64,000 nt of DNA from Pararhizobium qamdonense. Its GTDB lineage: Bacteria > Pseudomonadota > Alphaproteobacteria > Rhizobiales > Rhizobiaceae. The stretch is from assembly GCF_029277445.1 (NCBI RefSeq), contig NZ_CP119568.1, positions 329,501-393,500 on the forward strand, in the 5' to 3' direction. Positions 1 through 64,000 of the stretch are shown piece after piece (the first letter of the stretch is position 1; every line of letters begins with the position of its first letter). The position numbers and the translations under genes were made by a program. The notes below the pieces were generated by a model, which saw only the letters and a list, made by a program, of their open reading frames with translations, was not told the DNA's origin and made no database searches.

Positions 1-304
1 TGAAATTCGGCGAAGCGTTTACCGAAAGCGGCGGCTGTTGGCCTGAATCTGCGGCCGGCATTTGCGCAATGTCGCCGATGCGGCGAACTGCGCCCGCCTC
101 GACTAGGCCGTTTAAGGCTTTCTGCATGAGATCCACCGCATTGGCGAAAGCATCCACCGGCATGATGATCCGCTGGCGAAAGACGGGTCGAGGATTGTTG
201 CTGGCATCGCGCTCGGTCGGCGAAAGCGACATCATGTCGATCCGCACGATCGTGCCCGTCACGGTGATCTCACCGATTCCATCGGCATAAAGCTCATTGT
301 TCAT
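1..304 (-). CDS. Conserved hypothetical protein, partial (runs off left edge)
   Basis: A minus-strand frame opens at the ATG at 304 with a GGAG ribosome site about 8 bases upstream and stays open to the window edge, giving about 101 residues without a stop. It begins MNNELYADGIGEITVTGT and continues into a charged region with PVFRQRIIMP and a helical stretch. I do not recognise a named family. It starts 31 bases after the stop of the CobW-like GTPase and on the same strand, so it is probably the third gene of that operon. No signal peptide or membrane segment is seen. The C-terminus lies outside the window. Confidence 0.6.
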   Translation of the reverse strand, partial: MNNELYADGIGEITVTGTIVRIDMMSLSPTERDASNNPRPVFRQRIIMPVDAFANAVDLMQKALNGLVEAGAVRRIGDIAQMPAADSGQQPPLSVNASPNF

Positions 305-335
305 TATCGTCTCCATTGGTTGATGGTGAGGCCGG

Positions 336-1568
336 TCATGCGGCGTACACGTGCTCCCAGGGCGGGAAAGGATCGTTCAGAGCGTCAGCGAGGCGAGGAT
401 CAAATCCGGTCTCTAAGCCGATCAGACAGTCGTCGAGCGCGGCGCGGATGGCTTTTTCCACAAAGCCTGCTCCGATAAAGACCAGCTCCTGGCGCCGGTC
501 GCCCCAGACTGGGCTCCAATTCCGCTCAAGCAACGCTGCAAATTGCGGATGCCGGGGCCAATGTCCCTTCGGAACGGTAACCCACCACATACCCTTGGAT
601 TCGACCCGATGCTGCACGCCGGCAATCGACAGAAGCCCGATCCAATCGGGCCGGGTCGCCAGCCAGAAATGGCCCTTTGCCCGGATGAGACCCGGCCATT
701 GCCTGTTCAGGAAGTTTTGAAGTTTGGCGGGGTCGAAGGGCCGGCGCGCACGATAGACGAAGCTGGATATGCCATATTCTTCCGTTTCAGGCACATGGTC
801 TCCCCAACCGTATAATTCCTTGTGCCAGAGGGGATGCCGGGCCGATTTCGCTTCGCTGAACAGGCCGGTATCGAGAATGCCGGACAGTGGAACATGGCCG
901 AAATCCGTTTCGATCACGCGCGCGCCGGGATTGAGCGCTGCAACGATCCGGCGCAACGCGTCGCGCATATGCGGTGTCACCTCCGATATCTTGTTGATGA
1001 CGACGACATCGGCAAATTCGATCTGCTCAACCAGCAGATCGACCAGGGTGCGATGATCGTCATCCGCCCTTGCCTCGCCACGATCGCTCAACAGGTCGGT
1101 GCTGGTATAGTCGGTCAGCAGATTGACGGCATCGACGACCGAAACCATCGTATCGAGCCGGGCGATATCGCATAGCGCAGCGCCCGTTTCATCCCGGAAA
1201 GAAAATGTCGCCGCGATCGGCAGGGGTTCGGCAATCCCGGTTGCCTCGATCAGCAGATAGTCGAACCGCCCCTCCGCAGCCAGCCTGCGGACTTCGTTCA
1301 GCAAATCGTCGCGCAAGGTGCAGCAGATGCAGCCATTCGTCAGCTCCACCAGCGTTTCGTCGGTACGCGACAATTGCGCGCCGCCATCGCGAACGAGATC
1401 CGCATCGATGTTGATCTCGCTCATATCGTTGACCAGGACAGCGACGCGAAGACCCTCGCGGTTGCGCAGCACATGGTTCAGGATCGTGGTTTTTCCCGCG
1501 CCCAGAAACCCCGCAAGCACTGTCACTGGCAATCTTTTGCCGCCCTGCACGCCCGCCCACTCCGTCAT
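336..1568 (-). CDS. COG0523 / CobW-family GTP-binding metallochaperone
   Basis: A 410-residue P-loop GTPase of the G3E class, which typically delivers a metal to a client enzyme. The Walker A motif GFLGAGKTT lies at about residues 20-28. The family metal-binding CxCC motif (NGCICC) is at about 79-83, the guanine-specificity motif appears as NKIS, and a CobW C-terminal domain fills the last third. The frame extends upstream to 1961, but only from ATG 1568 does the protein look like the family. That ATG is 2 bases after the stop of the upstream 1485-residue gene, indicating translational coupling. The client is unknown; the upstream dimethylformamidase-like protein is a tempting candidate because that enzyme class uses a mononuclear metal. 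Family call is confident, metal and client are inference. Confidence 0.88.
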
Positions 1569-1570
1569 CA

Positions 1571-4500
1571 CTACGCTGCCAGCTGCGGCCGGAACGCCAC
1601 ATCCACATAGTAGTTGGAGCTGCTGAAACTGCTGGTCGGAAACAGCCCGCTGGCGCCATAGGCATAGACGCCGTTGCCACCGCTCAAGGCCGATGACAGC
1701 GCATGCAGGTTGCCGTTGGTGACTTCCGAATTGAAGAAGTTGTTTGCGGCCGAGTAATTGCCATTGGTGCTGTAGGAGACGACATAAGTCGTGTTCGCCT
1801 GGATCTGGATTTCCTGCGACAGGGAGACGGCTTGCCAGCCGCTGGCGCTTTCGCCGGTAAAGGTGGCACTTGCAAGCAGCGTTCCGGCCGAGTTCCAGAG
1901 ATAGCCGGTGTGAGACCCTGTATTGGCCGCTCCCTTGTAGAAGCGGATCTGGGATATCCACCCCCCGGTATCCGCCTGAAACTTCATCCCGAGATTGACC
2001 GGGTTGTTGTCGTTGACCGAAACGATCGTCGGGACCGTGCTGGCGCTGAACAGGCTCTGTGTCGCAGCCGGGTTCGTGAAGGTCATCGACGCCGTTGCCG
2101 TTGCGGTGCCGCCTCGCCCATCCGAGATGGAATACTTGAAGCTGGCCGGTCCGGTATAGCCATTGGCCGCAGTGAAAGTAACAGTGTTCGACTGACTGTT
2201 GAACGCGACCGTACCATTGACCGCATCGCTGACACCCGTCAGCGAAATCGGATCGTTATCGGGATCGCTGTCATTGGCAAGCAGGGCTGACGCCTGGATT
2301 GTAAAGGGCGTATTGGTGCTTGCGGCAAGACCGGGATCGTTGACGGCGACCGGAGACGCATTCTGCTGCGACCGCTCAAAGAGCACATCGACCCAGTAGT
2401 TCGCCGCGTTGTAGCTTCCTGTGGGAAACAGGCTGTTTGTCCCGTAGGCGTAGACGCCATTGCCGCCGCTTGTCGAACTGGACGGTGCCGTCAGCGCGCC
2501 ATTGGTACGGCTTGTCGTGAAATAGTTCGACGTTACAGCGTAACGGCCATTGGAATGATAGCTCGCCACATAGGTCGTTCCGGCGGTAATCGCCAGCGGT
2601 TGCGAGAAGTTCACTGTCTGCCAGCCGCTCGCGGTTTCGCTTGTGAACGTGGCTGTGGCCAGCCGGGTGCCCGAACTGCTCCAGATCGAGCCGGTATGCG
2701 TGCCGGTATCCTGCGCGCCCTTGTAATACCGCAGCCCGGTGATCGTGCCCGCAGCGGATGAACTGAACTTCATGCCGAGTTCGACGGAGCTCGCATCGGT
2801 CGTGGACGTGACAGCTGGCGTATCCGAAAGACTGAACAGACTTGTTGCCGTCGATGGCGGTTTCACCGTCAAGCTGACGGTGGCAGACGCCGTCCCCCCG
2901 CGTCCATCCGAGATGGTGTAGCTAAAACTTGCCGCACCGGTATAGCCGGCCGTTGGCGTAAACGTTAAGGCATTGGTCTGGCTGTTGAAATTGACTGTTC
3001 CGTTGACTGCGCCGTTTGCGCCGGTAATGCTGAGCGCGTCGCCATCCGGATCTGAATCGTTGGCGAGCACAAGCGAGGCGTTGATCGTCAGCGCCGTGTT
3101 TTGCTCGGTAATATAGCCATTGTCGTTGCTCGCTGTCGGAGCGGTATTGACCGTCGAGGGGGTAAACAGAACATCCACCCAATAGTTGGCACCGCCGAAA
3201 CTGTTGCCGGGGAATGTCGTGTTCGTGCCATAGGCATAGACGCCGCCGTTCTGGCCGACGCTCAAGGGGCCTTTTGTGTAGGCGGAGTTGAAATATCCCG
3301 ACGACGACGAATAAAAGCCGTTGGTATGATAGGAGGCGACATAGGATGTGCCCGCCGTGATCTGGATGGCACTGGAAAAATTGACCGTCTGCCAGCCTGA
3401 AATCGATTCCCCGGTCGATGTGCCGGTCGCAAGCAGCGTCCCATCGGCCTTCCAAAGGCTGACCTTGTGCGCACCGATATTATAGAGCCCCTTGAAGAAC
3501 CGCACGCCCTCCACCGCACCGCTGGTACTGGCTTGAAAACGCACACCCAGTTCGACACCGTCGCGGTCCACGGTCGTCTCAACGGCGGGTTTTGTGGCCT
3601 GCGTCCACAGGGTCGAGGCCGTGGGCAGGGTGACGGTGACCTGTTTGCCGGTTGATGGCGTTTCCAGATTGACGCTGTCATCGACGGCGCGTGATTTGAT
3701 CGTATAGGTGCCGCTTGCCTGCACGACCCAATTGTAGCTCCAGTTCTCGCGGCCAGTGGCCTTGAACCAGGAGAGGCCGCCATCGGTGGAGACTTCGATG
3801 CCGGCAATGATGCCGCCACCGGAATCTTGCGCCGTGCCGGTCACGGTCACATGCTGCCCCTCGACGAAACTCGCGCCGATAATCGGTGTCGTGATCGTCG
3901 ATGTCGGCTTGATATGATCGGGCGATTGCGTCGCAAGGATCAGGCTGGCATCGATCGTCGTGGGCTGGATGCCCATATCGGCGAACATGTTGATCATCGC
4001 CTGCTGCACGTTCTTGTCGGTGGGGGTCGCTGCCCCCTCATGGGCGGCGTTCAGCCCCCAGGACCAGAAGACGGTGCCGGCGCCGAACACGAGGGCTCCG
4101 CTTTCTGCGCGGTACATGGTTAAACTATGCGTCGCTTCGCCCGGTCCCACCGAGGAGCCATAATCGCGCAGATACGTATCCACCGAAATGTTCGAGAGCG
4201 ACAGATTGACTAGGCCGGCCGGCCGGAAGCCGTTCTCGACATCGGAATCCCATTCGTAGCCGAGAAGATTTTTGACCAGCTCGAAGGTTTGCCCCGGCAG
4301 GATGTTCGCCACATCCGTATTGCGCCAGAAGCGAAGGTTGGAATAGTCGTAAGGCACGGAGATCGCGTCCTGCCGGTAGCTGTCCACGGTGAACATGGTG
4401 CCGGTCAGCGCATTTTCCGGCTTCTGCCCCGGATCCGCATAGCGGGGATCGCGCCAGGTGCCTGTGCCGATATTGCTCGGATCCGTGCTGGTTCCCCATG

Positions 4501-6028
4501 TTTCCTTGTAGCAGACCATGGTGCGATACGCGGTGCCGTTGCCGTCTATGCTGTTTTCCCAACGGACCTTCCAGTAGCATTCGTTGCCGCTCCAGAAGGC
4601 GAGGTTCACCCCAGCGTCACGCGCCGCCTCGACATTGGTGCGCTGTTCCGCCGACCAGTATTCGTCATGGCCGACCGAGAGAAAGGCCTTGTGATTGAGC
4701 AGCTGGCTGCCGTTGCGCGTCGCATCGACCCCGGAAATGTAGGAGACGTCGTAGCCGTTCTGTTCGATCCACTGGATGGCGGAATGTTCGGCCCCGAATA
4801 TGAAGTCATGGGTGCCCCCCTTGCCGCTGGTATTGGTCACGATCGGGCGGTTATAGCTGATCGCCGAGGCGCGGCCGATGGCAGTGATCCCGCAGCTGCA
4901 ATTGGGCGGCAGGTAGCCGATCATGTCGTTGGGATCGACCGGAACCTCGCCAAAATAGAGGCTGGCCCCCCCCCATTCATTATAGGCCTGCCAGGTCGTA
5001 TCCGATGTCTGAAAGACGATATCGCTGGTCGATCCATCGTCACGGACGATGAATGGCACCATGCTCTGGCCGGCGGTCCCGTCCTCGCGGACCAGCTTTG
5101 CAAAATAGACGCCGGAAACGGCATCTGCCGGTACGGCCCAGCTTGCCGAGACCGACCAGTTGCCTGCATCAATCAATCCGAGGGACATATCGACAATCGG
5201 ATGCGGCTGGATCTGTGCCGTGGTCAACGACTTGTCGATGGTCGCGACCTTGCGGGCACCATCGCCGCCGTAATAGCCCAACCGGTAGATGTCGAGGCGG
5301 TAATGCGTCGAATCGGTGGCAATCTTGAAATCAACCGTCTGGCCGATATTCGTGCTGATCTGCGTGGCAAAACCCTGGATATTCGCATCCCCGTCGCCAT
5401 CGATACCCCACTCGCTGCGGGGATTGCCCTGCTTCAGGTTTTCGAGCGCAATTTTGTTGGGAGCGGCCGCTGCCGAGGAAGCGGTCTGCGGGGTCATGGC
5501 CGTCTCCGGTGCAGCGGCGGTCTCAGCGCCGGCGGGCGCCGGCGCCGTTTCCGTCGAAAAGCTTGTCTCTGAGGCAAACACGGTTTTGGTGACAGAAGCC
5601 ACGGTCGAAAAGACAGGCAAAGCCGTCTCTGACCGGACAGGATCGCTTTGAACCGCCGATGTCAGCGGCTGGGTGCTGTCTGCGATGAAAGACGTTTCGC
5701 TGGGAAGAACGACGGATGCGGTGCTTGGTTCGACGATACCCGTTGCTTTCCCAGCAGGGGCTGGATCAAGCACCGGTGGAACCGTGCTGCTCAGCGACAT
5801 CGACTTCGTAACGCCTGTGGCCGCATCATTTGAAAAATCAGCGCCGGCGCTTGGCGAAAAAATCGCCGATGGCTGATATGCGGCGATAACCCCAGCCTGA
5901 AGCGGCGTAGCGATGATGGTCGACGTCACCGCATTTTCCGCAATTGCCCCGGACAACGGACTGTAAACGGTGGTCACACCACCGGACACGCTTAGAAATT
6001 CGTCATTCTTGATGTTTATTCTCAGCAT
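1571..6028 (-). CDS. Giant dimethylformamidase-like / DUF4082 multidomain protein
   Basis: A 1485-residue protein. Residues 1-195 are a low-complexity Ser/Thr/Ala-rich region without a recognisable signal peptide. About 197-690 resemble the large-subunit domain of N,N-dimethylformamidase (DUF6605-like), with a GHDEYWS motif and several Cys. About 705-800 is an Ig-like segment. Three DUF4082 domains follow at about 805-955, 1053-1210 and 1320-1485, separated by two cadherin-like repeats with [12 protein letters not shown] calcium motifs. This architecture suggests an exported, surface or matrix protein, perhaps by type I secretion, but no transporter for it is in the window. Start is ATG 6028 with only a weak upstream GGGGCGG. 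It leads the operon with the CobW-like GTPase. Enzymatic activity is not established. Confidence 0.82.
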
Positions 6029-6328
6029 TTGGCACCGCCCCGATCGCCGTGTGAGACTGACTTATAGAAACCCATCTTGCCAACTTTCTCGCCGCCGCGA
6101 ACCGCACCAATCGGGAGTATCCGTGAGAGTTATCCTATCCTCCGATGTGATGAGGGTGGACGGCTTTACAATGACGGTTGCAGTGAGAAGGGCGGGGAAA
6201 CTCAACCTTAGGTGCAGTGGAGGTTGGCTCTGGGCGCAAGCCGCATGACAGGCTCCTCCGGAGTGGCCCGCCCGCCCGCTCCGGGCTGCCGCTTCAAGGG
6301 ATGGAAGCGCTCGATATCATCGAACCCA
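6029..6328. other. Intergenic region upstream of the DUF4082 operon
   Basis: No convincing reading frame or RNA gene is seen. It should contain the promoter of the minus-strand operon that starts at 6028, but I cannot identify a clear consensus. Confidence 0.4.
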
Positions 6329-7460
6329 TCATTCGCCAGCTTTGACTGCATAATCCGCTAGGGCTACAGGCAAGTGCATCGCGGCCAGAAGTACGCCCAC
6401 GCGATCGGCCATGTTCCGTATGACCTGTAAATCATGGCTTATGAACAAATATGCGGTGCCATTCTTCGACTGCAGCGTATTGAGCAACACCAGGATGCGA
6501 GCCTGCACGCTGACGTCGAGTGCCGAAGTCGGCTCATCCAGCACGATCAGGCGCGGATTGGTGGCAAAGGCGCGGGCAATGGCGATGCGCTGCCGTTGTC
6601 CGCCGGAAAGCTGGCCTGGAAAACGATCTGCATAATCCGCATCGAGCCCGACATCTTGCAGGAGCTGTTCGATCTTCGCGTCTGCTCCCTTTGCAGAAAG
6701 TCCGCCGGTACGGCGAAGCGGTCCAGCTAGGATACGGCGAATACGGTGGCGCGGGTTCAGGGTCATGTCCGGAGACTGGAAGACCATCTGCAATGCACGT
6801 TTTTCGTCAGTTGAGCGGCGTTCGGCCGTGCCAGATAAAAGCTTGCCGGAAAGTTCGATTGTGCCGCTATTGGCTGTTCGCAATCCGGCTATGATTTTGG
6901 CCAGTGTGGATTTCCCCGATCCCGACTCCCCGATCAACCCAAACGTCTCTCCTGGGCCAATATCGAGTGCAACGTCGTGCAGAATGGTTTTCGTCCCGTA
7001 TTTCCGGCCGATATCGGCACAGCGCAGAACCGGGACATGGGCTTCCTGACGGCCAGGCTTTTTAGAGGTTGTAGCGCGCGGGCGCGGAATACTGTCCAGC
7101 AGGCTGCGGGTATAGGCGTGTGAGGGCCGCGCAAGGACCCGCTAAGTCTCTCCGGTTTCCACAATTCTACCCGCCTGCATGACCCCCACCCGGTCGGCAA
7201 GGCTGCGTACAAGGTGGATGTCGTGACTGATGAGCAGATAACTGGTGTTGTGCTTGTTGCGCATCGTCTGCAGGATGGAGACGATTTCCCGTTGCACGTC
7301 GGCATCCAGCGCTGTGGTCGGCTCGACCAGGACAACAAGTGCAGGTCTTAAGGCGAGCTCCGTCGCGATCGTCACGCGTTGCTGCATTCCCCCTGAAACC
7401 TGATAGGGATAGAGCGCCATCACCTCGTTGGGGAGCCGCGACACTGTGAAAGCTTTGCAC
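6329..7460 (-). pseudogene. Dead fused oligopeptide ABC transporter ATPase
   Basis: Remnant of a double ATPase-domain protein of the dipeptide/oligopeptide importer class (two Dpp/Opp ATPases in one chain). The first domain keeps its signature YQVSGGMQQR and the switch region SHDIHLVRSLADRVGV but has lost the Walker A part. After ETGET an in-frame TAG at 7142-7144 interrupts the linker, which then continues in the same frame with RVLARPSHAYTRSLLDSIPR. The second domain has a complete Walker A (GESGSGKST), signature (LSGGQRQR) and Walker B (LIVLDEPTSALD), then diverges after the final switch region. Both ends and the middle are damaged. Sequence from about 7461 to 7609 is open but not ABC-like. 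No permease or binding-protein gene is nearby. Confidence 0.85.
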
Positions 7461-7841
7461 CGAGAGCGATGTGCGGCCGCCAACCGCTCCATGATATGGA
7501 AGCCTGAATCACAGGTGCAGTTACACCGCTTAAGTTTGCTTGAATCCGCACATTCAATCAATGTTGCATTACGATTGATAATATTTAAGTTACACACGTG
7601 AATCGCCATTGGTTGAGCCTAGACGACCGTCGCGGAAACTGACCCTTTCAAGCGTTCGCTTATTATTTCGACACAAGCGCTTCCAGAGTGTAAACGTCTG
7701 ATAACTTGGACGCCCGACACAGAACCATGCCCCTCAACGGGTTTAGCCGACTGCTATTGTTCATGAACTTATGGCTGCCCCACGCAATAGCGATGTGTCT
7801 TCCGGCATCGGCTTATCGGCGGTAACTTATGGGGCCATCTG

Positions 7842-8950
7842 ATGAAGCGGAAGATGTTGGATATGACTGTCGATAAAGATCAAACTTCACCTCTGCCGGA
7901 CGTTGTCCCCTCCTCGCTGCATGAAGTCGCTGATACCGATCAGGCTGATCAGGCAGGCAATCTTTCTGCGCATCGCGATAGCCTTGCCAGGCGTGAACGT
8001 GGCGATGTCAAGGCCGCCAGTTCCACCAACACCCGGCGGGCTTATGCGAGCGACTGGAAACATTTTACCGCCTGGTGCCGGCGCCAACCTCTCTCTCCCC
8101 TCCCCCCGGAGCCGCAGATTGTCGGGCTTTATGTAACGGCCTGCGCGTCTGGCGCTGTTGGCAGAGATAAGAAGCCGAATTCGGTTTCAACCATCGAGCG
8201 CCGGCTTTCGTCGCTGAGCTGGAACTACGCCCAGCGCGGACTGCCGCTCGATCGCAAGGACCGGCACATTGCCTCGGTCATGGCCGGTATCCGCAATAGT
8301 CACGCGAGGTCACCCTTACAGAAAGAAGCGGTGATGCCGCAGGACATCATTGCCATGCTGGAGACGCTCGACCGGGGGACGTTGCGCGGCTTGCGGGATC
8401 GGGCGATGTTGCTGATAGGCTTTGTCGGTGGTCTGCGCCGCTCGGAGATTGTAGGGCTCGATGTCAAGAAAGATCAGACAGAGGATGGCCTTGGGTGGAT
8501 CGACGTGCTGGATCGGGGGCTGGTTGTCACCTTGCGCGGGAAAACCGGATGTCGTGATGTCGAGATCGGCCGGGGTTCGTCGGACACCACCTGCCCAGTC
8601 GCAGCCTTGGATACATGGCTGACGCTGGCCCGGATCACGCACGGCCCCTTATTCCGGCGCGTGACGGGACAAGGCAAATCTGTAGGAGCCGACAGGCTGA
8701 ATGATCAGGAGGTTGCCCGCCTGGTCAAACGGACCGCCCTTGCAGCCGGTGTGCGTGGAGATCTGACGGAACGCGAGCGCGCGCTCAAATTTTCGGGTCA
8801 CTCGCTGCGCGCCGGACTTGCTTCTTCTGCGGAGGTCGACGAGCGTTATGTGCAAAACAACGCCAGCATTCGTCCGCCGAAATGACCCGCAGATATTAAA
8901 GCGGGCGTGACCGGTTCAGGGGAAACTCGATTAAAGCGTCCGGCGTATGA
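7842..8950 (+). pseudogene. Tyrosine recombinase, frameshifted before the catalytic Tyr
   Basis: A phage-integrase-type recombinase closely similar by eye to the intact paralogue at 11928-13091. The N-terminal SAM-like domain (ANTRxAYASDWKHFTAWCRR-type) and most of the catalytic domain (GLRRSEIVGL; HSLRAGLASSA) are present. A one-base loss in an A-run near 8855 shifts the frame after DERYVQ and stops at 8883. Restoring the frame recovers MTRRY, but the codon after the putative catalytic Tyr is TAA, and the rest of the tail follows to a stop at 8948-8950. The 347-residue product would lack the nucleophile, so it is probably inactive unless the indel is a sequence error. Start ATG 7842. Confidence 0.85.
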
Positions 8951-9775
8951 ACGGCTTGTGCTATTTTTTAGCAATCCGTTCCCTCCGACACAGCTGCTCT
9001 TTATCTCTCCCTTCATAGCGCGCTGGCCGATACCTTCGGTGTCAAGCCAAAGAGTGAATGTTGTGTCACGGGCCGTTGCGAGAGCGGCGATCAGCGCAAT
9101 AAGCAGACATCTTTTGACCTGGAATTTTAACGCCGGGTGTTGTGTGAATAGGGCTCAGCTCAGGCTGGTAAAGTTAGGGTGAGGGACGGAATGAGTTAAC
9201 AACAGAATCATGTTCAAATCAGCGATTTACCTACGTCGTGTCTGGCAGACTGCGCGCAAAACTACCTAACGTATTTGAGTGCATCTTTTGCGAAATGCCA
9301 TAGACTACTCACTGTATGAGTTTTCGTGATCTTGGCGGCGCAGGTTCTGAAGCCCCCACTCATTGCCCTTTACGACAAGCTCATGCGCGAAGTTGTACAT
9401 GTACAACCCGGATCCTATTCGGTTTACAAACATGTCTGTGTAGCAGACTGTCCGGCCATGTCGCGAGGTTTTGATCGCTACCATTTGCGTCTTCGGAGAG
9501 ACGTCACAACGCAGACCGATCCCACAAAAAGATCGCATCGGTCGGTCTGCAAATTCTCCGGTCGCGGATGCCAAACGGCGTGTGCGCGATGGCAGCCCGA
9601 TACTGGTTATCAAAGCCGACCTGACAAATAGCTCAAAGCTAAGTTGAATAGCGACCAAAAAACGATTGCTTTTGACCTGAGACCATTGTTCCCTCCAATT
9701 GTCGGGAGGGTCTTGAGTTTTATGGCTCTGAGTCCAAACCTTGGATCGCCGGGGATTAGAGTTTTCGGGCTTTCA
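8951..9775. other. 825-base stretch with no recognisable gene
   Basis: Frames here are short and none resembles a known family. The stretch separates the broken recombinase from the IS3 remnant and is probably debris from insertions. Confidence 0.35.
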
Positions 9776-9937
9776 TCACGATGACGGGCTGGTGGCGCCA
9801 CCGGGATTATGTTTCGCAATCGGGACGTTGTATCCGATTGCCGAGTGAGGACGATCCTCATTGTAGTATCGACGCCAAGTCTCCAACTTTTCGCGCGAAT
9901 CCGCAAGGGTCAGAAACCAGTGCGCGTTTAGGCATTC
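9776..9937 (-). mobile_element. IS3-family OrfB transposase C-terminal remnant
   Basis: The minus strand reads LADSREKLETWRRYYNEDRP, then HSAIGYNVPIAKHNPGG and a short tail to a stop at 9776-9778. This is the characteristic C-terminus of IS3-family OrfB integrases (the WR-YN-RPHSAIG block after the last catalytic Glu). Only about 53 codons remain. Sequence beyond 9937 belongs to the acyltransferase fragment on the opposite strand, so the breakpoint is sharp. Confidence 0.85.
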
Positions 9938-10426
9938 GGCAAGGTGCTTGCGGCTGGCCGTTTCTTCAAGTCAGAGCTTTGCAGGCAGTACCTGCCATCG
10001 ATAGTCAAGGTACCCTCAGGTCTGATCTTTGTGATCGCGGCGCTCATCTGCTTGGTTGATCGGGGATCGCTGGCAGGACAAGGCATAGTTTCAGTGTTTC
10101 AGGCTCAACTCGGCGCGGTCTCGGGCTTTCACTTGATCTCGATCGGCATTGCACTGCTGTTCTGCGCCATGCTCGATCTTGAGCACGTTCTCAGCCACTG
10201 GCCTGTGGCGGGGGCTTCTCTCGTAGCAACGCTGTCTTACAGCCTTTACCTCAGCCACAAGTCCGCCTTTCACGTCATGCGCCTGATCTTCGGAGAAGAG
10301 AACCTGCAAGGCACCGTCGGCTTTGTCGCTTATCTGATCGGAAGCTTTGCTGTCGCCGCTGTTCTCTGGTTCTGCGTGGAGCGGATATTCCTAGATCTTC
10401 GAGATAAAATGCTGTCGTCGAAGTAG
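9938..10426 (+). pseudogene. Acyltransferase-3 family membrane protein, C-terminal fragment
   Basis: About 160 residues with four or more hydrophobic helices, matching the C-terminal half of the OafA/YrhL acyltransferase-3 family: a loop-helix pattern ending LATLSYSLYLSHKSAFHV and a last helix with FCVERIFLDLRD. Members O-acylate polysaccharides at the inner membrane. The N-terminal half with the active-site His is missing, replaced at about 9938 by the IS3 remnant, so this is a non-functional relic. Confidence 0.75.
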
Positions 10427-10552
10427 GTCTGCGAACTCTCGCAAATGTCTGTCGCGAAAGTTTGACCTTTGCAAACGAGTTTTGCGACAGAATTTGCGCT
10501 GAATTTTCAGCGCCGGTAATCTTGTCGCGAATGTTAGGGAAGTGAGCGAAAA

Positions 10553-11785
10553 CTACTGAATAAGCCTTGCGGCCCGTCCTGTCCGTCTAGTTGCGTTGCT
10601 GTAATAAGTGAAGGCCTGCTGGACCGATCTATGTCGCGACTGCTCCATACCTTCTGGCAGGGGGACGCCACGATTGGCTGCCTCGGTCAGATATCCAGAC
10701 CGAATCCCATGCGCCGAAAACTCCGCTGGCTCCAACCCAGCCATCTCCGCCCGCTGCTTGAGGATCGCATTGACCGACTGCGGATCGATCGCCCGCCGCG
10801 ACACGGTTCCCCATCGCCCGATCCCCCGAAACACGCTCCCGCTCTCGATCTTGGCGGCGACCAGCCACGCGTTCAATGTCTCTACCGGTCGGCCGGTGAG
10901 ATAGACGACGTCGTCCTGCTCGCCGCTGCTGGTCTTGGTGCGGCCGAGATGAATGGCGAGCGAGGGGAGGGGAGGGCCGTCCGGCACCTCGATCGGCGCC
11001 TCGACGGTCAGTTGCTCGCGGCGCAGCCCGGCGATCTCGCTGCGCCTCCGGCCACCGGAGGCGGAGGCGACCATCAGGATTGCCCGGTCACGCAGATCGC
11101 GCAGGCTGTCGGTCGCGCAGGTGGCCAGCAGTTTTGCCAGCACGTCACCGGTGACCGCCTTGGCGCTCTTGCGAAGACGTTGTCTTGGCGCGGTTCGGAT
11201 CGCCAGCCGAATGGCTGATTTGAGGGCAGGGGAGGCGAAGGCGCTGTCAAAACCGCGCCATTTGGTCAGCGTCGACCAATTGGCCAGCCGCCGGCGCACT
11301 GTGGCGGGGGCGTGCGGGCCCGTGGATTTCAGAAAACCCTGGCTTCGAAGATTTTCGTCGACCTCGGCCGGCATGCCATGATCCCGATCGGTCTCGCGGT
11401 GTTGCGGGTCCCACAGGTGATGGACGACGAATTTCAGCAGCAGTTCTTCGGGCGCCGGCCAGGGCAGCGATTTTCCTGTCGCTGCCAGTCCCCAGGCTTC
11501 GAGATAAGCGAGGTCCGAGGTCAGCGCCCTTAGCGTGTTGTCGCCCATGCCCTGGTTGACGAGATGGCGCAGCGTCTCGACATCCTGGTCGGTGAGCAAC
11601 TCAGCGAGTTCGTCGCGGCGCTCCATCGGCAGCACGGCGGCAATCGTGTCGAGCTCTTCGGCGCGGCGCTCGACTGCGGTGAGTGATTTTTTGGGTTTGG
11701 CGACAGGCGCTCCAAAAGGACGTTTCCGGCGGCCTAGACGACCGTAATTTCCCCCGATTCTTGCTGATTTGCGACTCCAGATCAA
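10553..11785 (-). CDS. Tyrosine recombinase / site-specific integrase (second type)
   Basis: A 410-residue recombinase. The N-terminal half is a helical core-binding domain; the C-terminal half carries the tyrosine-recombinase set: first Arg in SGGRRRSEIAGL, a beta-hairpin Lys region (GRTKTSSG), HGIRSGYLTEA (HxxR), the second His in SRHRS, and the nucleophile in AFTYYSNATRR. It is not closely related to the two other recombinases here. The start is uncertain: the frame opens with TTG at 11785, only 2 bases from an 11-bp inverted repeat (11788-11816) that may be its recombination site or operator. No obvious cargo genes accompany it. Confidence 0.85.
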   Translation of the reverse strand: MIWSRKSARIGGNYGRLGRRKRPFGAPVAKPKKSLTAVERRAEELDTIAAVLPMERRDELAELLTDQDVETLRHLVNQGMGDNTLRALTSDLAYLEAWGLAATGKSLPWPAPEELLLKFVVHHLWDPQHRETDRDHGMPAEVDENLRSQGFLKSTGPHAPATVRRRLANWSTLTKWRGFDSAFASPALKSAIRLAIRTAPRQRLRKSAKAVTGDVLAKLLATCATDSLRDLRDRAILMVASASGGRRRSEIAGLRREQLTVEAPIEVPDGPPLPSLAIHLGRTKTSSGEQDDVVYLTGRPVETLNAWLVAAKIESGSVFRGIGRWGTVSRRAIDPQSVNAILKQRAEMAGLEPAEFSAHGIRSGYLTEAANRGVPLPEGMEQSRHRSVQQAFTYYSNATRRTGRAARLIQ

Positions 11786-11787
11786 CT

Positions 11788-11816
11788 ACCATCGATAAAC
11801 GTTTGTTATCGATGGT
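11788..11816. repeat. Perfect 11-bp inverted repeat with 7-bp spacer at integrase start
   Basis: ACCATCGATAA at 11788-11798 and its exact complement TTATCGATGGT at 11806-11816 flank a 7-base spacer. Arm and spacer lengths are those of a tyrosine-recombinase core crossover site. The inner half GATAA-N7-TTATC is shared with the repeat at 13095-13119 before the other intact integrase. It could alternatively be an autoregulatory operator. Confidence 0.75.
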
Positions 11817-11927
11817 TAGACCACCGGGTGTGGCTTTTAGGTCCCCATTTCAATTAGAGCATTAAGCAAGAATTCCGGTACCAAATTCCCCGCTTACGAT
11901 TTCATGCGGAGGAGGGGAGGGGGCCAG

Positions 11928-13091
11928 CTAAAGCCCTGAAGCCTTGGTCAGATTCACGCGGAAGCGATCCCGTCGCCGCTGATACCTACGGGTCATTTCC
12001 GCAGAAGCATGACCAAGCTGTTTCTGCACGTAGCGTTCGTCAACGTCCGCCGAGGACGCGAGACCCGCCCGCAGGGAATGCCCGGAGAACTTGAAGGCGC
12101 GCTCGATCTCGCTGAGATCGCCGCGAACACCGGCCGCCATCGCAGTCCGCTTCACCAGCCGGGCGACTTCCTTGTCGTTCAGTCGGTCCGGGCCAACAGC
12201 CTTCCCTTGCCCCGTCACGCGGCGAAAGAGGGGGCCATGCGCCAGCTTGGCGAACTTGATCCAGGTTTCGACGGCCACAATCGGACACGTGGAGTTTGAG
12301 GAGCCACGGCCAATTTCAACCTCCCGCCAGCCCGTTTTACCGCGCAGGGTGACAAGCATACCCTTGTCGAGGATCTCGATCCAACCGCGGCCGTCTTCGG
12401 TTTGCTCGGCCTTCAGATCAAGGCCGACGATTTCGGAGCGGCGAAGGCCACCGGCAAACCCGATCAGCAACATGGCGCGGTCGCGCAGGCCGCGCAGGGA
12501 ACCGCGCTCCAGGGTCTCGACCATGGCGATGATATCCTCCGCCAACACCGCTTCTTTCTGGACCGGCGGCTTTGCATGACTGTTGCGGATGCCGGCCATC
12601 ACCGTCGCAATGTGCCTGTCTTTGCGATCAAGCGTGAGACCGCGCTGGGCATAGTTGCAGCTGAGGGAGGAGAGGCGCCGTTCGATGGTCGAGACGGAGT
12701 TGCCCTTGGCGGCCCGCGCAGCCGTGCCAATGGCACTGCCGGAAGCGCAGGCTGTGATGTAGAGCCCGACGGTTTGCGGGTGCGGTGGGAGGGAAGACAG
12801 ATTGGACCGCCGGCACCAAGCGGTGAAGTGTTTCCAGTCTGAGGCATAGGCCTTGCGGGTATTGGCGGAACTGGCAGCTTCGACGTAACCCCGGGCGCGA
12901 TCAGCAAGGCCTGCGAGATGGGCTGGCGTCTGATCCCCGCCGACGAGCGAGGGGAGGGGGCTTTCGACCGAAACCTCCGGCGCGGAAACATCACCGCCGG
13001 AGGCTGTGCTGAGAGATGGCGCTGGGGAGTCCTCGACGTGAGTTGCGCTGTTTTGCTCGATGATTTGGACCATTCCCTCTATAAAGAGCAT
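11928..13091 (-). CDS. Tyrosine recombinase / site-specific integrase, intact
   Basis: A 387-residue recombinase, the intact paralogue of the frameshifted copy at 7842-8950 and in the opposite orientation. The N-terminal about 70 residues are variable and acidic, then come the SAM-like domain and the catalytic domain with GLRRSEIVGL, FSGHSLRAGLASSA, LGHASAEMTRRYQRRRDRF (last His and Tyr nucleophile). Start chosen at ATG 13091; MVQIIEQ six codons later is an alternative. A 9-bp inverted repeat sits 4 bases upstream of the start. Nothing indicates the element it mobilises. Confidence 0.88.
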   Translation of the reverse strand: MLFIEGMVQIIEQNSATHVEDSPAPSLSTASGGDVSAPEVSVESPLPSLVGGDQTPAHLAGLADRARGYVEAASSANTRKAYASDWKHFTAWCRRSNLSSLPPHPQTVGLYITACASGSAIGTAARAAKGNSVSTIERRLSSLSCNYAQRGLTLDRKDRHIATVMAGIRNSHAKPPVQKEAVLAEDIIAMVETLERGSLRGLRDRAMLLIGFAGGLRRSEIVGLDLKAEQTEDGRGWIEILDKGMLVTLRGKTGWREVEIGRGSSNSTCPIVAVETWIKFAKLAHGPLFRRVTGQGKAVGPDRLNDKEVARLVKRTAMAAGVRGDLSEIERAFKFSGHSLRAGLASSADVDERYVQKQLGHASAEMTRRYQRRRDRFRVNLTKASGL

Positions 13092-13094
13092 AAC

Positions 13095-13119
13095 GTCCGA
13101 TAATGCAATCTTATCGGAC
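13095..13119. repeat. Perfect 9-bp inverted repeat with 7-bp spacer at integrase start
   Basis: GTCCGATAA (13095-13103) and TTATCGGAC (13111-13119) flank a 7-base spacer, immediately upstream of the integrase start. Spacer length and inner GATAA/TTATC bases match the repeat at 11788-11816. A lone half-like TTATCGGC occurs upstream of the broken paralogue at about 7814-7821. Confidence 0.75.
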
Positions 13120-13186
13120 CTTATTTCGGCATGACAGGGTGTGCGATTATACCCGCCATCGCATGCCTAAACCGCACCACGCAAAA

Positions 13187-13609
13187 TCAGCCAAGCCATG
13201 GGTCAACGATGATCGCGCCTGTCCCCTCGAAGTCTTTGACGTTGCGGGTGACCACAGTCAGTCCATGGACGAGGGCCGTCGCCGCAATCAAGGCATCGAC
13301 TTCATTGCGCCGATCAGGAATGTGCAGATGGGCGCAACGTGTCGCAACCGCGTCGTCGATGGCAATGATGCGACCGGCAAATTCAGGCCGGACGTTGCTG
13401 TCCAGCCAGGTCCGAAGCCGGGCGCCTTGCTGGGCATCGCGCCGCTTCACGCCAAGGACTCCACGCTCAAGTTCAAGGATGGTGATTGCCGAGAGGAAGA
13501 AGGAGGAGGCATTCTCTCGGCCGACCCAGGCCACGACATTGGCGTCGGCTTTGCCGTCGCCGATCTTTCGCAGCTCGGAGACGACATTGGTATCGAGCAG
13601 ATAGGTCAA
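13187..13609 (-). CDS. vapC: PIN-domain toxin (VapC type)
   Basis: A 140-residue PIN-domain ribonuclease, the usual VapC size. The expected acidic residues are visible: Asp6 in LLDTNVVSEL, Glu46 in the ITILELERG motif, Asp105 in NEVDALIAA and Asp126 in TRNVKDF. VapC toxins cleave RNA and are held inactive by the cognate antitoxin. The start overlaps the antitoxin stop by 4 bases, the standard antitoxin-first arrangement. It probably stabilises the integrase-rich region or the replicon. Function by family only. Confidence 0.9.
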   Translation of the reverse strand: MTYLLDTNVVSELRKIGDGKADANVVAWVGRENASSFFLSAITILELERGVLGVKRRDAQQGARLRTWLDSNVRPEFAGRIIAIDDAVATRCAHLHIPDRRNEVDALIAATALVHGLTVVTRNVKDFEGTGAIIVDPWLG

Positions 13610-13854
13610 GACAGATCCACCGGGCGCGAAAGAATCTCAACACGCTCGGGCGAAAAATCGATCTCCGAAAGCCCCGGCATGGACAGAGTTTCGATCAGGC
13701 TGCGGCGCTTGCCGGACAGACGATTAAAGTCGTCATAGGTCATCAGCACGTGCGAAGGCTTGCCACGGTCGGTGATGATCACAGGTCCGTTTTGCGCCGC
13801 TTTCTTAGCGCTGCTAACATCATGATTGAGTTCACGGCTCGTGAGGATGTTCAT
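13606..13854 (-). CDS. vapB: Antitoxin of the Phd/YefM class, partner of the PIN toxin
   Basis: An 82-residue antitoxin. The N-terminal DNA-binding part, MNILTSRELNHDVSSAKKAA followed by GPVIITDRGKPSHVLMTYDDF, is typical of Phd/YefM proteins. The longer frame starts at 13971, but ATG 13854 has a GGAG site and matches the family N-terminus. A 20-bp palindrome at 13867-13886 lies just upstream and is the likely autoregulatory operator. Confidence 0.88.
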   Translation of the reverse strand: MNILTSRELNHDVSSAKKAAQNGPVIITDRGKPSHVLMTYDDFNRLSGKRRSLIETLSMPGLSEIDFSPERVEILSRPVDLS

Positions 13855-13866
13855 CGCCTGCACTCC

Positions 13867-13886
13867 ATGTAGGTATGTACCTACAT
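13867..13886. promoter_or_regulatory. Palindromic operator of the toxin-antitoxin operon
   Basis: ATGTAGGTA-TG-TACCTACAT is a perfect palindrome with 9-bp arms, 12 bases upstream of the antitoxin ATG. Antitoxins of this class autorepress by binding such palindromes. It overlaps the probable -10 region (TATATG on the minus strand). Confidence 0.7.
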
Positions 13887-13986
13887 ATAGCATGGACCAT
13901 GGCTGACACAAGGCTTTACGTTCAAGGATGATGACTGGGCAACGGGATCGAGCGGAGCACCGCTCCATCAAAAGTCATAGCGGTCG

Positions 13987-14355
13987 TTACGCGGCTTCCC
14001 AGACCTGGTTCAAGATCTTGGCAGCCAAGGCCGCCTTGTCCTGCGGTAGAAAGCGGCCGTAGTGCTGCTGCACCACATCCGGCGTGTCCTGGATCGCATA
14101 GCTTGCCTGTTCATAAGACTCGGTCTGCTTCAGAAGATGGGTAGCCAGGATGTCCCGCAGGTTATAAGGGCCATGCGGCAGCAGACCTTTTATGGCGCCA
14201 CGCCCGGTATAGGGGTTGTAGATCCCATACCGTTGGATCACCGTTCGCCAGGCCTCGTAAAACTTGGTGGAATCGTAGGCCGCATCCAGGCTAGTTGTCT
14301 TCACCGTCTTGACGAACAGCGTGCCGGGCTCTTTTGCCGACCCAAAGCAAGACAC
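13987..14355 (-). pseudogene. Tyrosine recombinase C-terminal fragment
   Basis: 122 residues ending in a catalytic-domain tail: HGPYNLRDILATHLLKQT supplies the HxxR motif and DVVQQHYGRFLP the nucleophile. The upstream half with the first Arg is missing and no start is convincing. It is unlike the three larger recombinases here, so it is a relic of a fourth element. Confidence 0.7.
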
Positions 14356-14650
14356 CGCGATGGCGTTCGATATTGGCGTCGATCGAGTTTCGCGCTTGGA
14401 CGAACGATGGAAAATTGAGGCATTTAAAGGCCTCAGAGACCAAGCCGATTTCGATAGTGCATATGAGTTTGATCGCGAATAAATCGGTCAGGCGTCGCGT
14501 GCATTAGTTGGACCATCTTAAACTAGTTAATAGCCACCCGTCCGATTCAGGCCTAAAATAGCGCCACCAGTCCCCCTACGCTCAACCCTTTCCCGGCTGT
14601 GACTGTTTAAGAGACGATCTGCTCTTGCCCGACCTAATTGGAGCAGAGCT
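14356..14650. other. Intergenic region upstream of the first receiver gene
   Basis: No gene seen. It should contain the promoter of the receiver gene at 14651; a GGAG ribosome site lies just before that ATG. No GGAAC-type stress promoter was found here. Confidence 0.35.
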
Positions 14651-15244
14651 ATGCCAAATCTGGATCTGTTATACCTTCAAGAATCTGCCGCCAACACCGT
14701 CGTTGCCGCCGTCCATGCGTGGTGCGCGGCGACGGGCGTTGAATTGACGAGCGCTAAAGGAAAACAGGCCGTCGTCGCCGCCGTGCGGTTAGCAAAATCG
14801 GATATTGCCGGTGATCTGTTCACGGCACTCTCTCAGGAAATGTTTGACGCCGGGGGGGCTCCCGCCATTGGTGCCATTCTGGTTGTCGAAGATGAGCCGC
14901 TGATCGCGATGGATATTGAAGAGAGCCTGAAGAGCGCCGGGTTTCCGGTTAAAATTTGTCTGTCTTGCTCGGACGCAATCGCTTGGCTCGCGGATCACAC
15001 CCCGTCGGCCGCGATTTTGGACATCCATCTAAAGGATGGACCGTGCCATGACGTTGCAAGGCAACTCGAAACTCAAGCAGTCCCCTTTCTCGTATCGTCG
15101 GGGTCAGCCAGGGCTGATGCCGAGGAGATTTTCTTACGTGGAACATGGGTCGCCAAACCTTGCGATCCGGACCTGATGATCGAAGCGGTCAAACGGACTG
15201 TTTCCCGTTTCTCGAATGACGACCTCGTGGAGGTAAGCGCATGA
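14651..15244 (+). CDS. Single-domain response regulator with N-terminal helical extension
   Basis: 197 residues. Residues 1-72 are a helical region of unknown function. About 75-190 form a receiver domain with the acidic pair in VVEDEPLIAMDIE, phospho-acceptor Asp124 in AAILDIHLKDG, and the conserved Lys in TWVAKPCD. No output domain is present, so it probably acts as a phosphate sink or by protein contact. ATG 14651 has a GGAG site. It overlaps the next gene by ATGA. A second copy of this two-gene unit lies at 31067-31650, where the receiver lacks the N-terminal extension. Confidence 0.85.
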   Translation: MPNLDLLYLQESAANTVVAAVHAWCAATGVELTSAKGKQAVVAAVRLAKSDIAGDLFTALSQEMFDAGGAPAIGAILVVEDEPLIAMDIEESLKSAGFPVKICLSCSDAIAWLADHTPSAAILDIHLKDGPCHDVARQLETQAVPFLVSSGSARADAEEIFLRGTWVAKPCDPDLMIEAVKRTVSRFSNDDLVEVSA

Positions 15245-15423
15245 CCGAACTTAAAACCAAACGTCGTCCTCGGGGCATTTCGGCTCGGGGGGATTTCGAG
15301 GTCGCCAAAAGCATTGCAACCTCCTCAGAAGAAGCCCGGAAAGCCGCCGACAAACGAAAGACAGAAGCGTTGCGCGACGCGCGTCTTCGAGCCCAAACTG
15401 AAAACGGTGACTCTGCGAAATAG
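15241..15423 (+). CDS. Small basic/charged protein paired with the receiver
   Basis: 60 residues, rich in Arg, Lys, Glu and Ala, mostly helical, without Cys or membrane segments. The core SARGDFEVAKSIATSSEEAR, then KAADKRKTEALRDARL, aligns well with the 59-residue protein at 31067-31246. It starts within the receiver stop (ATGA), so the two are translationally coupled. I recognise no named family. A role as output partner of the receiver is inference from the conserved pairing. Confidence 0.75.
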   Translation: MTELKTKRRPRGISARGDFEVAKSIATSSEEARKAADKRKTEALRDARLRAQTENGDSAK

Positions 15424-15469
15424 AGCGTATTCGCCACAGCAAAAACCAAGCCCTCTGATCGGGAAAGCC

Positions 15470-15730
15470 ATGATGATCGATAAGCCGAAATATCCAGTGT
15501 CCCACGAAGACCGCCATTTCGTCTGTCAGGAAGAGGTTGAGGGGCCGCTGAAAGTCATCATCGACCAGGCGAATATGCACGGTTGGGGCACGCTTGAGGT
15601 GATCTCGGCCATTGAAGAGGTGATGAAGCACCTGCGGCTGGCGTATGCTGAACATCCCGATCCGGCAGAGGACCCAACAGACAGCAACGAGGGCCATGCT
15701 TTCATTCATGGACGTGGGGGCGCGGAATAA
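15470..15730 (+). CDS. Conserved hypothetical protein
   Basis: 86 residues starting MMIDKPKYPVSHEDRHFVCQ with an acidic C-terminus ending HGRGGAE. The frame is open from 15314, but the ATG-ATG at 15470 follows a GGGAAAG site and lies after the previous gene's stop, making it the best start. No motif recognised; one Cys. It may be the third gene of the receiver operon (46-base gap). Confidence 0.6.
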   Translation: MMIDKPKYPVSHEDRHFVCQEEVEGPLKVIIDQANMHGWGTLEVISAIEEVMKHLRLAYAEHPDPAEDPTDSNEGHAFIHGRGGAE

Positions 15731-15734
15731 ACAA

Positions 15735-15766
15735 AACCGCCACCCCTGTGCCCAAGGATGGCGGTT
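15735..15766. terminator. Hairpin after the receiver operon
   Basis: AACCGCCA (15735-15742) pairs with TGGCGGTT (15759-15766) around a 16-base loop, directly after the stop at 15730. There is no following T-run, so it is a weak terminator candidate. Confidence 0.45.
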
Positions 15767-15935
15767 CGGAAGGGCCCTTCCCCAGCAAAGGCACCTTCGC
15801 GCTCTCCTCGGATGAGCATCCGTAAGGAACCACTACTTTAGATTTCAGACAATCCCTGAACTGACCTTTTACCGTTAACCGGACAACGGCAGCGCGAACA
15901 TCCTCATTGCAAGCAAACATTGAAAAGAGAACCCA

Positions 15936-16091
15936 TTGACAGACCCAAACGGCGCATTGTTTTACGTGGTAGGCGCTGTGGCGGTACTTGCGGTCTTGCT
16001 GTTCATCGTTTGGGGCTTGCGAAAACCGTGGATTCGCGGGCCGTGGGCCGCTCCATGGCTGCATTCGACAAACAGTTTTGAACGAAAATAA
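15936..16091 (+). CDS. Small membrane protein, TTG start
   Basis: 51 residues from TTG 15936 with an AAGAGA site upstream. A single hydrophobic helix (LFYVVGAVAVLAVLLFIVWG) is followed by a basic, Trp/Pro-rich tail (RKPWIRGPWAAPW). An in-frame TGA at 15921 limits upstream starts. The topology and context of tiny membrane proteins make it plausible, but it is supported only by the reading frame and ribosome site. Confidence 0.5.
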   Translation: MTDPNGALFYVVGAVAVLAVLLFIVWGLRKPWIRGPWAAPWLHSTNSFERK

Positions 16092-16555
16092 CCAGGGTCT
16101 TGAGGCAACAGCACCCTGGCTGAAATTTGGCTTCGCGTCATTATCAACTTCGAGCGGATGAGGGGAGGTCGCTCGCCAAAAAAATCGAACCTAAAATTAG
16201 TTTCATATAATATAAGAAATATGGAAAATTCCCATATTGATTGAAACAACTTCATATAATCTACTGCGCTGCGGCTTTTTTAAGTATCTGTGTCAATGAA
16301 CCCGGTCGCTTCCCGTCAGGCAGCGACTGGTTATAAACTTTCAGTGTGCAGAACGCGGAACAAATGAGTAAAGCGGCAGTTCTCGGCGCAGCTGGCGCAG
16401 TCAGGTTTGCCTGCAAGCCAGATAGAGGTCCGAGCCCCCTCCTCGCTGGACCTCGCACATTCTCGCCCCGATGGTTGACGGGCACCATCACTGCCCTATT
16501 GTTCGGGCGTCGCTTACGAGGAGCGATACAGAGGGACGACTGAAGTCTGCCTTCG
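16092..16555. other. Gene-poor stretch
   Basis: Only short frames are seen. A frame beginning MSKAAVLGAAGAVRFACK at about 16364 is open for 59 codons but has no ribosome site and no recognisable family, so it is not called. Confidence 0.35.
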
Positions 16556-16585
16556 AGAACCGGACGAGCGGCATCGTCCGGTTCT
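16556..16585. terminator. Strong 12-bp hairpin
   Basis: AGAACCGGACGA (16556-16567) pairs perfectly with TCGTCCGGTTCT (16574-16585) around a 6-base loop, followed by TAAAT. It may terminate transcription from the left or be an IS end; no gene that it serves is certain. Confidence 0.5.
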
Positions 16586-16603
16586 TAAATAGTGAGGGAA
16601 GAG

Positions 16604-16717
16604 ATGACTTATGATTGGGATGGACGGCGCAACAGGATTGCAAATGCTGTCCGTTTGGCCACGGGCTTAGCGCTAGCATTTTTGGTCGTCGCAATGCCGG
16701 TGCTATTGTTTGCCTGA
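16604..16717 (+). CDS. Small membrane protein
   Basis: 37 residues: a polar, Arg-containing N-terminus (MTYDWDGRRNRIANAVRL) and one hydrophobic helix (ALAFLVVAMPVLLF). A GAGGGAAGAG ribosome site precedes ATG 16604, and a hairpin lies just upstream. No family recognised. Confidence 0.55.
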   Translation: MTYDWDGRRNRIANAVRLATGLALAFLVVAMPVLLFA

Positions 16718-16771
16718 GGCGACCAAACTTTCTGGTGTGGGCAACAGCGCTCGGCGGGGTGATACCTCCGC

Positions 16772-17298
16772 CGGATGGCCGGGCAGCGCAATGGTGCTGT
16801 ACTTTGGCGGCAACTGCGATGCAGAGGCTTTCGCGGCTCCCTTCGCGTCGTTGGTGAATGGACGGCAAGACGACGGCGGGCCGAGCGGGTCTCTGATCAG
16901 CAACTTCAAAAAGTGCCATCCGCCAGAACGATTGCCCGATTGATGACAACCGCTCGCGATCAACTGAGCAAGGCCGATACAATTACGATCGCGGCCATAG
17001 AAGCCGATGTTCCCGCCTTGATCGAAGCCCGTAATCTGATTGATCGCTTTCAAAGGATGATCAGAAGGAAAGCCAAGGCCGAACTCGACCTGTGGATCGC
17101 TGATGCCCGCCACAGTCTGTTCGCTCCCTTTGCTAACGGGATACTCAAAGATAAGGCAGCAGTGTCCGCAGCAATCACCGAACCTTGGTCAAACGGTCAG
17201 GTTGAAGGACAGATCAACAACTGAAGCTCGTCATAAGCCAAATGTACGGGCGTGCAAAGCTGGACCTACTTGAGGCGCGGTCAATTGGCGCGATATGA
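16772..17298 (+). pseudogene. ISL3-family transposase, C-terminal part, frameshifted
   Basis: The frame reads LWRQLRCRGFRGSLRVVGEW, SARTIARLM, LSKADTITIAAIEADVPALI, then WSNGQVEGQ, the strongly conserved ISL3 (IS204/IS1001/IS1096/IS1165) C-terminal block. A one-base loss in an A-run at about 17219 creates a stop; the next frame restores LKLVISQMYGRAKLDLLEAR to a stop at 17296-17298. The likely terminal inverted repeat ends near 17329. The N-terminal half of the transposase is absent. Confidence 0.88.
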
Positions 17299-17421
17299 AA
17301 GAAACCGTCATCAAATGTGCGTCAGAGGCAATATTCCACACGATGGCGTAGTTGCTAACCGCGTTTCCCAGTCTCCTGGTTGGTGGCAGACTGGTCCCAT
17401 TGACAACGGGAGGACATCACA

Positions 17422-18310
17422 ATGAAACAGTATGTCCGATTGGACGTCTCACAAAAGGAGACTGCCGTTTGCGTCGTTGACGAGACCGGTCGCCTGATCT
17501 TCGAGGGCCGGGCGAAGTCGGATCCTGGCGCTCTGGCGGCGCTGCTGGCGAAGAAGGCCCCGGATGCGGGACGCGTTGGCTTTGAGACTGGTGCCATGTC
17601 GAGCTTGCTCTGGCATGAACTGACAAGGATCGGTATGCCGGTTGTCTGTATCGACGCGCGACACGGACATGCGGTTCTTTCCGTCCGGATGAACAAAAGC
17701 GATGAGAAGGACGCGCGCGGTTTGGCCGATCTGGTTCGGATTGGATGGTATGCGAGGTTGCGGTGAAGAGTGAGGCCAGCCAACAGGTGCACTCGCTACT
17801 GATCGCACGGTCTCGGCTCGTGGCGATGCGACGAGATCTCCAAAATCAGATCCGATCGATGTTGAACGAATGCGGCCTGATCTTTCCTCGCGCCATCGCC
17901 GGACAATTCCAGCGCTGCGTCATCGACTTGACCGGAGAGGGTCATGTGCTTTGGACTGTCTTGCTACCGCGCCTCTCCGTCCATGGCCATGTCTGTCGAG
18001 AACTTCAGGGGTTGAATCGCCAGATCCGGCAGATGGCTCGAACAGACGAGACGACAAGGCGGTTGATACCGTGCCGGGCATCGGTGTGGTAACGGCATTG
18101 ATCTTCCGCCATACCATCGACAACCCGTCGCGCTTTCGAAGTGCAACACGTAGGTGCCTATCTGGGACTGACGCCGCGACGCAAGCAACCGGCGAAACGG
18201 ACACCGTCGGTCAAGTCTCGCGATGGGGAGATCGCTTGTTGCGAACCTATCTCTTCGAAGCGGCCAGTGTTTTGCTACATCCCACGAAACATTGGTGCTC
18301 CCTGAAGGTT
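17422..18310 (+). pseudogene. IS110-family transposase, multiply frameshifted
   Basis: The N-terminal DEDD domain is clear: [20 protein letters not shown], a Glu in [10 protein letters not shown], then CIDARH and [12 protein letters not shown]. Frame changes near 17755 and 18060 lead to the C-terminal domain with [13 protein letters not shown] and [20 protein letters not shown]; the region between shows a further shift. It breaks off near 18310, before the normal C-terminus. The upstream region 17330-17421 fits an IS110 left end. Non-functional. Confidence 0.88.
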
Positions 18311-18370
18311 TGGGGTGTTGATTATCGCCAGAGTTTGATCCAGTTTTCCATTTCGTAATATCCGCTGACA
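18311..18370. mobile_element. Possible IS terminal remnant
   Basis: A short unassigned segment ending TCCGCTGACAC separates the IS110 relic from the kinase gene. Ends beginning TGTCAGCGGA on the other strand occur in some insertion sequences, so this may be an IS terminus; I cannot confirm a family. Confidence 0.3.
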
Positions 18371-18386
18371 CAGCAAAAAGGCGTTT

Positions 18387-19211
18387 GTGGTCAACGCCCT
18401 AATTAATCCTCGGTGGTATAATGCTCGAAGAAAAAATGGAATTGATCTTGCTGAAACTCAACAGAGCAGGATGATCGACAGTCAGCGTGAGGCGTTGAAG
18501 AAGCGCATCCACGACCTGTCCAGCCTTCTCACGCAGAACGGCGAACTCAGTGCGAAGCTGCAACGCGCGAGCCGACGCACGACGGCGTTGAACGAGCGAT
18601 ACCTGCGACGTCTGGGAGCGGAACTGCACGACGGGCCGGCACAGCTTGTTGCGCTTGCAGCGCTGAAGGTCGATAGCGATGCCATCAACAATCCTCGGAC
18701 GCCGCGGAAGATACGGGACGGCGAGATCATATCCATCAAATCCAGTCTGGATGACGCCATGCAGGAGATCAGGACGATCTGTAGCGGTCTTGTCCTGCCG
18801 CAGATCGAAGGAGCCGATCTTGGGGAGATCATCGGACGAGCCCTGAAAGCGCATATGCAGCGCACGGGCACAACGGTGAGGCTGTCGATGTCGCCGACAT
18901 CACCGCCGCTATCGTTATCGGCAAAGATCTGTGTGTTCCGGTTCCTGCAGGAGGCGCTCAACAACGGGTTCCGGCACGGCGGCGGAGTTGGACAATATGT
19001 CGTGCAGACCTTCGACGGACAGAACGTTTCAATCACCGTCGGTGATCGCGGTCCGGGCTTCGACCCGGCGGAAATCAAACCGTCCAGCCTTGGGCTGTCG
19101 GGCCTGCGCGAACGGGTCGAGAGCCTCGGCGGACATTTCCACTTGAAGACTTCGAACCAGGGAACCGTGCTGCGCATGTCCCTGAACCTACATGAAATGG
19201 AGCCAGCCTGA
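18387..19211 (+). CDS. NarL-type sensor histidine kinase, probably 5'-truncated
   Basis: 274 residues. A coiled linker (QREALKKRIHDLSSLLTQNG) leads to a HisKA_3 domain with phospho-acceptor His81 in GAELHDGPAQLVALAALK, then an HATPase_c domain (FLQEALNNGFRHG; VGDRGPGFDP; LGLSGLRERVESLGG). No sensory or membrane domain is present although relatives normally have one upstream of this linker. IS debris ends only about 20 bases upstream, so the input domain was probably lost to insertion. The GTG start at 18387 is weak. It overlaps the next gene by one base (TGATG), giving a coupled kinase-regulator pair. Confidence 0.82.
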   Translation: MVNALINPRWYNARRKNGIDLAETQQSRMIDSQREALKKRIHDLSSLLTQNGELSAKLQRASRRTTALNERYLRRLGAELHDGPAQLVALAALKVDSDAINNPRTPRKIRDGEIISIKSSLDDAMQEIRTICSGLVLPQIEGADLGEIIGRALKAHMQRTGTTVRLSMSPTSPPLSLSAKICVFRFLQEALNNGFRHGGGVGQYVVQTFDGQNVSITVGDRGPGFDPAEIKPSSLGLSGLRERVESLGGHFHLKTSNQGTVLRMSLNLHEMEPA

Positions 19212-19858
19212 TGAAAGAGATAACAATAGCCGTTGTCGACGATCATCCGCTGTTTCGCGAAGGCGTCATGCGCATCCTCTCGGAAATCCCAGGCTTCCGG
19301 ATCGTTGGCGAAGGCTCCGCATCTGATGAGGCGCTTGCACTGAGCGCGACCGTCAGGCCCGATGTCCTGCTTCTAGACATTTCGATGCCGGGCGGCGGGC
19401 TGAATGTGATCTTCCCCATCCTGCACGAGAACCCCGGCCAGAAGATCATCATGCTGACGGTCTCGGAGACGAGCGATGACGTGATGAGCGCGTTGTCAAA
19501 AGGCGCGAAAGGCTACGTTTTGAAAGGCATCGGTTCACGGATCCTGGCTGACATCGTGAGATCGGTGGCCGCGGGCGACACCTACGTCTCGCCTTCGCTG
19601 TCGGCGCGGTTGCTCTCCGACATGTCATCATCCGCGGCCCTGGCGAAACAAGGCAATCCGATCGACGATCTGACGACCCGCGAGCACGAAGTACTGAACC
19701 TCGTGGCCGAGGGCTTGAGCAACAAGCGAATAGCGCTCCGGCTTGGCGTGCACGAGAAGACGATCAAGCAGCACATGACCCATATCTTCGTAAAACTGGG
19801 GATCAGCAACCGAACAGAAGCGGCGATGACGCTGCGAAACGTGACGGTTCACGCTTGA
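19211..19858 (+). CDS. NarL/FixJ-family response regulator (LuxR HTH)
   Basis: 215 residues. Receiver domain at about 5-122 with Asp10/Asp11, phospho-acceptor Asp56 in LLLDISMPG and a conserved Lys in GAKGYVLKG. A LuxR-type helix-turn-helix lies at about 150-208 (LTTREHEVLNLVAEGLSNKR and a recognition helix in HEKTIKQHMTHIF). It is coupled to the histidine kinase at 18387-19211 and is the likely cognate DNA-binding regulator. The targets are unknown. Confidence 0.92.
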   Translation: MKEITIAVVDDHPLFREGVMRILSEIPGFRIVGEGSASDEALALSATVRPDVLLLDISMPGGGLNVIFPILHENPGQKIIMLTVSETSDDVMSALSKGAKGYVLKGIGSRILADIVRSVAAGDTYVSPSLSARLLSDMSSSAALAKQGNPIDDLTTREHEVLNLVAEGLSNKRIALRLGVHEKTIKQHMTHIFVKLGISNRTEAAMTLRNVTVHA

Positions 19859-19916
19859 TGGTTCGTGCAACAGGCTGGACTTAAGTCTCACGTGATTGGG
19901 GCATTGGTCTTAGTCG

Positions 19917-19941
19917 GGAACAGGTTCGATTTCATGACGTT
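19917..19941 (+). promoter_or_regulatory. EcfG-type stress promoter (GGAAC-N16-CGTT)
   Basis: GGAAC at 19917-19921 and CGTT at 19938-19941 match the alphaproteobacterial general-stress sigma consensus exactly, 32 bases upstream of the DUF1236 start. Confidence 0.75.
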
Positions 19942-19973
19942 TTGCTGCTGTGAAACAACAGGTGGAGACTGCC

Positions 19974-20375
19974 ATGAACACGAAACTCATTCTCGCATCG
20001 GCCTTTGTCACTCTCGCTCTAAGCGGTTCTGCCTATGCCGATGACGCCAACAGCGCGGTCACGGGTGCCGCAGGCGGTGCGGTCACGGGTGCGATCGTTG
20101 GCGGCCCGGTCGGCGCTGCTATTGGTGGCGCCGTCGGCCTCGTCGCAGGTGCTGCCATCGACCCGCCGCCGGAACGCGTCGTCACCTATGTCCAGCAGCA
20201 GCCTGTGCAGAACTCTGTTGTCGTCAAGCAGCCGATCGTCATCGGCAAGCCTGTCCCGCAGGAGGTCGTCCTGATGCCGATCGCAGAAGATCCGCGCTAT
20301 TCGTACACCGTCGTCAACGACCAGCGCGTCATCGTCGACCCGCAGACCCGCACCGTTGTGCAGGTCATCCAGTAA
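19974..20375 (+). CDS. DUF1236-domain exported protein with glycine zipper
   Basis: 133 residues. The start is ATG 19974 (GGTGGAG site), not the upstream in-frame codon at 19950. A Sec signal peptide (MNTKLILASAFVTLALSGSA, cleavage near YA-DD) precedes a glycine-zipper segment with repeated GGAVxGAIVGGPVGAAIGG pattern. The DUF1236-like C-terminus has SYTVVNDQRVIVDPQTRTVV. Expected periplasmic or outer-membrane associated. It is preceded by a consensus stress promoter and followed by a 24-residue gene and a strong hairpin. Confidence 0.85.
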   Translation: MNTKLILASAFVTLALSGSAYADDANSAVTGAAGGAVTGAIVGGPVGAAIGGAVGLVAGAAIDPPPERVVTYVQQQPVQNSVVVKQPIVIGKPVPQEVVLMPIAEDPRYSYTVVNDQRVIVDPQTRTVVQVIQ

Positions 20376-20420
20376 CGCGAGCCAGCGCCGGGTAACTCGA
20401 CCGCGCGCAGGAGAGAGACG

Positions 20421-20495
20421 ATGAATAGCTTGATCTTGCTCGTCGGAGCAATCGTAATCATCGGCGCAATTTTGTCGTTCATTGGATTGCGCTGA
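20421..20495 (+). CDS. 24-residue hydrophobic peptide
   Basis: A tiny gene: MNSLILLVGAIVIIGAIL then SFIGLR. A near-perfect ribosome site (CAGGAGAGAGACG) lies just upstream of ATG 20421. It is one transmembrane helix with a basic C-terminus. It sits 45 bases after the DUF1236 gene and before the operon hairpin, so is probably cotranscribed under the stress promoter. Confidence 0.7.
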   Translation: MNSLILLVGAIVIIGAILSFIGLR

Positions 20496-20502
20496 ATTAC
20501 TG

Positions 20503-20528
20503 CCCGAGGCAGCCAACGCTGCCTCGGG
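20503..20528. terminator. 11-bp hairpin ending the DUF1236 operon
   Basis: CCCGAGGCAGC (20503-20513) and GCTGCCTCGGG (20518-20528) pair perfectly around a 4-base loop, 7 bases after the small-peptide stop. No T-run follows, but position and strength fit a terminator. Confidence 0.6.
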
Positions 20529-20554
20529 TGAACTCTCAATGTCCCGAGATCCCC

Positions 20555-20722
20555 ATGTCCTACAATAATTCTCCAGAACCATCCGCCTCGATTGGTGGCC
20601 CAATCATAATGTTATTTCTTGTCGTGGCGGTCGCTACAGCTGCGATTTTTTCTACAGGCCTTTCTGGCCCAACGGATCGACGTATTGCTGTGGTTTTGCC
20701 TGCGGTCGACCATGCTCGCTGA
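20555..20722 (+). CDS. Small single-helix membrane protein, uncertain
   Basis: 55 residues from ATG 20555: a polar N-terminus (MSYNNSPEPSASIGG), one hydrophobic helix (PIIMLFLVVAVATAAIF), and a basic tail. Only a weak GAGA ribosome site precedes it. It lies right after the hairpin that ends the DUF1236 operon. Kept because its topology resembles the other small proteins here. Confidence 0.4.
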   Translation: MSYNNSPEPSASIGGPIIMLFLVVAVATAAIFSTGLSGPTDRRIAVVLPAVDHAR

Positions 20723-20776
20723 CGACACCTGTCCTTGTGGGCGCAACTCGTAATGAACCTGCCAAGGAGCGCAACT

Positions 20777-20968
20777 ATGTGGCTCGAACTCACATCCGAA
20801 AACGATGAGAAAATATTTGCCAACGTCGATCAGTTCGTCGTCATATATCCTGTGAACGACGAGAAACTCACGAAAGTCCTGACACCGGGCGGTCCGATCA
20901 TGGTCAAAGAGCCAATGGCGTTCATCCAATCGAAACTGGAGGCTGCGGTCGCTCGATCTACACACTAG
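20777..20968 (+). CDS. Hypothetical protein
   Basis: 63 residues. ATG 20777 has an AAGGAG site 8 bases upstream, better than the frame opening at 20735. The product (MWLELTSENDEKIFANVDQF; ending KLEAAVARSTH) has no membrane segment and reads like a short beta-rich domain. No family recognised. Confidence 0.6.
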   Translation: MWLELTSENDEKIFANVDQFVVIYPVNDEKLTKVLTPGGPIMVKEPMAFIQSKLEAAVARSTH

Positions 20969-21127
20969 AGCGGCGGGCGATTAATGTGCAACGCATCCAG
21001 CTTGGCGGAAATAGTACCAGCACTCCTGTGGCGTGAAGTCTCGTCCACGAAGACGACACGTCCGGGGCTCCGTTGCATAGCGGGTTGACGACGTGGACAA
21101 ACCAACACGCTGAACGATGCCATCCTG

Positions 21128-21436
21128 ACGCATTTTCGTGACCAGGCCCTGGTCGGGGGTGCCCTAGCCTTCGCGGTAGGAGCTGCAATAGGTGCGGCAC
21201 TGCCGCACACCGACCTCGAGGATGAGTTGGTGGGGGATGCCTCCAACACCGCCATGGAGAAAGTCACGGCAGCCTCTCAGGATGTGGTGGACCGTGGAAA
21301 AGAGGTTGCGTCAGAAGTGTACGAAAGGGTCGTGGAAGTAGCGTCTGACACCCATGACACTATCAAGGACCGTGTTGTTGACGAGGTCGATGCTTTTAAA
21401 CAGGGGGTTTCCGAACAAAAACCTGTGCAGCCCTAA
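21128..21436 (+). pseudogene. DUF3618 / nutrient-deprivation-induced-type protein, C-terminal fragment
   Basis: The frame reads DQALVGGALAFAVGAAIGAA, then LPHTDLEDELVGDAS, followed by a long amphipathic helix ending EQKPVQP. This matches the C-terminal membrane-anchor and coiled tail of rhizobial DUF3618 stress proteins. The N-terminal conserved part is missing and no start is found, so it is called a fragment. Confidence 0.6.
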
Positions 21437-21645
21437 CGTACCTTGAATAATGCAAAGCAGGTACGGCTCGACAATCTCAAGGGCGTGTCGAGCCGTTTCC
21501 ATGCCGGGATCCAAGCGCAGGAACCAGAACGTTTCCGCAGTATCGTTTGGCCAGGACAAAGCGGACTCCCCTCACTGTCGATAAAGGGCGGCATTGGCGA
21601 AACAAGCAGGTGCTGCAAGTATGGCGGATGGTGGGATGATATGAC

Positions 21646-21670
21646 GGAACATTGGATCCGCCAGCGGGTT
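21646..21670 (+). promoter_or_regulatory. EcfG-type stress promoter (GGAAC-N16-GGTT)
   Basis: GGAAC at 21646-21650 and GGTT at 21667-21670, 52 bases upstream of the DUF892 start. The second DUF892 gene (51693) has the same element with the same spacing. Confidence 0.6.
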
Positions 21671-21722
21671 GTTTGCGCACGGTTGCCCGGTTGGCGCGGC
21701 AATGATTAAGGGAAATCATCTC

Positions 21723-22211
21723 ATGGCTAAATTACTGGAAGATTTGTTCCTCGACACCCTCAAGGACGTTTATTTCGCTGAACAGAAAATTGTCGCGACT
21801 CTTCCGGAAATGGAGCAGGCGGCGACAAACTCTCAGCTGAAGTCCGCCTTCCGCAAGCATCTTGACGAGACTAAAATCCACGTGACGCGTCTGGAGGCCA
21901 TTTTTAACGTGATCGGCGAGGAGCCAGAGGCGAAGACATGCGACGCCATTCTAGGCATTACCGACGAAGGTGCCGAAATCATGGAAGAGTACGAAGGCTC
22001 GCCAGCCCTTGATGCTGGGCTCTTGGCAGCTGCTCAGGCAGTCGAACATTATGAGATGTCACGCTACGGTACACTACGCACTTGGGCGCTTGAGCTCGGC
22101 TATGAGGAAGCGGCGGAGATTCTTCAGTCGACGCTCGACGAGGAACAAGCCACCGATTTGGCACTGACTGCCATCGCCACGTCTGTGGTGAACCAAAAAG
22201 CCGAAGGCTGA
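21723..22211 (+). CDS. DUF892 ferritin-like protein (YciF type)
   Basis: 162 residues. The family N-terminus LEDLFLDTLKDVYFAEQKIV is followed by four helices with Glu and His residues spaced as in ferritin-like bundles (e.g. ALDAGLLAAAQAVEHYEMSR). Relatives are stress-induced and their chemistry is unclear. Start ATG 21723 (AAGGGA site); the frame opens earlier at 21669 but that part is not conserved. Its paralogue is at 51190-51693, and both have a GGAAC-N16-GGTT promoter. Confidence 0.9.
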   Translation: MAKLLEDLFLDTLKDVYFAEQKIVATLPEMEQAATNSQLKSAFRKHLDETKIHVTRLEAIFNVIGEEPEAKTCDAILGITDEGAEIMEEYEGSPALDAGLLAAAQAVEHYEMSRYGTLRTWALELGYEEAAEILQSTLDEEQATDLALTAIATSVVNQKAEG

Positions 22212-22214
22212 ATT

Positions 22215-22535
22215 TTAGTCGGGGTCCGGCGAAAGTTGAGCCCCGGTTTCGCTGTCAAACCGTTGCTCGGGTGCGCATGCCGCAGCAGCAACAGCTTGGT
22301 CGATGGACGCAATCCGGGGAAGGCCCCCGCCGAACGCGGAGTTCATCGTATCGCGATCCATCTCTACCGCGATACGAATGGCTTCCTTCCAGGGGGGGAC
22401 AGCCGCCTGCCGCTCATCCTCGTACGGACTTGCCAACGGTACAACGGTAAGATTGAGGCCAGCTTGACGCTGTGCTTGGTCAACGTTTTCTAGAATTCGA
22501 GGATCCGCTTCTTGTGAGTGCGCGGACGCACCCAC
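22215..22535 (-). CDS. Hypothetical protein, uncertain
   Basis: 106 open codons convergent with the DUF892 gene (4 bases apart). Composition is plausible (FGGGLPRIASIDQAVAAAAC) but no ribosome site or family is recognised. An adjacent minus-strand frame at about 22490-22611 reads GYELIESSPRDDFIPWWVRP and may be another remnant. The region may be decayed. Confidence 0.3.
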   Translation of the reverse strand: MGASAHSQEADPRILENVDQAQRQAGLNLTVVPLASPYEDERQAAVPPWKEAIRIAVEMDRDTMNSAFGGGLPRIASIDQAVAAAACAPEQRFDSETGAQLSPDPD

Positions 22536-23321
22536 CAGGGAATGAAGTCGTCGCGTGGCGACGATTCGATGAGCTCATAACCTAACCCAGCTCCGCCCCT
22601 TTGCGGCACAGCTGATCGAGCGGCAGATGACAGTGCATATGGGTATCAAGGGCTGTTTTATCGGCAGGTATGAATACACACGAACGCTGGAAATAAGGTG
22701 CTATAAAGTTTCCAAGGTCATCCTACAGTCTTGGCTGCGCCCCGCTATTGAAACGCCGGCCCTTCGATGGGGATTTGGAGTTGGGATGGATTGCCGCAAA
22801 ATTCACCGAGTCGGTCATGGCGCATACAAAGCAAATGATTGCCGCCATCGGCATCCGCTCAGGACTTCGGGTGAGTTCATTGCCTCGACTCAGGCATTCC
22901 GACGGTCTACGAAACTTACGAAGCCCACGTCCAAGCACCTCATCTGGATATCATTTACAGCGCAACCCCGCATGGATTTCAAAATGGGCACGCGCTCCTC
23001 GCAATCGACGCCGGGGACCGTCGCGAGCTGACCAAGACGCCCTGATGCAGCCAACTTTTGAAGTAGCTTAGACAAACGGTCCATTACGGCATTCGGGTTA
23101 CCAATAAGACAGAGGCTGCCGACGTCAGTTTCAAATCATCCACATCGCTAGTCATCCGTACCACCATGAATAGTGCTTTTAGGCCGTTTACATTATTAGT
23201 CTATGCTAATAATATGTAGCCATATTCCAATCCTTTTCAAGTTGCATTCCCTACGGCATCAAGCGGTATTTTGTTTTTACTTGCATACTTTGTAGTCCTT
23301 TTCCTGAACGGGTGGCTCTCG
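22536..23321. other. Decayed or non-coding stretch
   Basis: Only short overlapping frames are present. The AT-rich part around 23160-23260 could carry a promoter for the small frame at 23322. No family is recognised. Confidence 0.35.
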
Positions 23322-23609
23322 ATGTTAACATCAATCATGACTATCGTGATCGTCGCGTTCGTATGCGGTCTCGGGCTAGGATTCTGCTGGAACACCAAGG
23401 GCGGCAAGAAGATGATGGGTGCAGAAAAAGAACTTAAGTCACTCCGCAGCGCCTTGGCGGCGAAGCAAACAGAGGTCGATCAAGCAATACTTATGCACGA
23501 CAAAAGCATCGCCGTCGCGTACAGCGTCGTTCTCGATTATGAGGATGCCAATCTGCCGGCACTGTCGCGACCTCGACATCATGTTGTCTTGTCGCAACCC
23601 AGGAAGTAA
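23322..23609 (+). CDS. Small membrane protein with coiled-coil, uncertain
   Basis: 95 residues from ATG 23322 (an upstream TTG at 23271 adds a hydrophobic stretch). One membrane helix (MTIVIVAFVCGLGLGFCW) is followed by a basic patch and a heptad-like helix (EKELKSLRSALAAKQTEV). The tail after YEDANLPAL looks random and may be frameshifted. No family recognised. Confidence 0.4.
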   Translation: MLTSIMTIVIVAFVCGLGLGFCWNTKGGKKMMGAEKELKSLRSALAAKQTEVDQAILMHDKSIAVAYSVVLDYEDANLPALSRPRHHVVLSQPRK

Positions 23610-23656
23610 TCCGTGCAGCACCACCTGAAAGCAAGCAATACCGTCCGGTCGGTTGT

Positions 23657-23941
23657 GTGCTGGGTGCTCTGGTGGCCGATTCGATCGGCAATATTACCGC
23701 GAAATCCGACAGCATAGACGATGCTCGTGCGGTGAGCGCCGCAGCCAGCGCCGTCGGCACCATGAAAAAACAGCTCGAAGGGACGATCCGGGACAACGCC
23801 TTTTGGGATGACGCATTCGACCAGGTAAATTCGGATAATCGCGACGACTGGATTATTGAAAACTGGGGGACAACCACCAAAGTGCCAAGAAGTTCTATAA
23901 AAAGGCGTTATCCCACGAAGTATGTCTTTTCAGACACTTAA
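23657..23941 (+). pseudogene. CHASE4 sensor-domain fragment of a GGDEF/EAL-type protein
   Basis: About 70 residues (DDARAVSAAASAVGTMKKQL, DNAFWDDAFDQVN, DDWIIENWGTTT) match the first half of a CHASE4 extracellular sensor domain as found in diguanylate cyclase/phosphodiesterase proteins. The N-terminal helix is missing and the frame is lost after the conserved WG, giving a short random tail. No GGDEF or EAL sequence follows. Confidence 0.65.
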
Positions 23942-24350
23942 GCTATCTGACCAACCTGTCGCCGGTTCGATTCCTATCAAGAGACTGCCCATAGTTGCGG
24001 GGGCTCCGGTTCGGACGTCCTGAGATCATGGCGCAAATCTCCGCTTCAGAGCAACAGTCGCACGCGACACCCACGCCGCGCGAGCGTTTAAGTTTTGGTT
24101 AACCATGATCCGCTACCTTGAAATTCCCGACGCGATCTCCTCCCTAAGCGTCGATGAGAAAAACTTGGGCCGTGAGACCTCGTCTCCGGCCCTTTTTCGT
24201 GCTTCGTCCATGGAGTTCGCCGAGGTGACCCAGTTGGCCGGCTATCTACCGGACATGAGGAACATCAAATCTTCGGGGCGGCCCACAAGGTGGGAGCGAA
24301 AGGTGTTGCCGTCACACTGGATATAGAGGGGCTTTGACTAAGATAAATGC

Positions 24351-24581
24351 ATGCATCGCCGCTACCACACCGGAAACTGTTCATCCTGCCGCCAAGGGCG
24401 ACTGTTTCTGTTTCGCAGTCTCGCGACAGATGACATTTACGCGCACTGCGAAGAATGCGAATGGGGATACCTTACCCCGGCGGAGATTGAGGAGAAGGGC
24501 GGATTTCTCACTCTCCTGGAAGAGTTCGACGCTGAGTACGCTGAAGGCGACGCGATCTCCCGGAGCGTCTGGGCCAAATAA
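24351..24581 (+). CDS. Small protein with two CxxC pairs
   Basis: 76 residues. Two CxxC pairs (NCSSCRQG at about 9-15 and HCEECEWG at about 32-39) suggest a zinc-ribbon knuckle, followed by an acidic helical tail. ATG 24351 lacks a strong ribosome site. No named family; the pattern resembles small CPCG-type proteins that often act in defence or toxin-immunity contexts, but that is only a comparison. Confidence 0.6.
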   Translation: MHRRYHTGNCSSCRQGRLFLFRSLATDDIYAHCEECEWGYLTPAEIEEKGGFLTLLEEFDAEYAEGDAISRSVWAK

Positions 24582-24705
24582 CAGTCGTGGCGGTTGATGA
24601 CCAGGATGAAACATGAGATTGCGGCAGGGCACAAAAAAGCCGGCGATCTCTACGCCGCAGCAGCGAAGGCAAATGCCCCGCACATTCAAAGCCGGGAGCA
24701 CTAAG

Positions 24706-24888
24706 ATGATCGGCACCTACATCGACGAATTCATCATGTTTTGCGCCGGTTTGTGGATGACGTGCGTGGGCTTCGGGTATTTGTCCTTGTCGCGAAACCC
24801 GGCGCACAAGTTGCCGGTGGTGCGTCATTTCAAGTGGATGGGGCCTTTGCTGCTTTTTATCGCAATCGTCCTGGCAGTCGCATCATGA
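24706..24888 (+). CDS. Small two-helix membrane protein
   Basis: 60 residues from ATG 24706 with a GGGAG site; the frame opens earlier but that part is not protein-like. Two hydrophobic helices (FIMFCAGLWMTCVGFGYL and MGPLLLFIAIVLAVA) are joined by a basic loop. No family recognised. Confidence 0.6.
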   Translation: MIGTYIDEFIMFCAGLWMTCVGFGYLSLSRNPAHKLPVVRHFKWMGPLLLFIAIVLAVAS

Positions 24889-24923
24889 TCTCAAACTCAG
24901 ACCGTGTGAGATAAATCCGAGCC

Positions 24924-25220
24924 ATGAATGATATGTTGGCCTGTCCGGCCTGCGGACTGGAAAAAACGGAATCCGTCGTCCAGGGCGGATCATATATCCT
25001 GCGATGCGCTGGATGCGGCGAAATGATTGTCGCGACGTCGTTCATGGCGTTGCTGAACTTGGATGGGCAGTATTCGGCCTTCATCGATCCGGGGCCTGGA
25101 ATACAACCCTCGCCAGAAGCCCTCATCGCGCACGGACTTCTCCGGCAAATCGCAACGGCGATCACACAGGCTGCATGTGGCGGAACTTTGATACGCCTGT
25201 TGCCCAACGTGAAGGATTAA
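24924..25220 (+). CDS. Zinc-ribbon-like hypothetical protein
   Basis: 98 residues. Cys pairs CPAC (about 7-10) and CAGC (about 28-31) form an N-terminal zinc ribbon, followed by a mixed domain without recognised motifs. It follows the two-helix protein by 35 bases and may share its transcript. Confidence 0.65.
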   Translation: MNDMLACPACGLEKTESVVQGGSYILRCAGCGEMIVATSFMALLNLDGQYSAFIDPGPGIQPSPEALIAHGLLRQIATAITQAACGGTLIRLLPNVKD

Positions 25221-25309
25221 AGTCATAAGGATCAGCTGCTTTCCCGTCTTGCGCTCAAGGGGCTTTCGCCAGCCATGTCTCAGACCGCGGTGCGACCATA
25301 AGGATCTTA

Positions 25310-25870
25310 ATGCCCAACGAGTCTAAGTACCAGATCACCTACACCCTTACCGCGTGGGATTATGCCGCCATGGCGCGGGCGCTTACTCGCAGGCCCTGGC
25401 ACCGCAGCATAATCACGTTGGTGCTTTGGCTCATCTCTGTTTGGTGTCTTTTGGTCCTCTTCACGGACCTCTACAATCCGGTCACCATGATCAACGCCAT
25501 TGCTGAAAACGGTTCTTGGCTTTGGCTTCCGGCATGCCTCCTCGTCGTCGCCTTCTTCTCGCTAGGCACGCACTGGCTGGCGTGGGGCGCATCGTTTCTA
25601 TACTACCGGCAAATCGCATCCGCCGACGCGACCATCAGCATTAGTCTCAGCGACGATGCCATTCGGGTCAAATCGAACGTGGCGGACTCGACCGTTCCAT
25701 GGGCAACCGTGAAGCGCGTTATCCGGGAGGAAAACTACTTGCTGCTGCCGATATCGAAGCGGGAGGCCTTCATCCTGCCGAGACGCGGCTTTGAAACTCA
25801 AGACAGTTTTGAGGACGCCTTTCGTTATGTAACCGAGAAAATACTGGCAGGCACGGTTGGAGCCGGCTGA
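25310..25870 (+). CDS. YcxB-like membrane protein
   Basis: 186 residues. After a polar N-terminus (YQITYTLTAWDYAAMARAL) come two transmembrane helices at about 32-50 and 72-95. The C-terminal cytosolic beta-domain has the YcxB-like pattern ISLSDDAIRVKSNVADSTVP, then WATVKRVIREENYLLLPISK. Function of the family is unknown. Start ATG 25310. Confidence 0.75.
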   Translation: MPNESKYQITYTLTAWDYAAMARALTRRPWHRSIITLVLWLISVWCLLVLFTDLYNPVTMINAIAENGSWLWLPACLLVVAFFSLGTHWLAWGASFLYYRQIASADATISISLSDDAIRVKSNVADSTVPWATVKRVIREENYLLLPISKREAFILPRRGFETQDSFEDAFRYVTEKILAGTVGAG

Positions 25871-25928
25871 CAGTGCCGGTGGCTTTTCCGGGAGCTGATA
25901 GAAGGCGCGAAAACTTCCACGAATGCTG

Positions 25929-26356
25929 TCAGGGACTGGGCTGGTCCGGCCGGAGAGTGACAAAGGTCCCCGAACCGTCAAATCTCTCTCTGATCAGCGC
26001 TAAGGATTGTCGCAGGAGGTCCGAGATCGCTGATCGGTTCTTATCCAGAAACGCATCCGAGGTGACCTTGATCGTACGGACGGGCTTGATCCCTTGAGCA
26101 GTCTCGATGGATCGGTGAGGTCCTCGCCTGTGACGAACGTGATGTTGACCTGCTGCTCGGCATCGAGATGCAGCTTGGCGACCGCGCCGCCGCCGAAGTG
26201 GTAGACAAGGTACAAGTGGACCCGTCCTTCACACACTTCCGGCACGGTGTCGAGTATGAGTTGGCGTACGAGCGCAAGCCGCTCTCGCGCTTCCGGCGGC
26301 TTGCGCTCGCAGTAAAGGTCGAACTCATCATTATGCCCGGGGGCGTTCATCGTCAT
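25929..26356 (-). pseudogene. DUF1801-like protein, frameshifted
   Basis: The first 88 residues (MTMNAPGHNDEFDLYCERKP and HLYLVYHFGGGAVAKLHLD) resemble small DUF1801/YdhG-type proteins. After RLLKG a one-base loss in a G-run near 26095 shifts the frame; the next frame restores VRTIKVTSDAFLDKNRSAIS and ends at 25929. The uncorrected frame would end with 30 unrelated residues at 26000. Could be a sequence error. Confidence 0.6.
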
Positions 26357-26363
26357 CTCTCAA

Positions 26364-26990
26364 TCAACGGAGCAGCCCTTCGACGTCGAAGTCCTCCCAG
26401 CCGCGGAGTTCCGTCCCAGGATATTCGGCGCCAACGTCTGCCTTTTTGGTGTGTTTGCTCTTCTTCGACAACCGAGTAAGCTTTGCCTGATACGCAGCCT
26501 TTCTTCTCTTCTCCACCTTCGCCTCGGCATCCTCCACCCGCCACTCATCGACGGCACCACGATCGAGGAGGTCTTCCACGACCTTAGGGTCGAAGACATG
26601 GAAGGTGATCTGGCGCGCTCGCCCGGCCAGCCTCACGGTTCTCGTGCCGGCACTGGGAAGACGGCCGTCCGCAAGCCAGCGATGTCGCTCACTGGTCTTC
26701 ATGCCAAGGATTTCCTCGATTTCGCGCGGAATGACGGGAAGCTTCTCGATACCATCCAATGCCGTGCTGACGATTGACCAGGTCAAGACGAATTCCTCTT
26801 CACGCTCTTCCGGCATGCCCAGCGTCAGCGTCATCCCCTCCACATCAAGCGATTTACGGACCGCGGAAGGCAGGCGCGCCCGGACCTCGAGGAGGATACC
26901 CCGGGCGCGCACGGTGGATCCGAACGAAACCGCAGGCGACAAGGTCCACGTCCGAATATGAGCGGGGGCGACGGTGATTTTCTTCGGCAT
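26364..26990 (-). CDS. Conserved hypothetical protein with putative DNA-binding segment
   Basis: 208 residues from ATG 26990 (AGGCGAG site); the frame opens at 27050 but the longer start is less family-like. It begins MPKKITVAPAHIRTWTL. The central part, GMKTSERHRWLADGRLPSAG followed by TRTVRLAGRARQITFHVFDP, reads like a helix-turn-helix plus strand. The C-terminal third is a basic coiled region. A regulatory role is inference. Confidence 0.65.
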   Translation of the reverse strand: MPKKITVAPAHIRTWTLSPAVSFGSTVRARGILLEVRARLPSAVRKSLDVEGMTLTLGMPEEREEEFVLTWSIVSTALDGIEKLPVIPREIEEILGMKTSERHRWLADGRLPSAGTRTVRLAGRARQITFHVFDPKVVEDLLDRGAVDEWRVEDAEAKVEKRRKAAYQAKLTRLSKKSKHTKKADVGAEYPGTELRGWEDFDVEGLLR

Positions 26991-27259
26991 CTCGCCTAGA
27001 TGGGTCGTTCGTCGTCGCGCGTCAACAAGGGCGGCTGCGTCATCCACCAACGCAGGCGGCTAGTTCGGTGGCGGTGATCCGGCCCGCTTCAATGCCGGGC
27101 CATGCTGCTTTCCCACTCACCACCAGCCTCCTAAAAGATGGTCGGCCGGGCGCATCGGGTGTTCCTCAATGGTCGTCCAACAGCATCTGAGCGGCTACAC
27201 GTCCGCAGCGGGACATCGAGCAAGCCCGAAGTCGCCTCGTCCATCTAAGCCTGCAATCC

Positions 27260-27284
27260 GGAACATTATCTCCGACGCGCCGTT
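27260..27284 (+). promoter_or_regulatory. EcfG-type stress promoter (GGAAC-N16-CGTT)
   Basis: GGAAC at 27260-27264 and CGTT at 27281-27284 match the full consensus, 35 bases upstream of the ferritin-like gene. Confidence 0.75.
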
Positions 27285-27319
27285 AGCGGGTACCCAACAA
27301 CCCGAACGGAGAAACATAC

Positions 27320-27769
27320 ATGGTCACCATGGTCGGAAACGAAGGCAACATCGAGAAGCTCGTCAAGGATCTGCTGTACCTCGAGCACGATGCCATCGCG
27401 GCATACGATTCCTGCATCGAACGGCTCGACGACAAGACCCTCAGCGCCAAGATCGCCGAGTTCAAGCAGGACCACCTGCAGCATGTCGTCGTCCTGAACG
27501 AGATGGCACGCGAGCTTGGCATCGACGCGCCGACGGAAGGCGACATGAAGCAGATCCTGACGACGGGCAAGATTGCCCTCGCCAATCTGATGGGCGATTC
27601 CGCGATCCTCAAGGCGATGAAGACGAACGAAGACGACACGGTTACCGCATACGAGCGCGCCTCCCGTCACGAGGATGCGATCCCGCAGTCGAAGGCGTTC
27701 TTCACGAAGGCGCACGAGGACGAGCTGCGTCACCGGGCATGGATGGAAACGACTGCGAAAACGCTGTGA
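27320..27769 (+). CDS. Ferritin-like protein (DUF2383 type)
   Basis: 149 residues forming a four-helix bundle. Carboxylate/His positions of a ferritin-like di-metal site are visible: EHDAIAAYDSCIERL in helix 1, FKQDHLQHVVVLNEMARELG in helix 2, and AHEDELRHRAWMETT in helix 4. A GGAGAAAC site precedes ATG 27320. With a consensus stress promoter upstream it is a strong general-stress candidate. The exact substrate (metal, peroxide) is unknown. Confidence 0.85.
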   Translation: MVTMVGNEGNIEKLVKDLLYLEHDAIAAYDSCIERLDDKTLSAKIAEFKQDHLQHVVVLNEMARELGIDAPTEGDMKQILTTGKIALANLMGDSAILKAMKTNEDDTVTAYERASRHEDAIPQSKAFFTKAHEDELRHRAWMETTAKTL

Positions 27770-27929
27770 CCTTAAACACGGTATCGTGGATCCTCATCTG
27801 AGGATCACCACCCAAATTGCCGACGGCCTGCAGTGATCATGACGGTCGCGCGTTTGCCGTCGCGGGTGATGAGGGCGCTCCCCATAACGGGTCGAGCGCC
27901 CTCAGTTTGTTTTCAAAAGCCGGGATCGA

Positions 27930-28526
27930 ATGTCAGCATCGCACCTCATCATCTTCCTCCACGGCATCGGCGCGTCGGGCCAGCAGCTCTGGCCTCTCGC
28001 TTCATCCTGGCGGGCTCATCGTCCCACATTCGCTTTCGCAACTCCGGATGCCCCGTACCGCAATGGATACGGCGGCCACCAATGGTTCAAGGTGGATGGT
28101 ATGCAACTCGATCCGGGTCGGATCCGCGAGGCGCGCGAGGCGTTCGACCAGACGGTCCATGACGTGCTCGCCCATGAAGGCTTCGAGGAGCGACTTGGAG
28201 ACGTGGCGTTCGTCGGCGTGTCGCAGGGGGCCATAGTCGCGCTGGATGGTGTCGCTTCCGGTCGCTGGGGCGTGGGTGCCCTGGTCGCCTTCTCCGGCCT
28301 CCTACCTCCGACACCAGTCTCACAGAAGAATAATCGTACCCCTGTGCTTCTTGTTCATGGTGCCGAGGACCGCACGATCCCGTCCGTAGCCTCAACTATC
28401 GCGGCCGGGCAGTTGCGAGGCGCCGGGTTTTCGGTCGAGCTCGATATCGAACCGCGCATCGGGCACACAATCTCGACCGCGGGAGCAGACAAGGCCTTCG
28501 ATTTCCTCCGTCGAAGACTGCAATAG
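27930..28526 (+). CDS. Alpha/beta hydrolase (phospholipase/carboxylesterase family)
   Basis: 198 residues, the usual size for PF02230-type esterases. Oxyanion motif FLHGIGASGQQ at about 9-19, nucleophile Ser in VGVSQGAIVAL, Asp in VHGAEDRTIP and His in EPRIGHTIS complete the catalytic triad. No signal peptide, so cytosolic. Physiological substrate unknown. Start ATG 27930. Confidence 0.9.
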   Translation: MSASHLIIFLHGIGASGQQLWPLASSWRAHRPTFAFATPDAPYRNGYGGHQWFKVDGMQLDPGRIREAREAFDQTVHDVLAHEGFEERLGDVAFVGVSQGAIVALDGVASGRWGVGALVAFSGLLPPTPVSQKNNRTPVLLVHGAEDRTIPSVASTIAAGQLRGAGFSVELDIEPRIGHTISTAGADKAFDFLRRRLQ

Positions 28527-28623
28527 CCTGCCCGCACCGGCAGGACCGTCCTTGGAAAAGTCCAGGAAATGTGCGAGATTGTGGCCAAGTTGAAACGGCT
28601 CTCGCCGGAGAGGACGCTTATCC

Positions 28624-30348
28624 ATGGATCAGCGGACCAGACCTTCCACACCGCTTGCAACACTGACGAAGGCGCTCGCGACCGTCAGCAGGGCGCGGAG
28701 CAGCGACGAGGTGATCGCGACCATCCGAGTGACCGCGCGATCGCTGATCGGCTGCGAAGGTATCGCCGTCATTCTCAAGGATGGCGACCTCTGTCACTAC
28801 GTCGAGGAAGATGCGATCGGCCCTCTTTGGAAGGGTCAGAAATTCCCGGCATCTGCGTGCGTCAGCGGGTGGGCGATGCTTAACAGGGAAACGGCTGTCG
28901 TTCCGGACATCTCTGCAGACGACCGGATCCCACACGAGCTGTACGCCGGGACATTCGTCCGGGCGCTAGCCATGGCGCCTGTAAACGTCGAGAATCCGGT
29001 TGCAGCGATTGGAGCCTACTGGTCGCAGCCTTACACTCCCGCAGAATGGGAAGTGGAAACGCTCGAAGCCTTGGCCGACGCGGCAGCGACCGCCCTGGCG
29101 AACGTCGACGCCATCGCTTCTCTCTCCGGCACCATCCCCGAACCCAAATCCACCCCGGCGGAAGATCCGCACCCGTCAGATTTCGCGTCAGATATAATCC
29201 GCGTAGCCGGAATAGCCTCCGTCCCTACGATCCTCGATGTCGTCCTGCGCATGACAGGGATGGGCTTCGCAGCGGTGGCTCGTGTGACCGACACGCGCTG
29301 GGTCGCCTGCCAGGTGCTCGATCCAGTCCGCTTCGGGCTGAAACCCGGCGACGAGTTGCCGCTGGAGAGCACGCTCTGCAACGAAATCCGAGGCCATCGT
29401 CAGACTATCGTGTTTGATGATGCTGCCGAGGATCCACAGTATCGTGATCACCACACTCCCCGGATTTATGGCCTCAGAAGCTATATCTCCGAGCCGATCA
29501 TCCTCGGCAACGGCTCATTCTGGGGAACGCTGTGCTCCATCGATCCAAATCCGGCCAAGGTCAAGACTCCCGAGGTTCTCGCTGCCTTCAAGCTTTTCGC
29601 CGAACTGATCGCACATCATCTCGACGCGGAAGCCCGCCTTCGAACAACCCAGGAAAGTCTTGCGCGCGAGAGAGAACTCGCCGAACTGCGCGAACAGTTT
29701 ATCGCCGTTCTCGGCCACGATCTGCGCAACCCCATAGCAGCTGTCGATGCCGGAACTAGCCGCCTCTTGAAGGAGGGTTGGACGGATAGAAGCCCCGTCG
29801 TTCTGAAGCTGATGAAATCCAGCATCTCGAGGATGGCCGGCCTCGTTGAAAACGTGATGGATCTCGCCCGCGCCAGAATGGGGGGCGGATTAGTCCTTGC
29901 AACCTCGGAAGGAGACCTTGCTGAAACCCTGGCCCATGTGGTCGAGGAGGTGAAGGTTGCGCATCCTGATCGGGTAATATCAGCAGGCTTCGACCTGCCG
30001 CCAACAGTTGTCGCTGATCATCTGCGCATTGCGCAGATGACGTCGAACCTTCTCTCGAACGCCGTCACTCACGGCGATCCGTTCGCACCGATCGAGGTCT
30101 CGGCTCATTCGAAGGTAGGCACGATCGAGATCTGCGTCACGAACGGCGGGCGTCCTATTCCTGTTGAGCAGATCGAGAAACTGTTCCTTCCATTCAAGCG
30201 CGGCGACGGCAAGGCTGGTGTGCAGGGTCTCGGGCTGGGACTCTACATCGCGTCGCAGATCGCCCAGGCGCACGGGGGGCGGATCGATGTATCTTCCGAC
30301 GAGCAAGAAACGTGCTTCACCTTCAGCATGCCATCGAAGGTTAGCTAA
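28624..30348 (+). CDS. GAF-GAF sensor histidine kinase
   Basis: 574 residues, soluble. GAF1 is at about 20-165 and GAF2 at about 190-340, then a coiled linker. The HisKA box has phospho-acceptor His365 in FIAVLGHDLRNPIAA. The HATPase_c domain shows N-box SNLLSNAVTHGDP and a G-box VQGLGLGLYIASQIAQAHGG. It lacks a receiver domain, and no response regulator is adjacent, so it is an orphan kinase. The GAF ligands cannot be inferred. Start ATG 28624, 97 bases after the esterase. Confidence 0.92.
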   Translation: MDQRTRPSTPLATLTKALATVSRARSSDEVIATIRVTARSLIGCEGIAVILKDGDLCHYVEEDAIGPLWKGQKFPASACVSGWAMLNRETAVVPDISADDRIPHELYAGTFVRALAMAPVNVENPVAAIGAYWSQPYTPAEWEVETLEALADAAATALANVDAIASLSGTIPEPKSTPAEDPHPSDFASDIIRVAGIASVPTILDVVLRMTGMGFAAVARVTDTRWVACQVLDPVRFGLKPGDELPLESTLCNEIRGHRQTIVFDDAAEDPQYRDHHTPRIYGLRSYISEPIILGNGSFWGTLCSIDPNPAKVKTPEVLAAFKLFAELIAHHLDAEARLRTTQESLARERELAELREQFIAVLGHDLRNPIAAVDAGTSRLLKEGWTDRSPVVLKLMKSSISRMAGLVENVMDLARARMGGGLVLATSEGDLAETLAHVVEEVKVAHPDRVISAGFDLPPTVVADHLRIAQMTSNLLSNAVTHGDPFAPIEVSAHSKVGTIEICVTNGGRPIPVEQIEKLFLPFKRGDGKAGVQGLGLGLYIASQIAQAHGGRIDVSSDEQETCFTFSMPSKVS

Positions 30349-30437
30349 AGAGTTTCACGTTCACCGGAGGAAGCAAATCCGCCTTCGCGCCCAGCCTCTA
30401 TACGGAATACGCGGACAAGGAACGCGGACCGGCAGAA

Positions 30438-30671
30438 CTAGGTGTCTCGCGTTTCCATCGCGAGGTCGTGCAGTTCCTGAGAAAATGCTGGATCATGCTC
30501 GGCGGAGTGGATCACGCTGAGAAAGGCAGCTCTAGCGATCTCCTTTTTAGTCGCCTCAGGGAAATGTTCCCTGACAGCGTCGATAAGCTCCTTTGGGCTC
30601 ATGCCAGGATTGGCCAGCTCCTTGATCGCCGCAGCGATCTTTTCGATCTCTCTGAGTTTCTTCTCGCGCAT
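30438..30671 (-). CDS. Small helical protein
   Basis: 77 residues from ATG 30671 with a GAGAGGG site; the frame opens at 30803 but the extra part is not protein-like. Helical and charged (MREKKLREIEKIAAAIKELA, then MSPKELIDAVREHFPEATKK), without membrane segments. No family recognised. Convergent with the GAF kinase gene. Confidence 0.65.
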   Translation of the reverse strand: MREKKLREIEKIAAAIKELANPGMSPKELIDAVREHFPEATKKEIARAAFLSVIHSAEHDPAFSQELHDLAMETRDT

Positions 30672-31066
30672 TTCAGCCCTCTCCCTCGACCGTGGAGTGG
30701 ACCATGCCACATTGCAATGTGGGTTATGTGACCGAGCTTCGGCGGCAGATGAGCAGGAGCGCGCGCACATTTCCCACAGCAATCGAGCGTCCGCTGGCCT
30801 CAAGATTTATGCAGTTCAGCGGTGCCTCTACAATCTCTCAAGTACTTTAGATCGAGCCCAAGCCCTTTCGAAACTGCCGCAGTGTGCTCAACAGGCCACG
30901 CAGCCCGCCGTGGCCAACGACATTGGCAGCATCTGACACCTGAACCACTGCCTACCTCTAAATCCTCTTCATTATCGTTACGAATTCCCGATGGCGAGTG
31001 CTCATCCTCGGTCCGTCCCGCTTTCTAGGTCGCACTTGTGGTGTTTCCGCAGCTCGCTGACCGAAA

Positions 31067-31246
31067 TTACGCCTGGGAATGTTCCTGTTCACGCTGGAGG
31101 CGCGCCATTCGCAACACCTCTGACTTGCGCTTATCAGCCGCGATCCGAGCATCTTCGCTTGCGGTTGCGAAGCTCTTTGCTGCTTCAAATTCGCCGCGGG
31201 GTGAAGCGCCACGACGGCGGCGCTTTTTGATTTCGCCCTCCGTCAT
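31067..31246 (-). CDS. Small basic/charged protein paired with a receiver (second copy)
   Basis: 59 residues, MTEGEIKKRRRRGASPRGEF then EAAKSFATASEDARIAADKR. It aligns along its length with the 60-residue protein at 15241-15423. Its ATG lies inside the TGA of the receiver gene (ATGA at 31243-31246), exactly as in the other copy. Its shortness makes it easy to miss. No family recognised. Confidence 0.75.
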   Translation of the reverse strand: MTEGEIKKRRRRGASPRGEFEAAKSFATASEDARIAADKRKSEVLRMARLQREQEHSQA

Positions 31247-31650
31247 GCCCGTTGCTCCATTTCACCCTGAATCGCGCGTTGCGCGATCACATCTGCCACG
31301 GTGTCGAGAAGGCGCGATGGCTCGAATGGTTTCGGCAACCACGTGGCATGCCTAAAGACGTCGGCCATGTCGTCACTGCGTGAGCCCGAACAGATCAAGA
31401 ATGGAATGTTTCTGCAGACAAGCGAGCGCGCAATCTGTTCGCTTGAGCCGTCCTTGAGGGCTATATCCAAAATGGCCGAAGCGGGTGTATTGTGTTCCAG
31501 CAATCGCAGTGCGTCGCCGTTCGATGTGTGGATCTCACAGATATGACCCGCATTCATCAAGGTCTGCTCGATATCAAGCGCGATCAGAGGCTCATCCTCG
31601 ACGATGAGGACGGTATTTGGTTTCCGAATAGAGAAATTGTTCAGAGTCAT
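31243..31650 (-). CDS. Single-domain response regulator (second copy)
   Basis: 135 residues, almost only a receiver domain: acidic pair in VLIVEDEPLIALDIEQTL, phospho-acceptor Asp62 in SAILDIALKDGSS, and Lys in ATWLPKPFEPSR. It is clearly related to the receiver at 14651-15244 (shared EDEPLIAxDIE, AxxAILDIxLKDG and WxxKP blocks) but lacks its 70-residue N-terminal extension. No output domain. Coupled by ATGA to the 59-residue protein. Confidence 0.88.
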   Translation of the reverse strand: MTLNNFSIRKPNTVLIVEDEPLIALDIEQTLMNAGHICEIHTSNGDALRLLEHNTPASAILDIALKDGSSEQIARSLVCRNIPFLICSGSRSDDMADVFRHATWLPKPFEPSRLLDTVADVIAQRAIQGEMEQRA

Positions 31651-31817
31651 GACGGTTCCCCCGTAGTTGGGCGAGAGCAGTCAACTCCCAAGCGGTCACA
31701 GCCGAGGTATGCTTCGTGAGACCGGTGGGTAAGCGTACGCCCATTGGGAGGCGCGTCAATAAAGTAATTTAAAGTAGACTTCCCTCAGATATAGCGCGAC
31801 TTATCGTTGGGCGCTAC

Positions 31818-32117
31818 TTAGCCAGCTTGGTCGAGGACGACTTTTGCCAGGATCGTACCAGCGCTATCGGTAATGTCGATCGACCGTACGTTGGGCTTTT
31901 CCCCGGGAGCGAGGGCTTCCGAGGCCATCTCGAACAGGCTGCTTTCAGCGTCGAGTTTCGCCGCTTCGAGGGTGTCAAAAGCGACTACCGAGCGTGTCCC
32001 AGGGAGTAGCTTAGACGATCGCGGCTCATCCCGAAGGGGCGGTTGAGTGTCGGGTCTCATGTTCGCTGGAGCATAGGGAAAGTACTGCGTGAATGGCTCT
32101 CTCCACTCGTCCGGCAC
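31818..32117 (-). pseudogene. DUF6894-like fragment
   Basis: The C-terminal half (DTLEAAKLDAESSLFEMASE and VRSIDITDSAGTILAKVVL) matches the DUF6894-like protein at 57163-57408 (LDDARASLFEMVAE; IDITDGNGNFLAKV). The N-terminal half lacks the usual Tyr-Phe-rich opening and no good start exists, so the gene is probably decayed at its 5' end. Confidence 0.5.
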
Positions 32118-32403
32118 AGGCCCGGCGTTCCCGCGTGAATACGGTCTTCAACGAGATCCGGAATATTAGCGATCCCGCATTTTTCACGGCAGCCGTGATT
32201 TGGGAGATCGAAGGGTTGAAGCTGAACTTCCCTCGACCCTGACATGCAGCTTGCCTCCGTGCTTCTCAAATTCCCAAGCATAGAACCCGCCCGACGTGGC
32301 TTGCCGCGTTTTGATACTGACATGGTTGAGGCGCGGCCCTCGGTTCCATAGGTCCTCGCGGAGCGGGGCGCGGTCAGTTTGTGCACTTAGTCGAGGAGGC
32401 TAG

Positions 32404-32428
32404 GGAACTTGCATCCCATGCGAGGGTT
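32404..32428 (+). promoter_or_regulatory. EcfG-type stress promoter (GGAAC-N16-GGTT)
   Basis: GGAAC at 32404-32408 and GGTT at 32425-32428, 29 bases upstream of the DUF982 start, heading a three-gene operon. Confidence 0.65.
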
Positions 32429-32457
32429 TGTCGGTACGATTTTAACAGAGGTAATTT

Positions 32458-32718
32458 ATGGACAGGGTCATCGACGTCAATTTCAAGGTAAAGTGGCAAT
32501 CGCCCGTCTTCGTCCGGATTGGGAACGGAATGCGGGAACGGATCGGCGGGCCGGACGCGGCATTGGCAGCACTTCTCCATCGCTGGCCATCCAGCAGCCG
32601 GTCGGAATATGCCTTGGCCAAGCGCCGCTGCGTCGATGCGGTCGCAAGGCATGGCAACCCCGAGCTTGCCCGCAGCGCGTTTGTCGAAGCCGCGGTCTCG
32701 GCCAAGGTACTCGCATGA
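32458..32718 (+). CDS. DUF982 protein
   Basis: 86 residues. Typical DUF982 pattern: VKWQSPVFVRIGNGMRERIG, then ALAALLHRWPSSSRSEYALA and KRRCVDAVARHG. Function unknown, common in rhizobia. GAGGTAATTT precedes ATG 32458. Its stop overlaps the DUF2243 start (ATGA). Confidence 0.85.
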   Translation: MDRVIDVNFKVKWQSPVFVRIGNGMRERIGGPDAALAALLHRWPSSSRSEYALAKRRCVDAVARHGNPELARSAFVEAAVSAKVLA

Positions 32719-33194
32719 CAGGATTGGAGCGCCCCACTCGAAGCTTCCCGCTGTCCGCCGGGCTGCTCTTAGGCTTGAGCCTTGGAGGCTTTTTCGACGG
32801 CATCGTTCTCCATCAGCTTCTGCAATGGCATCATATGCTGAGCTCCTGGTACCCGATCACGTCGATTGAGAACCTTGAACTCAACACCTTCTGGGACGGT
32901 ATCTTCCACTCTGGTACCTACGTCTTTGTCCTTGTCGGCCTCTTTATCCTGTGGCGGTCCGGTCGCCGTAGCCATTTTCGCTGGTCGGCAGGCGACCTTA
33001 TCGCGACGATGCTCATCGGCTTCGGTGTGTTCAACCTCGTCGAAGGCGTCATCGACCATCAGGTGCTAGGCTTACACCACGTCAATGAAACCGTCCCTCG
33101 CGGGGAGTGGCTCTACTGGGACCTCGGTTTTCTAGCATGGGGCGGCGTGATGCTCGTCATCGGCAAATTGTTGATGAGGAAACGCAATGGCTGA
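32715..33194 (+). CDS. DUF2243 four-helix membrane protein
   Basis: 159 residues with four transmembrane helices. Family marks: GGFFDGIVLHQLLQWHHMLS with conserved His, and FNLVEGVIDHQVLGLHHVNE with further His, which suggest haem or metal ligation in the membrane. Start ATG 32715 overlaps the DUF982 stop; the frame is open further upstream, but that is an artefact. Its stop overlaps the next small gene. Function of the family is not known to me. Confidence 0.87.
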   Translation: MTGLERPTRSFPLSAGLLLGLSLGGFFDGIVLHQLLQWHHMLSSWYPITSIENLELNTFWDGIFHSGTYVFVLVGLFILWRSGRRSHFRWSAGDLIATMLIGFGVFNLVEGVIDHQVLGLHHVNETVPRGEWLYWDLGFLAWGGVMLVIGKLLMRKRNG

Positions 33195-33348
33195 GATGTT
33201 ACGTGAAGCCAGCACAGCGATGATTTGGGCAGCTTTTGCGTTGGGCCTCGTCTTCGCGACGCGACCGGTGTGGTCGTTCCTTTTCTTGGGGGCAAACTTT
33301 ACGTTTGAAGACTTGCTCTCGCTGCGTTGCTTTGGCCTCCCCACATGA
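33187..33348 (+). CDS. Small membrane protein ending the DUF982-DUF2243 operon
   Basis: 53 residues: MAEMLREASTAMIWAAFALG then LVFATRPVWSFLFLGANF. One hydrophobic helix and a short amphipathic tail. ATG 33187 lies inside the DUF2243 gene with an 8-base overlap, and a GAGGA site (33175-33180 region) sits in the upstream coding sequence. Translational coupling supports it as real. Confidence 0.6.
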   Translation: MAEMLREASTAMIWAAFALGLVFATRPVWSFLFLGANFTFEDLLSLRCFGLPT

Positions 33349-33400
33349 CGCATCGGTTAGATAGACGGCAGCATCCGAGAAACAACCGACGGAGCCGAAG

Positions 33401-34736
33401 ATGACTCTGAGTAACGACCGACCTGGCCTTGGCGTCGATACCGTGCGTTTCGCCATGTCGTCATTATTGGCGGTGGTTTCGGCGGTCTGGCGTGTGCCAT
33501 GGAACTAGGGAACGCACCGGATACCGGCGTCACGGTCGTTGACCGCCGCAATCACAACCTCTTTCAGCCGCTGCTTTATCAAGTGGCGACCGCGGCCCTT
33601 TCGCCGGCAGATATTGCCGAACCGATCCGCAAAACGCTTGCCCGTTTCAAGAACATCCACATGATCATGGCAGAAGTGGTCGGCATAGATCCGCCGGCGC
33701 GCACGGTGTCGCTGTCTGATGGCAGTCCGATTTCCTACGATCAGCTCGTCATCGCCACCGGTTCCAACTACAACTATTTCGGACACGAGGAATGGCGAAA
33801 GTTTGCACCCGGCCTGAAGAGCATTCACGAGGCGCGGCAGATCCGTCATCGCCTGATTCTGGCATTCGAAAGAGCGGAGTGGGCGAAGAGCGAAGCCGAC
33901 AAACAGGCGTTGCTCACCAGCATCGTCATCGGCGGTGGACCGACGGGCGTCGAAATGGCCGGCGATCTCCGAACTCGGCCGCTTTATGATCAGCCGCGAC
34001 TTTCGAAACCTGCAGCCCGACAATCTTAGGGTGATCCTCGTGGAGGCGGGACCACCGCATACTCGCCGCCTTTCCTGACCATCTTTCCGCGTACGCGAAA
34101 TCCTACCTCGAAAATATCGGCGTCGAAGTGCGCACAGGCAAGCGGGTGATCGACATTCGCGCCGACGGAGCCCATATCGAAGGCGCGTTCGTCCCGGCCG
34201 GATTGATCATGTGGGGCGCGGGCGTCAAGGCCTCCCCCGCCCATTCATGGCTGGGGATACCGGGCGTCGCCGGTGGGCGAATACCGGTCGACGATTGTCT
34301 CCGTGTCATCGGGTTTGACGGCATCTACGCCATCGGCGACACATCTGCGCTGGCCGGGTCGGATGGAAAGGTTCTGCCCGGTCTAGCACAAGTCGCTAAG
34401 CAACAAGGAACATACCTTGGAAAAACCCTGCGAACGGGTAGAGCCGTGGCAGGCTTCCAATTCAAGAACCGCGGCAATACGGCGGTGATCGGGCGGAACG
34501 CCGCCGTCTTCGACTTTGGAAAATGGACGTTGAAAGGGCGGGTAGCCTGGCTGCTTTGGGCACTCGTTCACGTCTATCTCCTCATCAATTTCGAGAAGCG
34601 CCTTCTCGTTGCCATTCAATGGGCCGGGCGGTACCTCACTCGGCAACGCGGCGCGCGCATTATCGACGAAACGGCCGAGCGTCCCGAGCATAAAGATCAA
34701 CCAATCGCCACCGACAGCGCCGCCGTTCGACGGTAG
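33401..34736 (+). pseudogene. ndh: Type II NADH dehydrogenase (Ndh), frameshifted
   Basis: A flavoprotein that would transfer electrons from NADH to quinone. The FAD-binding HVVIIGGGFGGLACAMELG, the active-region FQPLLYQVATAALSPADIAE, the NADH-binding IVIGGGPTGVEMAG, and the C-terminal YAIGDTSALAG and LINFEKRLLVAIQWAGRYL membrane-associated tail are all recognisable. ATG 33401 with a GGAG site is in another frame from the FAD motif (indel between about 33410 and 33450). Further shifts lie near 33963 (after EMAG) and 34054. With three corrections a full-length protein appears. Possible sequence errors. Confidence 0.85.
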
Positions 34737-35005
34737 GCTGTGGATATCGGTGACGCTCGATCCACGCTTTAAGGCCGGACATAAGATCCGATTTCGCCGT
34801 CGATGCCCGGGCAGTGGCATCAGGAGGGAGCTTGCATTTGCGTCGCCAATCGCAGCGCACAAGCGTGCGGGGCCTGTATGCCGCCGGAGACGTGATCAGA
34901 TCAGCCATGCGATGGGACAGGCTGGGGTCGCGGCAACAACGGTCTTAACCGCCTGAACGAACGATCGGCATTGGTCCGACAAGTTGAAGGGTGGATCCAA
35001 ATAGA

Positions 35006-35140
35006 TCAGTTGCTGAGAGACAGCGCATGGATGAGAACCAAAACCGGGAAGCCGGCGACGGTCACCGCTGCTCCCCAGGCAGCGAGGATTTTCAAGACGT
35101 GTGCCCTTCGGGCCTTTGCCGGATCCCACTCGTAAACCAT
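35006..35140 (-). CDS. Small membrane protein
   Basis: 44 residues from ATG 35140: MVYEWDPAKARRAHVLKILA then WGAAVTVAGFPVLVLIHAL. A basic N-terminus and one membrane helix. A GAGAG element lies upstream. The frame stays open far upstream, but only this part looks like a protein. No family recognised. Confidence 0.5.
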   Translation of the reverse strand: MVYEWDPAKARRAHVLKILAAWGAAVTVAGFPVLVLIHALSLSN

Positions 35141-35232
35141 GTGACGCTCTCTCACTCTTTCGCGATAGGAACATTGCCAAGCACGTTCGTCGAGTGCGCA
35201 GCCGCAACAGTCTGAATACGGTTTGCAAGAAG

Positions 35233-35257
35233 GGAACCGTGCGCAGTCCCGGAAGTT
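35233..35257 (+). promoter_or_regulatory. EcfG-type stress promoter (GGAAC-N16-AGTT)
   Basis: GGAAC at 35233-35237 and AGTT at 35254-35257, 79 bases upstream of the CBS gene. The leader is longer than at the other sites, so assignment is less certain. Confidence 0.45.
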
Positions 35258-35336
35258 ATCGGTTGTCGCTGAGGATGAGGCTGCGGCCAAAAGCTGCCAC
35301 GCAAACCGGTCAAACAAAGTCCATGGGAGAGTACGT

Positions 35337-35750
35337 GTGAAGGTCAGAGAATTCATGACGGTCCAGGTGATATCAGCCAAGCCGACCGATTCAGTCGAAG
35401 ACGTGGCTCGAATGATGTCCGAGATCGACAGCGGCGCCATCCCAGTGATCGAAGATCATGTCGTCGTCGGGATGATTACCGATCGGGACATTGTCATACG
35501 AGTCGTCGCCGAGCGCAAGGATGGCTTGACGCCGGCTTCCGACGTCATGACCGAAGGGGTCGAAAGCTGCCTGGAAGACGACGACATTGCCGAGGCCGCA
35601 AGACGGATGGCCGAGCTTCAGATGCGCCGGCTCGTCGTTTTCAGCGGCGAAGGGAAGCTTTCCGGCATCATCTCGCTTGGGGACATAGCGATCGAGCATC
35701 AGGGCGATCTCGCGACTGAAGCGCTCGAGGAAATCTCACAGGACGCATGA
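35337..35750 (+). CDS. Two-CBS-domain protein
   Basis: 137 residues from GTG 35337 (GGGAGAG site). Two CBS motifs: MTVQVISAKPTDSVEDVARM with VVVGMITDRDIVIRVVAE, and DVMTEGVESCLEDDDIAEAA with SGIISLGDIAIEH. Stand-alone CBS pairs bind adenine nucleotides and are frequent in stress regulons. The target is unknown. The frame is open from 35223 but that part is not family-like. Confidence 0.88.
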   Translation: MKVREFMTVQVISAKPTDSVEDVARMMSEIDSGAIPVIEDHVVVGMITDRDIVIRVVAERKDGLTPASDVMTEGVESCLEDDDIAEAARRMAELQMRRLVVFSGEGKLSGIISLGDIAIEHQGDLATEALEEISQDA

Positions 35751-35813
35751 TGCGATTGCTCGTGCGCGCGCTGACACATTCTATCCGCTCATCGTGGTGG
35801 GGGGGCGGTTAGA

Positions 35814-36701
35814 ATGGCCGAGCGCACCGCCGAAGACGTCGTGGCGCGGCGGGCTAGGCGCGCCGAGCGTCGCCAGAAGCAACGCGATGCGAATATCGAT
35901 CGCGCCGCCAAAATGCACCAGTCTCGGCTTGCCAAATCCAAGTCGGCTGCTGATCCAGCAAAGGATCAGGTGGCCGGTGGCGTCCACATCGGGTGCTGCG
36001 GCTGGTATTATTGGCATTGGAAAGGCAAATTCTATCCGGCCGATGCTCCATCGGGCCAGTATTTTGCAATCTACCAGGACCACTTCAGGACGGTCGAACT
36101 CAATGCGCCATTTTATTCCTGGCCGACGATCGGAGCTGTGAAAAACTGGATCCGCCAGGCCGGGCCTGGTTTCGTCTACACCATAAAGGTCTGCGAGCTC
36201 ATCACGCATATCAAGCGGTTTGACGACACGAGGATTCTGGTTGAGGATTTTGGGTATATCGCTGATCTTCTCGGCCCGCAAATGGGTTGCTTCCTGTTTC
36301 AGCTGCCACCCAGCGTGCGCTATACCCCGGCCATGCTGCATTCGATCCTGTCGCAGCTTGACCCTTGTCGAAGGAACGTCGTTGAGTTCCGGCACAAGAG
36401 TTGGTGGAACGAGGATGTCTTCGAGGCCTTCAAGTCCGCAGGGGCGATTTTCTGTTCGTGCAGTGGTCCGCGGTTGCCCGACGAACTGGTTCGGACCGCC
36501 GATGACATCTACGTCCGGTTCCATGGGACGACGCAGTGGTATCGGCATGACTATACGGACGACGAGCTCATTGTATGGGTGGACCGCATCAAGCGAAGTG
36601 GCGCCAAGACCGTGTGGGCCTATTTCAACAACGATCGCGATGGCCATTCAATCAAAAACGCCAGGCGTCTCATAGAACTTCTTGAGCTTCCCAAGGGCTG
36701 A
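35814..36701 (+). CDS. DUF72 (YecE-like) protein, copy 1
   Basis: 295 residues. A basic N-terminal tail (RRARRAERRQKQRDANIDRA) precedes the TIM-barrel-like DUF72 domain starting VHIGCCGWYYWHWKGKFYP, with TVELNAPFYSWP, GFVYTIKVCELITHIKRF, FLFQLPPSVRYT, VVEFRHKSWW and YFNNDRDGHSIKNA. The biochemical function of DUF72 is unknown. A close paralogue lies at 55904-56785 with the same basic tail, which suggests nucleic-acid or membrane contact. Start ATG 35814. Confidence 0.9.
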   Translation: MAERTAEDVVARRARRAERRQKQRDANIDRAAKMHQSRLAKSKSAADPAKDQVAGGVHIGCCGWYYWHWKGKFYPADAPSGQYFAIYQDHFRTVELNAPFYSWPTIGAVKNWIRQAGPGFVYTIKVCELITHIKRFDDTRILVEDFGYIADLLGPQMGCFLFQLPPSVRYTPAMLHSILSQLDPCRRNVVEFRHKSWWNEDVFEAFKSAGAIFCSCSGPRLPDELVRTADDIYVRFHGTTQWYRHDYTDDELIVWVDRIKRSGAKTVWAYFNNDRDGHSIKNARRLIELLELPKG

Positions 36702-36724
36702 CTGACCCGCGGGATTGCCAGCGT

Positions 36725-36749
36725 GGAACTTCCAAACTGGTGGGAAGTT
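36725..36749 (+). promoter_or_regulatory. EcfG-type stress promoter (GGAAC-N16-AGTT)
   Basis: GGAAC at 36725-36729 and AGTT at 36746-36749, 26 bases upstream of the DUF3606 start. It heads the DUF3606, small membrane protein, DNA ligase gene set. Confidence 0.6.
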
Positions 36750-36775
36750 CACTCGTTCAAATAGGAGAAGTAGAA

Positions 36776-36955
36776 GTGTCGAGCACCAAAGGAGGCAGAG
36801 CGCAGGACCGGGCACGCGTCGCAGGCGGCCAGGACCACGGGGTTCGCTACAAAGCCAAAAAAGAGGGCGTTACAACGGATGCCTTAAAAGGTGCCGTCAA
36901 GGACGTCGGCAATAGCCGTACAAAAGTCGAAGCCGATCTGGAGAAGAAACGATGA
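36776..36955 (+). CDS. DUF3606-type small protein
   Basis: 59 residues from GTG 36776 with an AGGAG site. Core RARVAGGQDHGVRYKAKKEG then VTTDALKGAVKDVGNSRTKV is the DUF3606 pattern: a predicted small helical domain, common in stress-induced rhizobial genes. Stop overlaps the next ATG (ATGA). Confidence 0.82.
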   Translation: MSSTKGGRAQDRARVAGGQDHGVRYKAKKEGVTTDALKGAVKDVGNSRTKVEADLEKKR

Positions 36956-37188
36956 GCCATCGTGAGGTTGCTGCGCCGGTCGGCGTTCGTGATGGGGGTT
37001 TTTTAAATCAACGTCAGCGTGCGAAGGTTTCATTGGCATTCACCGAGACCGCCGGTTTGAAGGCAAATGCTCAAATCACCAATGGCGGACTGTTATCGAT
37101 AGCGGCTTTGGTCTCTACCATCCTTCTGTCGACTGCGGTGCTGGTTCATGTTGCCACACGGGACGCTCGCTCCAAGAGGCTCTGGTAG
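36952..37188 (+). CDS. Small membrane protein between DUF3606 and DNA ligase
   Basis: 78 residues starting inside the DUF3606 stop (ATGA). Polar N-terminal half, then one hydrophobic helix (LLSIAALVSTILLSTAVLVH) and a basic end. Its stop is 2 bases before the ligase GTG, so the three genes form a tight operon. No family recognised. Confidence 0.65.
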   Translation: MSHREVAAPVGVRDGGFLNQRQRAKVSLAFTETAGLKANAQITNGGLLSIAALVSTILLSTAVLVHVATRDARSKRLW

Positions 37189-37190
37189 CC

Positions 37191-38225
37191 GTGGCAGAGT
37201 CCAGCGCGCCTAATCACTCACCTTCAACGTTATATGGCCTGCCCGTCGAGACTGAGCCGATGGAAGCCAAATTGGCTAAAGCTCTTCCGTCCGGGGAAGG
37301 TTGGCAATACGAGCCGAAATGGGATGGTTTTAGGTGTATCGTGTTCAAGAACGGCTCATCGGTGGATCTTCGAGCTAAATCCGGAAAGCCGCTCGGCCGC
37401 TATTTCCCGGAAATGGTGGCGTTGCTCGCCGATCTTTCAGTGCCTGACTTCGTTATTGATGGGGAATTGGTGATCGAACTGGAAGGGAAGCTTTCTTTCG
37501 ACGCTCTGCAGATGCGCTTGCATCCAGCCGAAAGCCGGATCCGCAAATTGTCGCGAGAAACCCCTAGCAGGCTCATCGTCTTCGACATGCTCATGGATAC
37601 GGATGGCACGCCAGTTCTGGACAGAGATCTTGCATATCGCCGCGAGCGCTTGATAGTTTTCTGTGACGGGATTAAGGCCGATCCAACTCACTTTATCATC
37701 TCGCCGGCGACCAGGGACTTGCGCGTGGCGGAGACATGGCTCTCCGGATCGGGTGAGGATACCGATGGCGTGGTCTGCAAGCGGATCGATGAACCTTATC
37801 GATCCGGGGAGCGGGCGATGACGAAGGTCAAGCGCCTGCGGACCGCGGACTGCGTTGTCGGCGGGTTTCGGTATGAGAAAGACAGTAAGCTGGTGGGTTC
37901 GCTCCTGCTCGGCCTTTACAACGATGGCGGCCAACTCGACCACGTCGGTTTTACGTCTGCGATTGCCGACATCGAAAAGCCTGCACTGACGGCGAGACTT
38001 GAAGCGCTGAGGGATGCTCCGGGATTTACCGGTAAGGCTCCTGGCGGACCGAGCCGTTGGACGACAGACCGATCTTCCGAATGGGAGCCGCTCAGAGCCG
38101 AACTGGTTGTGGAAGTCAAATTCGATCAGATCACCGGCCGCCGGTTCCGCCACGGAACCAAGCTTCTGCGTTGGCGACCGGACAAGAAGCCGTCGCAGTG
38201 CGACTTCAGCCAGATAGGGCTTTAA
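37191..38225 (+). CDS. ATP-dependent DNA ligase (LigD/LigC ligase-domain type)
   Basis: 344 residues. Nucleotidyl-transferase domain with the adenylation motif EPKWDGFRCIVFKNG (Lys43), then RAKSGKPLGRYFPEM, VIDGELVIELEG, LIVFDMLMDTDG, TDGVVCKRIDEPYRSG and MTKVKRLRTADCVVGGF. The C-terminal OB-fold ends LLRWRPDKKPSQC. No polymerase or nuclease domain is fused and no Ku gene is in the window. Length and motifs fit stand-alone LigC-like enzymes that seal nicks in end joining or base-excision repair. GTG start; it sits under a stress-type promoter with two small genes. Confidence 0.9.
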   Translation: MAESSAPNHSPSTLYGLPVETEPMEAKLAKALPSGEGWQYEPKWDGFRCIVFKNGSSVDLRAKSGKPLGRYFPEMVALLADLSVPDFVIDGELVIELEGKLSFDALQMRLHPAESRIRKLSRETPSRLIVFDMLMDTDGTPVLDRDLAYRRERLIVFCDGIKADPTHFIISPATRDLRVAETWLSGSGEDTDGVVCKRIDEPYRSGERAMTKVKRLRTADCVVGGFRYEKDSKLVGSLLLGLYNDGGQLDHVGFTSAIADIEKPALTARLEALRDAPGFTGKAPGGPSRWTTDRSSEWEPLRAELVVEVKFDQITGRRFRHGTKLLRWRPDKKPSQCDFSQIGL

Positions 38226-38256
38226 ACTATGTGGGTCCGGCGACAGGTGGCGCGGG

Positions 38257-38981
38257 TCATACATGCGCATCGCCAAACGCAAACTCGCCATCGTCGGTTT
38301 CAGGAAACAGCGAGTCAACGAGAACGGCTCCGTACAGGATCAGAACGCTTGCAAGCACAATCCACCCGGGCACAGGTCCAAGCGATGCGTTCGTCACTAC
38401 ATCGCTCCAGCGATTAACGACTTCGGCGCCCCTGTCGTTCGGCATCAGTTTCGGCGACGAGATCTTGAGCCCCCACGCCATGACGAGAATGAGGTACATC
38501 CACGTGTAATTCCGCCGGATGCGCCGAAAGACGGCCTCGCGATAGGTGATGAAGAATGTCGGTTTCCTAAGACTTTGGCGATCGCGCTTGCCCAGTCGGA
38601 CGTGAGCTCCGCCTGGGGGCTCATGACCTGCGCAAAATAATAACGTTCGAGCTGCCTCGCTCGGCTGCGATAGACATCGAAGAACCGATACCGCCCGGCT
38701 TCGATCAACAAGAGCAGCGAGATGATCAGCATACCGAACAGGATGACGCCATGATGCGATGTCGGCGTCGAAAGAGAAATCGAAACCAATGCCGCGACGA
38801 CGGTGATCGCCCAGTTGGACGTGCGGTCAATCCGATCTCGCCAGCTCGTCATCCTGGCCATCTCACCGCGATAGTAGTGGATGACCGCATTGACCTTCTC
38901 AGATGAAGTTACCTGCAAAGGCGGACTCGTCCGATGTTCATCCGTCTCAGTCCCCGGATTCACTCCGATCAACCTTTCCAT
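38257..38981 (-). pseudogene. DUF2270 membrane protein, frameshifted
   Basis: The first part (VNAVIHYYRGEMARMTSWRD, TSNWAITVVAALVSISLS, YRFFDVYRSRARQLERYYFA) is typical DUF2270. After AIAKVL an indel near 38570 shifts the frame; the second frame continues YTWMYLILVMAWGLKISS and ends with another membrane helix (GWIVLASVLILYGAVLV) at 38257. Uncorrected, the product is 178 residues with a random tail. Function of the family unknown; may be a sequence error. Confidence 0.75.
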
Positions 38982-39029
38982 GGTACAATCCTCGAATACC
39001 GCATGTTTTTAAAGCCGAGTTTCTGTGGT

Positions 39030-40796
39030 CTATATCGGCCAGACAAGCAGTAACATGGGAACGCTGACGATGAGAACGATGAAGGACAGGGGCAGGCCCA
39101 AACGGGCGTAGTCGCCGAACCGGTATCCGCCTGGACCCATCACCAGCGTATTGCACTGGTGGCCGATGGGCGTCAAAAAATCACAGCCGGCGCCAATAGC
39201 GACCGCCATCAGAAATGCGTCCGGCTCGAACCCTAGCTTCGATGCGAAGGTGGCAGCGATCGGGGCCATAACCAGAACGGTGGCCGCGTTGTTGAGAAAC
39301 GGCGTGACCGCCATGGCTGCGACCATAATCAGAGCCAGCGCACCATTAGGCGGCAACATCTCGGCCGTGCGCGATAGCAAGTTGGCGATGATATCCGTCG
39401 TTCCGGTGGTTTTCAGCGAGTCGCTGATTGGAATGAGTGCGGCGAGCATGATCAGGATCGGTGCGTCGAGATGTCGATAGACCTCACGGAGGGGCAAAGA
39501 CCCGCTTACGACCATGAAGAACGCGGCCGCGAAGAAACCAGCCGCAACGGGCACACCCCCGAACGCCGTTGCGCCCATTGCCGCGGCAAGAATAAGGACA
39601 GGAAGGATAGCGTTGCGGGCACTGCCCAGCTTCAGGTCGCGCTCGACGAGCGGCAGGCATCCCCATTCTCGCAGGAGATCGGGAAGGGCTTGCAGATCTC
39701 CTTGGAGAACGACGACGTCGCCGTTGCGGATCTTGATTTCGCCTAAGCGTTCCGTGAAACGTTTGTCACGACGGCTGACGGCGAGCAGGTTGAGACCGGT
39801 GTTGTCGAAGAGTGAAACGTCCTTCGCGCTCAGGCCGATAAGGCGTGAATGCTCGCCGACGATCGCTTCGACAGAGGTGATGTCTATGGCCTCGTCAGGC
39901 GCGACGACTCGATCGGACAGCTGGAGCTTCGCCTCGCTGACAATCTTGTCGAGCGCGCTTTGCTCACCCTCGATTATCAGAAGGTCGCCATCTTTCAAGA
40001 TTGTGTCAGGAAGCGGAGTTCGTTTTTGACCACCGTCGCCGATGATTGCCGTAACCATCGCATCGCCACCGCCCGGTTTCTGCAGCCAGCTCACCGACTG
40101 GCCGATTGCACCGGACAAGGAGGTAATCCGGGCCTCAGTCGTGTAGTTTTTGATTTTTACCGCCTCATTCATCGAGGCTTCCTGCCGCGCTCGTTCTGGA
40201 AGCAATTTGTAACAGAGGCCGAGAAAAAGGACGCCCGCCACCGTGAGTGCCAGCCCGACCGGGGTGTAGTCGAACATGGTGAAAGGTTGACCGGTGATCT
40301 CTTCGCGAACCCGTGATACGATGATGTTCGGTGATGTTCCGATCTGCGTCATCAGTCCGCCGAGGAGAGATGCAAACGACATCGGCATCAAAAACATAGA
40401 CGGCGACACGCTCGATTTCCGGGCCATCTGCATGGCCACCGGGATCATGATCGCGAGGGCGCCGATATTTTTGATGAACGCGGAAAGCACGGCGACGATA
40501 ATTACCAGGATGATCAGCTGCGTCCGCGGGCCGCGCCGCTCCGGCGACAAGCGCCGTAACGCGACATCCATCACGCCCGATCTTGAAATGGCCGCGCTGA
40601 CGACCAGCGCGCTACCGACGATAATGACGATGTCATCTGAAAACCCCGAGAACGCATCATGCGCCGGTACAATACCCACCGCGATCGCCGCCAGAAGGGA
40701 TCCGACAGCGACGACATCGTACCGATATCGCCCCCATAGGAACGCGCCCATCATCACTGCGATAATGAGAAGGGAAAGCCATTGATCTGTGCGCAT
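39030..40796 (-). CDS. SLC13-type anion transporter with RCK_C domains
   Basis: 588 residues. About 5-200 and 395-588 hold hydrophobic helices of a divalent anion:sodium symporter, with the twin re-entrant signatures (MTQIGTSPNIIVSRV; CDFLTPIGHQCNTLVMGPGG). The central cytosolic part contains two TrkA-C/RCK_C segments (GDGGQKRTPLPDTILKDGDL; SRRDKRFTERLGEIKIRNGD). Such proteins are often annotated as sulfate, citrate or other anion permeases; the substrate cannot be read from sequence. Start ATG 40796. Confidence 0.9.
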   Translation of the reverse strand: MRTDQWLSLLIIAVMMGAFLWGRYRYDVVAVGSLLAAIAVGIVPAHDAFSGFSDDIVIIVGSALVVSAAISRSGVMDVALRRLSPERRGPRTQLIILVIIVAVLSAFIKNIGALAIMIPVAMQMARKSSVSPSMFLMPMSFASLLGGLMTQIGTSPNIIVSRVREEITGQPFTMFDYTPVGLALTVAGVLFLGLCYKLLPERARQEASMNEAVKIKNYTTEARITSLSGAIGQSVSWLQKPGGGDAMVTAIIGDGGQKRTPLPDTILKDGDLLIIEGEQSALDKIVSEAKLQLSDRVVAPDEAIDITSVEAIVGEHSRLIGLSAKDVSLFDNTGLNLLAVSRRDKRFTERLGEIKIRNGDVVVLQGDLQALPDLLREWGCLPLVERDLKLGSARNAILPVLILAAAMGATAFGGVPVAAGFFAAAFFMVVSGSLPLREVYRHLDAPILIMLAALIPISDSLKTTGTTDIIANLLSRTAEMLPPNGALALIMVAAMAVTPFLNNAATVLVMAPIAATFASKLGFEPDAFLMAVAIGAGCDFLTPIGHQCNTLVMGPGGYRFGDYARLGLPLSFIVLIVSVPMLLLVWPI

Positions 40797-40959
40797 GATT
40801 GTATCCTGATGGGTTGATACAAAACTCGCGAGAGGGCAATTTGATGCTGCGGGTGGGCACGAATTCCGTCGCGGAGCCTATAATCTCTCTCGAGAGTTGC
40901 TTTGCTGCCGTGGATATTCGGCCGCGCTCAGCGTCGTTGTATTGCCAAATCGTGGTGGC

Positions 40960-41215
40960 AGGAGATCTGGCTTCCGGCAGCGCCATCGCGGGGCGCGCAG
41001 TGGAGGCCATGCGCATCCCTATCGTAATCGGCGACGCCGTTGCAAATGTTCGCGCGACCGTCGGCGGCGTGTGGTCTGCGAGAAAGGACGATCTCGACCT
41101 TTTGATCTCTCAAGCGGATCGCTTGCTGTATCAAGCAAAGCTAGCTGGCAAAGATGGTTGGGAGGTTTCCGCAGTGCCGGATGTTCCGTCAAACGCGCGG
41201 CCTCGGAGTTTTTAA
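40960..41215 (+). pseudogene. GGDEF-domain C-terminal remnant
   Basis: The frame reads VGGVWSARKDDLDLLISQAD then RLLYQAKLAGKDGWEVS, the final helix of GGDEF domains (ADxxLYxAKxxGR). The GGDEF signature itself is absent and the upstream frame from 40799 is not similar to anything. A decayed diguanylate cyclase. Confidence 0.7.
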
Positions 41216-41290
41216 CGACCGTCGCGGCAGTTTTGACCTCTATCGATAGGTCTCGTTTTCGCTCTTGCCCGGCTCAGCTGAATCATGGGC

Positions 41291-42124
41291 CTAAGGCCGC
41301 CCTTTAGGAACGGCAATATCTCGAAAATTCGTTGCCAGCTCGTGCAGCCGTTTCCTCACACTCGGCCCCCTGACTGGCTGGCCATGGCCGCTGATGATCA
41401 ACTCTGGTTGCAGCGCGGCGAGGCGCTTGACCGATTGCTCGGCCTCGTCCCAATCGGGCGTGAAGTAACGCGGCGGTCCGTGCATCTCGGGGGTCTGCAT
41501 AATCGCTTCGTAAACCGACTCCTGGCCTGTTGTTACGATTGCATCACCAGAAATCAGAGTGCGGTCACTCTCGCGCCATAACGAGATGTGGCCTGGCGCA
41601 TGTCCAGGCGTGTGAAGCCATACCCATCCCGGCATCGCCGGCAATGTGCGGTCTGCCGGAAGTATACGCAGCGACTCGCCGACATTGACGGGCGAACGCG
41701 GAAACAGGGGAGAGAGCAACGCCATCAGACCACCGCCGACCAGAGGATCTGCTGGTGGATAGGAGGCCTGTCCGTTGAGGTAGGGGAATTCCAGAGGATG
41801 GGCATAAACTGGTACATCCCAATGCCGCGCCAATGCTTCAAGAGATCCGGCGTGGTCAAAATGTCCATGTGTCATGAGGATGGCTGACGGCCTGGTGTTG
41901 CGGCCGAAGCGATGTTCCGCAGCGTCAATAATGCTGCCTTTGGACGTCGGCAGGCCCGCGTCAATCAGAACCCAACCGTCACTCTTCGTTGGATCTCCGT
42001 AGAGAACAACATTGACGATCGACAGGCGCAGATAGGCAAGATCGGGTGCAAAGGCGAGAACGCCCGAACCCGTTCCGGTTGTGGGCGCGATGTCATTGTC
42101 TTCGAGCGAAAGCTGAACGGCCAT
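41291..42124 (-). CDS. MBL-fold metallo-hydrolase
   Basis: 277 residues. The metal-binding motif HGHFDHAGSLEALARHWDVP is followed by further ligands in WLHTPGHAPGHISLWRE, LISGDAIVTTG and ELIISGHGQPVRG. This is the glyoxalase-II/lactonase-like branch of metallo-beta-lactamase-fold hydrolases; quorum-signal lactonase, thioesterase or detoxification roles are all possible. It is transcribed divergently from the small gene at 42236, with back-to-back stress-type promoters between them. Start ATG 42124. Confidence 0.92.
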   Translation of the reverse strand: MAVQLSLEDNDIAPTTGTGSGVLAFAPDLAYLRLSIVNVVLYGDPTKSDGWVLIDAGLPTSKGSIIDAAEHRFGRNTRPSAILMTHGHFDHAGSLEALARHWDVPVYAHPLEFPYLNGQASYPPADPLVGGGLMALLSPLFPRSPVNVGESLRILPADRTLPAMPGWVWLHTPGHAPGHISLWRESDRTLISGDAIVTTGQESVYEAIMQTPEMHGPPRYFTPDWDEAEQSVKRLAALQPELIISGHGQPVRGPSVRKRLHELATNFRDIAVPKGRP

Positions 42125-42150
42125 TCGTGTCTCCTGCCATAGCGGACCCT

Positions 42151-42175
42151 AACCGACCGGCAAGGTTAAAGTTCC
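42151..42175 (-). promoter_or_regulatory. EcfG-type stress promoter (GGAAC-N16-GGTT) for the MBL hydrolase
   Basis: On the minus strand GGAAC is at 42175-42171 and GGTT at 42154-42151, 26 bases from the ATG. It lies 7 bases from the divergent element at 42183. Confidence 0.65.
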
Positions 42176-42182
42176 GTCCTGC

Positions 42183-42207
42183 GGAACTTGTAGACGGCAA
42201 CCCGGTT
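42183..42207 (+). promoter_or_regulatory. EcfG-type stress promoter (GGAAC-N16-GGTT) for the 63-residue gene
   Basis: GGAAC at 42183-42187 and GGTT at 42204-42207, 28 bases upstream of ATG 42236. Together with the minus-strand element it forms GTTCC-N7-GGAAC. Confidence 0.65.
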
Positions 42208-42235
42208 AGCGCGGCACTGATTGGAGGATGTAAAA

Positions 42236-42427
42236 ATGACCCGTGACGATCCTAAGACCGCCCCGTTTCCAACGCCGGCGATCGCCAAGCCCAATTCGCA
42301 ACCGGAATCGCTTGATCTCGACGATGTTGATCTCGGCCACGACGGTGTCCAAGGTGATGTGGTCGTCTCCAAGGGCCCGGCAAGCACATTCGTTAGCAAG
42401 AATACACCAGCCGGCGACGATAAGTGA
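42236..42427 (+). CDS. Small acidic, probably disordered protein
   Basis: 63 residues from ATG 42236 with a GGAGG site. Pro/Asp-rich: KTAPFPTPAIAKPNSQPESL then DLDDVDLGHDGVQGDVVVSK. No Cys, membrane segment or family recognised. It is expressed divergently from the MBL hydrolase, from its own stress-type promoter. Confidence 0.7.
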   Translation: MTRDDPKTAPFPTPAIAKPNSQPESLDLDDVDLGHDGVQGDVVVSKGPASTFVSKNTPAGDDK

Positions 42428-42489
42428 TAGCGAGCTGTCCGATCGGCCCGCCGGCACGAGTTGCGCCAAAAACTAACCCAATATAAAGG

Positions 42490-43386
42490 GTGACAACAAA
42501 TGTCGCTTTACGCCTGGAAAGTCATGGCCCCCGCGAGGGCGCCCCACGAGAACATCGGGACGCTGGATCCATAGAAATCAGTACCACGTTTCCGCTTTTC
42601 CTGCCGCCGGTACTGTCCGACCCGAACCAGCTCGAAAGTGCGCTGCTCAATCTGGTGGTCAACGCCCGGGACGCCATGCCGGACGGGGGGATGATCTCGA
42701 TCTCAGCTCGCAAACACATGCTAAAAGAGAAACAGGATCCGGACCTTGCCGCTGGCGAATACGTCTGCCTCTCTGTCAAAGACGAGGGTGCAGGCATGGA
42801 CGCGGCAACACTGGAGAAGGCCACGACGCCGTTCTTCACCACGAAGGGCATCGGCAAAGGAACCGGTCTCGGGTTGCCGATGGTGCAGGGCTTGATGGCT
42901 CAGTCCGGCGGGCGCCTGATCATGAAGTCGAAATCAGGGCAGGGCACCACAGCCGAGCTGTGGCTTCCTGTGGTAGACATTAGCGCTGTGCCCGAACCTG
43001 TCGCGGAGATACCGTCGTCCGCTCCGGTATCTCCCATGACGGTTATGGCGGTCGACGACGACAGCCTTGTCTTAATGAACACGGTCTTGATGTTGGAGGA
43101 CCTTGGACACACTGTGATCGAAGCAAGTTCAGGGGAGGACGCGCTTCGGCGTCTCGAACTGGGGCCGCTACCGGACATCCTAATTACCGACCACGCTATG
43201 CCCCAAATGACGGGAGCGGAGCTGGCAAGGCAAGTGGCCGAGAAGCATCCTGAACTCAACGTGATCCTGGCCACCGGTTACGCTGAACTGCCAGGAGGAG
43301 AGGGTGCCGGGTTAGCGCGGTTATCCAAGCCGTTTACGCAGGACCAGTTGAATAACGCTCTTGCCGCTGCGGCCGTATCTCGTTAG
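42490..43386 (+). pseudogene. Hybrid histidine kinase, 5'-truncated (HATPase_c + receiver)
   Basis: The recognisable part starts near residue 40: HATPase_c with ESALLNLVVNARDAMPDGG, VKDEGAGMDAATL and FTTKGIGKGTGLGLPMVQGL, then a receiver domain (VMAVDDDSLVLMNTVLMLED; ILITDHAMPQMTG; RLSKPFTQDQL). The HisKA domain and all sensory input are absent and the first about 35 residues are unrelated. The reading frame itself is intact (298 codons), so a receiver-containing product could still be made, but not a working kinase. Confidence 0.75.
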
Positions 43387-43518
43387 CCGCCGTCGGGACC
43401 TCCATAGCAGGGAGGCGATCGGCGCTTTATCAGCGAGCTTGTCGACATCTGTACGCGGGATGAGAAACTATTCGCCCCTGTCTGCGTTTTGGACCTTGAG
43501 CAATTTTCGAGGCCAAAC

Positions 43519-44566
43519 GTGTCCAATCCCGTGCCATCCGACATTCATGGAGATCTCCCCGCTGCGGCGACAAACCAAGGGATGGCTGATCGAAAAGAGC
43601 TTTCCGCCTTCGCGTTTCAGCGCACGAGAACGCCAATGGTGGTCTCCGACGCGCGGCAACCTGATTATCCCATCGTTCTTGCCAACGATGCCTTCCTCAA
43701 TCTAACCGGCTACACCGCCGAGGAACTTCTCGGCAGGAACTGCCGCCTCCGCTGGGAGAAGCGACCTCGAAGACAGCGGTTGCCCAGATCCGCACCGCAG
43801 TTGCTCAACAGCGCGAGGCCACGATCGAAATCCTGAACTATAAGAAGGATGGTACGCCGTTCTGGAACCAGCTGCATCTGAGCCCTATTCACGATGACAT
43901 GGAAAGCTCGCTTACTATTTCGCGTCGCAAATTGACGTCACCGACTATCGGCGCGTTGAGACGCTCGAAGAAGCCGAGCACCGTTTGCTTCTTGAATTCG
44001 ATCACCGGACTAAGAATGTTCTGGCAATCGTCGATAGCATCGTCCGCCTTTCCAGGTCCGATAACGCCGCGAGTTATGCAGCATCCGTCCAGCAGCGTGT
44101 CCAGGCGTTGTCGCGCACCCATATCCTTCTTGCCGAAAATGGTTGGCAGGAGGTGGAGCTGGCCGACATCATTCGAGCGCAGGTCCAAGTCTTTGGCAGC
44201 CGAAACATTGAGATCGAAGGCCCCCCTGTTATGATCCCGGCACCTTCCGCCCAGCCTATCGGGCTCGTCGTCCATGAACTTTCCGCGAACGCGGCCGTGC
44301 ACGGTGCGCTCTCACAACGGCGAGGACGTTTGGGTATGAGCTGGGTACCAAATAGTTCCGGTTTGACGCTCAATTGGATCGAGCGCAGCGGCCCAAGACC
44401 GGCAAAAGAGCCGGGACGGGGATTTGGGAACGTGGTTCTCGGCGCCATTGTCGAAAAGCAGCTTGGAGGTCGGATGTCCCGCGAGTGGCGCGATGACGGG
44501 CTCTCTCTGGTGATCCAGCTACCGGCTCTGGATCGCGTCGGACATAAGATGCAAGAGCGGCCTTAG
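43519..44566 (+). pseudogene. LOV-domain HWE-type histidine kinase, frameshifted
   Basis: A LOV/PAS domain ([20 protein letters not shown]) contains the photoactive-Cys motif GRNCR, but the frame breaks right after it near 43745. The following frames read [20 protein letters not shown] and, after another shift near 43905, VTDYRRVETLEEAEH. The HWE/HisKA_2 kinase domain then follows intact: LLLEFDHRTKNVLAIVDSIV (His), LVVHELSANAAVHGALS (N-box), WIERSGP and GRGFGNVVLGAIVEKQLGG. It would be a blue-light-activated kinase if both indels are sequence errors. The proposed GTG start has a GAGG site. Confidence 0.8.
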
Positions 44567-44812
44567 TAGGCGTCAGCCCGGCAGAATGCCCGGCATAGGG
44601 CAATCATCTGGGGTCCACGCCAGCAATCTCTGGCCCTCCCTGCTACGTCACTGGCGATAGGCTCACCGGATCCACATCCAGTATCGAGAACCACTCCGCC
44701 CCGTCGCAACTGTTGGCAAACCGTTCGATCCCAGGTCCGTTCCGGAGCGGATTTACACGCAGGGCCAACCAAAACCTCATTGCGGTGATAGAGGTAACTG
44801 TCCGCCGCAAGA

Positions 44813-45106
44813 TTACCCGCAGATTGCCCTCACCACACGGCCGGAGGCGGCATCGGTCTCCGTGGTCACCCTGTTATCTCGGACATCATGGGTGACGGGC
44901 TGACCAGGCGCGATCCGGCGTACAATGGTCGCGCCAGTGCGTTGCTTGACTTCCTCGTCGGTCGGTTTTGGTTGCCCGACCAGTGCCTGTGCGGCTGCGG
45001 GATCGCACCTACCACTGGGAACTTCAGAGCCTGCGGAGCAAGCCACCAATGCCGGAATGGTGCTTAGGAAAACCAGAACAGACGTAACACGGAGAGCAGA
45101 TTTCAT
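44813..45106 (-). CDS. I78-family peptidase-inhibitor lipoprotein
   Basis: 97 residues from ATG 45106; the frame opens at 45250 but the signal peptide begins here. MKSALRVTSVLVFLSTIPAL is followed by lipobox LVAC-S, indicating a lipoprotein. The mature part has the I78 inhibitor pattern CDPAAAQALVGQPKPTDEEV, TGATIVRRIAPGQPVTHD and NRVTTETDAASGRVVRAICG. Expected to inhibit serine proteases in the periplasm. Confidence 0.88.
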   Translation of the reverse strand: MKSALRVTSVLVFLSTIPALVACSAGSEVPSGRCDPAAAQALVGQPKPTDEEVKQRTGATIVRRIAPGQPVTHDVRDNRVTTETDAASGRVVRAICG

Positions 45107-45309
45107 TGACGTTTGCCCCTTTCGATCGACGACACAAATATAGCAGTCGATCAAGTTGTTGCCGCATAGTATAAACAAAGCAGGGCGCCTTCGGCTGATT
45201 TGCGTCAGTTCGGCGCCGACGAAATCCAGAGAATGCAGGTAAGCGTTCATCCATCTGGTGAGCTATGTCTTTCAACCCGGCATTTGCAGATCCACCTGAG
45301 CGGTCGTGC

Positions 45310-45483
45310 CTACTGGGAATAGAAAATCCCGTACAACATAATGATCGCGTAAAGGATGAACGCGCCAACTGCGATACTGCCGATCAGCATTACTGCACCT
45401 CGACCGGCTACAACCTTGCGGCGGTTTTGCGCAGGAGTGTCAGCCGAAGGAGCAACTCCGGTTGGGGTCTCAGGCGTTTCCAT
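45310..45483 (-). CDS. Small single-helix membrane protein
   Basis: 57 residues from ATG 45483 with an AAGGA site. A Pro/Thr-rich N-terminus (METPETPTGVAPSADTPAQN), basic stretch RRK, then one helix (AVMLIGSIAVGAFILYAIIM). No family recognised. It belongs to a run of five very small minus-strand genes between 45.3 and 46.5 kb. Confidence 0.7.
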   Translation of the reverse strand: METPETPTGVAPSADTPAQNRRKVVAGRGAVMLIGSIAVGAFILYAIIMLYGIFYSQ

Positions 45484-45505
45484 CGTGGTGTCCTTTCGCA
45501 ACGGC

Positions 45506-45652
45506 CTAAATAGGAATTGCATTTTCTATTGAGACTGATCGGTTAGATGATTGTCCAGGCGTTCTATCACCGTGGCCGGGCAGAAATATCACGAGCGCTA
45601 GGACGACGACGAGGCCGACGATAAGGGCTGCTATTATTTTACCGTTGCGCAC
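45506..45652 (-). CDS. Small single-helix membrane protein, GTG start
   Basis: 48 residues from GTG 45652 with an AAGGA site. One N-terminal helix (IIAALIVGLVVVLALVIFL) and a polar periplasmic-type tail. A GGAAC-N16-AGTT element lies 20 bases upstream. Topology matches the protein at 46262-46492 (short basic start, helix ending IFLPG/VFLMPG, polar tail), suggesting they are related. Confidence 0.65.
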   Translation of the reverse strand: MRNGKIIAALIVGLVVVLALVIFLPGHGDRTPGQSSNRSVSIENAIPI

Positions 45653-45672
45653 GTGAAATCCTTCGAACAACG

Positions 45673-45697
45673 AACTCAGACTTCTGACAAATGTTCC
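45673..45697 (-). promoter_or_regulatory. EcfG-type stress promoter (GGAAC-N16-AGTT)
   Basis: Minus strand: GGAAC at 45697-45693, AGTT at 45676-45673, 20 bases upstream of GTG 45652. Confidence 0.55.
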
Positions 45698-45758
45698 TCG
45701 TGAACTTCACTTCGAAATGGGACGTTACGGGCGGCAGTCCCGAAATGGAGAACCGGCC

Positions 45759-45905
45759 TTAACCGCCTGGTTCTGCGGAATCGACCAATCCTTTGCCCGT
45801 TGCCAGTAGATCGGCATCGGAACTCAAGTCAATAATTGATTTGAGAAGGAGTGCCACCGCAATGAGGAGGGGCAGCGCGATGGCAATTTTCGGTGACGTC
45901 GTCAT
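45759..45905 (-). CDS. Small single-helix membrane protein
   Basis: 48 residues from ATG 45905 with an AGGAG site. One helix (IAIALPLLIAVALLLKSII) and a short polar tail (SSDADLLATGKGLVDSAE). A GGAAC-N16-AGTT element lies 31 bases upstream. No family recognised. Confidence 0.7.
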   Translation of the reverse strand: MTTSPKIAIALPLLIAVALLLKSIIDLSSDADLLATGKGLVDSAEPGG

Positions 45906-45936
45906 GGTTGTCTCCTCAGAGCGGACTGCTCTGCAG

Positions 45937-45961
45937 AACTGACGCGTGGGACCAAGGTTCC
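45937..45961 (-). promoter_or_regulatory. EcfG-type stress promoter (GGAAC-N16-AGTT)
   Basis: Minus strand: GGAAC at 45961-45957, AGTT at 45940-45937, 31 bases upstream of ATG 45905. Confidence 0.55.
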
Positions 45962-45972
45962 ACCACATGTCG

Positions 45973-46155
45973 CTAGTGATGAAACCTTTGTGCCGCCCGG
46001 TCGGCAGCGTCGCGGTCTGAGCCGTGGGCTTTGATCAGACGCAGTGCTTCCTTCATAGATAGCCCATGCTTCTTCGCGAAGTACGCGACGTCATAGCTTC
46101 CACCATGAGAAACAGACTTCGTTTCGAGCGGTATTTTTGCCTTTGCGTTGGACAT
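45973..46155 (-). CDS. DUF3606-like small protein
   Basis: 60 residues from ATG 46155 with an AAGGAGATC site. The C-terminal half SYDVAYFAKKHGLSMKEALR then LIKAHGSDRDAADRAAQRF resembles DUF3606 (compare the protein at 36776-36955). The longer frame to 46410 is an artefact of low-complexity sequence. Preceded by a GGAAC-N17-CGTT promoter. Confidence 0.75.
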   Translation of the reverse strand: MSNAKAKIPLETKSVSHGGSYDVAYFAKKHGLSMKEALRLIKAHGSDRDAADRAAQRFHH

Positions 46156-46178
46156 GTCTGATCTCCTTACTAAGGAGA

Positions 46179-46204
46179 AACGAGTGTAGTGACTCTGCGG
46201 TTCC
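46179..46204 (-). promoter_or_regulatory. EcfG-type stress promoter (GGAAC-N17-CGTT)
   Basis: Minus strand: GGAAC at 46204-46200, CGTT at 46182-46179, 23 bases upstream of ATG 46155. The spacer is 17, within the known range. Confidence 0.65.
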
Positions 46205-46261
46205 GTCGAAATAAATGCGACCACCCGTTTATCGCTAGGATGGTCGCCTTCAATTTGCCTT

Positions 46262-46492
46262 TTACTGAGCTGGTGTCGTGGTCGAGGGCTGCGCTGTTGC
46301 TGGTTGAGTTGTAGTCGAAGTCGTGGTTGACGGCTCCGTAGTCGAAGGCTGCGACGTTGTCGGCTCGGTCGTCGTAGCCGGCGGTGTAGTTGTGTTTGTC
46401 GTTGTGTCATTGCTCCCTGGCATCAGGAAAACAATCGCAAGGACCACAACCACGACGCCAACTGCAACGCCAATAAGGGTATTCCGGTTCAT
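46262..46492 (-). CDS. Membrane-anchored Thr/Pro/Ser-rich protein
   Basis: 76 residues from ATG 46492 with an AGGAGGAACC site. A short N-terminal helix (TLIGVAVGVVVVVLAIVFLM) anchors a tail made almost only of Thr, Ser, Pro, Gln, Ala and Glu in repeated TTT/PST units. The tail is likely disordered and outside the inner membrane. No family assigned. Repeat slippage may change its length between strains. Confidence 0.75.
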   Translation of the reverse strand: MNRNTLIGVAVGVVVVVLAIVFLMPGSNDTTTNTTTPPATTTEPTTSQPSTTEPSTTTSTTTQPATAQPSTTTPAQ

Positions 46493-46556
46493 GCTGGTTC
46501 CTCCTAAGTGTACCACTTAGTGAAATGGAGCGCGGCGTGGAATTTTCAATCCACAT

Positions 46557-46634
46557 GTCGGAGTAGAGCAGCCCGGTAGCTCGTTTGGCTCATAACCAGA
46601 AGTGCCGCAGGTTCGAATCCTGGCTCCGCAACCA
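46557..46634 (+). tRNA. Initiator-like tRNA-Met (CAT), divergent
   Basis: The sequence has initiator-type hallmarks: GAGCAGCCCGGTAGCTCG D-arm, CAT anticodon in loop CTCATAA, a TTCGAAT T-loop, and an encoded 3' CCA. Deviations: acceptor positions 1-72 and 2-71 do not pair, the first T-stem pair is G-G, the variable loop is one base longer than usual (78 bases in all), and the anticodon stem next to the loop is TGG/CCA, giving only two of the three G-C pairs typical of initiators. It may be a second, degenerating or specialised copy. Confidence 0.75.
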
Positions 46635-47041
46635 ATCGCCTCTCTAGCTGTCGGGTCTGGCCTCAGCATCCGCCAAGACGTGCAAGAACTCCTGTCCCGG
46701 GATTGCCAAGAAATGGGAAGGCGCATGCCGGGCCTGCTTCCGTGGGAAGCGACGGGGGCCACTTGTTGTCGCAACCTTCCTGCTGGTTGCAAAGCGCTAT
46801 GAAGGCACAAGCGATAGATTGCCATGGCGGTAGGATCCCGTCCTGTCTCGAGCGAGACAGAAAAAGCGCTCCCAGTTACCCGAGAGCCAGTACCTCCCTG
46901 GCCGCGACCAAGGCCGTTTCCGGTTGAACGGTTTGGATGGCAAGGCGCTCCAACAGGAGGCCAGAAGCCTGATAGCGAGGCGCGGAACGGGTCAACAGAT
47001 CGGTCTACGCCGTGGAGTGGGGAAGCCCCAGCCTCGAACTT
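46635..47041. other. Gene-free stretch downstream of the tRNA
   Basis: About 400 bases without a convincing frame. Sites next to tRNA genes are common integration targets, but no repeat of the tRNA 3' end was noticed nearby. Confidence 0.35.
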
Positions 47042-47317
47042 TCAAGCCCCGCCACCTTCACCGGTGGCGGGGGTGTATTCCGCTGCATTGCTAATGTCTC
47101 CAAGGACGGCGTTCAACGCCTCCGTGAGGTTCTCGTAGCGGTACAGCATCTGCATTTTCTCGTCTCTGAGCCGTTGGAGAACTGCAATTTCAGCATAGGT
47201 TACATCGCTAGACATTGCTCTCAGGCGAATGTCTCCTTCGATCGCCGAGATATCGGATTGATAGTTGGCAACGGCTCTCGCTACCTGCTGCTGGTGCGCG
47301 CGCAAGACAATGCTCAT
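47042..47317 (-). CDS. Hypothetical helical protein
   Basis: 91 residues, long helical stretches (RAHQQQVARAVANYQSDISA; AEIAVLQRLRDEKMQMLYRY) and a Gly-rich end. No membrane segment. ATG 47317 has only a weak GGGG site. Its last codons overlap a strong 10-bp hairpin (47047-47072). Confidence 0.55.
   Translation of the reverse strand: MSIVLRAHQQQVARAVANYQSDISAIEGDIRLRAMSSDVTYAEIAVLQRLRDEKMQMLYRYENLTEALNAVLGDISNAAEYTPATGEGGGA
47047..47072. terminator. 10-bp GC-rich hairpin
   Basis: CCCCGCCACC (47047-47056) pairs with GGTGGCGGGG (47063-47072) around 6 bases. It could end transcription of the minus-strand gene whose 3' end it overlaps, though no T-run follows on that strand. Confidence 0.45.
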
Positions 47318-47512
47318 TAAAACCCCATCAATGGTAAGCGGTGTTTTCCCAGCACATTGACCAAGCTCGATTGGCCATTCGGAAAAAGGCAGCTACGACC
47401 TTGATGGCAAGAATGCCCAGAAGCGGTCATAATCGGATGACCCGCCATTGTGGCACCTGCCCGAGCTGCTGGATTTTTTAGACGGCGGTCCCAAAGCATT
47501 TGCAGTTCGCCA

Positions 47513-48433
47513 CTAATGTGATCGGGAAGCCATGTATGCGCCGAACACGATCGGCAATGCACCAGCGACCGTCAGCCAGGAGATGGATGCGACGCAGAAC
47601 AGGGTGAGCAGCAGGAGGCCCACCAAAGGCGTCAGGTAGGCGATCCCTGAAATTGGAGCAGTATGGCCGCTCCGGCTTGCACGATCCCAGAGCGCGTTCG
47701 ACAGCGTCAAAGGCGCAATGCCGATGGCTGCAATAGCGAAGCACTGCGCCACAGTGAGTGCGGTCGGTTCCTCGAATGCGAAGTGCAGCACCATGCAGAT
47801 TAAGGCTATCAGCCCCATGGATGGGCCGATCACGTCATGCGGTTCGTGCCCGCGCGAACGGATAGCGGCATAGACCCCGAAGATCAGGCCACTCATGAAA
47901 GCCAGAGTGATGCCAGGCAGGTCAAAACCACGGGCGAAGGTTGGCCCGATTGCCAAGCCGGCACCCACGAAAGCGGCGAGGATGCCGCCCCACTGACCAG
48001 GTAGGATCGGTGTGCGGCGCATGACCGACAAAATCAGCACGAGGAGTATCGGCCAGAGGTAGGAAATCACGTTGGCCTCGGCAGGCCCAATTCGGGGCAT
48101 AGCCATGAAATAGAGGATGTTGTTCACCAGTAGGCCGACTGCGACGAGCAGGGTCGTCCGGGGTGAGGTGCGCACGAAGGCACCTACTTTGCCAAATGCA
48201 GAGGCCCGGATTATGAAGACGCAGAAACCCACAACCGAGGCCAAAGATAGGACGAGGAACGGGGGCGTAGGGCGCGCCCACGTTGCCAAGGTTGGCCAAG
48301 TTGCCCAGAGCACCACGGCCCCTAACGCAAGCGAAACCGCCCGAGCCTTCGGCCCAAAGGACGGCAGGGCGGCCAGATCATACCAAGAGCGAAGAACGGC
48401 GATCATGTCTGGAAAACGCTGTGGTCGTTCCAT
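47513..48433 (-). CDS. EamA/DMT-superfamily exporter (YddG-like)
   Basis: 306 residues with ten predicted transmembrane helices in two EamA-type halves (first half LGAVVLWATWPTLATWARPT; second half MSGLIFGVYAAIRSRG; end VAGALPIVFGAYMASRSH). The AxPRIGPAEANVISYLWPIL block is like that of YddG-type aromatic amino-acid and drug exporters; real substrate unknown. Start ATG 48433 with AGGAG; the frame opens at 48475. Confidence 0.87.
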   Translation of the reverse strand: MERPQRFPDMIAVLRSWYDLAALPSFGPKARAVSLALGAVVLWATWPTLATWARPTPPFLVLSLASVVGFCVFIIRASAFGKVGAFVRTSPRTTLLVAVGLLVNNILYFMAMPRIGPAEANVISYLWPILLVLILSVMRRTPILPGQWGGILAAFVGAGLAIGPTFARGFDLPGITLAFMSGLIFGVYAAIRSRGHEPHDVIGPSMGLIALICMVLHFAFEEPTALTVAQCFAIAAIGIAPLTLSNALWDRASRSGHTAPISGIAYLTPLVGLLLLTLFCVASISWLTVAGALPIVFGAYMASRSH

Positions 48434-48649
48434 GCTCCATTCTCCTCCTCGGCTGGAATGTTTGAACCGTCTCATAATTCAATATTTTGCACCAGTTTTC
48501 TGACTCTGCAACCTATTAGCTTTCACGGTGCATAAGTCAGGCGCCGCAGCGTCCGAGGTGCTGATCAATCCCGCAGATGGTGTTGTGCCATTGCCAACGG
48601 ACGAAAGTACGGAGACGGTCAATGGGTAACATCAATCTCTCGCTTTTAT

Positions 48650-48949
48650 CGAGAGCTGACGCGTGCCACAGAAGCGGCGGCAAATGCGCTCGCATCTTAT
48701 AGCGGTGCCATTCAGGCGCATTTGGAATCAAAGGCCAGCGAGCGGGACTGTGAGAGCGTTCAGTCGGCCGTCAGCCACAGTGGCGACCCGAACGCGCAGT
48801 TCGCGGCAGAAGCTGAAGCGCTTTTCGTTTGGCGATCGGCAGTTTGGAGCTACGCCACAGCCGAGCTGGAAAAGGTGACGGCGGGGGAACGGGCGCAGCC
48901 GGGGATCGAGGAATTTGTCGGAGAGCTGCCGGCATTCGTATGGCCGTAG
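48650..48949 (+). pseudogene. Helical hypothetical protein without clear start
   Basis: The frame gives about 100 plausible residues (RATEAAANALASYSGAIQAH; AEALFVWRSAVWSYATAELE; ending GELPAFVWP). An ATG at about 48620 is in another frame, so the 5' end is probably shifted by an indel. No family recognised. Confidence 0.4.
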
Positions 48950-49089
48950 TTATCAAACAAAAACCAGCAGCGGCAATCCCAGTACGAGTAGCGCCAATGC
49001 TGCGCCTGTTGTGATGCGTGCCGTAGTGAAGTCGCTTCACTGAATCCGGCGAGACTGCAAGAAGAGGAATACTGCCACCGTGGTGAAAT

Positions 49090-49420
49090 TGACTCGTCTT
49101 TCGCCGGAGCGATCGACTATGCGATCATCTCTCTTGACCTCGACGGCTTGGTCACGAGCTGGAACGAAGGCGCTTACCGGATCTTGGGGTGGAGCGCCGA
49201 AGAGATGATCGGGATGCCCGCGACGTCTTTCTTTACCGAGGAAGACAGGGCAAATGGCGTTCCTCAACGCGAAATGACCGCAGCACTTGACGAAGGTCGC
49301 GGAAACGATGAGCGGTGGCAACCTGCGCAAGGATGGGGCTTGCTTCTGGGCTTCCGGCGAAATGATGGCGCTTAGAGACGAAAACGAGGCCGTCGTGGGG
49401 TTGCCGGACTCTTGCCGGTG
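49090..49420 (+). pseudogene. PAS-domain remnant of a sensor protein
   Basis: Reads DYAIISLDLDGLVTSWNEGA, YRILGWSAEEMIGMPATSFF and RANGVPQREMTAALDEGRGN, a standard PAS fold. An indel near 49320 is followed, in another frame, by LRKDGACFWASGEMMALRDE. No kinase part follows, and a different gene begins at 49475. Confidence 0.65.
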
Positions 49421-49474
49421 CCATCAAAGGCCATATCTACACCCACAAGTTCGTCGTATCTGACAGGCAAAGCC

Positions 49475-50134
49475 ATGAAGTTTCTGAAAGACAACGGTCT
49501 CACCATCATGCTGATCGGCCTATCCGTCGCGACCATTGTCGGGATGCTGCTGACAGGCTGGTTCGTTTCTAACAATGAACTGGCAGAGCACGGATCGGCT
49601 GAGATCGGTCTTCGGTCATACGCATTCTCTGGCCACTTCTTGTCATCGCTGTTCGAGAACTGGGAATCCGAGTTCCTGCAGATGTCGGCTTACGTGATGC
49701 TGACGGCATTCCTGTTCCAGCGCGGTTCGGCGGAATCGAAGGATCCGGATGGTCCTTCCAAGGTGGATGAAGATCCGGCCGCGAAAGCAGGCGGTCAGGA
49801 TGCACCTTGGCCTGTCCGCGTGGGAGGCTGGGCGCGGTCCGCATATTCTTATTCGCTAGGCGTCGCGCTCGCTTCGCTGTTCGTGCTGACATTCCTCCTG
49901 CACCTAAGATACAGCGCCGAAGCGGTAAGCGCGGAAGCCCTGATGCACGGACAACCCGCAGTGTCGATGATGGATCATCTGGGCAGCGCGCAGTTTTGGT
50001 TCGAGTCCTTGCAGAATTGGCAGAGCGAGTTCCTATCGACTGCTGTTCTGGTCGTGCTGTCGATCTTTCTGCGGTTCAGGGGATCGCCGGAATCCAAGCC
50101 TGTTGCCGCGCCACATAGTCAGACAGGCGATTGA
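49475..50134 (+). CDS. DUF6766-like membrane protein
   Basis: 219 residues from ATG 49475. Two similar halves each end in a pattern like SSLFENWESEFLQMSAYVML and FESLQNWQSEFLSTAVLVVL, so the protein is an internal duplication of a helix-loop-helix unit. Four transmembrane helices. The middle segment is acidic and polar. Matches the small rhizobial DUF6766 type; function unknown. Confidence 0.78.
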   Translation: MKFLKDNGLTIMLIGLSVATIVGMLLTGWFVSNNELAEHGSAEIGLRSYAFSGHFLSSLFENWESEFLQMSAYVMLTAFLFQRGSAESKDPDGPSKVDEDPAAKAGGQDAPWPVRVGGWARSAYSYSLGVALASLFVLTFLLHLRYSAEAVSAEALMHGQPAVSMMDHLGSAQFWFESLQNWQSEFLSTAVLVVLSIFLRFRGSPESKPVAAPHSQTGD

Positions 50135-50149
50135 GACAACATACCCGCC

Positions 50150-50174
50150 GGAACCAACCACGAACCCGAAAGTT
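50150..50174 (+). promoter_or_regulatory. EcfG-type stress promoter (GGAAC-N16-AGTT)
   Basis: GGAAC at 50150-50154 and AGTT at 50171-50174, 18 bases upstream of the GTG of a broken SDR gene. Confidence 0.5.
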
Positions 50175-50192
50175 TCGGCAAGGGAAAGTTGA

Positions 50193-50720
50193 GTGGGAAG
50201 ACGGGTCGCACTGGTGACAGGAGCAGGGTCTTGAATCGGACGGGCGTTTGTTCTTTCACTCGCCGCCAATGGTTATGCAATCGGGGGCCTCGGCCACAGC
50301 GGTAATGAACTCTAAGACGTGGTCAAGGAAATCGAAAACAATGGTCAAAAGGCTGTTCTGCTCAATGCCGACATCTCAGATGAGGCCCAGATGAGGGACG
50401 CGGTCGATAAACTCATTGACAATACGGCCGCTTGGACGTGGTCGTCGCGAACGCGGGCATCAACGGCGTCTGGGCACCCATCGATGATCTCAGCCTGGAG
50501 GAGTGGAACAAGACGATCTCGGTAAACTTCACGGGCACCTTCCTGACGATATTTACATCGGTTCCACATCTCAAGGTATCAGGGGGAGGATCGGTTACCC
50601 TCGATCAACGAAATCAGAACGTTCACGACGCCGGGCGCAACCGCATATGCCGGGCGCGTCCTCGATGCACCGGAGCGGTGTATGGCGACTGGGAGTTGGG
50701 CGCACGAACGCTGCAGCTAA
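50193..50720 (+). pseudogene. Short-chain dehydrogenase, decayed
   Basis: Starts GTG 50193 with RRVALVTGAGS; the next codon is TGA where the family has Gly of TGxxxGIG. A second in-frame TAA follows near 50300. An indel near 50430 changes the frame into LDVVVANAGINGVWAPIDDL (NNAG-type motif) and EEWNKTISVNFTGTFLTIF; later sequence is scrambled and the YxxxK site is lost. Two nonsense codons show real decay. A stress-type promoter remains in front. Confidence 0.8.
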
Positions 50721-50829
50721 AAGCGAATTTTTCCGACAACGACGTTGTATTGCTGAATAGACTGGGGGGCGGGTTTTTCCGTGAATGACCTCGATGGAGT
50801 CCGACTTGGTAAACTCACAGTGGAAATTT

Positions 50830-51123
50830 TCATTCGTTGAAATCGCATCGCGTGATCCGGTCGATTTCAGATGGGGCCTCATCTGAAGACGGGCGCGGCT
50901 CAATGGGGAAGGATTCCGCTGTGGGGACTGGATACAGTTTCCGCTTGCGCCGCTCATCGCGAACGGCCTGATAGAGCCGACGCATTTCAGGCATGTCTAT
51001 CTCGTGATTTACCCAGCGTTCGGCCAGCGATAAAAAGTCGGCATCGTCCGCGATTGGTCGGCCCGCAATACCTTCAAAGTCGATCAGCTTCTGAATTGTG
51101 GCCCGGCGGCTTTCGATAGTCAT
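50830..51123 (-). CDS. Hypothetical protein
   Basis: 97 residues: MTIESRRATIQKLIDFEGIA, then an acidic/helical centre (AERWVNHEIDMPEMRRLYQA) and a Pro-rich end. Soluble; no family recognised. ATG 51123 has a weak AGAG site. A terminator separates it from the DUF892 gene upstream. Confidence 0.6.
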   Translation of the reverse strand: MTIESRRATIQKLIDFEGIAGRPIADDADFLSLAERWVNHEIDMPEMRRLYQAVRDERRKRKLYPVPTAESFPIEPRPSSDEAPSEIDRITRCDFNE

Positions 51124-51141
51124 CTGTTACTCTTTTAACGC

Positions 51142-51165
51142 AAAAAGGCCCGCCAGAGCGGGCCT
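51142..51165 (-). terminator. Intrinsic terminator of the second DUF892 gene
   Basis: On the minus strand AGGCCCGC pairs with GCGGGCCT (8 bp, 4-base loop) and is followed by TTTTG, a classical rho-independent terminator 24 bases after the gene's stop. Confidence 0.8.
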
Positions 51166-51189
51166 CGCATTTCATCATGTAGGGGCTTT

Positions 51190-51693
51190 TTAAGCAACCT
51201 TCTTCTTGCCGGCCTTAGGGTTCGCCGAAGCCTCACCGAGCTGGGTGAGCAGCTCGTCGGTGGCGATTTCCTCCTGGAGATTGGCGTCAAGCAAGGCAAC
51301 GGCTTCAGTGTAGCCAAGCTGCTCTGCCCACGACTTCAAGGTACCGTAGCGGGCAATCTCGTAATGCTCGACAGCCTGCGCAGAAGAGATCAGTCCAGCG
51401 TCAAGCGCAACCGAGCCCTTGTATTCGTCAATGATCTCCTCACCCTCCGCAATAATGCCCTGGATCGCTTCACAGGTCTTGCCGCGGGCTGCCTTGCCGA
51501 TGATTTCGAACACCTGTTGCAGGCGCTCGATCTGGCCGTCGGTTTCGTCGCGATGCTTCAAGAACGCGGCCTTGCCTTCTTCCGACTGTGCGGCGCGGGC
51601 CATTTTCGGGAGTGCTTTCAGGATCTGCTTTTCGGCGAAATAAATGTCCTTGAGCGTGTCGAGGAACAGATCGTCGAGTGTCTTCTCAGCCAT
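51190..51693 (-). CDS. DUF892 ferritin-like protein (YciF type), second copy
   Basis: 167 residues from ATG 51693 (AGAGGAG site); the long frame to 52059 is an artefact. Family N-terminus LDDLFLDTLKDIYFAEKQIL and helices with ALDAGLISSAQAVEHYEIAR match the copy at 21723-22211. It ends in a basic tail (ASANPKAGKKKVA). Preceded by GGAAC-N16-GGTT and followed by an intrinsic terminator, so it is a monocistronic unit. Confidence 0.92.
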   Translation of the reverse strand: MAEKTLDDLFLDTLKDIYFAEKQILKALPKMARAAQSEEGKAAFLKHRDETDGQIERLQQVFEIIGKAARGKTCEAIQGIIAEGEEIIDEYKGSVALDAGLISSAQAVEHYEIARYGTLKSWAEQLGYTEAVALLDANLQEEIATDELLTQLGEASANPKAGKKKVA

Positions 51694-51736
51694 GGTGGTT
51701 CTCCTCTTGGCGGGGTGGTTTGAATTGCACGACTCA

Positions 51737-51761
51737 AACCACGCTTGCGAAAAATTGTTCC
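51737..51761 (-). promoter_or_regulatory. EcfG-type stress promoter (GGAAC-N16-GGTT)
   Basis: Minus strand: GGAAC at 51761-51757, GGTT at 51740-51737, 43 bases upstream of the DUF892 ATG. Confidence 0.65.
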
Positions 51762-51810
51762 CTCGGAACCACGACTTGCGCGTAGTTGAAGGTGCCGGAG
51801 TCAGCGACAT

Positions 51811-52110
51811 GACAAACTTTGGGAACTGGAGACACCTGGGTTCGACATGCAGCGCATGTTCGCAGACGACACGCCATGGCATGACGAGTGGATAAATGAG
51901 GTGCTTTCGCAAATAGAAGAGCTGGCGGAACGATTTCCGGAGAAGACGATCTTCACGCGCTTCATCTCGCCAGTGCGACCGGAGGACATGCCCCGGCGCC
52001 TGACAGGCAACGCCCCATGCTCGCCTCTCTGCGCCAGCATCTCGCGTCTGGCGGGCCACGAAAATGATGCGACGCTCTACAGTGGGAGCTGCTCGTCACC
52101 CTCCGATTGA
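51811..52110 (+). pseudogene. Isochorismatase-like cysteine hydrolase, N-terminal remnant
   Basis: MQRMFADDTPWHDEWINEVL then RFPEKTIFTRFISPVRPEDM resembles the first third of isochorismatase-family hydrolases (Asp of the DxQ motif region and the TRF block). The frame is lost after RPEDMP, and the catalytic Cys region is absent. Confidence 0.5.
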
Positions 52111-52179
52111 ATGAAATCAGGCTGTTGGCTGGTAACGTTTAAAGCGTGATAATTTTCGTTGGAAACTGCCGGAGAAATC

Positions 52180-52359
52180 TTGTCCACGGCATCAATTCCT
52201 ATCTCGAATCCAAAGCCCTCGACCTGGGAGCCCGAGATGGAAGATCAAATCCAAACCAGTGACGTTATCGACCGCGCCGTCGAATCGTTCGGCCCGCCGC
52301 TGATCAACACTGCTTCAGCAAAAGGGGTGCCTGCATGTGTTGTGGACACCATGCCCTAA
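52180..52359 (+). CDS. Hypothetical small protein, uncertain
   Basis: 59 residues from a TTG at 52180 with a GGAG site. The end DQIQTSDVIDRAVESFGPPL then INTASAKGVPACVVDTM overlaps the next gene by 25 bases. No family recognised. Confidence 0.35.
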   Translation: MSTASIPISNPKPSTWEPEMEDQIQTSDVIDRAVESFGPPLINTASAKGVPACVVDTMP

Positions 52360-52466
52360 TGGATGAGGATGGGTGCGGGATTTGCGAAGAGTGTCTCGCT
52401 CCTGACGAATTTCTCGTCGTCGCGGAGAGCGAGCTCCCTGATCCGCTCTATCGCGACTTCGCGTGA
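52335..52466 (+). CDS. Tiny Cys/His-rich protein
   Basis: 43 residues from ATG 52335 with an AAGGGG site: MCCGHHALMDEDGCGICEEC then LAPDEFLVVAESELPDP. Five Cys (positions 2, 3, 14, 17, 20) and two His in the first 20 residues suggest a zinc or iron-sulfur site. The remainder is acidic. It is short enough to be missed by standard gene callers. No family recognised. Confidence 0.55.
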   Translation: MCCGHHALMDEDGCGICEECLAPDEFLVVAESELPDPLYRDFA

Positions 52467-52680
52467 GGAGCCATTTGTCGCTAACTGCCCTGGCCTGTAC
52501 CACGGACCGAACTGGATTAGTGTCTTGACTGCGAAAATCAGCGGATATGTGGGAACTCTTTCCCCTGCTTTGGCAGGGCGGAACCAATGTTGACCAGTGT
52601 CGTGAACGAGGGAAATAGACGAAAGGGAATCATTGCAAAAAATACTCGCGTTGGTGCTGAATCAAAATTGATCAAACTCA

Positions 52681-52705
52681 GGAACCTAGCGACGTCCCAG
52701 TGGTT
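52681..52705 (+). promoter_or_regulatory. EcfG-type stress promoter (GGAAC-N16-GGTT)
   Basis: GGAAC at 52681-52685 and GGTT at 52702-52705, 28 bases upstream of the SDR ATG. Confidence 0.65.
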
Positions 52706-52733
52706 CTGACCGACACCTTTAAGGAGCGCGTAG

Positions 52734-53597
52734 ATGTCGGACACCAATCGCCCAAAGCCCCTGCAGCCGAAACAGGAACAAGCGCCTCCCGGTCAAACGA
52801 AGCTCATGCAGCCGGTCCCTGACCATGGCGAAGAATCGTACAAGGGCTCTGGGCGGCTCTTTGGCAAGGTGGCGCTTATCACTGGAGGTGATTCTGGCAT
52901 CGGCCGTGCCGTTGCCATCGCCTTTGCGCGGGAAGGTGCGGATGTTCTGATTTCATACTTGAGCGAACACGAGGACGCCGAGGAAACAGAACGCTGGGTC
53001 ACGGCGTCAGGAAGGAAGGCAATCCTTGTACCCGGAGATATCAAGAGCGAATCATTCTGCATCGAGCTGGTCAGCAGGGCCGTTGGTGAACTCGGCGGTC
53101 TCGATATCCTCGTTAACAACGCCGCGTTTCAGCGCAGCTATACGGGCATCGACGAGATTGAAGATGCCGAATGGGACGAAACATTCCGGACAAATATCTA
53201 TGCACCTTTCTATCTGTCTAAGGCTGCAATTCCGCATATGAAACCCGGCAGCTCGATCATCAATACGACATCGATCCAATCCCGTCAGCCATCGTCGCAT
53301 CTGCTGGCCTACGCCGCGACAAAGGGAGCCGTTTCCAACTTCACGGCAGGGCTGGCGGAGATGGTCGCGGACAAAGGCATCCGCGTTAATGCGGTTGCTC
53401 CTGGCCCGATCTGGACACCGCTGATCCCTTCCACGATGCCGCCGGAGAAAACGGAATCTTTTGGAAAGCAGACGTTGATTGGCAGAGCCGGTCAACCGGC
53501 AGAACTCGCTGGTGCGTATGTTCTTCTTGCCTCGAGCGAGGGCAGCTACATGACGGGAGCGGTCATCCCGGTCACCGGCGGCGAGATCATGATCTAG
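52734..53597 (+). CDS. SDR oxidoreductase (general-stress YghA/YhdF type)
   Basis: 287 residues. A Pro/Gln-rich N-terminal extension (KPLQPKQEQAPPGQTKLMQP) precedes the Rossmann fold: nucleotide motif LITGGDSGIGRAVAIAF, LDILVNNAAFQRS (NNA), Ser in INTTSIQSRQPS, and catalytic Tyr/Lys in LAYAATKGAVSNF. C-terminal GAVIPVTGGEIM is typical. This extended group is often stress-induced; substrate unknown. AAGGAG site before ATG 52734 and a GGAAC-N16-GGTT promoter. Confidence 0.92.
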   Translation: MSDTNRPKPLQPKQEQAPPGQTKLMQPVPDHGEESYKGSGRLFGKVALITGGDSGIGRAVAIAFAREGADVLISYLSEHEDAEETERWVTASGRKAILVPGDIKSESFCIELVSRAVGELGGLDILVNNAAFQRSYTGIDEIEDAEWDETFRTNIYAPFYLSKAAIPHMKPGSSIINTTSIQSRQPSSHLLAYAATKGAVSNFTAGLAEMVADKGIRVNAVAPGPIWTPLIPSTMPPEKTESFGKQTLIGRAGQPAELAGAYVLLASSEGSYMTGAVIPVTGGEIMI

Positions 53598-53655
53598 GCG
53601 TCCAGAAATCTCGAAGCCGCGATATTCATGGTGATATTCATTCACCTCTCTCGAC

Positions 53656-53680
53656 GGAACAATCGATCAAACCCTTAGTT
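53656..53680 (+). promoter_or_regulatory. EcfG-type stress promoter (GGAAC-N16-AGTT)
   Basis: GGAAC at 53656-53660 and AGTT at 53677-53680, 22 bases upstream of the SPW gene; probably also drives the dehydrogenase behind it. Confidence 0.6.
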
Positions 53681-53702
53681 CCCCGCGCAACAGGAGGCCT
53701 CA

Positions 53703-54068
53703 ATGCGTTTCATTCCAACCCTGTTTCATGGAATGGCTGATTATGTCGTCGGCTTTGTAGTCATGATCCTCCCCTTCATGCTTGGCCTTCAGGACACCCC
53801 GCGGGTGACGCTCTTCCTATTGGGGGCAATTGTGATCCTCTACAGCCTTGGCACCGACTACGAGCTTGGCGCAATCCGGTTCTTGCGCATTCGCTTTCAC
53901 CTCGTGTTGGACGCCCTCTTCGGCGTCGCGATGTTGGCAGCGCCTTGGATTGTCTCTTTTCCGTCGGATGCGCGGTGGCCGGTCTATGCGATTGGCGTAC
54001 TTGCGCTGGTCCTTGCGGCGACAACTGAAATTCGTGCGGTCGGAACAGCCGCCCCAGATCACACATAA
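53703..54068 (+). CDS. SPW-repeat-like membrane protein
   Basis: 121 residues with four transmembrane helices. The two-unit pattern [20 protein letters not shown] and [20 protein letters not shown] is typical of SPW-repeat proteins, small membrane proteins of unknown function. AGGAGG site before ATG 53703. The dehydrogenase gene follows after 11 bases. Confidence 0.82.
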
Positions 54069-54079
54069 GGAGAATTGGC

Positions 54080-55255
54080 ATGAAGGCACTTTGCTGGCAC
54101 GGCAAGGGCGATATCCGGTGCGACAGCGTACCGGAACCGACGATCGAAGACGGTCGCGACGTGATCATCAAGATGACGGCCTGCGCCATATGCGGGTCGG
54201 ACTTGCATTTAATGGATGGCTATATCCCCTTTATGGAAAAGGGCGACATTCTTGGCCATGAGTTCATGGGTGAGGTGGTCGAAGTCGGCCGGGATAACAA
54301 AAAGCTGAAGGTCGGCGACCGTGTGGTCGTGCCCTTCACGATTTGCTGCGGCGAGTGCCAGCAGTGCCTGAAGGGGAACTGGTCGGTTTGTGAACGAACC
54401 AATCGCAATGCCGACAACGCCATCAAGGCGTTCGGATACCAAACGGCCGGCTTGTTTGGCTATTCTCATCTGACGGGCGCGTACGCCGGTGGTCAGGCGG
54501 AGTTTGTGCGCGTCCCTTATGCCGACGTCTCACCGATCATCATCCCGAACGGGATGAGCGACGAGCAGGCGCTGTTCCTCGGCGACATCTTTCCGACCGG
54601 CTGGATGGCAGCGGCCAACTGCGAGATCGAGCCGACCGACATCGTTGCCGTCTGGGGGTGCGGGCCCGTCGGACAATTCTGCATCAAGAGCGCCTTCTTG
54701 CAGGGTGCGGCACGCGTCATTGCCATCGACAACGTCCCGGAACGCCTGGCACTTGCCCAGCAGGCCGGTGCGGAAATTATCAACTTTGACGATGAAGACG
54801 CCACGATCCTTGACCGCATCAAGGAAATGACCGGCGGCCATGGGGCGGACAAATGCATTGACGCCGTCGGTGCAGAATCCCACGCGACGGCGTCCTTCGA
54901 CGCCGTCATCGACAAGGTCAAAGCAGCGACACTCTTGGGGACAGACCGGCCACATGCCCTGCGTGCAGCCATCATGGCTTGTAGGCCGGGCGGAATTGTT
55001 TCCGTTCCCGGAGTCTATGGAGGATTTCTGGATAAGATCCCCTTCGGCGCTGCCATGAACAAGGGACTGACGATCCGCACAGGACAGACGCATGTGAACC
55101 GTTACTCGCTCGACCTGCTGCGGCGCATCGAGGAAGGCGAGATCGATCCGAGCTTCGTCATTACCCACCGCGCCAAGCTGGAAGACGGACCTGCTCTTTA
55201 CGAGACGTTCCGGGACAAAAAGGACAACTGCATCAAGGTCGTCCTTACTGCATAG
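54080..55255 (+). CDS. Zinc-dependent alcohol dehydrogenase
   Basis: 391 residues of the medium-chain dehydrogenase family, formaldehyde-dismutase-like branch. Catalytic zinc ligands Cys38 ([13 protein letters not shown]) and His60-Glu61 ([12 protein letters not shown]); structural zinc Cys90, 93, 96 and 104 ([16 protein letters not shown]). NAD-binding Rossmann motif [15 protein letters not shown]. The long loop after about residue 260 fits this branch. Substrate unknown, perhaps aldehydes formed under stress. AAGGAG before ATG 54080. A hairpin follows the stop. Confidence 0.92.
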
Positions 55256-55278
55256 ACGACTTCTCACAGTGAATAATT

Positions 55279-55302
55279 GGATGCGGCGCTGTAGCCGCAT
55301 CC
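55279..55302. terminator. 9-bp hairpin after the dehydrogenase
   Basis: GGATGCGGC (55279-55287) pairs with GCCGCATCC (55294-55302) around 6 bases, 24 bases after the stop. It is followed by TTCG rather than a T-run. Confidence 0.6.
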
Positions 55303-55334
55303 TTCGCCGATCCAGTCTCACACGGAGCCGAACA

Positions 55335-55778
55335 ATGTCGAACTCGAATAACGATCAGAACAACCTGGGGCCGACCAATGCGACCAGCCCAACAACGTTT
55401 GGTCAATCTGTTGAAAGCAAGGCGCAGAAAGACGACGCCGCCACCACAGACGATACACGCGAGCGTCTCAACGTTTACCGGTTGGAGCCGATAGCGGAAG
55501 CAAATGACCCCCGGTGGGATAACTCGCCATACCAGGGGGTTGTCGTTGTCGCCGCGCGCACCTCTGGGGATGCGCGCATTGTTGCCTCCGAACGCGAGCT
55601 GGATTTTATGGAAATCGATGCCGCTCCCGCCGAAGACGTTACCACCAGCAACGCAAGTGCCTTCCGTTCGGAGAAGCTTTACACGGTCATCGAAATCGAT
55701 CACGCAAGGTCGGATCTGACACGCGGCGTCTTGGAAGGGGATATTTCGATTGCGACCATCAAGCCGGTTCAGGTTTGA
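55335..55778 (+). CDS. Hypothetical protein
   Basis: 147 residues from ATG 55335 with a GGAG site. N-terminal 50 residues are Asn/Thr/Asp-rich and likely disordered. The rest is a mixed domain (RLEPIAEANDPRWDNSPYQG; VVVVAARTSGDARIVASERE; ending DISIATIKPVQV). No family recognised and no membrane segment. Confidence 0.7.
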   Translation: MSNSNNDQNNLGPTNATSPTTFGQSVESKAQKDDAATTDDTRERLNVYRLEPIAEANDPRWDNSPYQGVVVVAARTSGDARIVASERELDFMEIDAAPAEDVTTSNASAFRSEKLYTVIEIDHARSDLTRGVLEGDISIATIKPVQV

Positions 55779-55903
55779 CGGTGATGGAGCGCAAATATGC
55801 GTTGCCACGACACCCCATTTTTTCTCGTCGTGACCTCGATCTGAAAGCAAGTCAGAAGGCGTCAACCGACCCTGGCGACACCCATACCTTGCGCGTGTAG
55901 CAG

Positions 55904-56785
55904 ATGGAGCGCACAGCCGATGTGATCGCAGCGCGACGCCTGAAACGAGCCGAGCGCCGTCAAAAACAACGTGACGCAAATCTTGGTCGTGCGAGCAAGA
56001 TGCACGACGTCCGGGTCAACGATCTCAATGTCGCAGCCGTTGTCGTAGAGCACAGCCAATTGGCAGGGCGAGTCCATGTTGGGTGCTCCGGTTGGTACTA
56101 CTGGCATTGGAAGGGAAACTTTTATCCGACGAACACTCCGAGCAGCCAATGGTTCTCAATCTACCAGGGGCACTTTAAAACGGTCGAGCTGAACGCACCG
56201 TTTTATTCTTGGCCCACCGTCGCAGCCGTGAAAACATGGATTCGTCAGGCAGATCCAACCTTCGTCTACACCATCAAAGTCTGCGAACTGATCACGCACA
56301 TCAGACGCTTTGAGGAAACCGAAACACTGGTAGCTGACTTCGGCTATATTGCAGACCTTCTTGGCCCCCAGATGGGCTGTTTCCTGTTTCAACTCCCTCC
56401 AAGCGTGCGGTACAGCAATGAACTCCTGCACTCGATTGTGTCGCAGCTTGATCCAAGACGCAGGAATGTCGTTGAATTCCGCCACAAGAGCTGGTGGAAT
56501 GAGGACGTCTATAGTGCGTTCAGAGCTGCTGGTATCATCTTCTGCTCGTGCAGTGGCCCCCGGTTGCCTGAAGAACTGGTGCGGACGGCCGATGACATCT
56601 ATGTTCGCTTCCACGGGATTAAACAATGGTATCGTCATGATTACAGTGATGCCGAGCTGGCTGTATGGGCCGAGCGGATAAGAAATAGCGGCGCAACGAC
56701 GGTCTGGATTTATTTCAACAACGATCGCGATGGCTATGCCATCAAGAACGCAAAAAAGATGGCGGAGGTGCTAGCGGTGGAATGA
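55904..56785 (+). CDS. DUF72 (YecE-like) protein, copy 2
   Basis: 293 residues. Same architecture as the protein at 35814-36701, including the basic tail AARRLKRAERRQKQRDANLG and the blocks VHVGCSGWYYWHWKGNFYP, TVELNAPFYSWP, VCELITHIRRF, FLFQLPPSVRYS, VVEFRHKSWWNEDVYS and YFNNDRDGYAIKNA. The copies are very similar throughout by eye, so they stem from a duplication or separate acquisition of the same gene. Function unknown. Confidence 0.9.
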   Translation: MERTADVIAARRLKRAERRQKQRDANLGRASKMHDVRVNDLNVAAVVVEHSQLAGRVHVGCSGWYYWHWKGNFYPTNTPSSQWFSIYQGHFKTVELNAPFYSWPTVAAVKTWIRQADPTFVYTIKVCELITHIRRFEETETLVADFGYIADLLGPQMGCFLFQLPPSVRYSNELLHSIVSQLDPRRRNVVEFRHKSWWNEDVYSAFRAAGIIFCSCSGPRLPEELVRTADDIYVRFHGIKQWYRHDYSDAELAVWAERIRNSGATTVWIYFNNDRDGYAIKNAKKMAEVLAVE

Positions 56786-56844
56786 GGTGCGGTCATCCCG
56801 CCTGGGCCGAGAGGCCGGCAGGCGCAATCGAAAGTGTAGACACC

Positions 56845-57042
56845 TCAATCATCGCTTGTTGAGGGTAGATGAAGCTCAACCTCTCTGCGCCTCTTGTCAT
56901 CCAACGGGGCAATATTCGCGTTCCAGAATGCGTCAGCCTCCGCCGGTTCGTCTTGCCATTTCCGGGTACTGACGATGTTTATCCGCCCTCACGCGCCGGC
57001 TTCCTCCAGGTCCGCATTGGGGCTGACATTGTTGGTCAACAC
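56845..57042 (-). pseudogene. Remnant paralogue of the 72-residue protein at 59807-60025
   Basis: The minus strand reads INIVSTRKWQDEPAEADAFW then IAPLDDKRRREVELHLP, aligning with DNIVDTRQWDDEPEEAAIFW and IQSLPDERRREVETNLP of the intact copy. An in-frame TGA precedes the conserved part and no start codon fits. Ends at 56845. Confidence 0.65.
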
Positions 57043-57052
57043 GCTGCAGTAC

Positions 57053-57077
57053 GGAACCATAAACAGGCATTAGAGTT
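57053..57077 (+). promoter_or_regulatory. EcfG-type stress promoter (GGAAC-N16-AGTT)
   Basis: GGAAC at 57053-57057 and AGTT at 57074-57077, 85 bases before the DUF6894 start. Confidence 0.45.
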
Positions 57078-57162
57078 GGGAACGCGCTGTAGCCGCCATT
57101 CAGCATCCCGTTGATCAACCCCGCAAGGCTAGGTTCTTTTGCCGAGAGGATGTTTCGTCAAG

Positions 57163-57408
57163 TTGCGCTATTATTTTCAAATTAAAACCTTGGACGGAAT
57201 CGAAAGTGACTGGGATGGCATCGAATTTGTCAGCCTTGACGCCGCACTTGACGATGCTAGGGCAAGCCTGTTTGAAATGGTGGCAGAGGATCTGAAAACC
57301 GGTCATGCAACCAAGCTTCTCGGTATCGACATTACAGACGGTAACGGTAACTTCCTCGCGAAGGTTAGGATTGAGGATGTGATTCAAAATAATCCCAGAG
57401 ATGTCTAA
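57163..57408 (+). CDS. DUF6894-like small protein
   Basis: 81 residues. Relatives begin with M-x-x-YFF/YYF, which favours the TTG at 57163 (reading as MRYYFQIKTLDG) preceded by an AGAGGATG site; TTG 57139 is the alternative. Core FVSLDAALDDARASLFEMVA and LGIDITDGNGNFLAKV. Function unknown. Confidence 0.75.
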   Translation: MRYYFQIKTLDGIESDWDGIEFVSLDAALDDARASLFEMVAEDLKTGHATKLLGIDITDGNGNFLAKVRIEDVIQNNPRDV

Positions 57409-57788
57409 CCTCGTATTTTAACATCGTCCATGATGATCCTGGGAAAGAAAAAACGTATAACGCGGGGAGAGTTACCCATGGCAGGGAAGGCGCCAAAATC
57501 GTTGCAGGTTTGAGTGAACACGATCGCCTTACCGCGGCATGGATGAAAACAGATGCGATGCGAACGGAGGTATTGGGAGGGCGATCTGGCAAAATCACTG
57601 CGAACTTCGGGCCTCCCCATCAGAGCGACACCGTATCAGCCTAGCCTCATTTTATTTCATCAACTGCCGAAAGCTGTTCAGCATTTAATTATTGCGCGAT
57701 ACGCTTTGGATGCCTTCGACCTTTCGACGGCGCCTTGCGAACGCTGAGAAGGCGTTGCAACCTGAATGCGTGTACGTCCAGTTGAAGG

Positions 57789-57815
57789 GGAGGGAGACCC
57801 AAAGGGCCTCCCTCC
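57789..57815 (-). terminator. 8-bp hairpin downstream of the 19-residue gene
   Basis: GGAGGGAG (57789-57796) pairs with CTCCCTCC (57808-57815) around 11 bases, just after the stop of the minus-strand peptide gene. The T-run is weak. Confidence 0.5.
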
Positions 57816-57825
57816 TTTGACGATA

Positions 57826-57885
57826 CTACCGCTGGCCACCGCCCTGCTGGCCACCCTGGCCACTGCCTTGCTGTTGATTGGTCAT
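57826..57885 (-). CDS. 19-residue Gln/Gly peptide
   Basis: MTNQQQGSGQGGQQGGGQR. An excellent AAGGAGG ribosome site lies 10 bases upstream of ATG 57885. The composition recalls KGG-type stress peptides but the motif is not the same. A duplicated copy at 61341-61412 has lost its ATG (ACG). Reality rests on the ribosome site and on the preserved frame in both copies. Confidence 0.5.
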   Translation of the reverse strand: MTNQQQGSGQGGQQGGGQR

Positions 57886-57947
57886 TGGGTATTCCTCCTT
57901 GTGAGCGTCGCTCCTCGGCGACGTAACGGCCTAACCGGGCGCTTTCC

Positions 57948-57990
57948 GCGCAGTTTCTTCGCCGCAAAAAAAGATTTGATGAAACTGCGC
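57948..57990. repeat. 10-bp inverted repeat around an A-rich core
   Basis: GCGCAGTTTC (57948-57957) and GAAACTGCGC (57981-57990) are exact complements with 23 bases between, including a run of seven A. It lies in the part of this duplicated region that is absent from the copy at 61.3-61.5 kb. Could be a small insertion or an RNA hairpin. Confidence 0.5.
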
Positions 57991-58208
57991 TGGTGGTCCT
58001 TCCGAGCGTGCCGAGTGACAACCGGATTGATACGGCTTTCGCCAGAAGCCGAAACATGCCCCACCCTTGTGCAGGCCCGCAGTCATCAACTACTAGCCGT
58101 ACCCAATTTGGTTCTTGCCGCAACCAACCTCTGTGACATCGCGTTGGTGTTGGTCAGCAGCACCGATCACAAGATAAAGATCGGATAGCGCGTACTGCGC
58201 CATTGTCC

Positions 58209-58319
58209 TCACTGATCATGGGAGGATCGGGGTCGGCGCGGTCCAAGCCAAAGGACTACAATCGCCGCGAGGAGTGGTATGGCACCCGTTAGCAGGAAAA
58301 AAATTGCTGATACTGACAT
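58209..58319 (-). CDS. 36-residue membrane peptide
   Basis: MSVSAIFFLLTGAIPLLAAI then VVLWLGPRRPRSSHDQ: one helix and a basic tail. ATG 58319 has a perfect GGAGGAG ribosome site. No family recognised. Similar in kind to the tiny membrane proteins elsewhere in the window. Confidence 0.6.
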   Translation of the reverse strand: MSVSAIFFLLTGAIPLLAAIVVLWLGPRRPRSSHDQ

Positions 58320-58705
58320 TGCCGTCTCCTCCATCCAGCAGGCCTTCAATCGAAAATCAAGCAAGGGCAGGGGACAGCAGCGCTAGCTTCGCACGATGAC
58401 AGAAGCACGGGCGTTTTCGCGTCCCACCCTACACTGTCTCTCCAACTGCCGATAGACACGATAGTTCATCTTTTGTTTCCAAAAAATTGAATAACGTTAC
58501 ATTGGTCGGCTCGCGTTAAAGGCTGACACTTAAGCGTTGAACGCGAATAGTCTAGGCTCGGGATGTAAGGACCGTCGTGTTTGACTAGCGGACGACAAAC
58601 GCTCGACGCTCGAGGCCAATGTTTGTGCTTGGATACTTGGGCGAAAGAGGTGCGAGCCAGGGCGGAGGGTTGCTCCGCGTGCACGCATCGCCGTGCGGGA
58701 ACGCT
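58320..58705. other. Gene-free stretch
   Basis: Nothing convincing beyond the short frames seen on both strands. It lies between the 36-residue peptide and the 3' end of the convergent esterase gene. Confidence 0.35.
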
Positions 58706-59665
58706 TCAGACGGCTGCGAACGACGGAATGAGCCCCCAACCACGAGCGATATGTTTAGTAGAAGAAATTCCGATATCAAGCAGGAATGGTCCAGCTCTGC
58801 CGTAACCGCCAGCAGTGTCGAGCGGCGTGCCATGCCCCATGTCCTTGATGCGATGAAGTTCGATCATCTCGTGCCCACAAACATCTGACCAGACAAAATG
58901 ATCATGGCCCTCAACATTCGTGTGCTTTGCCGGAGGGGAACGTACATCATACACCGCGCTCCACTGTTCAACGATCGCCTCCGCATTCACCTGGTCTACA
59001 GTCGTATCTGCAGTACCCTGCCACACGGAAATGGAGGGCCAAGGTCCGGCGTGGGAAGAGGCAGCACGGAGTCTTTTCTGCGATGATTCCGGCGACGATA
59101 GCCCATATCCACGCATCCGGTCGAATGCCTGTGGGATCGTTACGGCTGCACCATAAGGCAGTGCCGCAATGATTGCGCCGCCAGCAAACACTTCCGGATA
59201 GACGGCGAGCATTGCGTTGGCCATCGCGCCGCCTGCTGATAGCCCCGTGACAAAGACGCGCCTTGGGTCAATGCCTTGGTCGGCGATCATCGTCGCAATA
59301 ATCTCACGGATAGATTTGACCTCGCCATGTTCACGATCAACGTCGCTCCCATAGAACCAGTTGAAGCAAAGGTTCCGATTGTTCTGCCTGGCCTGCTCGG
59401 GGAAGAGAACGGCGAACCCGAAGTCGTCCGCCAACTTCGACCATCCTGATCCCTCGTCATAACTCGCAGCGGTCTGCGTACACTCGTGCAGCACGACGAC
59501 GAGAGCTGGCAATACCAGGCCGTGAGGAACGTGGTGCCACCCCGTCAGTTCGCCAGGGTTCTTCCCAAAATCTTCCAGTTCACACAATCTGCTTTCATCA
59601 TAAATGGAATCAGGCCGTAGACTATAGCGCTTGAGGCGTTCAACAGTATCGGAAAGGCTTCTCAT
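58706..59665 (-). CDS. PHB-depolymerase-family esterase (LpqC-like)
   Basis: 319 residues, alpha/beta-hydrolase. Oxyanion region VVLHECTQTAASYDEGSGW, nucleophile in VFVTGLSAGGAMANAMLA (GLSAGG), Asp in VWQGTADTTVDQVNAE and a His near DMGHGTPLD. About 60 residues precede the domain, without a signal peptide, so it is probably cytosolic; relatives hydrolyse polyester oligomers or other esters. Start ATG 59665. Confidence 0.88.
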   Translation of the reverse strand: MRSLSDTVERLKRYSLRPDSIYDESRLCELEDFGKNPGELTGWHHVPHGLVLPALVVVLHECTQTAASYDEGSGWSKLADDFGFAVLFPEQARQNNRNLCFNWFYGSDVDREHGEVKSIREIIATMIADQGIDPRRVFVTGLSAGGAMANAMLAVYPEVFAGGAIIAALPYGAAVTIPQAFDRMRGYGLSSPESSQKRLRAASSHAGPWPSISVWQGTADTTVDQVNAEAIVEQWSAVYDVRSPPAKHTNVEGHDHFVWSDVCGHEMIELHRIKDMGHGTPLDTAGGYGRAGPFLLDIGISSTKHIARGWGLIPSFAAV

Positions 59666-59806
59666 CTCGGCCCCAGGTTATCGCGGAAAGCTAAATAACT
59701 TCAGCGAGGATCAGGAAGTGCTGCATTGGTACAAACGAATACGCCGTGGACATTAGATCGGTTGGCATCTGACGACAGGACTGCTGCGTCGTTCCCGCAG
59801 ATTGCC

Positions 59807-60025
59807 CTAGTCAGAATTCATTGTCGGCAAGTTGGTTTCCACCTCGCGCCGCCGTTCGTCTGGCAGCGATTGAATCCGCTCATTCCAGAAAATTGCGGCT
59901 TCTTCAGGCTCGTCGTCCCATTGCCTCGTGTCGACAATGTTATCGTCGAGCTTACCGCGACGCGTGCCGCCGAGTTTTAGGTAGTCGGCTGCTAATTGTG
60001 CCGCATTTGTTTGAGGCGTGGTCAT
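59807..60025 (-). CDS. Conserved small hypothetical protein
   Basis: 72 residues from ATG 60025 with a GGAG site: MTTPQTNAAQLAADYLKLGG then DNIVDTRQWDDEPEEAAIFW. Acidic, soluble. A remnant paralogue lies at 56845-57042. A GGAAC-N16-GGTT element sits 32 bases upstream. No named family known to me. Confidence 0.72.
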   Translation of the reverse strand: MTTPQTNAAQLAADYLKLGGTRRGKLDDNIVDTRQWDDEPEEAAIFWNERIQSLPDERRREVETNLPTMNSD

Positions 60026-60057
60026 CGCGATTTCTCCAGACAGTGCAGCAAGAAGAC

Positions 60058-60082
60058 AACCACCAGCGGTGGCTGAAGTTCC
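60058..60082 (-). promoter_or_regulatory. EcfG-type stress promoter (GGAAC-N16-GGTT)
   Basis: Minus strand: GGAAC at 60082-60078, GGTT at 60061-60058, 32 bases upstream of ATG 60025. Confidence 0.6.
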
Positions 60083-60168
60083 ATGGCGGCGTCACGAGTT
60101 TCTCCAGCGACGTTTATCCCAATGATAATTCGATCAAAACTAAAAGTTGATCTGAAACGCTATTTCCT

Positions 60169-60633
60169 CTATCAATGGTTTTATCTGCGCTTGGGCGCGC
60201 TCATGATCTGGTGCGACCGCTGCCAAACGGGCAGGGCAATGCGGCACTGCTCGGCGATATCATCACCGTGCTGTTGGCGCCGTATGACGACGATGGAGCT
60301 TTCGCGGGGCGGGTTAGGGTCGCGGTTCCACGGTTGGGTGTTGGCGAGACGGCCGCCACCGGATTGGCGCTCGTCATCCACGAGCTTGCGACAAACGCCT
60401 TGAAATAAGGTGCGTTGTCGTTACCCGAAGGAATGCTCGACGTGTCAGGCAATGTCGTCGGCGACAACGTGGAAATCCAGTGGACGGAACGGGGTGGGCC
60501 AGAGGTAAAGAAGCCTAACGGTCCGGGCGGCTACGGAAGCAAACTGCTTCACCGCACGCTGGCTGGACATCTAGGCGGGGAACTGGAACACGACTGGTCT
60601 CAGCAGGGCCTGATCGTAAAGCTGAAAATATAG
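60169..60633 (+). pseudogene. HWE/HisKA_2 histidine-kinase remnant
   Basis: Frame reads LVRPLPNGQGNAALLGDIIT, VGETAATGLALVIHELATNA (N-box), then TAA at 60406-60408 where relatives have Tyr (LK-Y-GALS), continuing in the same frame with GALSLPEGMLDVSGNVVGD, IQWTERGGPEV and GYGSKLLHRTLAGHLGG. The phospho-acceptor His region and sensor are missing. An in-frame nonsense codon, not an indel. Confidence 0.82.
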
Positions 60634-60834
60634 TGCGGCATGCAGCGCCTCCAACCAGTTCAAAAATGACCCCGCCTTAGGGGGGCCCGGTCTTGTGCTG
60701 GCTGAGGATTGGCAACAGCTCAGCGATCCCGGGCAACCCACTGATCTGCTCGTTACCTGTTAGCAGAGCCACATGGTGAAATGAACGAATAGTCGCGACT
60801 GCGTTACGGGATTCTTCTGTATGGAGTAGCGAAA

Positions 60835-61062
60835 ATGATCACCGGAACAGACTTGCTGCAGATTTCACGCGCTCGCGTAAGTATGAACCGCGCAGACCTT
60901 GAGGTGGCCGGGGTTATTGATCGCGGCGAGGCGGGTGATAAGGCCTGGTCGAACTTCGGGCGCGACATGGATACCTTCATTTTGAAGCTTCCCGCGCAGC
61001 GCCGTGGCGCGCTCGCGGCGGCCATCCAAGATCAAGCCGGCAGACCAGGCCCGTCGCATTAG
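60835..61062 (+). CDS. Hypothetical small protein
   Basis: 75 residues from ATG 60835 with a GGAG site: MITGTDLLQISRARVSMNRA, DKAWSNFGRDMDTFILKLPA. Helical, soluble, ends Pro-Ser-His. No family recognised. No full stress promoter was found in front of it. Confidence 0.6.
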   Translation: MITGTDLLQISRARVSMNRADLEVAGVIDRGEAGDKAWSNFGRDMDTFILKLPAQRRGALAAAIQDQAGRPGPSH

Positions 61063-61254
61063 TTGGACGGGACGGGACCTATCTCAGTGGCCTGCGCCAC
61101 GTGCTCGCAGCAGCGCCATTCAGTTTCGTGACCTCGCTCACTTCCTTGCTGCTTTTGGTCCCTCCCAAAGTCGTTACCGTTCGGTGGCACTAGCCGTTGG
61201 TTCGCCTTCGCTTCGCGACACGCTTTGAAATGCGTATGACCGATAGATTGCGCG

Positions 61255-61555
61255 TGCGAACGCTGATAACGCGCTGCAACGTGTATGTGTGCGCCGAGTT
61301 CGAGGGGAAGGAGACTGAATGGCCCCCTCGTTCGCCGGTCCTATCGCTGGCCGTCGTCTTGCTGGCCACCTTGGCCGCAACTCTGGCCAGTGTCTTGCTG
61401 ATAGCTGGTCGTTGGGTATTCCTCCGTGTGATCGTCGCTCCTCGGTGACGTCGAACCGCCCTTAATGTCGTTTGCGTCGGAACCCACCTCTGAGAGATCA
61501 TGTCTGTCTTGGCCAGCACCAAACACAAGCTAAGGGTCGGATAGCTCTCGGAGCG
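61255..61555. repeat. Duplicated intergenic segment, copy B
   Basis: Matches the two ends of 57740-58190 in order: the Gln/Gly-peptide region and the motif ending AAGGGTCGGATAGC. It lacks the hairpin-containing middle of copy A. Confidence 0.6.
61341..61412 (-). pseudogene. Second copy of the Gln/Gly peptide without ATG
   Basis: The frame TTSYQQDTGQSCGQGGQQ then DDGQR aligns with the 19-residue peptide at 57826-57885. Its start codon is ACG, and the GGAGG site is kept. Four extra residues and a Cys are present. Probably silent. Confidence 0.5.
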
Positions 61556-61829
61556 AGAACTACGAAGGCTGCGGTTCCCGTCACGAGATGGACGCAAAAT
61601 AGCTCGCATATAAGCCGACAGAAGGAAGAACTAACTCTTCTGAAGTGCAGGCCCTGCCTAAATATTCGTTAGGGGAATAGGCAAGAGCCCCACGCTTCGG
61701 TTGCAGCGAACTGCTGTATGCGAAAATGCACAATTTCACTTGATGCAATATGCTTTCTGTTTTTTCATACTCTGATTGTTTGATAGACGTTACCCCAATT
61801 TATAGCTTTACAGCGATAAATCGCGGCGC
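61556..61829. other. AT-rich upstream region of the GMC gene
   Basis: No gene seen. The stretch around 61730-61810 is clearly AT-rich and should hold the promoter of the oxidoreductase. Confidence 0.4.
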
Positions 61830-63419
61830 ATGCTGTTTTTCATGACAATACACGACCTCACCGAAACGTCTCTCCCTTCGCCCTCAATCTCCGGAGATCT
61901 GTGCGTGGTCGGAGGCGGCATTGCGGGCCTTTTATTGGCGATGCGCATTGCGAACGCAGGTCGTAAGGTAATTGTCGTGGAGAGCGGCAAAAGGTTCTCA
62001 GATCAAGCAATACAGGCCTTAAATGCTGTAGAAGAGCCTACCGCCCGATATGGGCGCGAATTATCAGGCCGTTCCCGAGGGTTAGGAGGAACTTCAAGCC
62101 GTTGGGGAGGACGGATGATACCGATCTCCAATGAAGACGCCGCTGAGCGATCTTACTTAGGAATGCCGGCTTGGCCGATTGATTTGGGCGTTCTTGACAA
62201 ATATTCTGAGGAAATCGAACGGGTTTTTGGCGTTGCGAGCGGTCCGTTCGAGGGCGAGCCAAACTTTCGTTTTCGAGAGGGCCTATCCACGAACGACGCT
62301 CTAAACGTCCGATGGGCAAAATGCCCTTCATTTCGCAAATGTAACCTATCGACACTACTGGCAGGAGAGCTGCGGCAAAACGTTAACCTCCAAATCTGGA
62401 CTGACGCAACCGTATGCGAGTTTACTCTCAGTCGAGAGACAGGCCTTTTGATGGGCGTGACAGCCCGCAACCTTGGCGGCAAGACGCTGCATGTTTTTGC
62501 AAAGCAGTTTGTTTTGGCAGCCGGAACAATTGAGACAACAAGGCTACTGCTGCTGATGGACCGAGGCGCGGACAATCGGATCTTTGGAAAGGCCAGCGTA
62601 CTTGGCCACTACTTTCAAGACCACCTCAAGCTTGAAGTCGCGAAAATCGAGCGACACAAAGCTGTCGAAACAAATCGGTACTTCGCCTATCGATATTTGC
62701 GATCGACCCGGCGCGACCTTCATCTTGAGCTGCCACATGGAGCGCAGGCTGAACATGCCGTCGGGAGTGCATTTGTATACGTCGCGATGGATTTGGGGAG
62801 CAGTCCTCTCGCTACACTTAAGGCTTTGATGCAAGGTTTGCAGCGCAGAGAGTTCGACTGGCGAGCGCTGTCGGTTCTCTCACAGAATGCGGGCATTTTG
62901 GGGAAAGCAGCTTATTGGCGGGTTGTGAAAAAGCAGCTGTATGTCCCACCCCAGATCAATTTCAAGATTATGCTATGCGGGGAACAGCTGCCCCACTGGC
63001 AGAATCGAATTTCCCTTGCGCCTGTTTTAGATCGATTGGGACTTCCGAAGTCACAGCTCGACTGGCGCCCGAGGGACTCTGAGGAGAGGACGTTCAGGGC
63101 CATAATATCGCGATTAGGCGACTATTGGCTGCGGACGGGACTTGATCAGGTCTGTCCGCTTATTTGGAACCTAGCCACTTTGGATAACGATATGCCGTTG
63201 GTCTCTCAAGCTGAAGCCTGCGCGCATCCTTCCGGCACCACAAGGATGGGTACCGATCCAAAAACGTCGGTGGTGGGCCCTGACCTCAGCTGCCACGCAG
63301 TGCCCAATGTTTCGATCGTCAGTGCTTCTGTGTTCCCGACTGCAGGGAGTGCTAATCCCACTTTCACGATAATGAAAATGGCATATTATTTTGCCGATAT
63401 TTTTTTGGGCAAGCTATGA
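61830..63419 (+). CDS. GMC-family FAD-dependent oxidoreductase
   Basis: 529 residues. N-terminal FAD motif DLCVVGGGIAGLLLAMRIAN, a flavin-contact block RSRGLGGTSSRWGGRMIPIS, VLAAGTIETTRLLLLMDRG, and the C-terminal GMC block EACAHPSGTTRMGTDPKTSV with VSIVSASVFPTAGSANPTFT. Substrate unknown; similar enzymes are found near polysaccharide genes. ATG 61830 or the downstream MTIHDLTE (61842) could be the start. Base composition around the start is more AT-rich than most of the window, suggesting separate origin. Confidence 0.88.
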   Translation: MLFFMTIHDLTETSLPSPSISGDLCVVGGGIAGLLLAMRIANAGRKVIVVESGKRFSDQAIQALNAVEEPTARYGRELSGRSRGLGGTSSRWGGRMIPISNEDAAERSYLGMPAWPIDLGVLDKYSEEIERVFGVASGPFEGEPNFRFREGLSTNDALNVRWAKCPSFRKCNLSTLLAGELRQNVNLQIWTDATVCEFTLSRETGLLMGVTARNLGGKTLHVFAKQFVLAAGTIETTRLLLLMDRGADNRIFGKASVLGHYFQDHLKLEVAKIERHKAVETNRYFAYRYLRSTRRDLHLELPHGAQAEHAVGSAFVYVAMDLGSSPLATLKALMQGLQRREFDWRALSVLSQNAGILGKAAYWRVVKKQLYVPPQINFKIMLCGEQLPHWQNRISLAPVLDRLGLPKSQLDWRPRDSEERTFRAIISRLGDYWLRTGLDQVCPLIWNLATLDNDMPLVSQAEACAHPSGTTRMGTDPKTSVVGPDLSCHAVPNVSIVSASVFPTAGSANPTFTIMKMAYYFADIFLGKL

Positions 63420-64000
63420 CAAAGCTGTTCAAAATGGCCGCGCGGTCCAAAAGTGCGGCTATGCAAATCCTTGCCACTGAAAATGAACCGACCCCTGGTC
63501 ATACATCCCGTACATGAGATTTAATCCAATGCTTCGTTCGCTTACGCGATCGACATCGAGTTTGCTTAAAATTAAGTTATGGACGACGGTCAGTTGGCCG
63601 CTGAAGAGTCGGCACCGGTCTGAGTTCTTGCTCTTCAAAATGGGCCGCCCCCGCCCCGGCATTTTGTCTATATTATCTCGAAGCCGTTCATCTAGGACCT
63701 TTCGCAGCAACGTGGATCCTTCTGTCTATAGTTTGGTCTGGAAAAGCGAAAAGATAGTTCACTTGACGCCTATGATGTCAGAAAAGTGAAGGATACACAG
63801 GGTGTCTCTTGGTACGGGGCTGGATGGAAAAAGCTGGCGGCGAGACCAGAATGCTCCATGCGACCGACTATGTTGCGTGCAACTTTGCTTGGAAATCAAC
63901 GGCTTCAATACCGGTTGTGTGCGGGATTGTAAACGCCTACCTGAAGGAGTATAAATTACCGTTCCCCAGTATTCGGAGGGCATTGTGCACGAGAAACGAC
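63420..64000. other. Right-end stretch without a supported gene
   Basis: Overlapping frames of 74-91 codons occur on both strands, but none has a ribosome site plus family-like sequence. A gene entering from the right cannot be excluded. Confidence 0.35.

Follow-up and report, generated by a model that had tools for sequence, protein, structure and literature searches.

A dense cluster of EcfG-like promoter elements with variant -10 boxes on a secondary replicon of a Rhizobiaceae genome

Introduction

Why should one part of a secondary replicon carry so many elements resembling general-stress promoters, and which sigma factor would read them? The general-stress promoters read by the alphaproteobacterial EcfG1/RpoE2/SigT factors have the form GGAAC-N16/17-CGTT. 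The original prediction described 17 elements resembling these, with C, G or A before GTT, in the window (the whole 64-kb stretch analysed here), which sits in C3, a 615-kb replicon of a 6.24-Mb Rhizobiaceae genome. With confidence a little above even, we take this part of a secondary replicon, from its sequence, to hold an accessory general-stress regulon, with variant promoters that are probably read here by EcfG1.

Results and discussion

Elements in the window

All 17 elements were found where they had been placed, on the strands given, 16 with a 16-base spacer and one with 17 bases (46179, minus strand). A base-by-base check of the 17 gave the same tally of -10 boxes as before, 3 CGTT, 7 GGTT and 7 AGTT; the GGAAC -35 box is common to all 17 by construction of the search. 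They are listed here by -10 box, in window positions.

GGAAC-N16-CGTT (N17 in the last)
19917..19941, plus strand, before a DUF1236/Gly-zipper gene (Pfam), 19974-20375
27260..27284, plus strand, before a DUF2383 ferritin-like gene (Pfam), 27320-27769
46179..46204, minus strand, before a 60-codon gene, 45973-46155

GGAAC-N16-GGTT
21646..21670, plus strand, before a DUF892 ferritin-like gene (Pfam), 21723-22211
32404..32428, plus strand, before a DUF982-DUF2243-FAD oxidoreductase block, 32458-34736
42151..42175, minus strand, before a metallo-beta-lactamase-fold gene, 41291-42124
42183..42207, plus strand, before a small gene, 42236-42427, and a histidine kinase/receiver gene, 42490-43386
51737..51761, minus strand, before a DUF892 ferritin-like gene, 51190-51693
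52681..52705, plus strand, before an SDR oxidoreductase gene, 52734-53597
60058..60082, minus strand, before a small gene, 59807-60025

GGAAC-N16-AGTT
35233..35257, plus strand, before a CBS-domain gene, 35337-35750
36725..36749, plus strand, before DUF3606, hypothetical and ATP-dependent DNA ligase genes, 36776-38225
45673..45697, minus strand, before a 48-codon frame with a GTG start 20 bases downstream
45937..45961, minus strand, before a 48-codon gene, 45759-45905
50150..50174, plus strand, before a partial short-chain dehydrogenase match, 50438-50788, without a convincing intact frame in the usual range
53656..53680, plus strand, before an SPW-domain gene, 53703-54068, and a zinc alcohol dehydrogenase gene, 54080-55255
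57053..57077, plus strand, before a DUF6894 gene, 57163-57408, with TTG starts 61 or 85 bases downstream
16357..16381, plus strand, an additional match with no ribosome-site frame downstream, probably due to chance

A start codon 20-85 bases after the element was considered credible if it had a ribosome-binding-like sequence and opened a frame of 48 codons or more. Such a start follows 16 of the 17 elements. The lone exception in our judgement is 50150, which is followed only by two TTG frames, one of 38 and one of 48 codons, the next domain match being the partial dehydrogenase.

An exhaustive count over the window gave 21 GGAAC-N16-NGTT matches and one with N17. The five N16 matches absent from the earlier list are 1591 and 59526, both within genes, 16357, 44719 (minus) and 53658 (minus), the last being the reverse reading of 53656. 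Dinucleotide shuffles of the window gave a mean of 1.76 N16 matches and a maximum of 6; none of 100 reached 21. Over the whole genome the N16/17 pattern occurs about as often as chance would have it (405 matches, against 379 for the reversed pattern), and its density of about 4 per 64 kb compares with 22 in the window (N17 included), an approximately five-fold enrichment. A gene finder placed 14 of the 21 N16 sites upstream of predicted genes, 2 in genes and 5 elsewhere, and called 56% of the window coding. The density inside genes therefore does not refute the observation.

Extent and gene content of the island

The cluster covers about C3:345-445 kb, referred to here as the island, and runs some 50 kb past the window. 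This part of C3 holds 29 of the 48 upstream A/C/G-GTT sites of the replicon, whereas in 2000 uniform draws no 100-kb stretch received more than 20. Counted over some 100 kb, 29 to 38 ECF15/EcfG-like promoter sites stand about 20-90 bases ahead of single genes or short operons, which encode small, ferritin-like, redox or DNA-repair proteins. Smaller groups with GGTT or AGTT (RGTT) occur at C1:960-976 kb, on the chromosome, and elsewhere on C3, and an identical copy of the 21646 element is found at C3:395698.

The genes include three ferritin-like DUF892/DUF2383 proteins, SDR and zinc dehydrogenases, a CBS protein and an ATP-dependent DNA ligase, in keeping with the stress-type targets originally proposed. 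The proposal of a dense stress regulon on an accessory region thus holds as regards the clustering of sites before such genes on an accessory replicon, but 14 of the 17 elements do not have the CGTT box that was cited with it. The description of the regulon as mostly monocistronic is right only in part: from gene order alone, SPW-ADH, DUF982-DUF2243-FAD oxidoreductase and DUF3606-hypothetical-ligase are operon-like.

The -10 box of the island differs from that of the chromosome

The cited CGTT consensus fits only 3 of the 17 elements, the other 14 being RGTT. The RGTT of the island is a systematic difference from the chromosomal sites of the same genome, not scatter. Upstream sites on C1 have C at the first -10 base in 43 cases, G in 12, A in 2 and T in 2 (T being under-sampled), so that C accounts for 43 of the 57 A/C/G sites; those of the island have 3 C, 16 G, 10 A and no T, or RGTT in 26 of 29 (Fisher 7e-9, and 5e-8 once repeats are removed). 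Among island sites with a ribosome site, 21 are RGTT, 3 CGTT and none TGTT or CATT, and every other -10 variant tried gave none. The spacing is equally strict, with 21 such RGTT sites at a spacer of 16 and at most one at each of 12-15 and 17-20. Because neither CATT nor TGTT is present among the sites with a ribosome site, the purine looks like the result of selection rather than drift. Within this genome, the RGTT class more often has a T just before the -10 box (15 of 44, against 4 of 43 in the CGTT class) and at the first spacer base (13 of 44, against 1 of 43).

Two observations weigh against the main reading: 3 of the 29 island sites are CGTT, and on C4 four of the seven upstream sites have C.

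On other rhizobial plasmids, a non-C base is kept at 22 of 23 sites before orthologs. The counterpart of 32404 is GGTT in R. etli CIAT 652, R. acidisoli and R. leguminosarum WSM1325, and GGTT also precedes two Shinella orthologs of the DUF892 gene at 51737. In Neorhizobium sp. EC2-8 the counterpart of 36725 is AGTT with a near-identical spacer, and that of 35233 (the CBS gene) is GGTT. The WSM1325 ortholog of the metallo-beta-lactamase-fold gene (42151) is preceded by AGTT, and three orthologs of the SPW-domain gene (53656) by GGTT, GGTT and AGTT. Five of six orthologs of the SDR gene (52681) follow AGTT, AGTT, TGTT, TGTT and GGTT, and the sixth has no site. A matched plasmid stretch of Rhizobium sp. 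32-5/1 likewise has a CGTT site before the DUF1236/Gly-zipper counterpart of 19917.

Which sigma factor reads the island?

The genome encodes EcfG (C1:1698843), two NepR (C1:1698709 and C1:3799910) and PhyR, which adjoins the NepR at C1:3799910. Pfam, protein and EcfG2-profile searches of the genome, apart from a few kb that read N, found no second EcfG or EcfG2-clade sigma, only the chromosomal EcfG. Since this is the only EcfG found, EcfG1 is the presumed reader, and we infer EcfG dependence of the island promoters from their sequences. Under stress, PhyR would pull NepR off EcfG, and the EcfG holoenzyme would then fire the island promoters. Chromosomal EcfG1 would read these as a second grade, GGTT and AGTT presumably being weaker than CGTT, so that the core CGTT regulon would lead and the island would follow once free EcfG is higher. 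The island would in this way plug into the existing stress switch of its host and not bring its own. A survey of 80 further genomes of the family favours this reading: where EcfG1 was the only such sigma (50 genomes), the median numbers of RGTT and CGTT promoters are 6.5 and 13, and in 14 genomes, small ones among them, for which the search returned no close EcfG1, they are 2 and 1.

Promoters that are merely weak for EcfG1 should include CATT and TGTT, and the island has neither with a ribosome site. RGTT is also commoner in EcfG2 genomes, and the T before the -10 box is found in EcfG2 neighbourhoods too, which points to another reader. RGTT, or more widely non-C GTT, could be the preferred -10 box of the often plasmid-borne rhizobial EcfG2-type sigmas, the island having evolved under one since lost here or outside the searched sequence; we regard this as possible but rather doubtful. 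Sites near EcfG2-type sigma genes have C 17, G 40, A 15 and T 24 (of 96; reversed-pattern control 15), and those near EcfG1 have C 90, G 7, A 4 and T 8 (of 109; control 7). The two sets differ (Fisher 1e-21), but sigma type is confounded with location, because EcfG2 neighbourhoods are accessory regions too. Near EcfG2 genes the T before the -10 box recurs at non-C sites (20 of 79, against 5 of 90, p 4e-4), whereas the T at the first spacer base does not (16 of 79, against 15 of 90). Plasmid pR132503 of WSM1325 carries orthologs of island genes and 14 N16/17 sites in 31.5 kb, none of them CGTT, with its own EcfG2-like sigma among them. On R. etli p42f, 14 N16 sites, two of them CGTT, lie in the 40 kb around ecfG2, against two N16/17 sites in another 34.7 kb of the plasmid. 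The available text of the R. etli study adds that only one of 19 EcfG2-dependent units fits the CGTT motif, and that a search for an EcfG2 motif returned nothing (PMC3892343). In the same survey of 80 genomes, the 16 with EcfG2 have a median of 15.5 RGTT promoters (p 3e-6 against EcfG1 alone), but their CGTT counts are also higher (p 0.0025). Lastly, 21 EcfG1 and 20 EcfG2 proteins differ in region 2, at positions 62 (Ala in 21, Ser in 20), 68 (Leu in 21, Met in 15) and 71 (Glu in 20, Thr in 16), the Glu or Thr directly following a conserved Asn. Against this reading, no EcfG2 was found in this genome, and T is frequent near EcfG2 genes (24 of 96) but absent from the 29 island upstream sites; moreover, the WSM1325 sigma genes have GGAAC with CATT upstream, a clear site is lacking at R. 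etli ecfG2, and no site was found upstream of R. etli katG, which is EcfG2-dependent in print.

It is improbable that a different ECF sigma of the strain reads the RGTT promoters. The next-best matches to the EcfG2 profile are two ECFs distant from EcfG (C1:1829424 and C1:2186925, 120.6 and 112.3 bits), and in the available text on S. meliloti the regulon of RpoE6 (ECF26) overlaps that of RpoE2 (PMC6180224). However, both ECFs fall outside the EcfG2 clade, the ECF26 consensus printed there is GGAATA with a GT-type -10 box, not GGAAC, and the sequence examined before the two genes has no GGAAC-N15/18-NGTT site. Still less credible, and very unlikely in our estimate, is that the elements are not promoters but operator dyads (GGAAC...GTTCC), or else a motif that is repeated or due to composition. 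Some blocks are indeed duplicated, and 53656 is an end-dyad matching on both strands, with a few other such sites on C1 and C3. Nevertheless, 53656 is the only dyad among the 17 elements, the spacer sequences mostly bear no relation from one site to the next although the two boxes and their 16-base separation are constant, the sites lie on the coding strand at promoter distance from starts, and the -10 effect survives de-duplication.

Possible significance

The new result is the split at the first -10 base between island and chromosomal sites of one cell. A bolder reading, which we put forward tentatively and well short of even confidence, is that this base is a one-letter address in the general-stress promoters of rhizobia: CGTT would mark the chromosomal EcfG1 core, and a purine (or at least non-C) with GTT, often with a T ahead, a mobile accessory regulon served by EcfG2-type sigmas. 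The region 2 residue after the conserved Asn (Glu in EcfG1, mostly Thr in EcfG2) is a candidate for reading the first -10 base. If true, this would supply the EcfG2 motif sought but not found in the 2013 R. etli study. Since an accessory regulon would have its own insulated code, whole stress islands could move between species. In our view, accessory replicons are often taken to ride along with the core stress response as passengers. That core and accessory promoters of one cell differ consistently at the -10 box, and that the difference persists in other species although the spacers do not, suggests that the accessory layer is purposely graded or insulated. The difference also yields a concrete motif with which the EcfG2 branch can be tested, and a means of predicting stress islands from sequence. 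A search for the CGTT consensus would overlook the greater part of such a regulon, here 14 of 17 elements.

Comparison with known systems

An experimental parallel that favours EcfG1 as reader comes from Sphingopyxis granuli, in which, according to the available text, EcfG1 and EcfG2 can each transcribe in vitro a general-stress promoter whose natural -10 box is GGTT. TGTT and CATT are likewise natural -10 boxes there, and all three served as templates in such assays. Transcription is weaker when CGTT is replaced by CATT or TGTT, a result that covers these replacements and not C to G. Of the up to 14 boxes in that species CGTT occurs most often, whereas the island concentrates the purine class and its ribosome-site-linked sites lack TGTT and CATT (PMC7083833). 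Because the RpoE2 promoters of S. meliloti pSymA and pSymB genes are, in the accessible part of that study, CGTT except for the CATT of rpoE5 (PMC6180224), location on a secondary replicon does not by itself explain RGTT.

The R. etli EcfG2 regulon (PF00052, plasmid p42f) is, in the sections available, a plasmid-borne accessory stress branch like the island (PMC3892343). It resembles the island further in the ferritin-like genes beside ecfG2 and the non-C GTT sites clustered around it, and differs in having TGTT, which the island upstream sites lack, and an EcfG2, which was not found in this genome. The WSM1325 pR132503 block has its own EcfG2-like sigma, unlike the genome studied here, and shares with the island orthologous SPW-ADH, MBL and DUF982-DUF2243 genes with GGTT/AGTT sites.

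With the EcfG1/RpoE2/SigT systems, the island promoters share the -35 box, the 16-base spacer, the GTT of the -10 box, the short leader and stress-type targets, in a genome that likewise encodes PhyR-NepR-EcfG. We file the elements as a variant and not as members of the consensus, since most depart from the -10 CGTT and the flexibility in print includes GGTT. They differ from those promoters in having G or A as the first -10 base at 14 of 17 window sites, and in being tightly clustered on one accessory replicon.

Clustering of the promoter-like sites

The original prediction listed 17 EcfG-like elements in the window. A regular-expression scan of both strands recovered all 17, with the base counts as claimed, and found five further N16 matches. 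In total the window holds 21 matches to GGAAC-N16-NGTT; 100 shuffles that preserved dinucleotide composition averaged 1.76 and never exceeded 6. Plain chance was rejected on the basis of these shuffles and a genome-wide control. Over the whole genome the N16/17 pattern has 405 matches, against 379 for the reversed pattern. The motif is therefore not clearly enriched across the genome, and the unusual feature is the cluster.

The genome (6,242,368 bases) consists of five contigs, C1 (4.36 Mb), C2 (0.90 Mb), C3 (0.615 Mb), C4 (0.248 Mb) and C5 (0.116 Mb), and the window is C3:329501-393500. On C3 as read, 48 A/C/G-GTT sites lie upstream of genes predicted with our own simple finder, 29 of them within C3:345-445 kb (the island); in 2000 uniform draws no 100-kb stretch received more than 20. 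Within the island just three sites fall in genes, and no reversed-pattern match stands upstream of a gene. The elements had been proposed to precede genes, and this is so for 16 of the 17, each followed by a ribosome-binding-like sequence and, at a distance of 20-85 bases, by a start codon that opens a frame of 48 codons or more. After the element at 50150 the only frames begin with TTG and run to 38 and 48 codons. An inverted-repeat operator was considered for the elements and rejected for all except 53656.

Other features of the window
7842-8885, 10553-11626, 11928-13091 and 13187-13854: three tyrosine-recombinase-like genes and a PIN/Phd-type toxin-antitoxin pair, directly left of the island; possibly an integration module
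33499-34736: FAD-dependent oxidoreductase (NDH2-like) after DUF2243, broken into two frames; also in pieces in R. acidisoli and in the R. leguminosarum WSM1325 annotation, a single gene in R. etli CIAT 652
46557-46634: tRNA-Met (CAT), the sole tRNA gene in the window, near three small genes with EcfG sites
50150-50788: apparent short-chain dehydrogenase remnant preceded by an EcfG-like site

Conservation on other plasmids

Pieces of window 19000-43400 have plasmid relatives mainly in Rhizobium, Mesorhizobium, Agrobacterium and Neorhizobium records. Scanning 16 loci on other rhizobial plasmids gave 23 sites before orthologs of island genes: 11 GGTT (two of identical sequence), six AGTT, five TGTT and one CGTT, where an unconstrained first -10 base would be C at a frequency of about 0.28, the C content of the window. 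The boxes are retained and the spacers altered. Five of the 23 are rather distant, at 161-212 bases from the start of the ortholog, and four of the 16 loci (L274, L277, L278 and L279) have no site. The Neorhizobium match of 36725 keeps its AGTT, and the plasmid stretch matching the CGTT site 19917 has CGTT too. For the ADH and DUF72 genes, neither of which is preceded by its own site in the window, most orthologs likewise lack one. On A. tumefaciens plasmid pAspH13-3a (L273) a Ku gene adjoins an SPW-alcohol dehydrogenase-SDR block, and the island contains a DNA ligase; end-joining repair genes may travel with the stress genes.

Two classes of -10 element

The surroundings of all 134 A/C/G-GTT N16 sites on C1 were fetched and classified. 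The GGTT tally covers 100 of the 101 places in the genome, and the TGTT counts for C1, C2, C4 and C5 are lower bounds.

First base of the -10 element at sites upstream of genes, and at NGTT sites near EcfG2-type genes of other genomes
C1 outside its own island: C 43, G 12 (three being copies of one repeat), A 2, T 2 (T search non-exhaustive)
C1 island (C1:955-1010 kb): C 0, G 2, A 2
C3 island: C 3, G 16, A 10, T 0
Rest of C3: C 4, G 7, A 8, T 3
C2: C 2, G 4, A 1
C4: C 4, G 2, A 1
C5: A 1
EcfG2 neighbourhoods, 17 loci: C 15, G 27, A 10, T 17
EcfG2 neighbourhoods, three named plasmid stretches: C 2, G 13, A 5, T 7

C against A plus G differs between C1 and the C3 island with a Fisher p of 7e-9, or 5e-8 without near-identical sites. 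Since the contrast persists once these are removed, an artefact of IS elements or duplication was rejected. When a ribosome site is required, the island has 21 RGTT (R being G or A) and three CGTT sites, while TGTT, CATT, RATT, CGTC, RGTC, CGTA, RGTA and the other variants tried all gave zero; spacer lengths other than 16 gave at most one site each. The fetched C1 segments, including the C1 island and the repeat copies, gave by the same requirement 23 CGTT, 21 RGTT, two each of TGTT, CATT and CGTC, and one RATT. Around the NepR-PhyR genes (C1:3.790-3.804 Mb) all seven sites are CGTT.

The spacers of 43 distinct chromosomal CGTT sites were compared with those of 44 RGTT sites from C3 and the C1 island. 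T is the first spacer base in 1/43 against 13/44 (p 7e-4), and immediately precedes the -10 in 4/43 against 15/44 (p 0.008); as these two positions were picked from about 50, they count only if repeated in other data.

It is worth adding that identical or near-identical copies of island-type promoters occur at C3:351146 and 395698, at C3:60253-62458 and C1:973536-975718, and at C3:478829-489072 and C4:31698-43192, so that stress blocks seem to be duplicated between replicons. An identical GGTT site is present in four copies (C1:649172, 1922526, 3211277 and 4212650), three of them classified as lying 38 bases ahead of a gene and the fourth as intragenic, which suggests a repeated, IS-like element with a stress-type promoter.

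Sigma factors and the -10 classes in other genomes

The genome has one EcfG (C1:1698843), 89.6% identical to EcfG of Sinorhizobium records, and two NepR genes, one adjoining EcfG and the other adjoining PhyR at C1:3.80 Mb. No EcfG2, the often plasmid-borne paralog, was found in the genome as read using Pfam Sigma70_r2, EcfG and 18-protein EcfG2-type profile searches, and the next two ECFs group outside the EcfG2 clade in a tree. In region 2, EcfG1 and EcfG2 differ at local EcfG positions 62 (A in 21/21 against S in 20/20), 68 (L in 21 of 21 against M in 15 of 20) and 71 (E in 20 of 21 against T in 16 of 20). We infer that these residues face the -10 element. SigH in the PDB alignment, which we take to be the M. 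tuberculosis protein that reads a GTT -10, has Thr at the last of these positions.

In a comparison of 81 genomes of the family, one per genus (the genera not being phylogenetically independent, and completeness varying), P. qamdonense has the most RGTT-ribosome site-ATG patterns, 54, followed by 35, 29 and 27; it has 33 with CGTT, exceeded in two genomes, and eight with TGTT. Among the others, the RGTT median is 15.5 with an EcfG2-clade sigma (n=16) and 6.5 with EcfG1 only (n=50; Mann-Whitney 3e-6), and is lowest, 2, in 14 genomes in which no close EcfG1 was found. R/(R+C) is 0.48 with EcfG2 against 0.32 with EcfG1 only (p 0.0025), and the CGTT count is also raised (p 0.0025). The 16 genomes classed as EcfG2-positive are those whose second hit scored over about 103 bits, with its place in the tree checked; genomes with a weaker one stayed in the negative group, and p hardly changes when they are dropped.

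At NGTT sites no further than roughly 10-20 kb from an EcfG2-type gene the first -10 base is C in 17/96 (reversed-pattern control 15), compared with 90/109 near EcfG1 genes (control 7). The EcfG2 counts come from 20 loci, three of the 23 (L228, L241 and L246) being outside the clade and site-free. A search of genome contigs with an EcfG2-like protein gave 65 loci, mostly Sphingopyxis, none of them used in the counts. T before the -10 recurs here, in 20/79 non-C sites near EcfG2 against 5/90 CGTT sites near EcfG1 (p 4e-4), but T as the opening base of the spacer shows no such recurrence (16/79 against 15/90).

Which sigma factor reads the island

Judged from sequence, the cluster, the promoter nature of its sites (by position and conservation) and the difference in -10 class are well supported. 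Given that no other EcfG was found, the simplest account makes the chromosomal EcfG1 the reader of the island in this strain. A serious rival is a separate promoter code, in which RGTT is the preferred -10 of EcfG2-type sigmas. The purine-only -10 of the island and the link of RGTT with EcfG2 in other genomes favour such a code, and the T before the -10, common to the RGTT class and the EcfG2 neighbourhoods, shifts the odds slightly towards it. The missing EcfG2 speaks against it, as does the frequent T at the -10 near EcfG2 genes. Moreover, two 80%-identical EcfG2-like sigmas on two WSM1325 plasmids (L154:12293-12817 and L269:19998-20522) each have, in their own upstream regions, a GGAAC site whose -10 is CATT. 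R. etli katG has no site upstream, so that this test of EcfG2 reading RGTT failed, and R. etli ecfG2 has no clear one.

Comparison with known systems

No title or abstract opening examined describes RGTT or GGTT as a class linked to plasmid-borne or accessory stress regulons, a coverage that leaves out most subscription journals. In the available passages on R. etli, EcfG2 is plasmid-borne with partly different target genes from EcfG1, a motif search of its regulon returned nothing, and one of 19 units fits GGAAC-N16-CGTT (PMC3892343, 2013). Passages on S. meliloti give CGTT for RpoE2 promoters on pSymA and pSymB, but CATT for rpoE5 (PMC6180224, 2018); these CGTT promoters argue against accessory location as the sole cause of a non-C -10, which was rejected. 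In Sphingopyxis granuli, natural GGTT, TGTT and CATT promoters were templates in vitro for each of the two EcfG paralogs, and altering the -10 of promoters with CATT or TGTT showed CGTT to be the best box, GGTT being left unaltered (PMC7083833, 2020).
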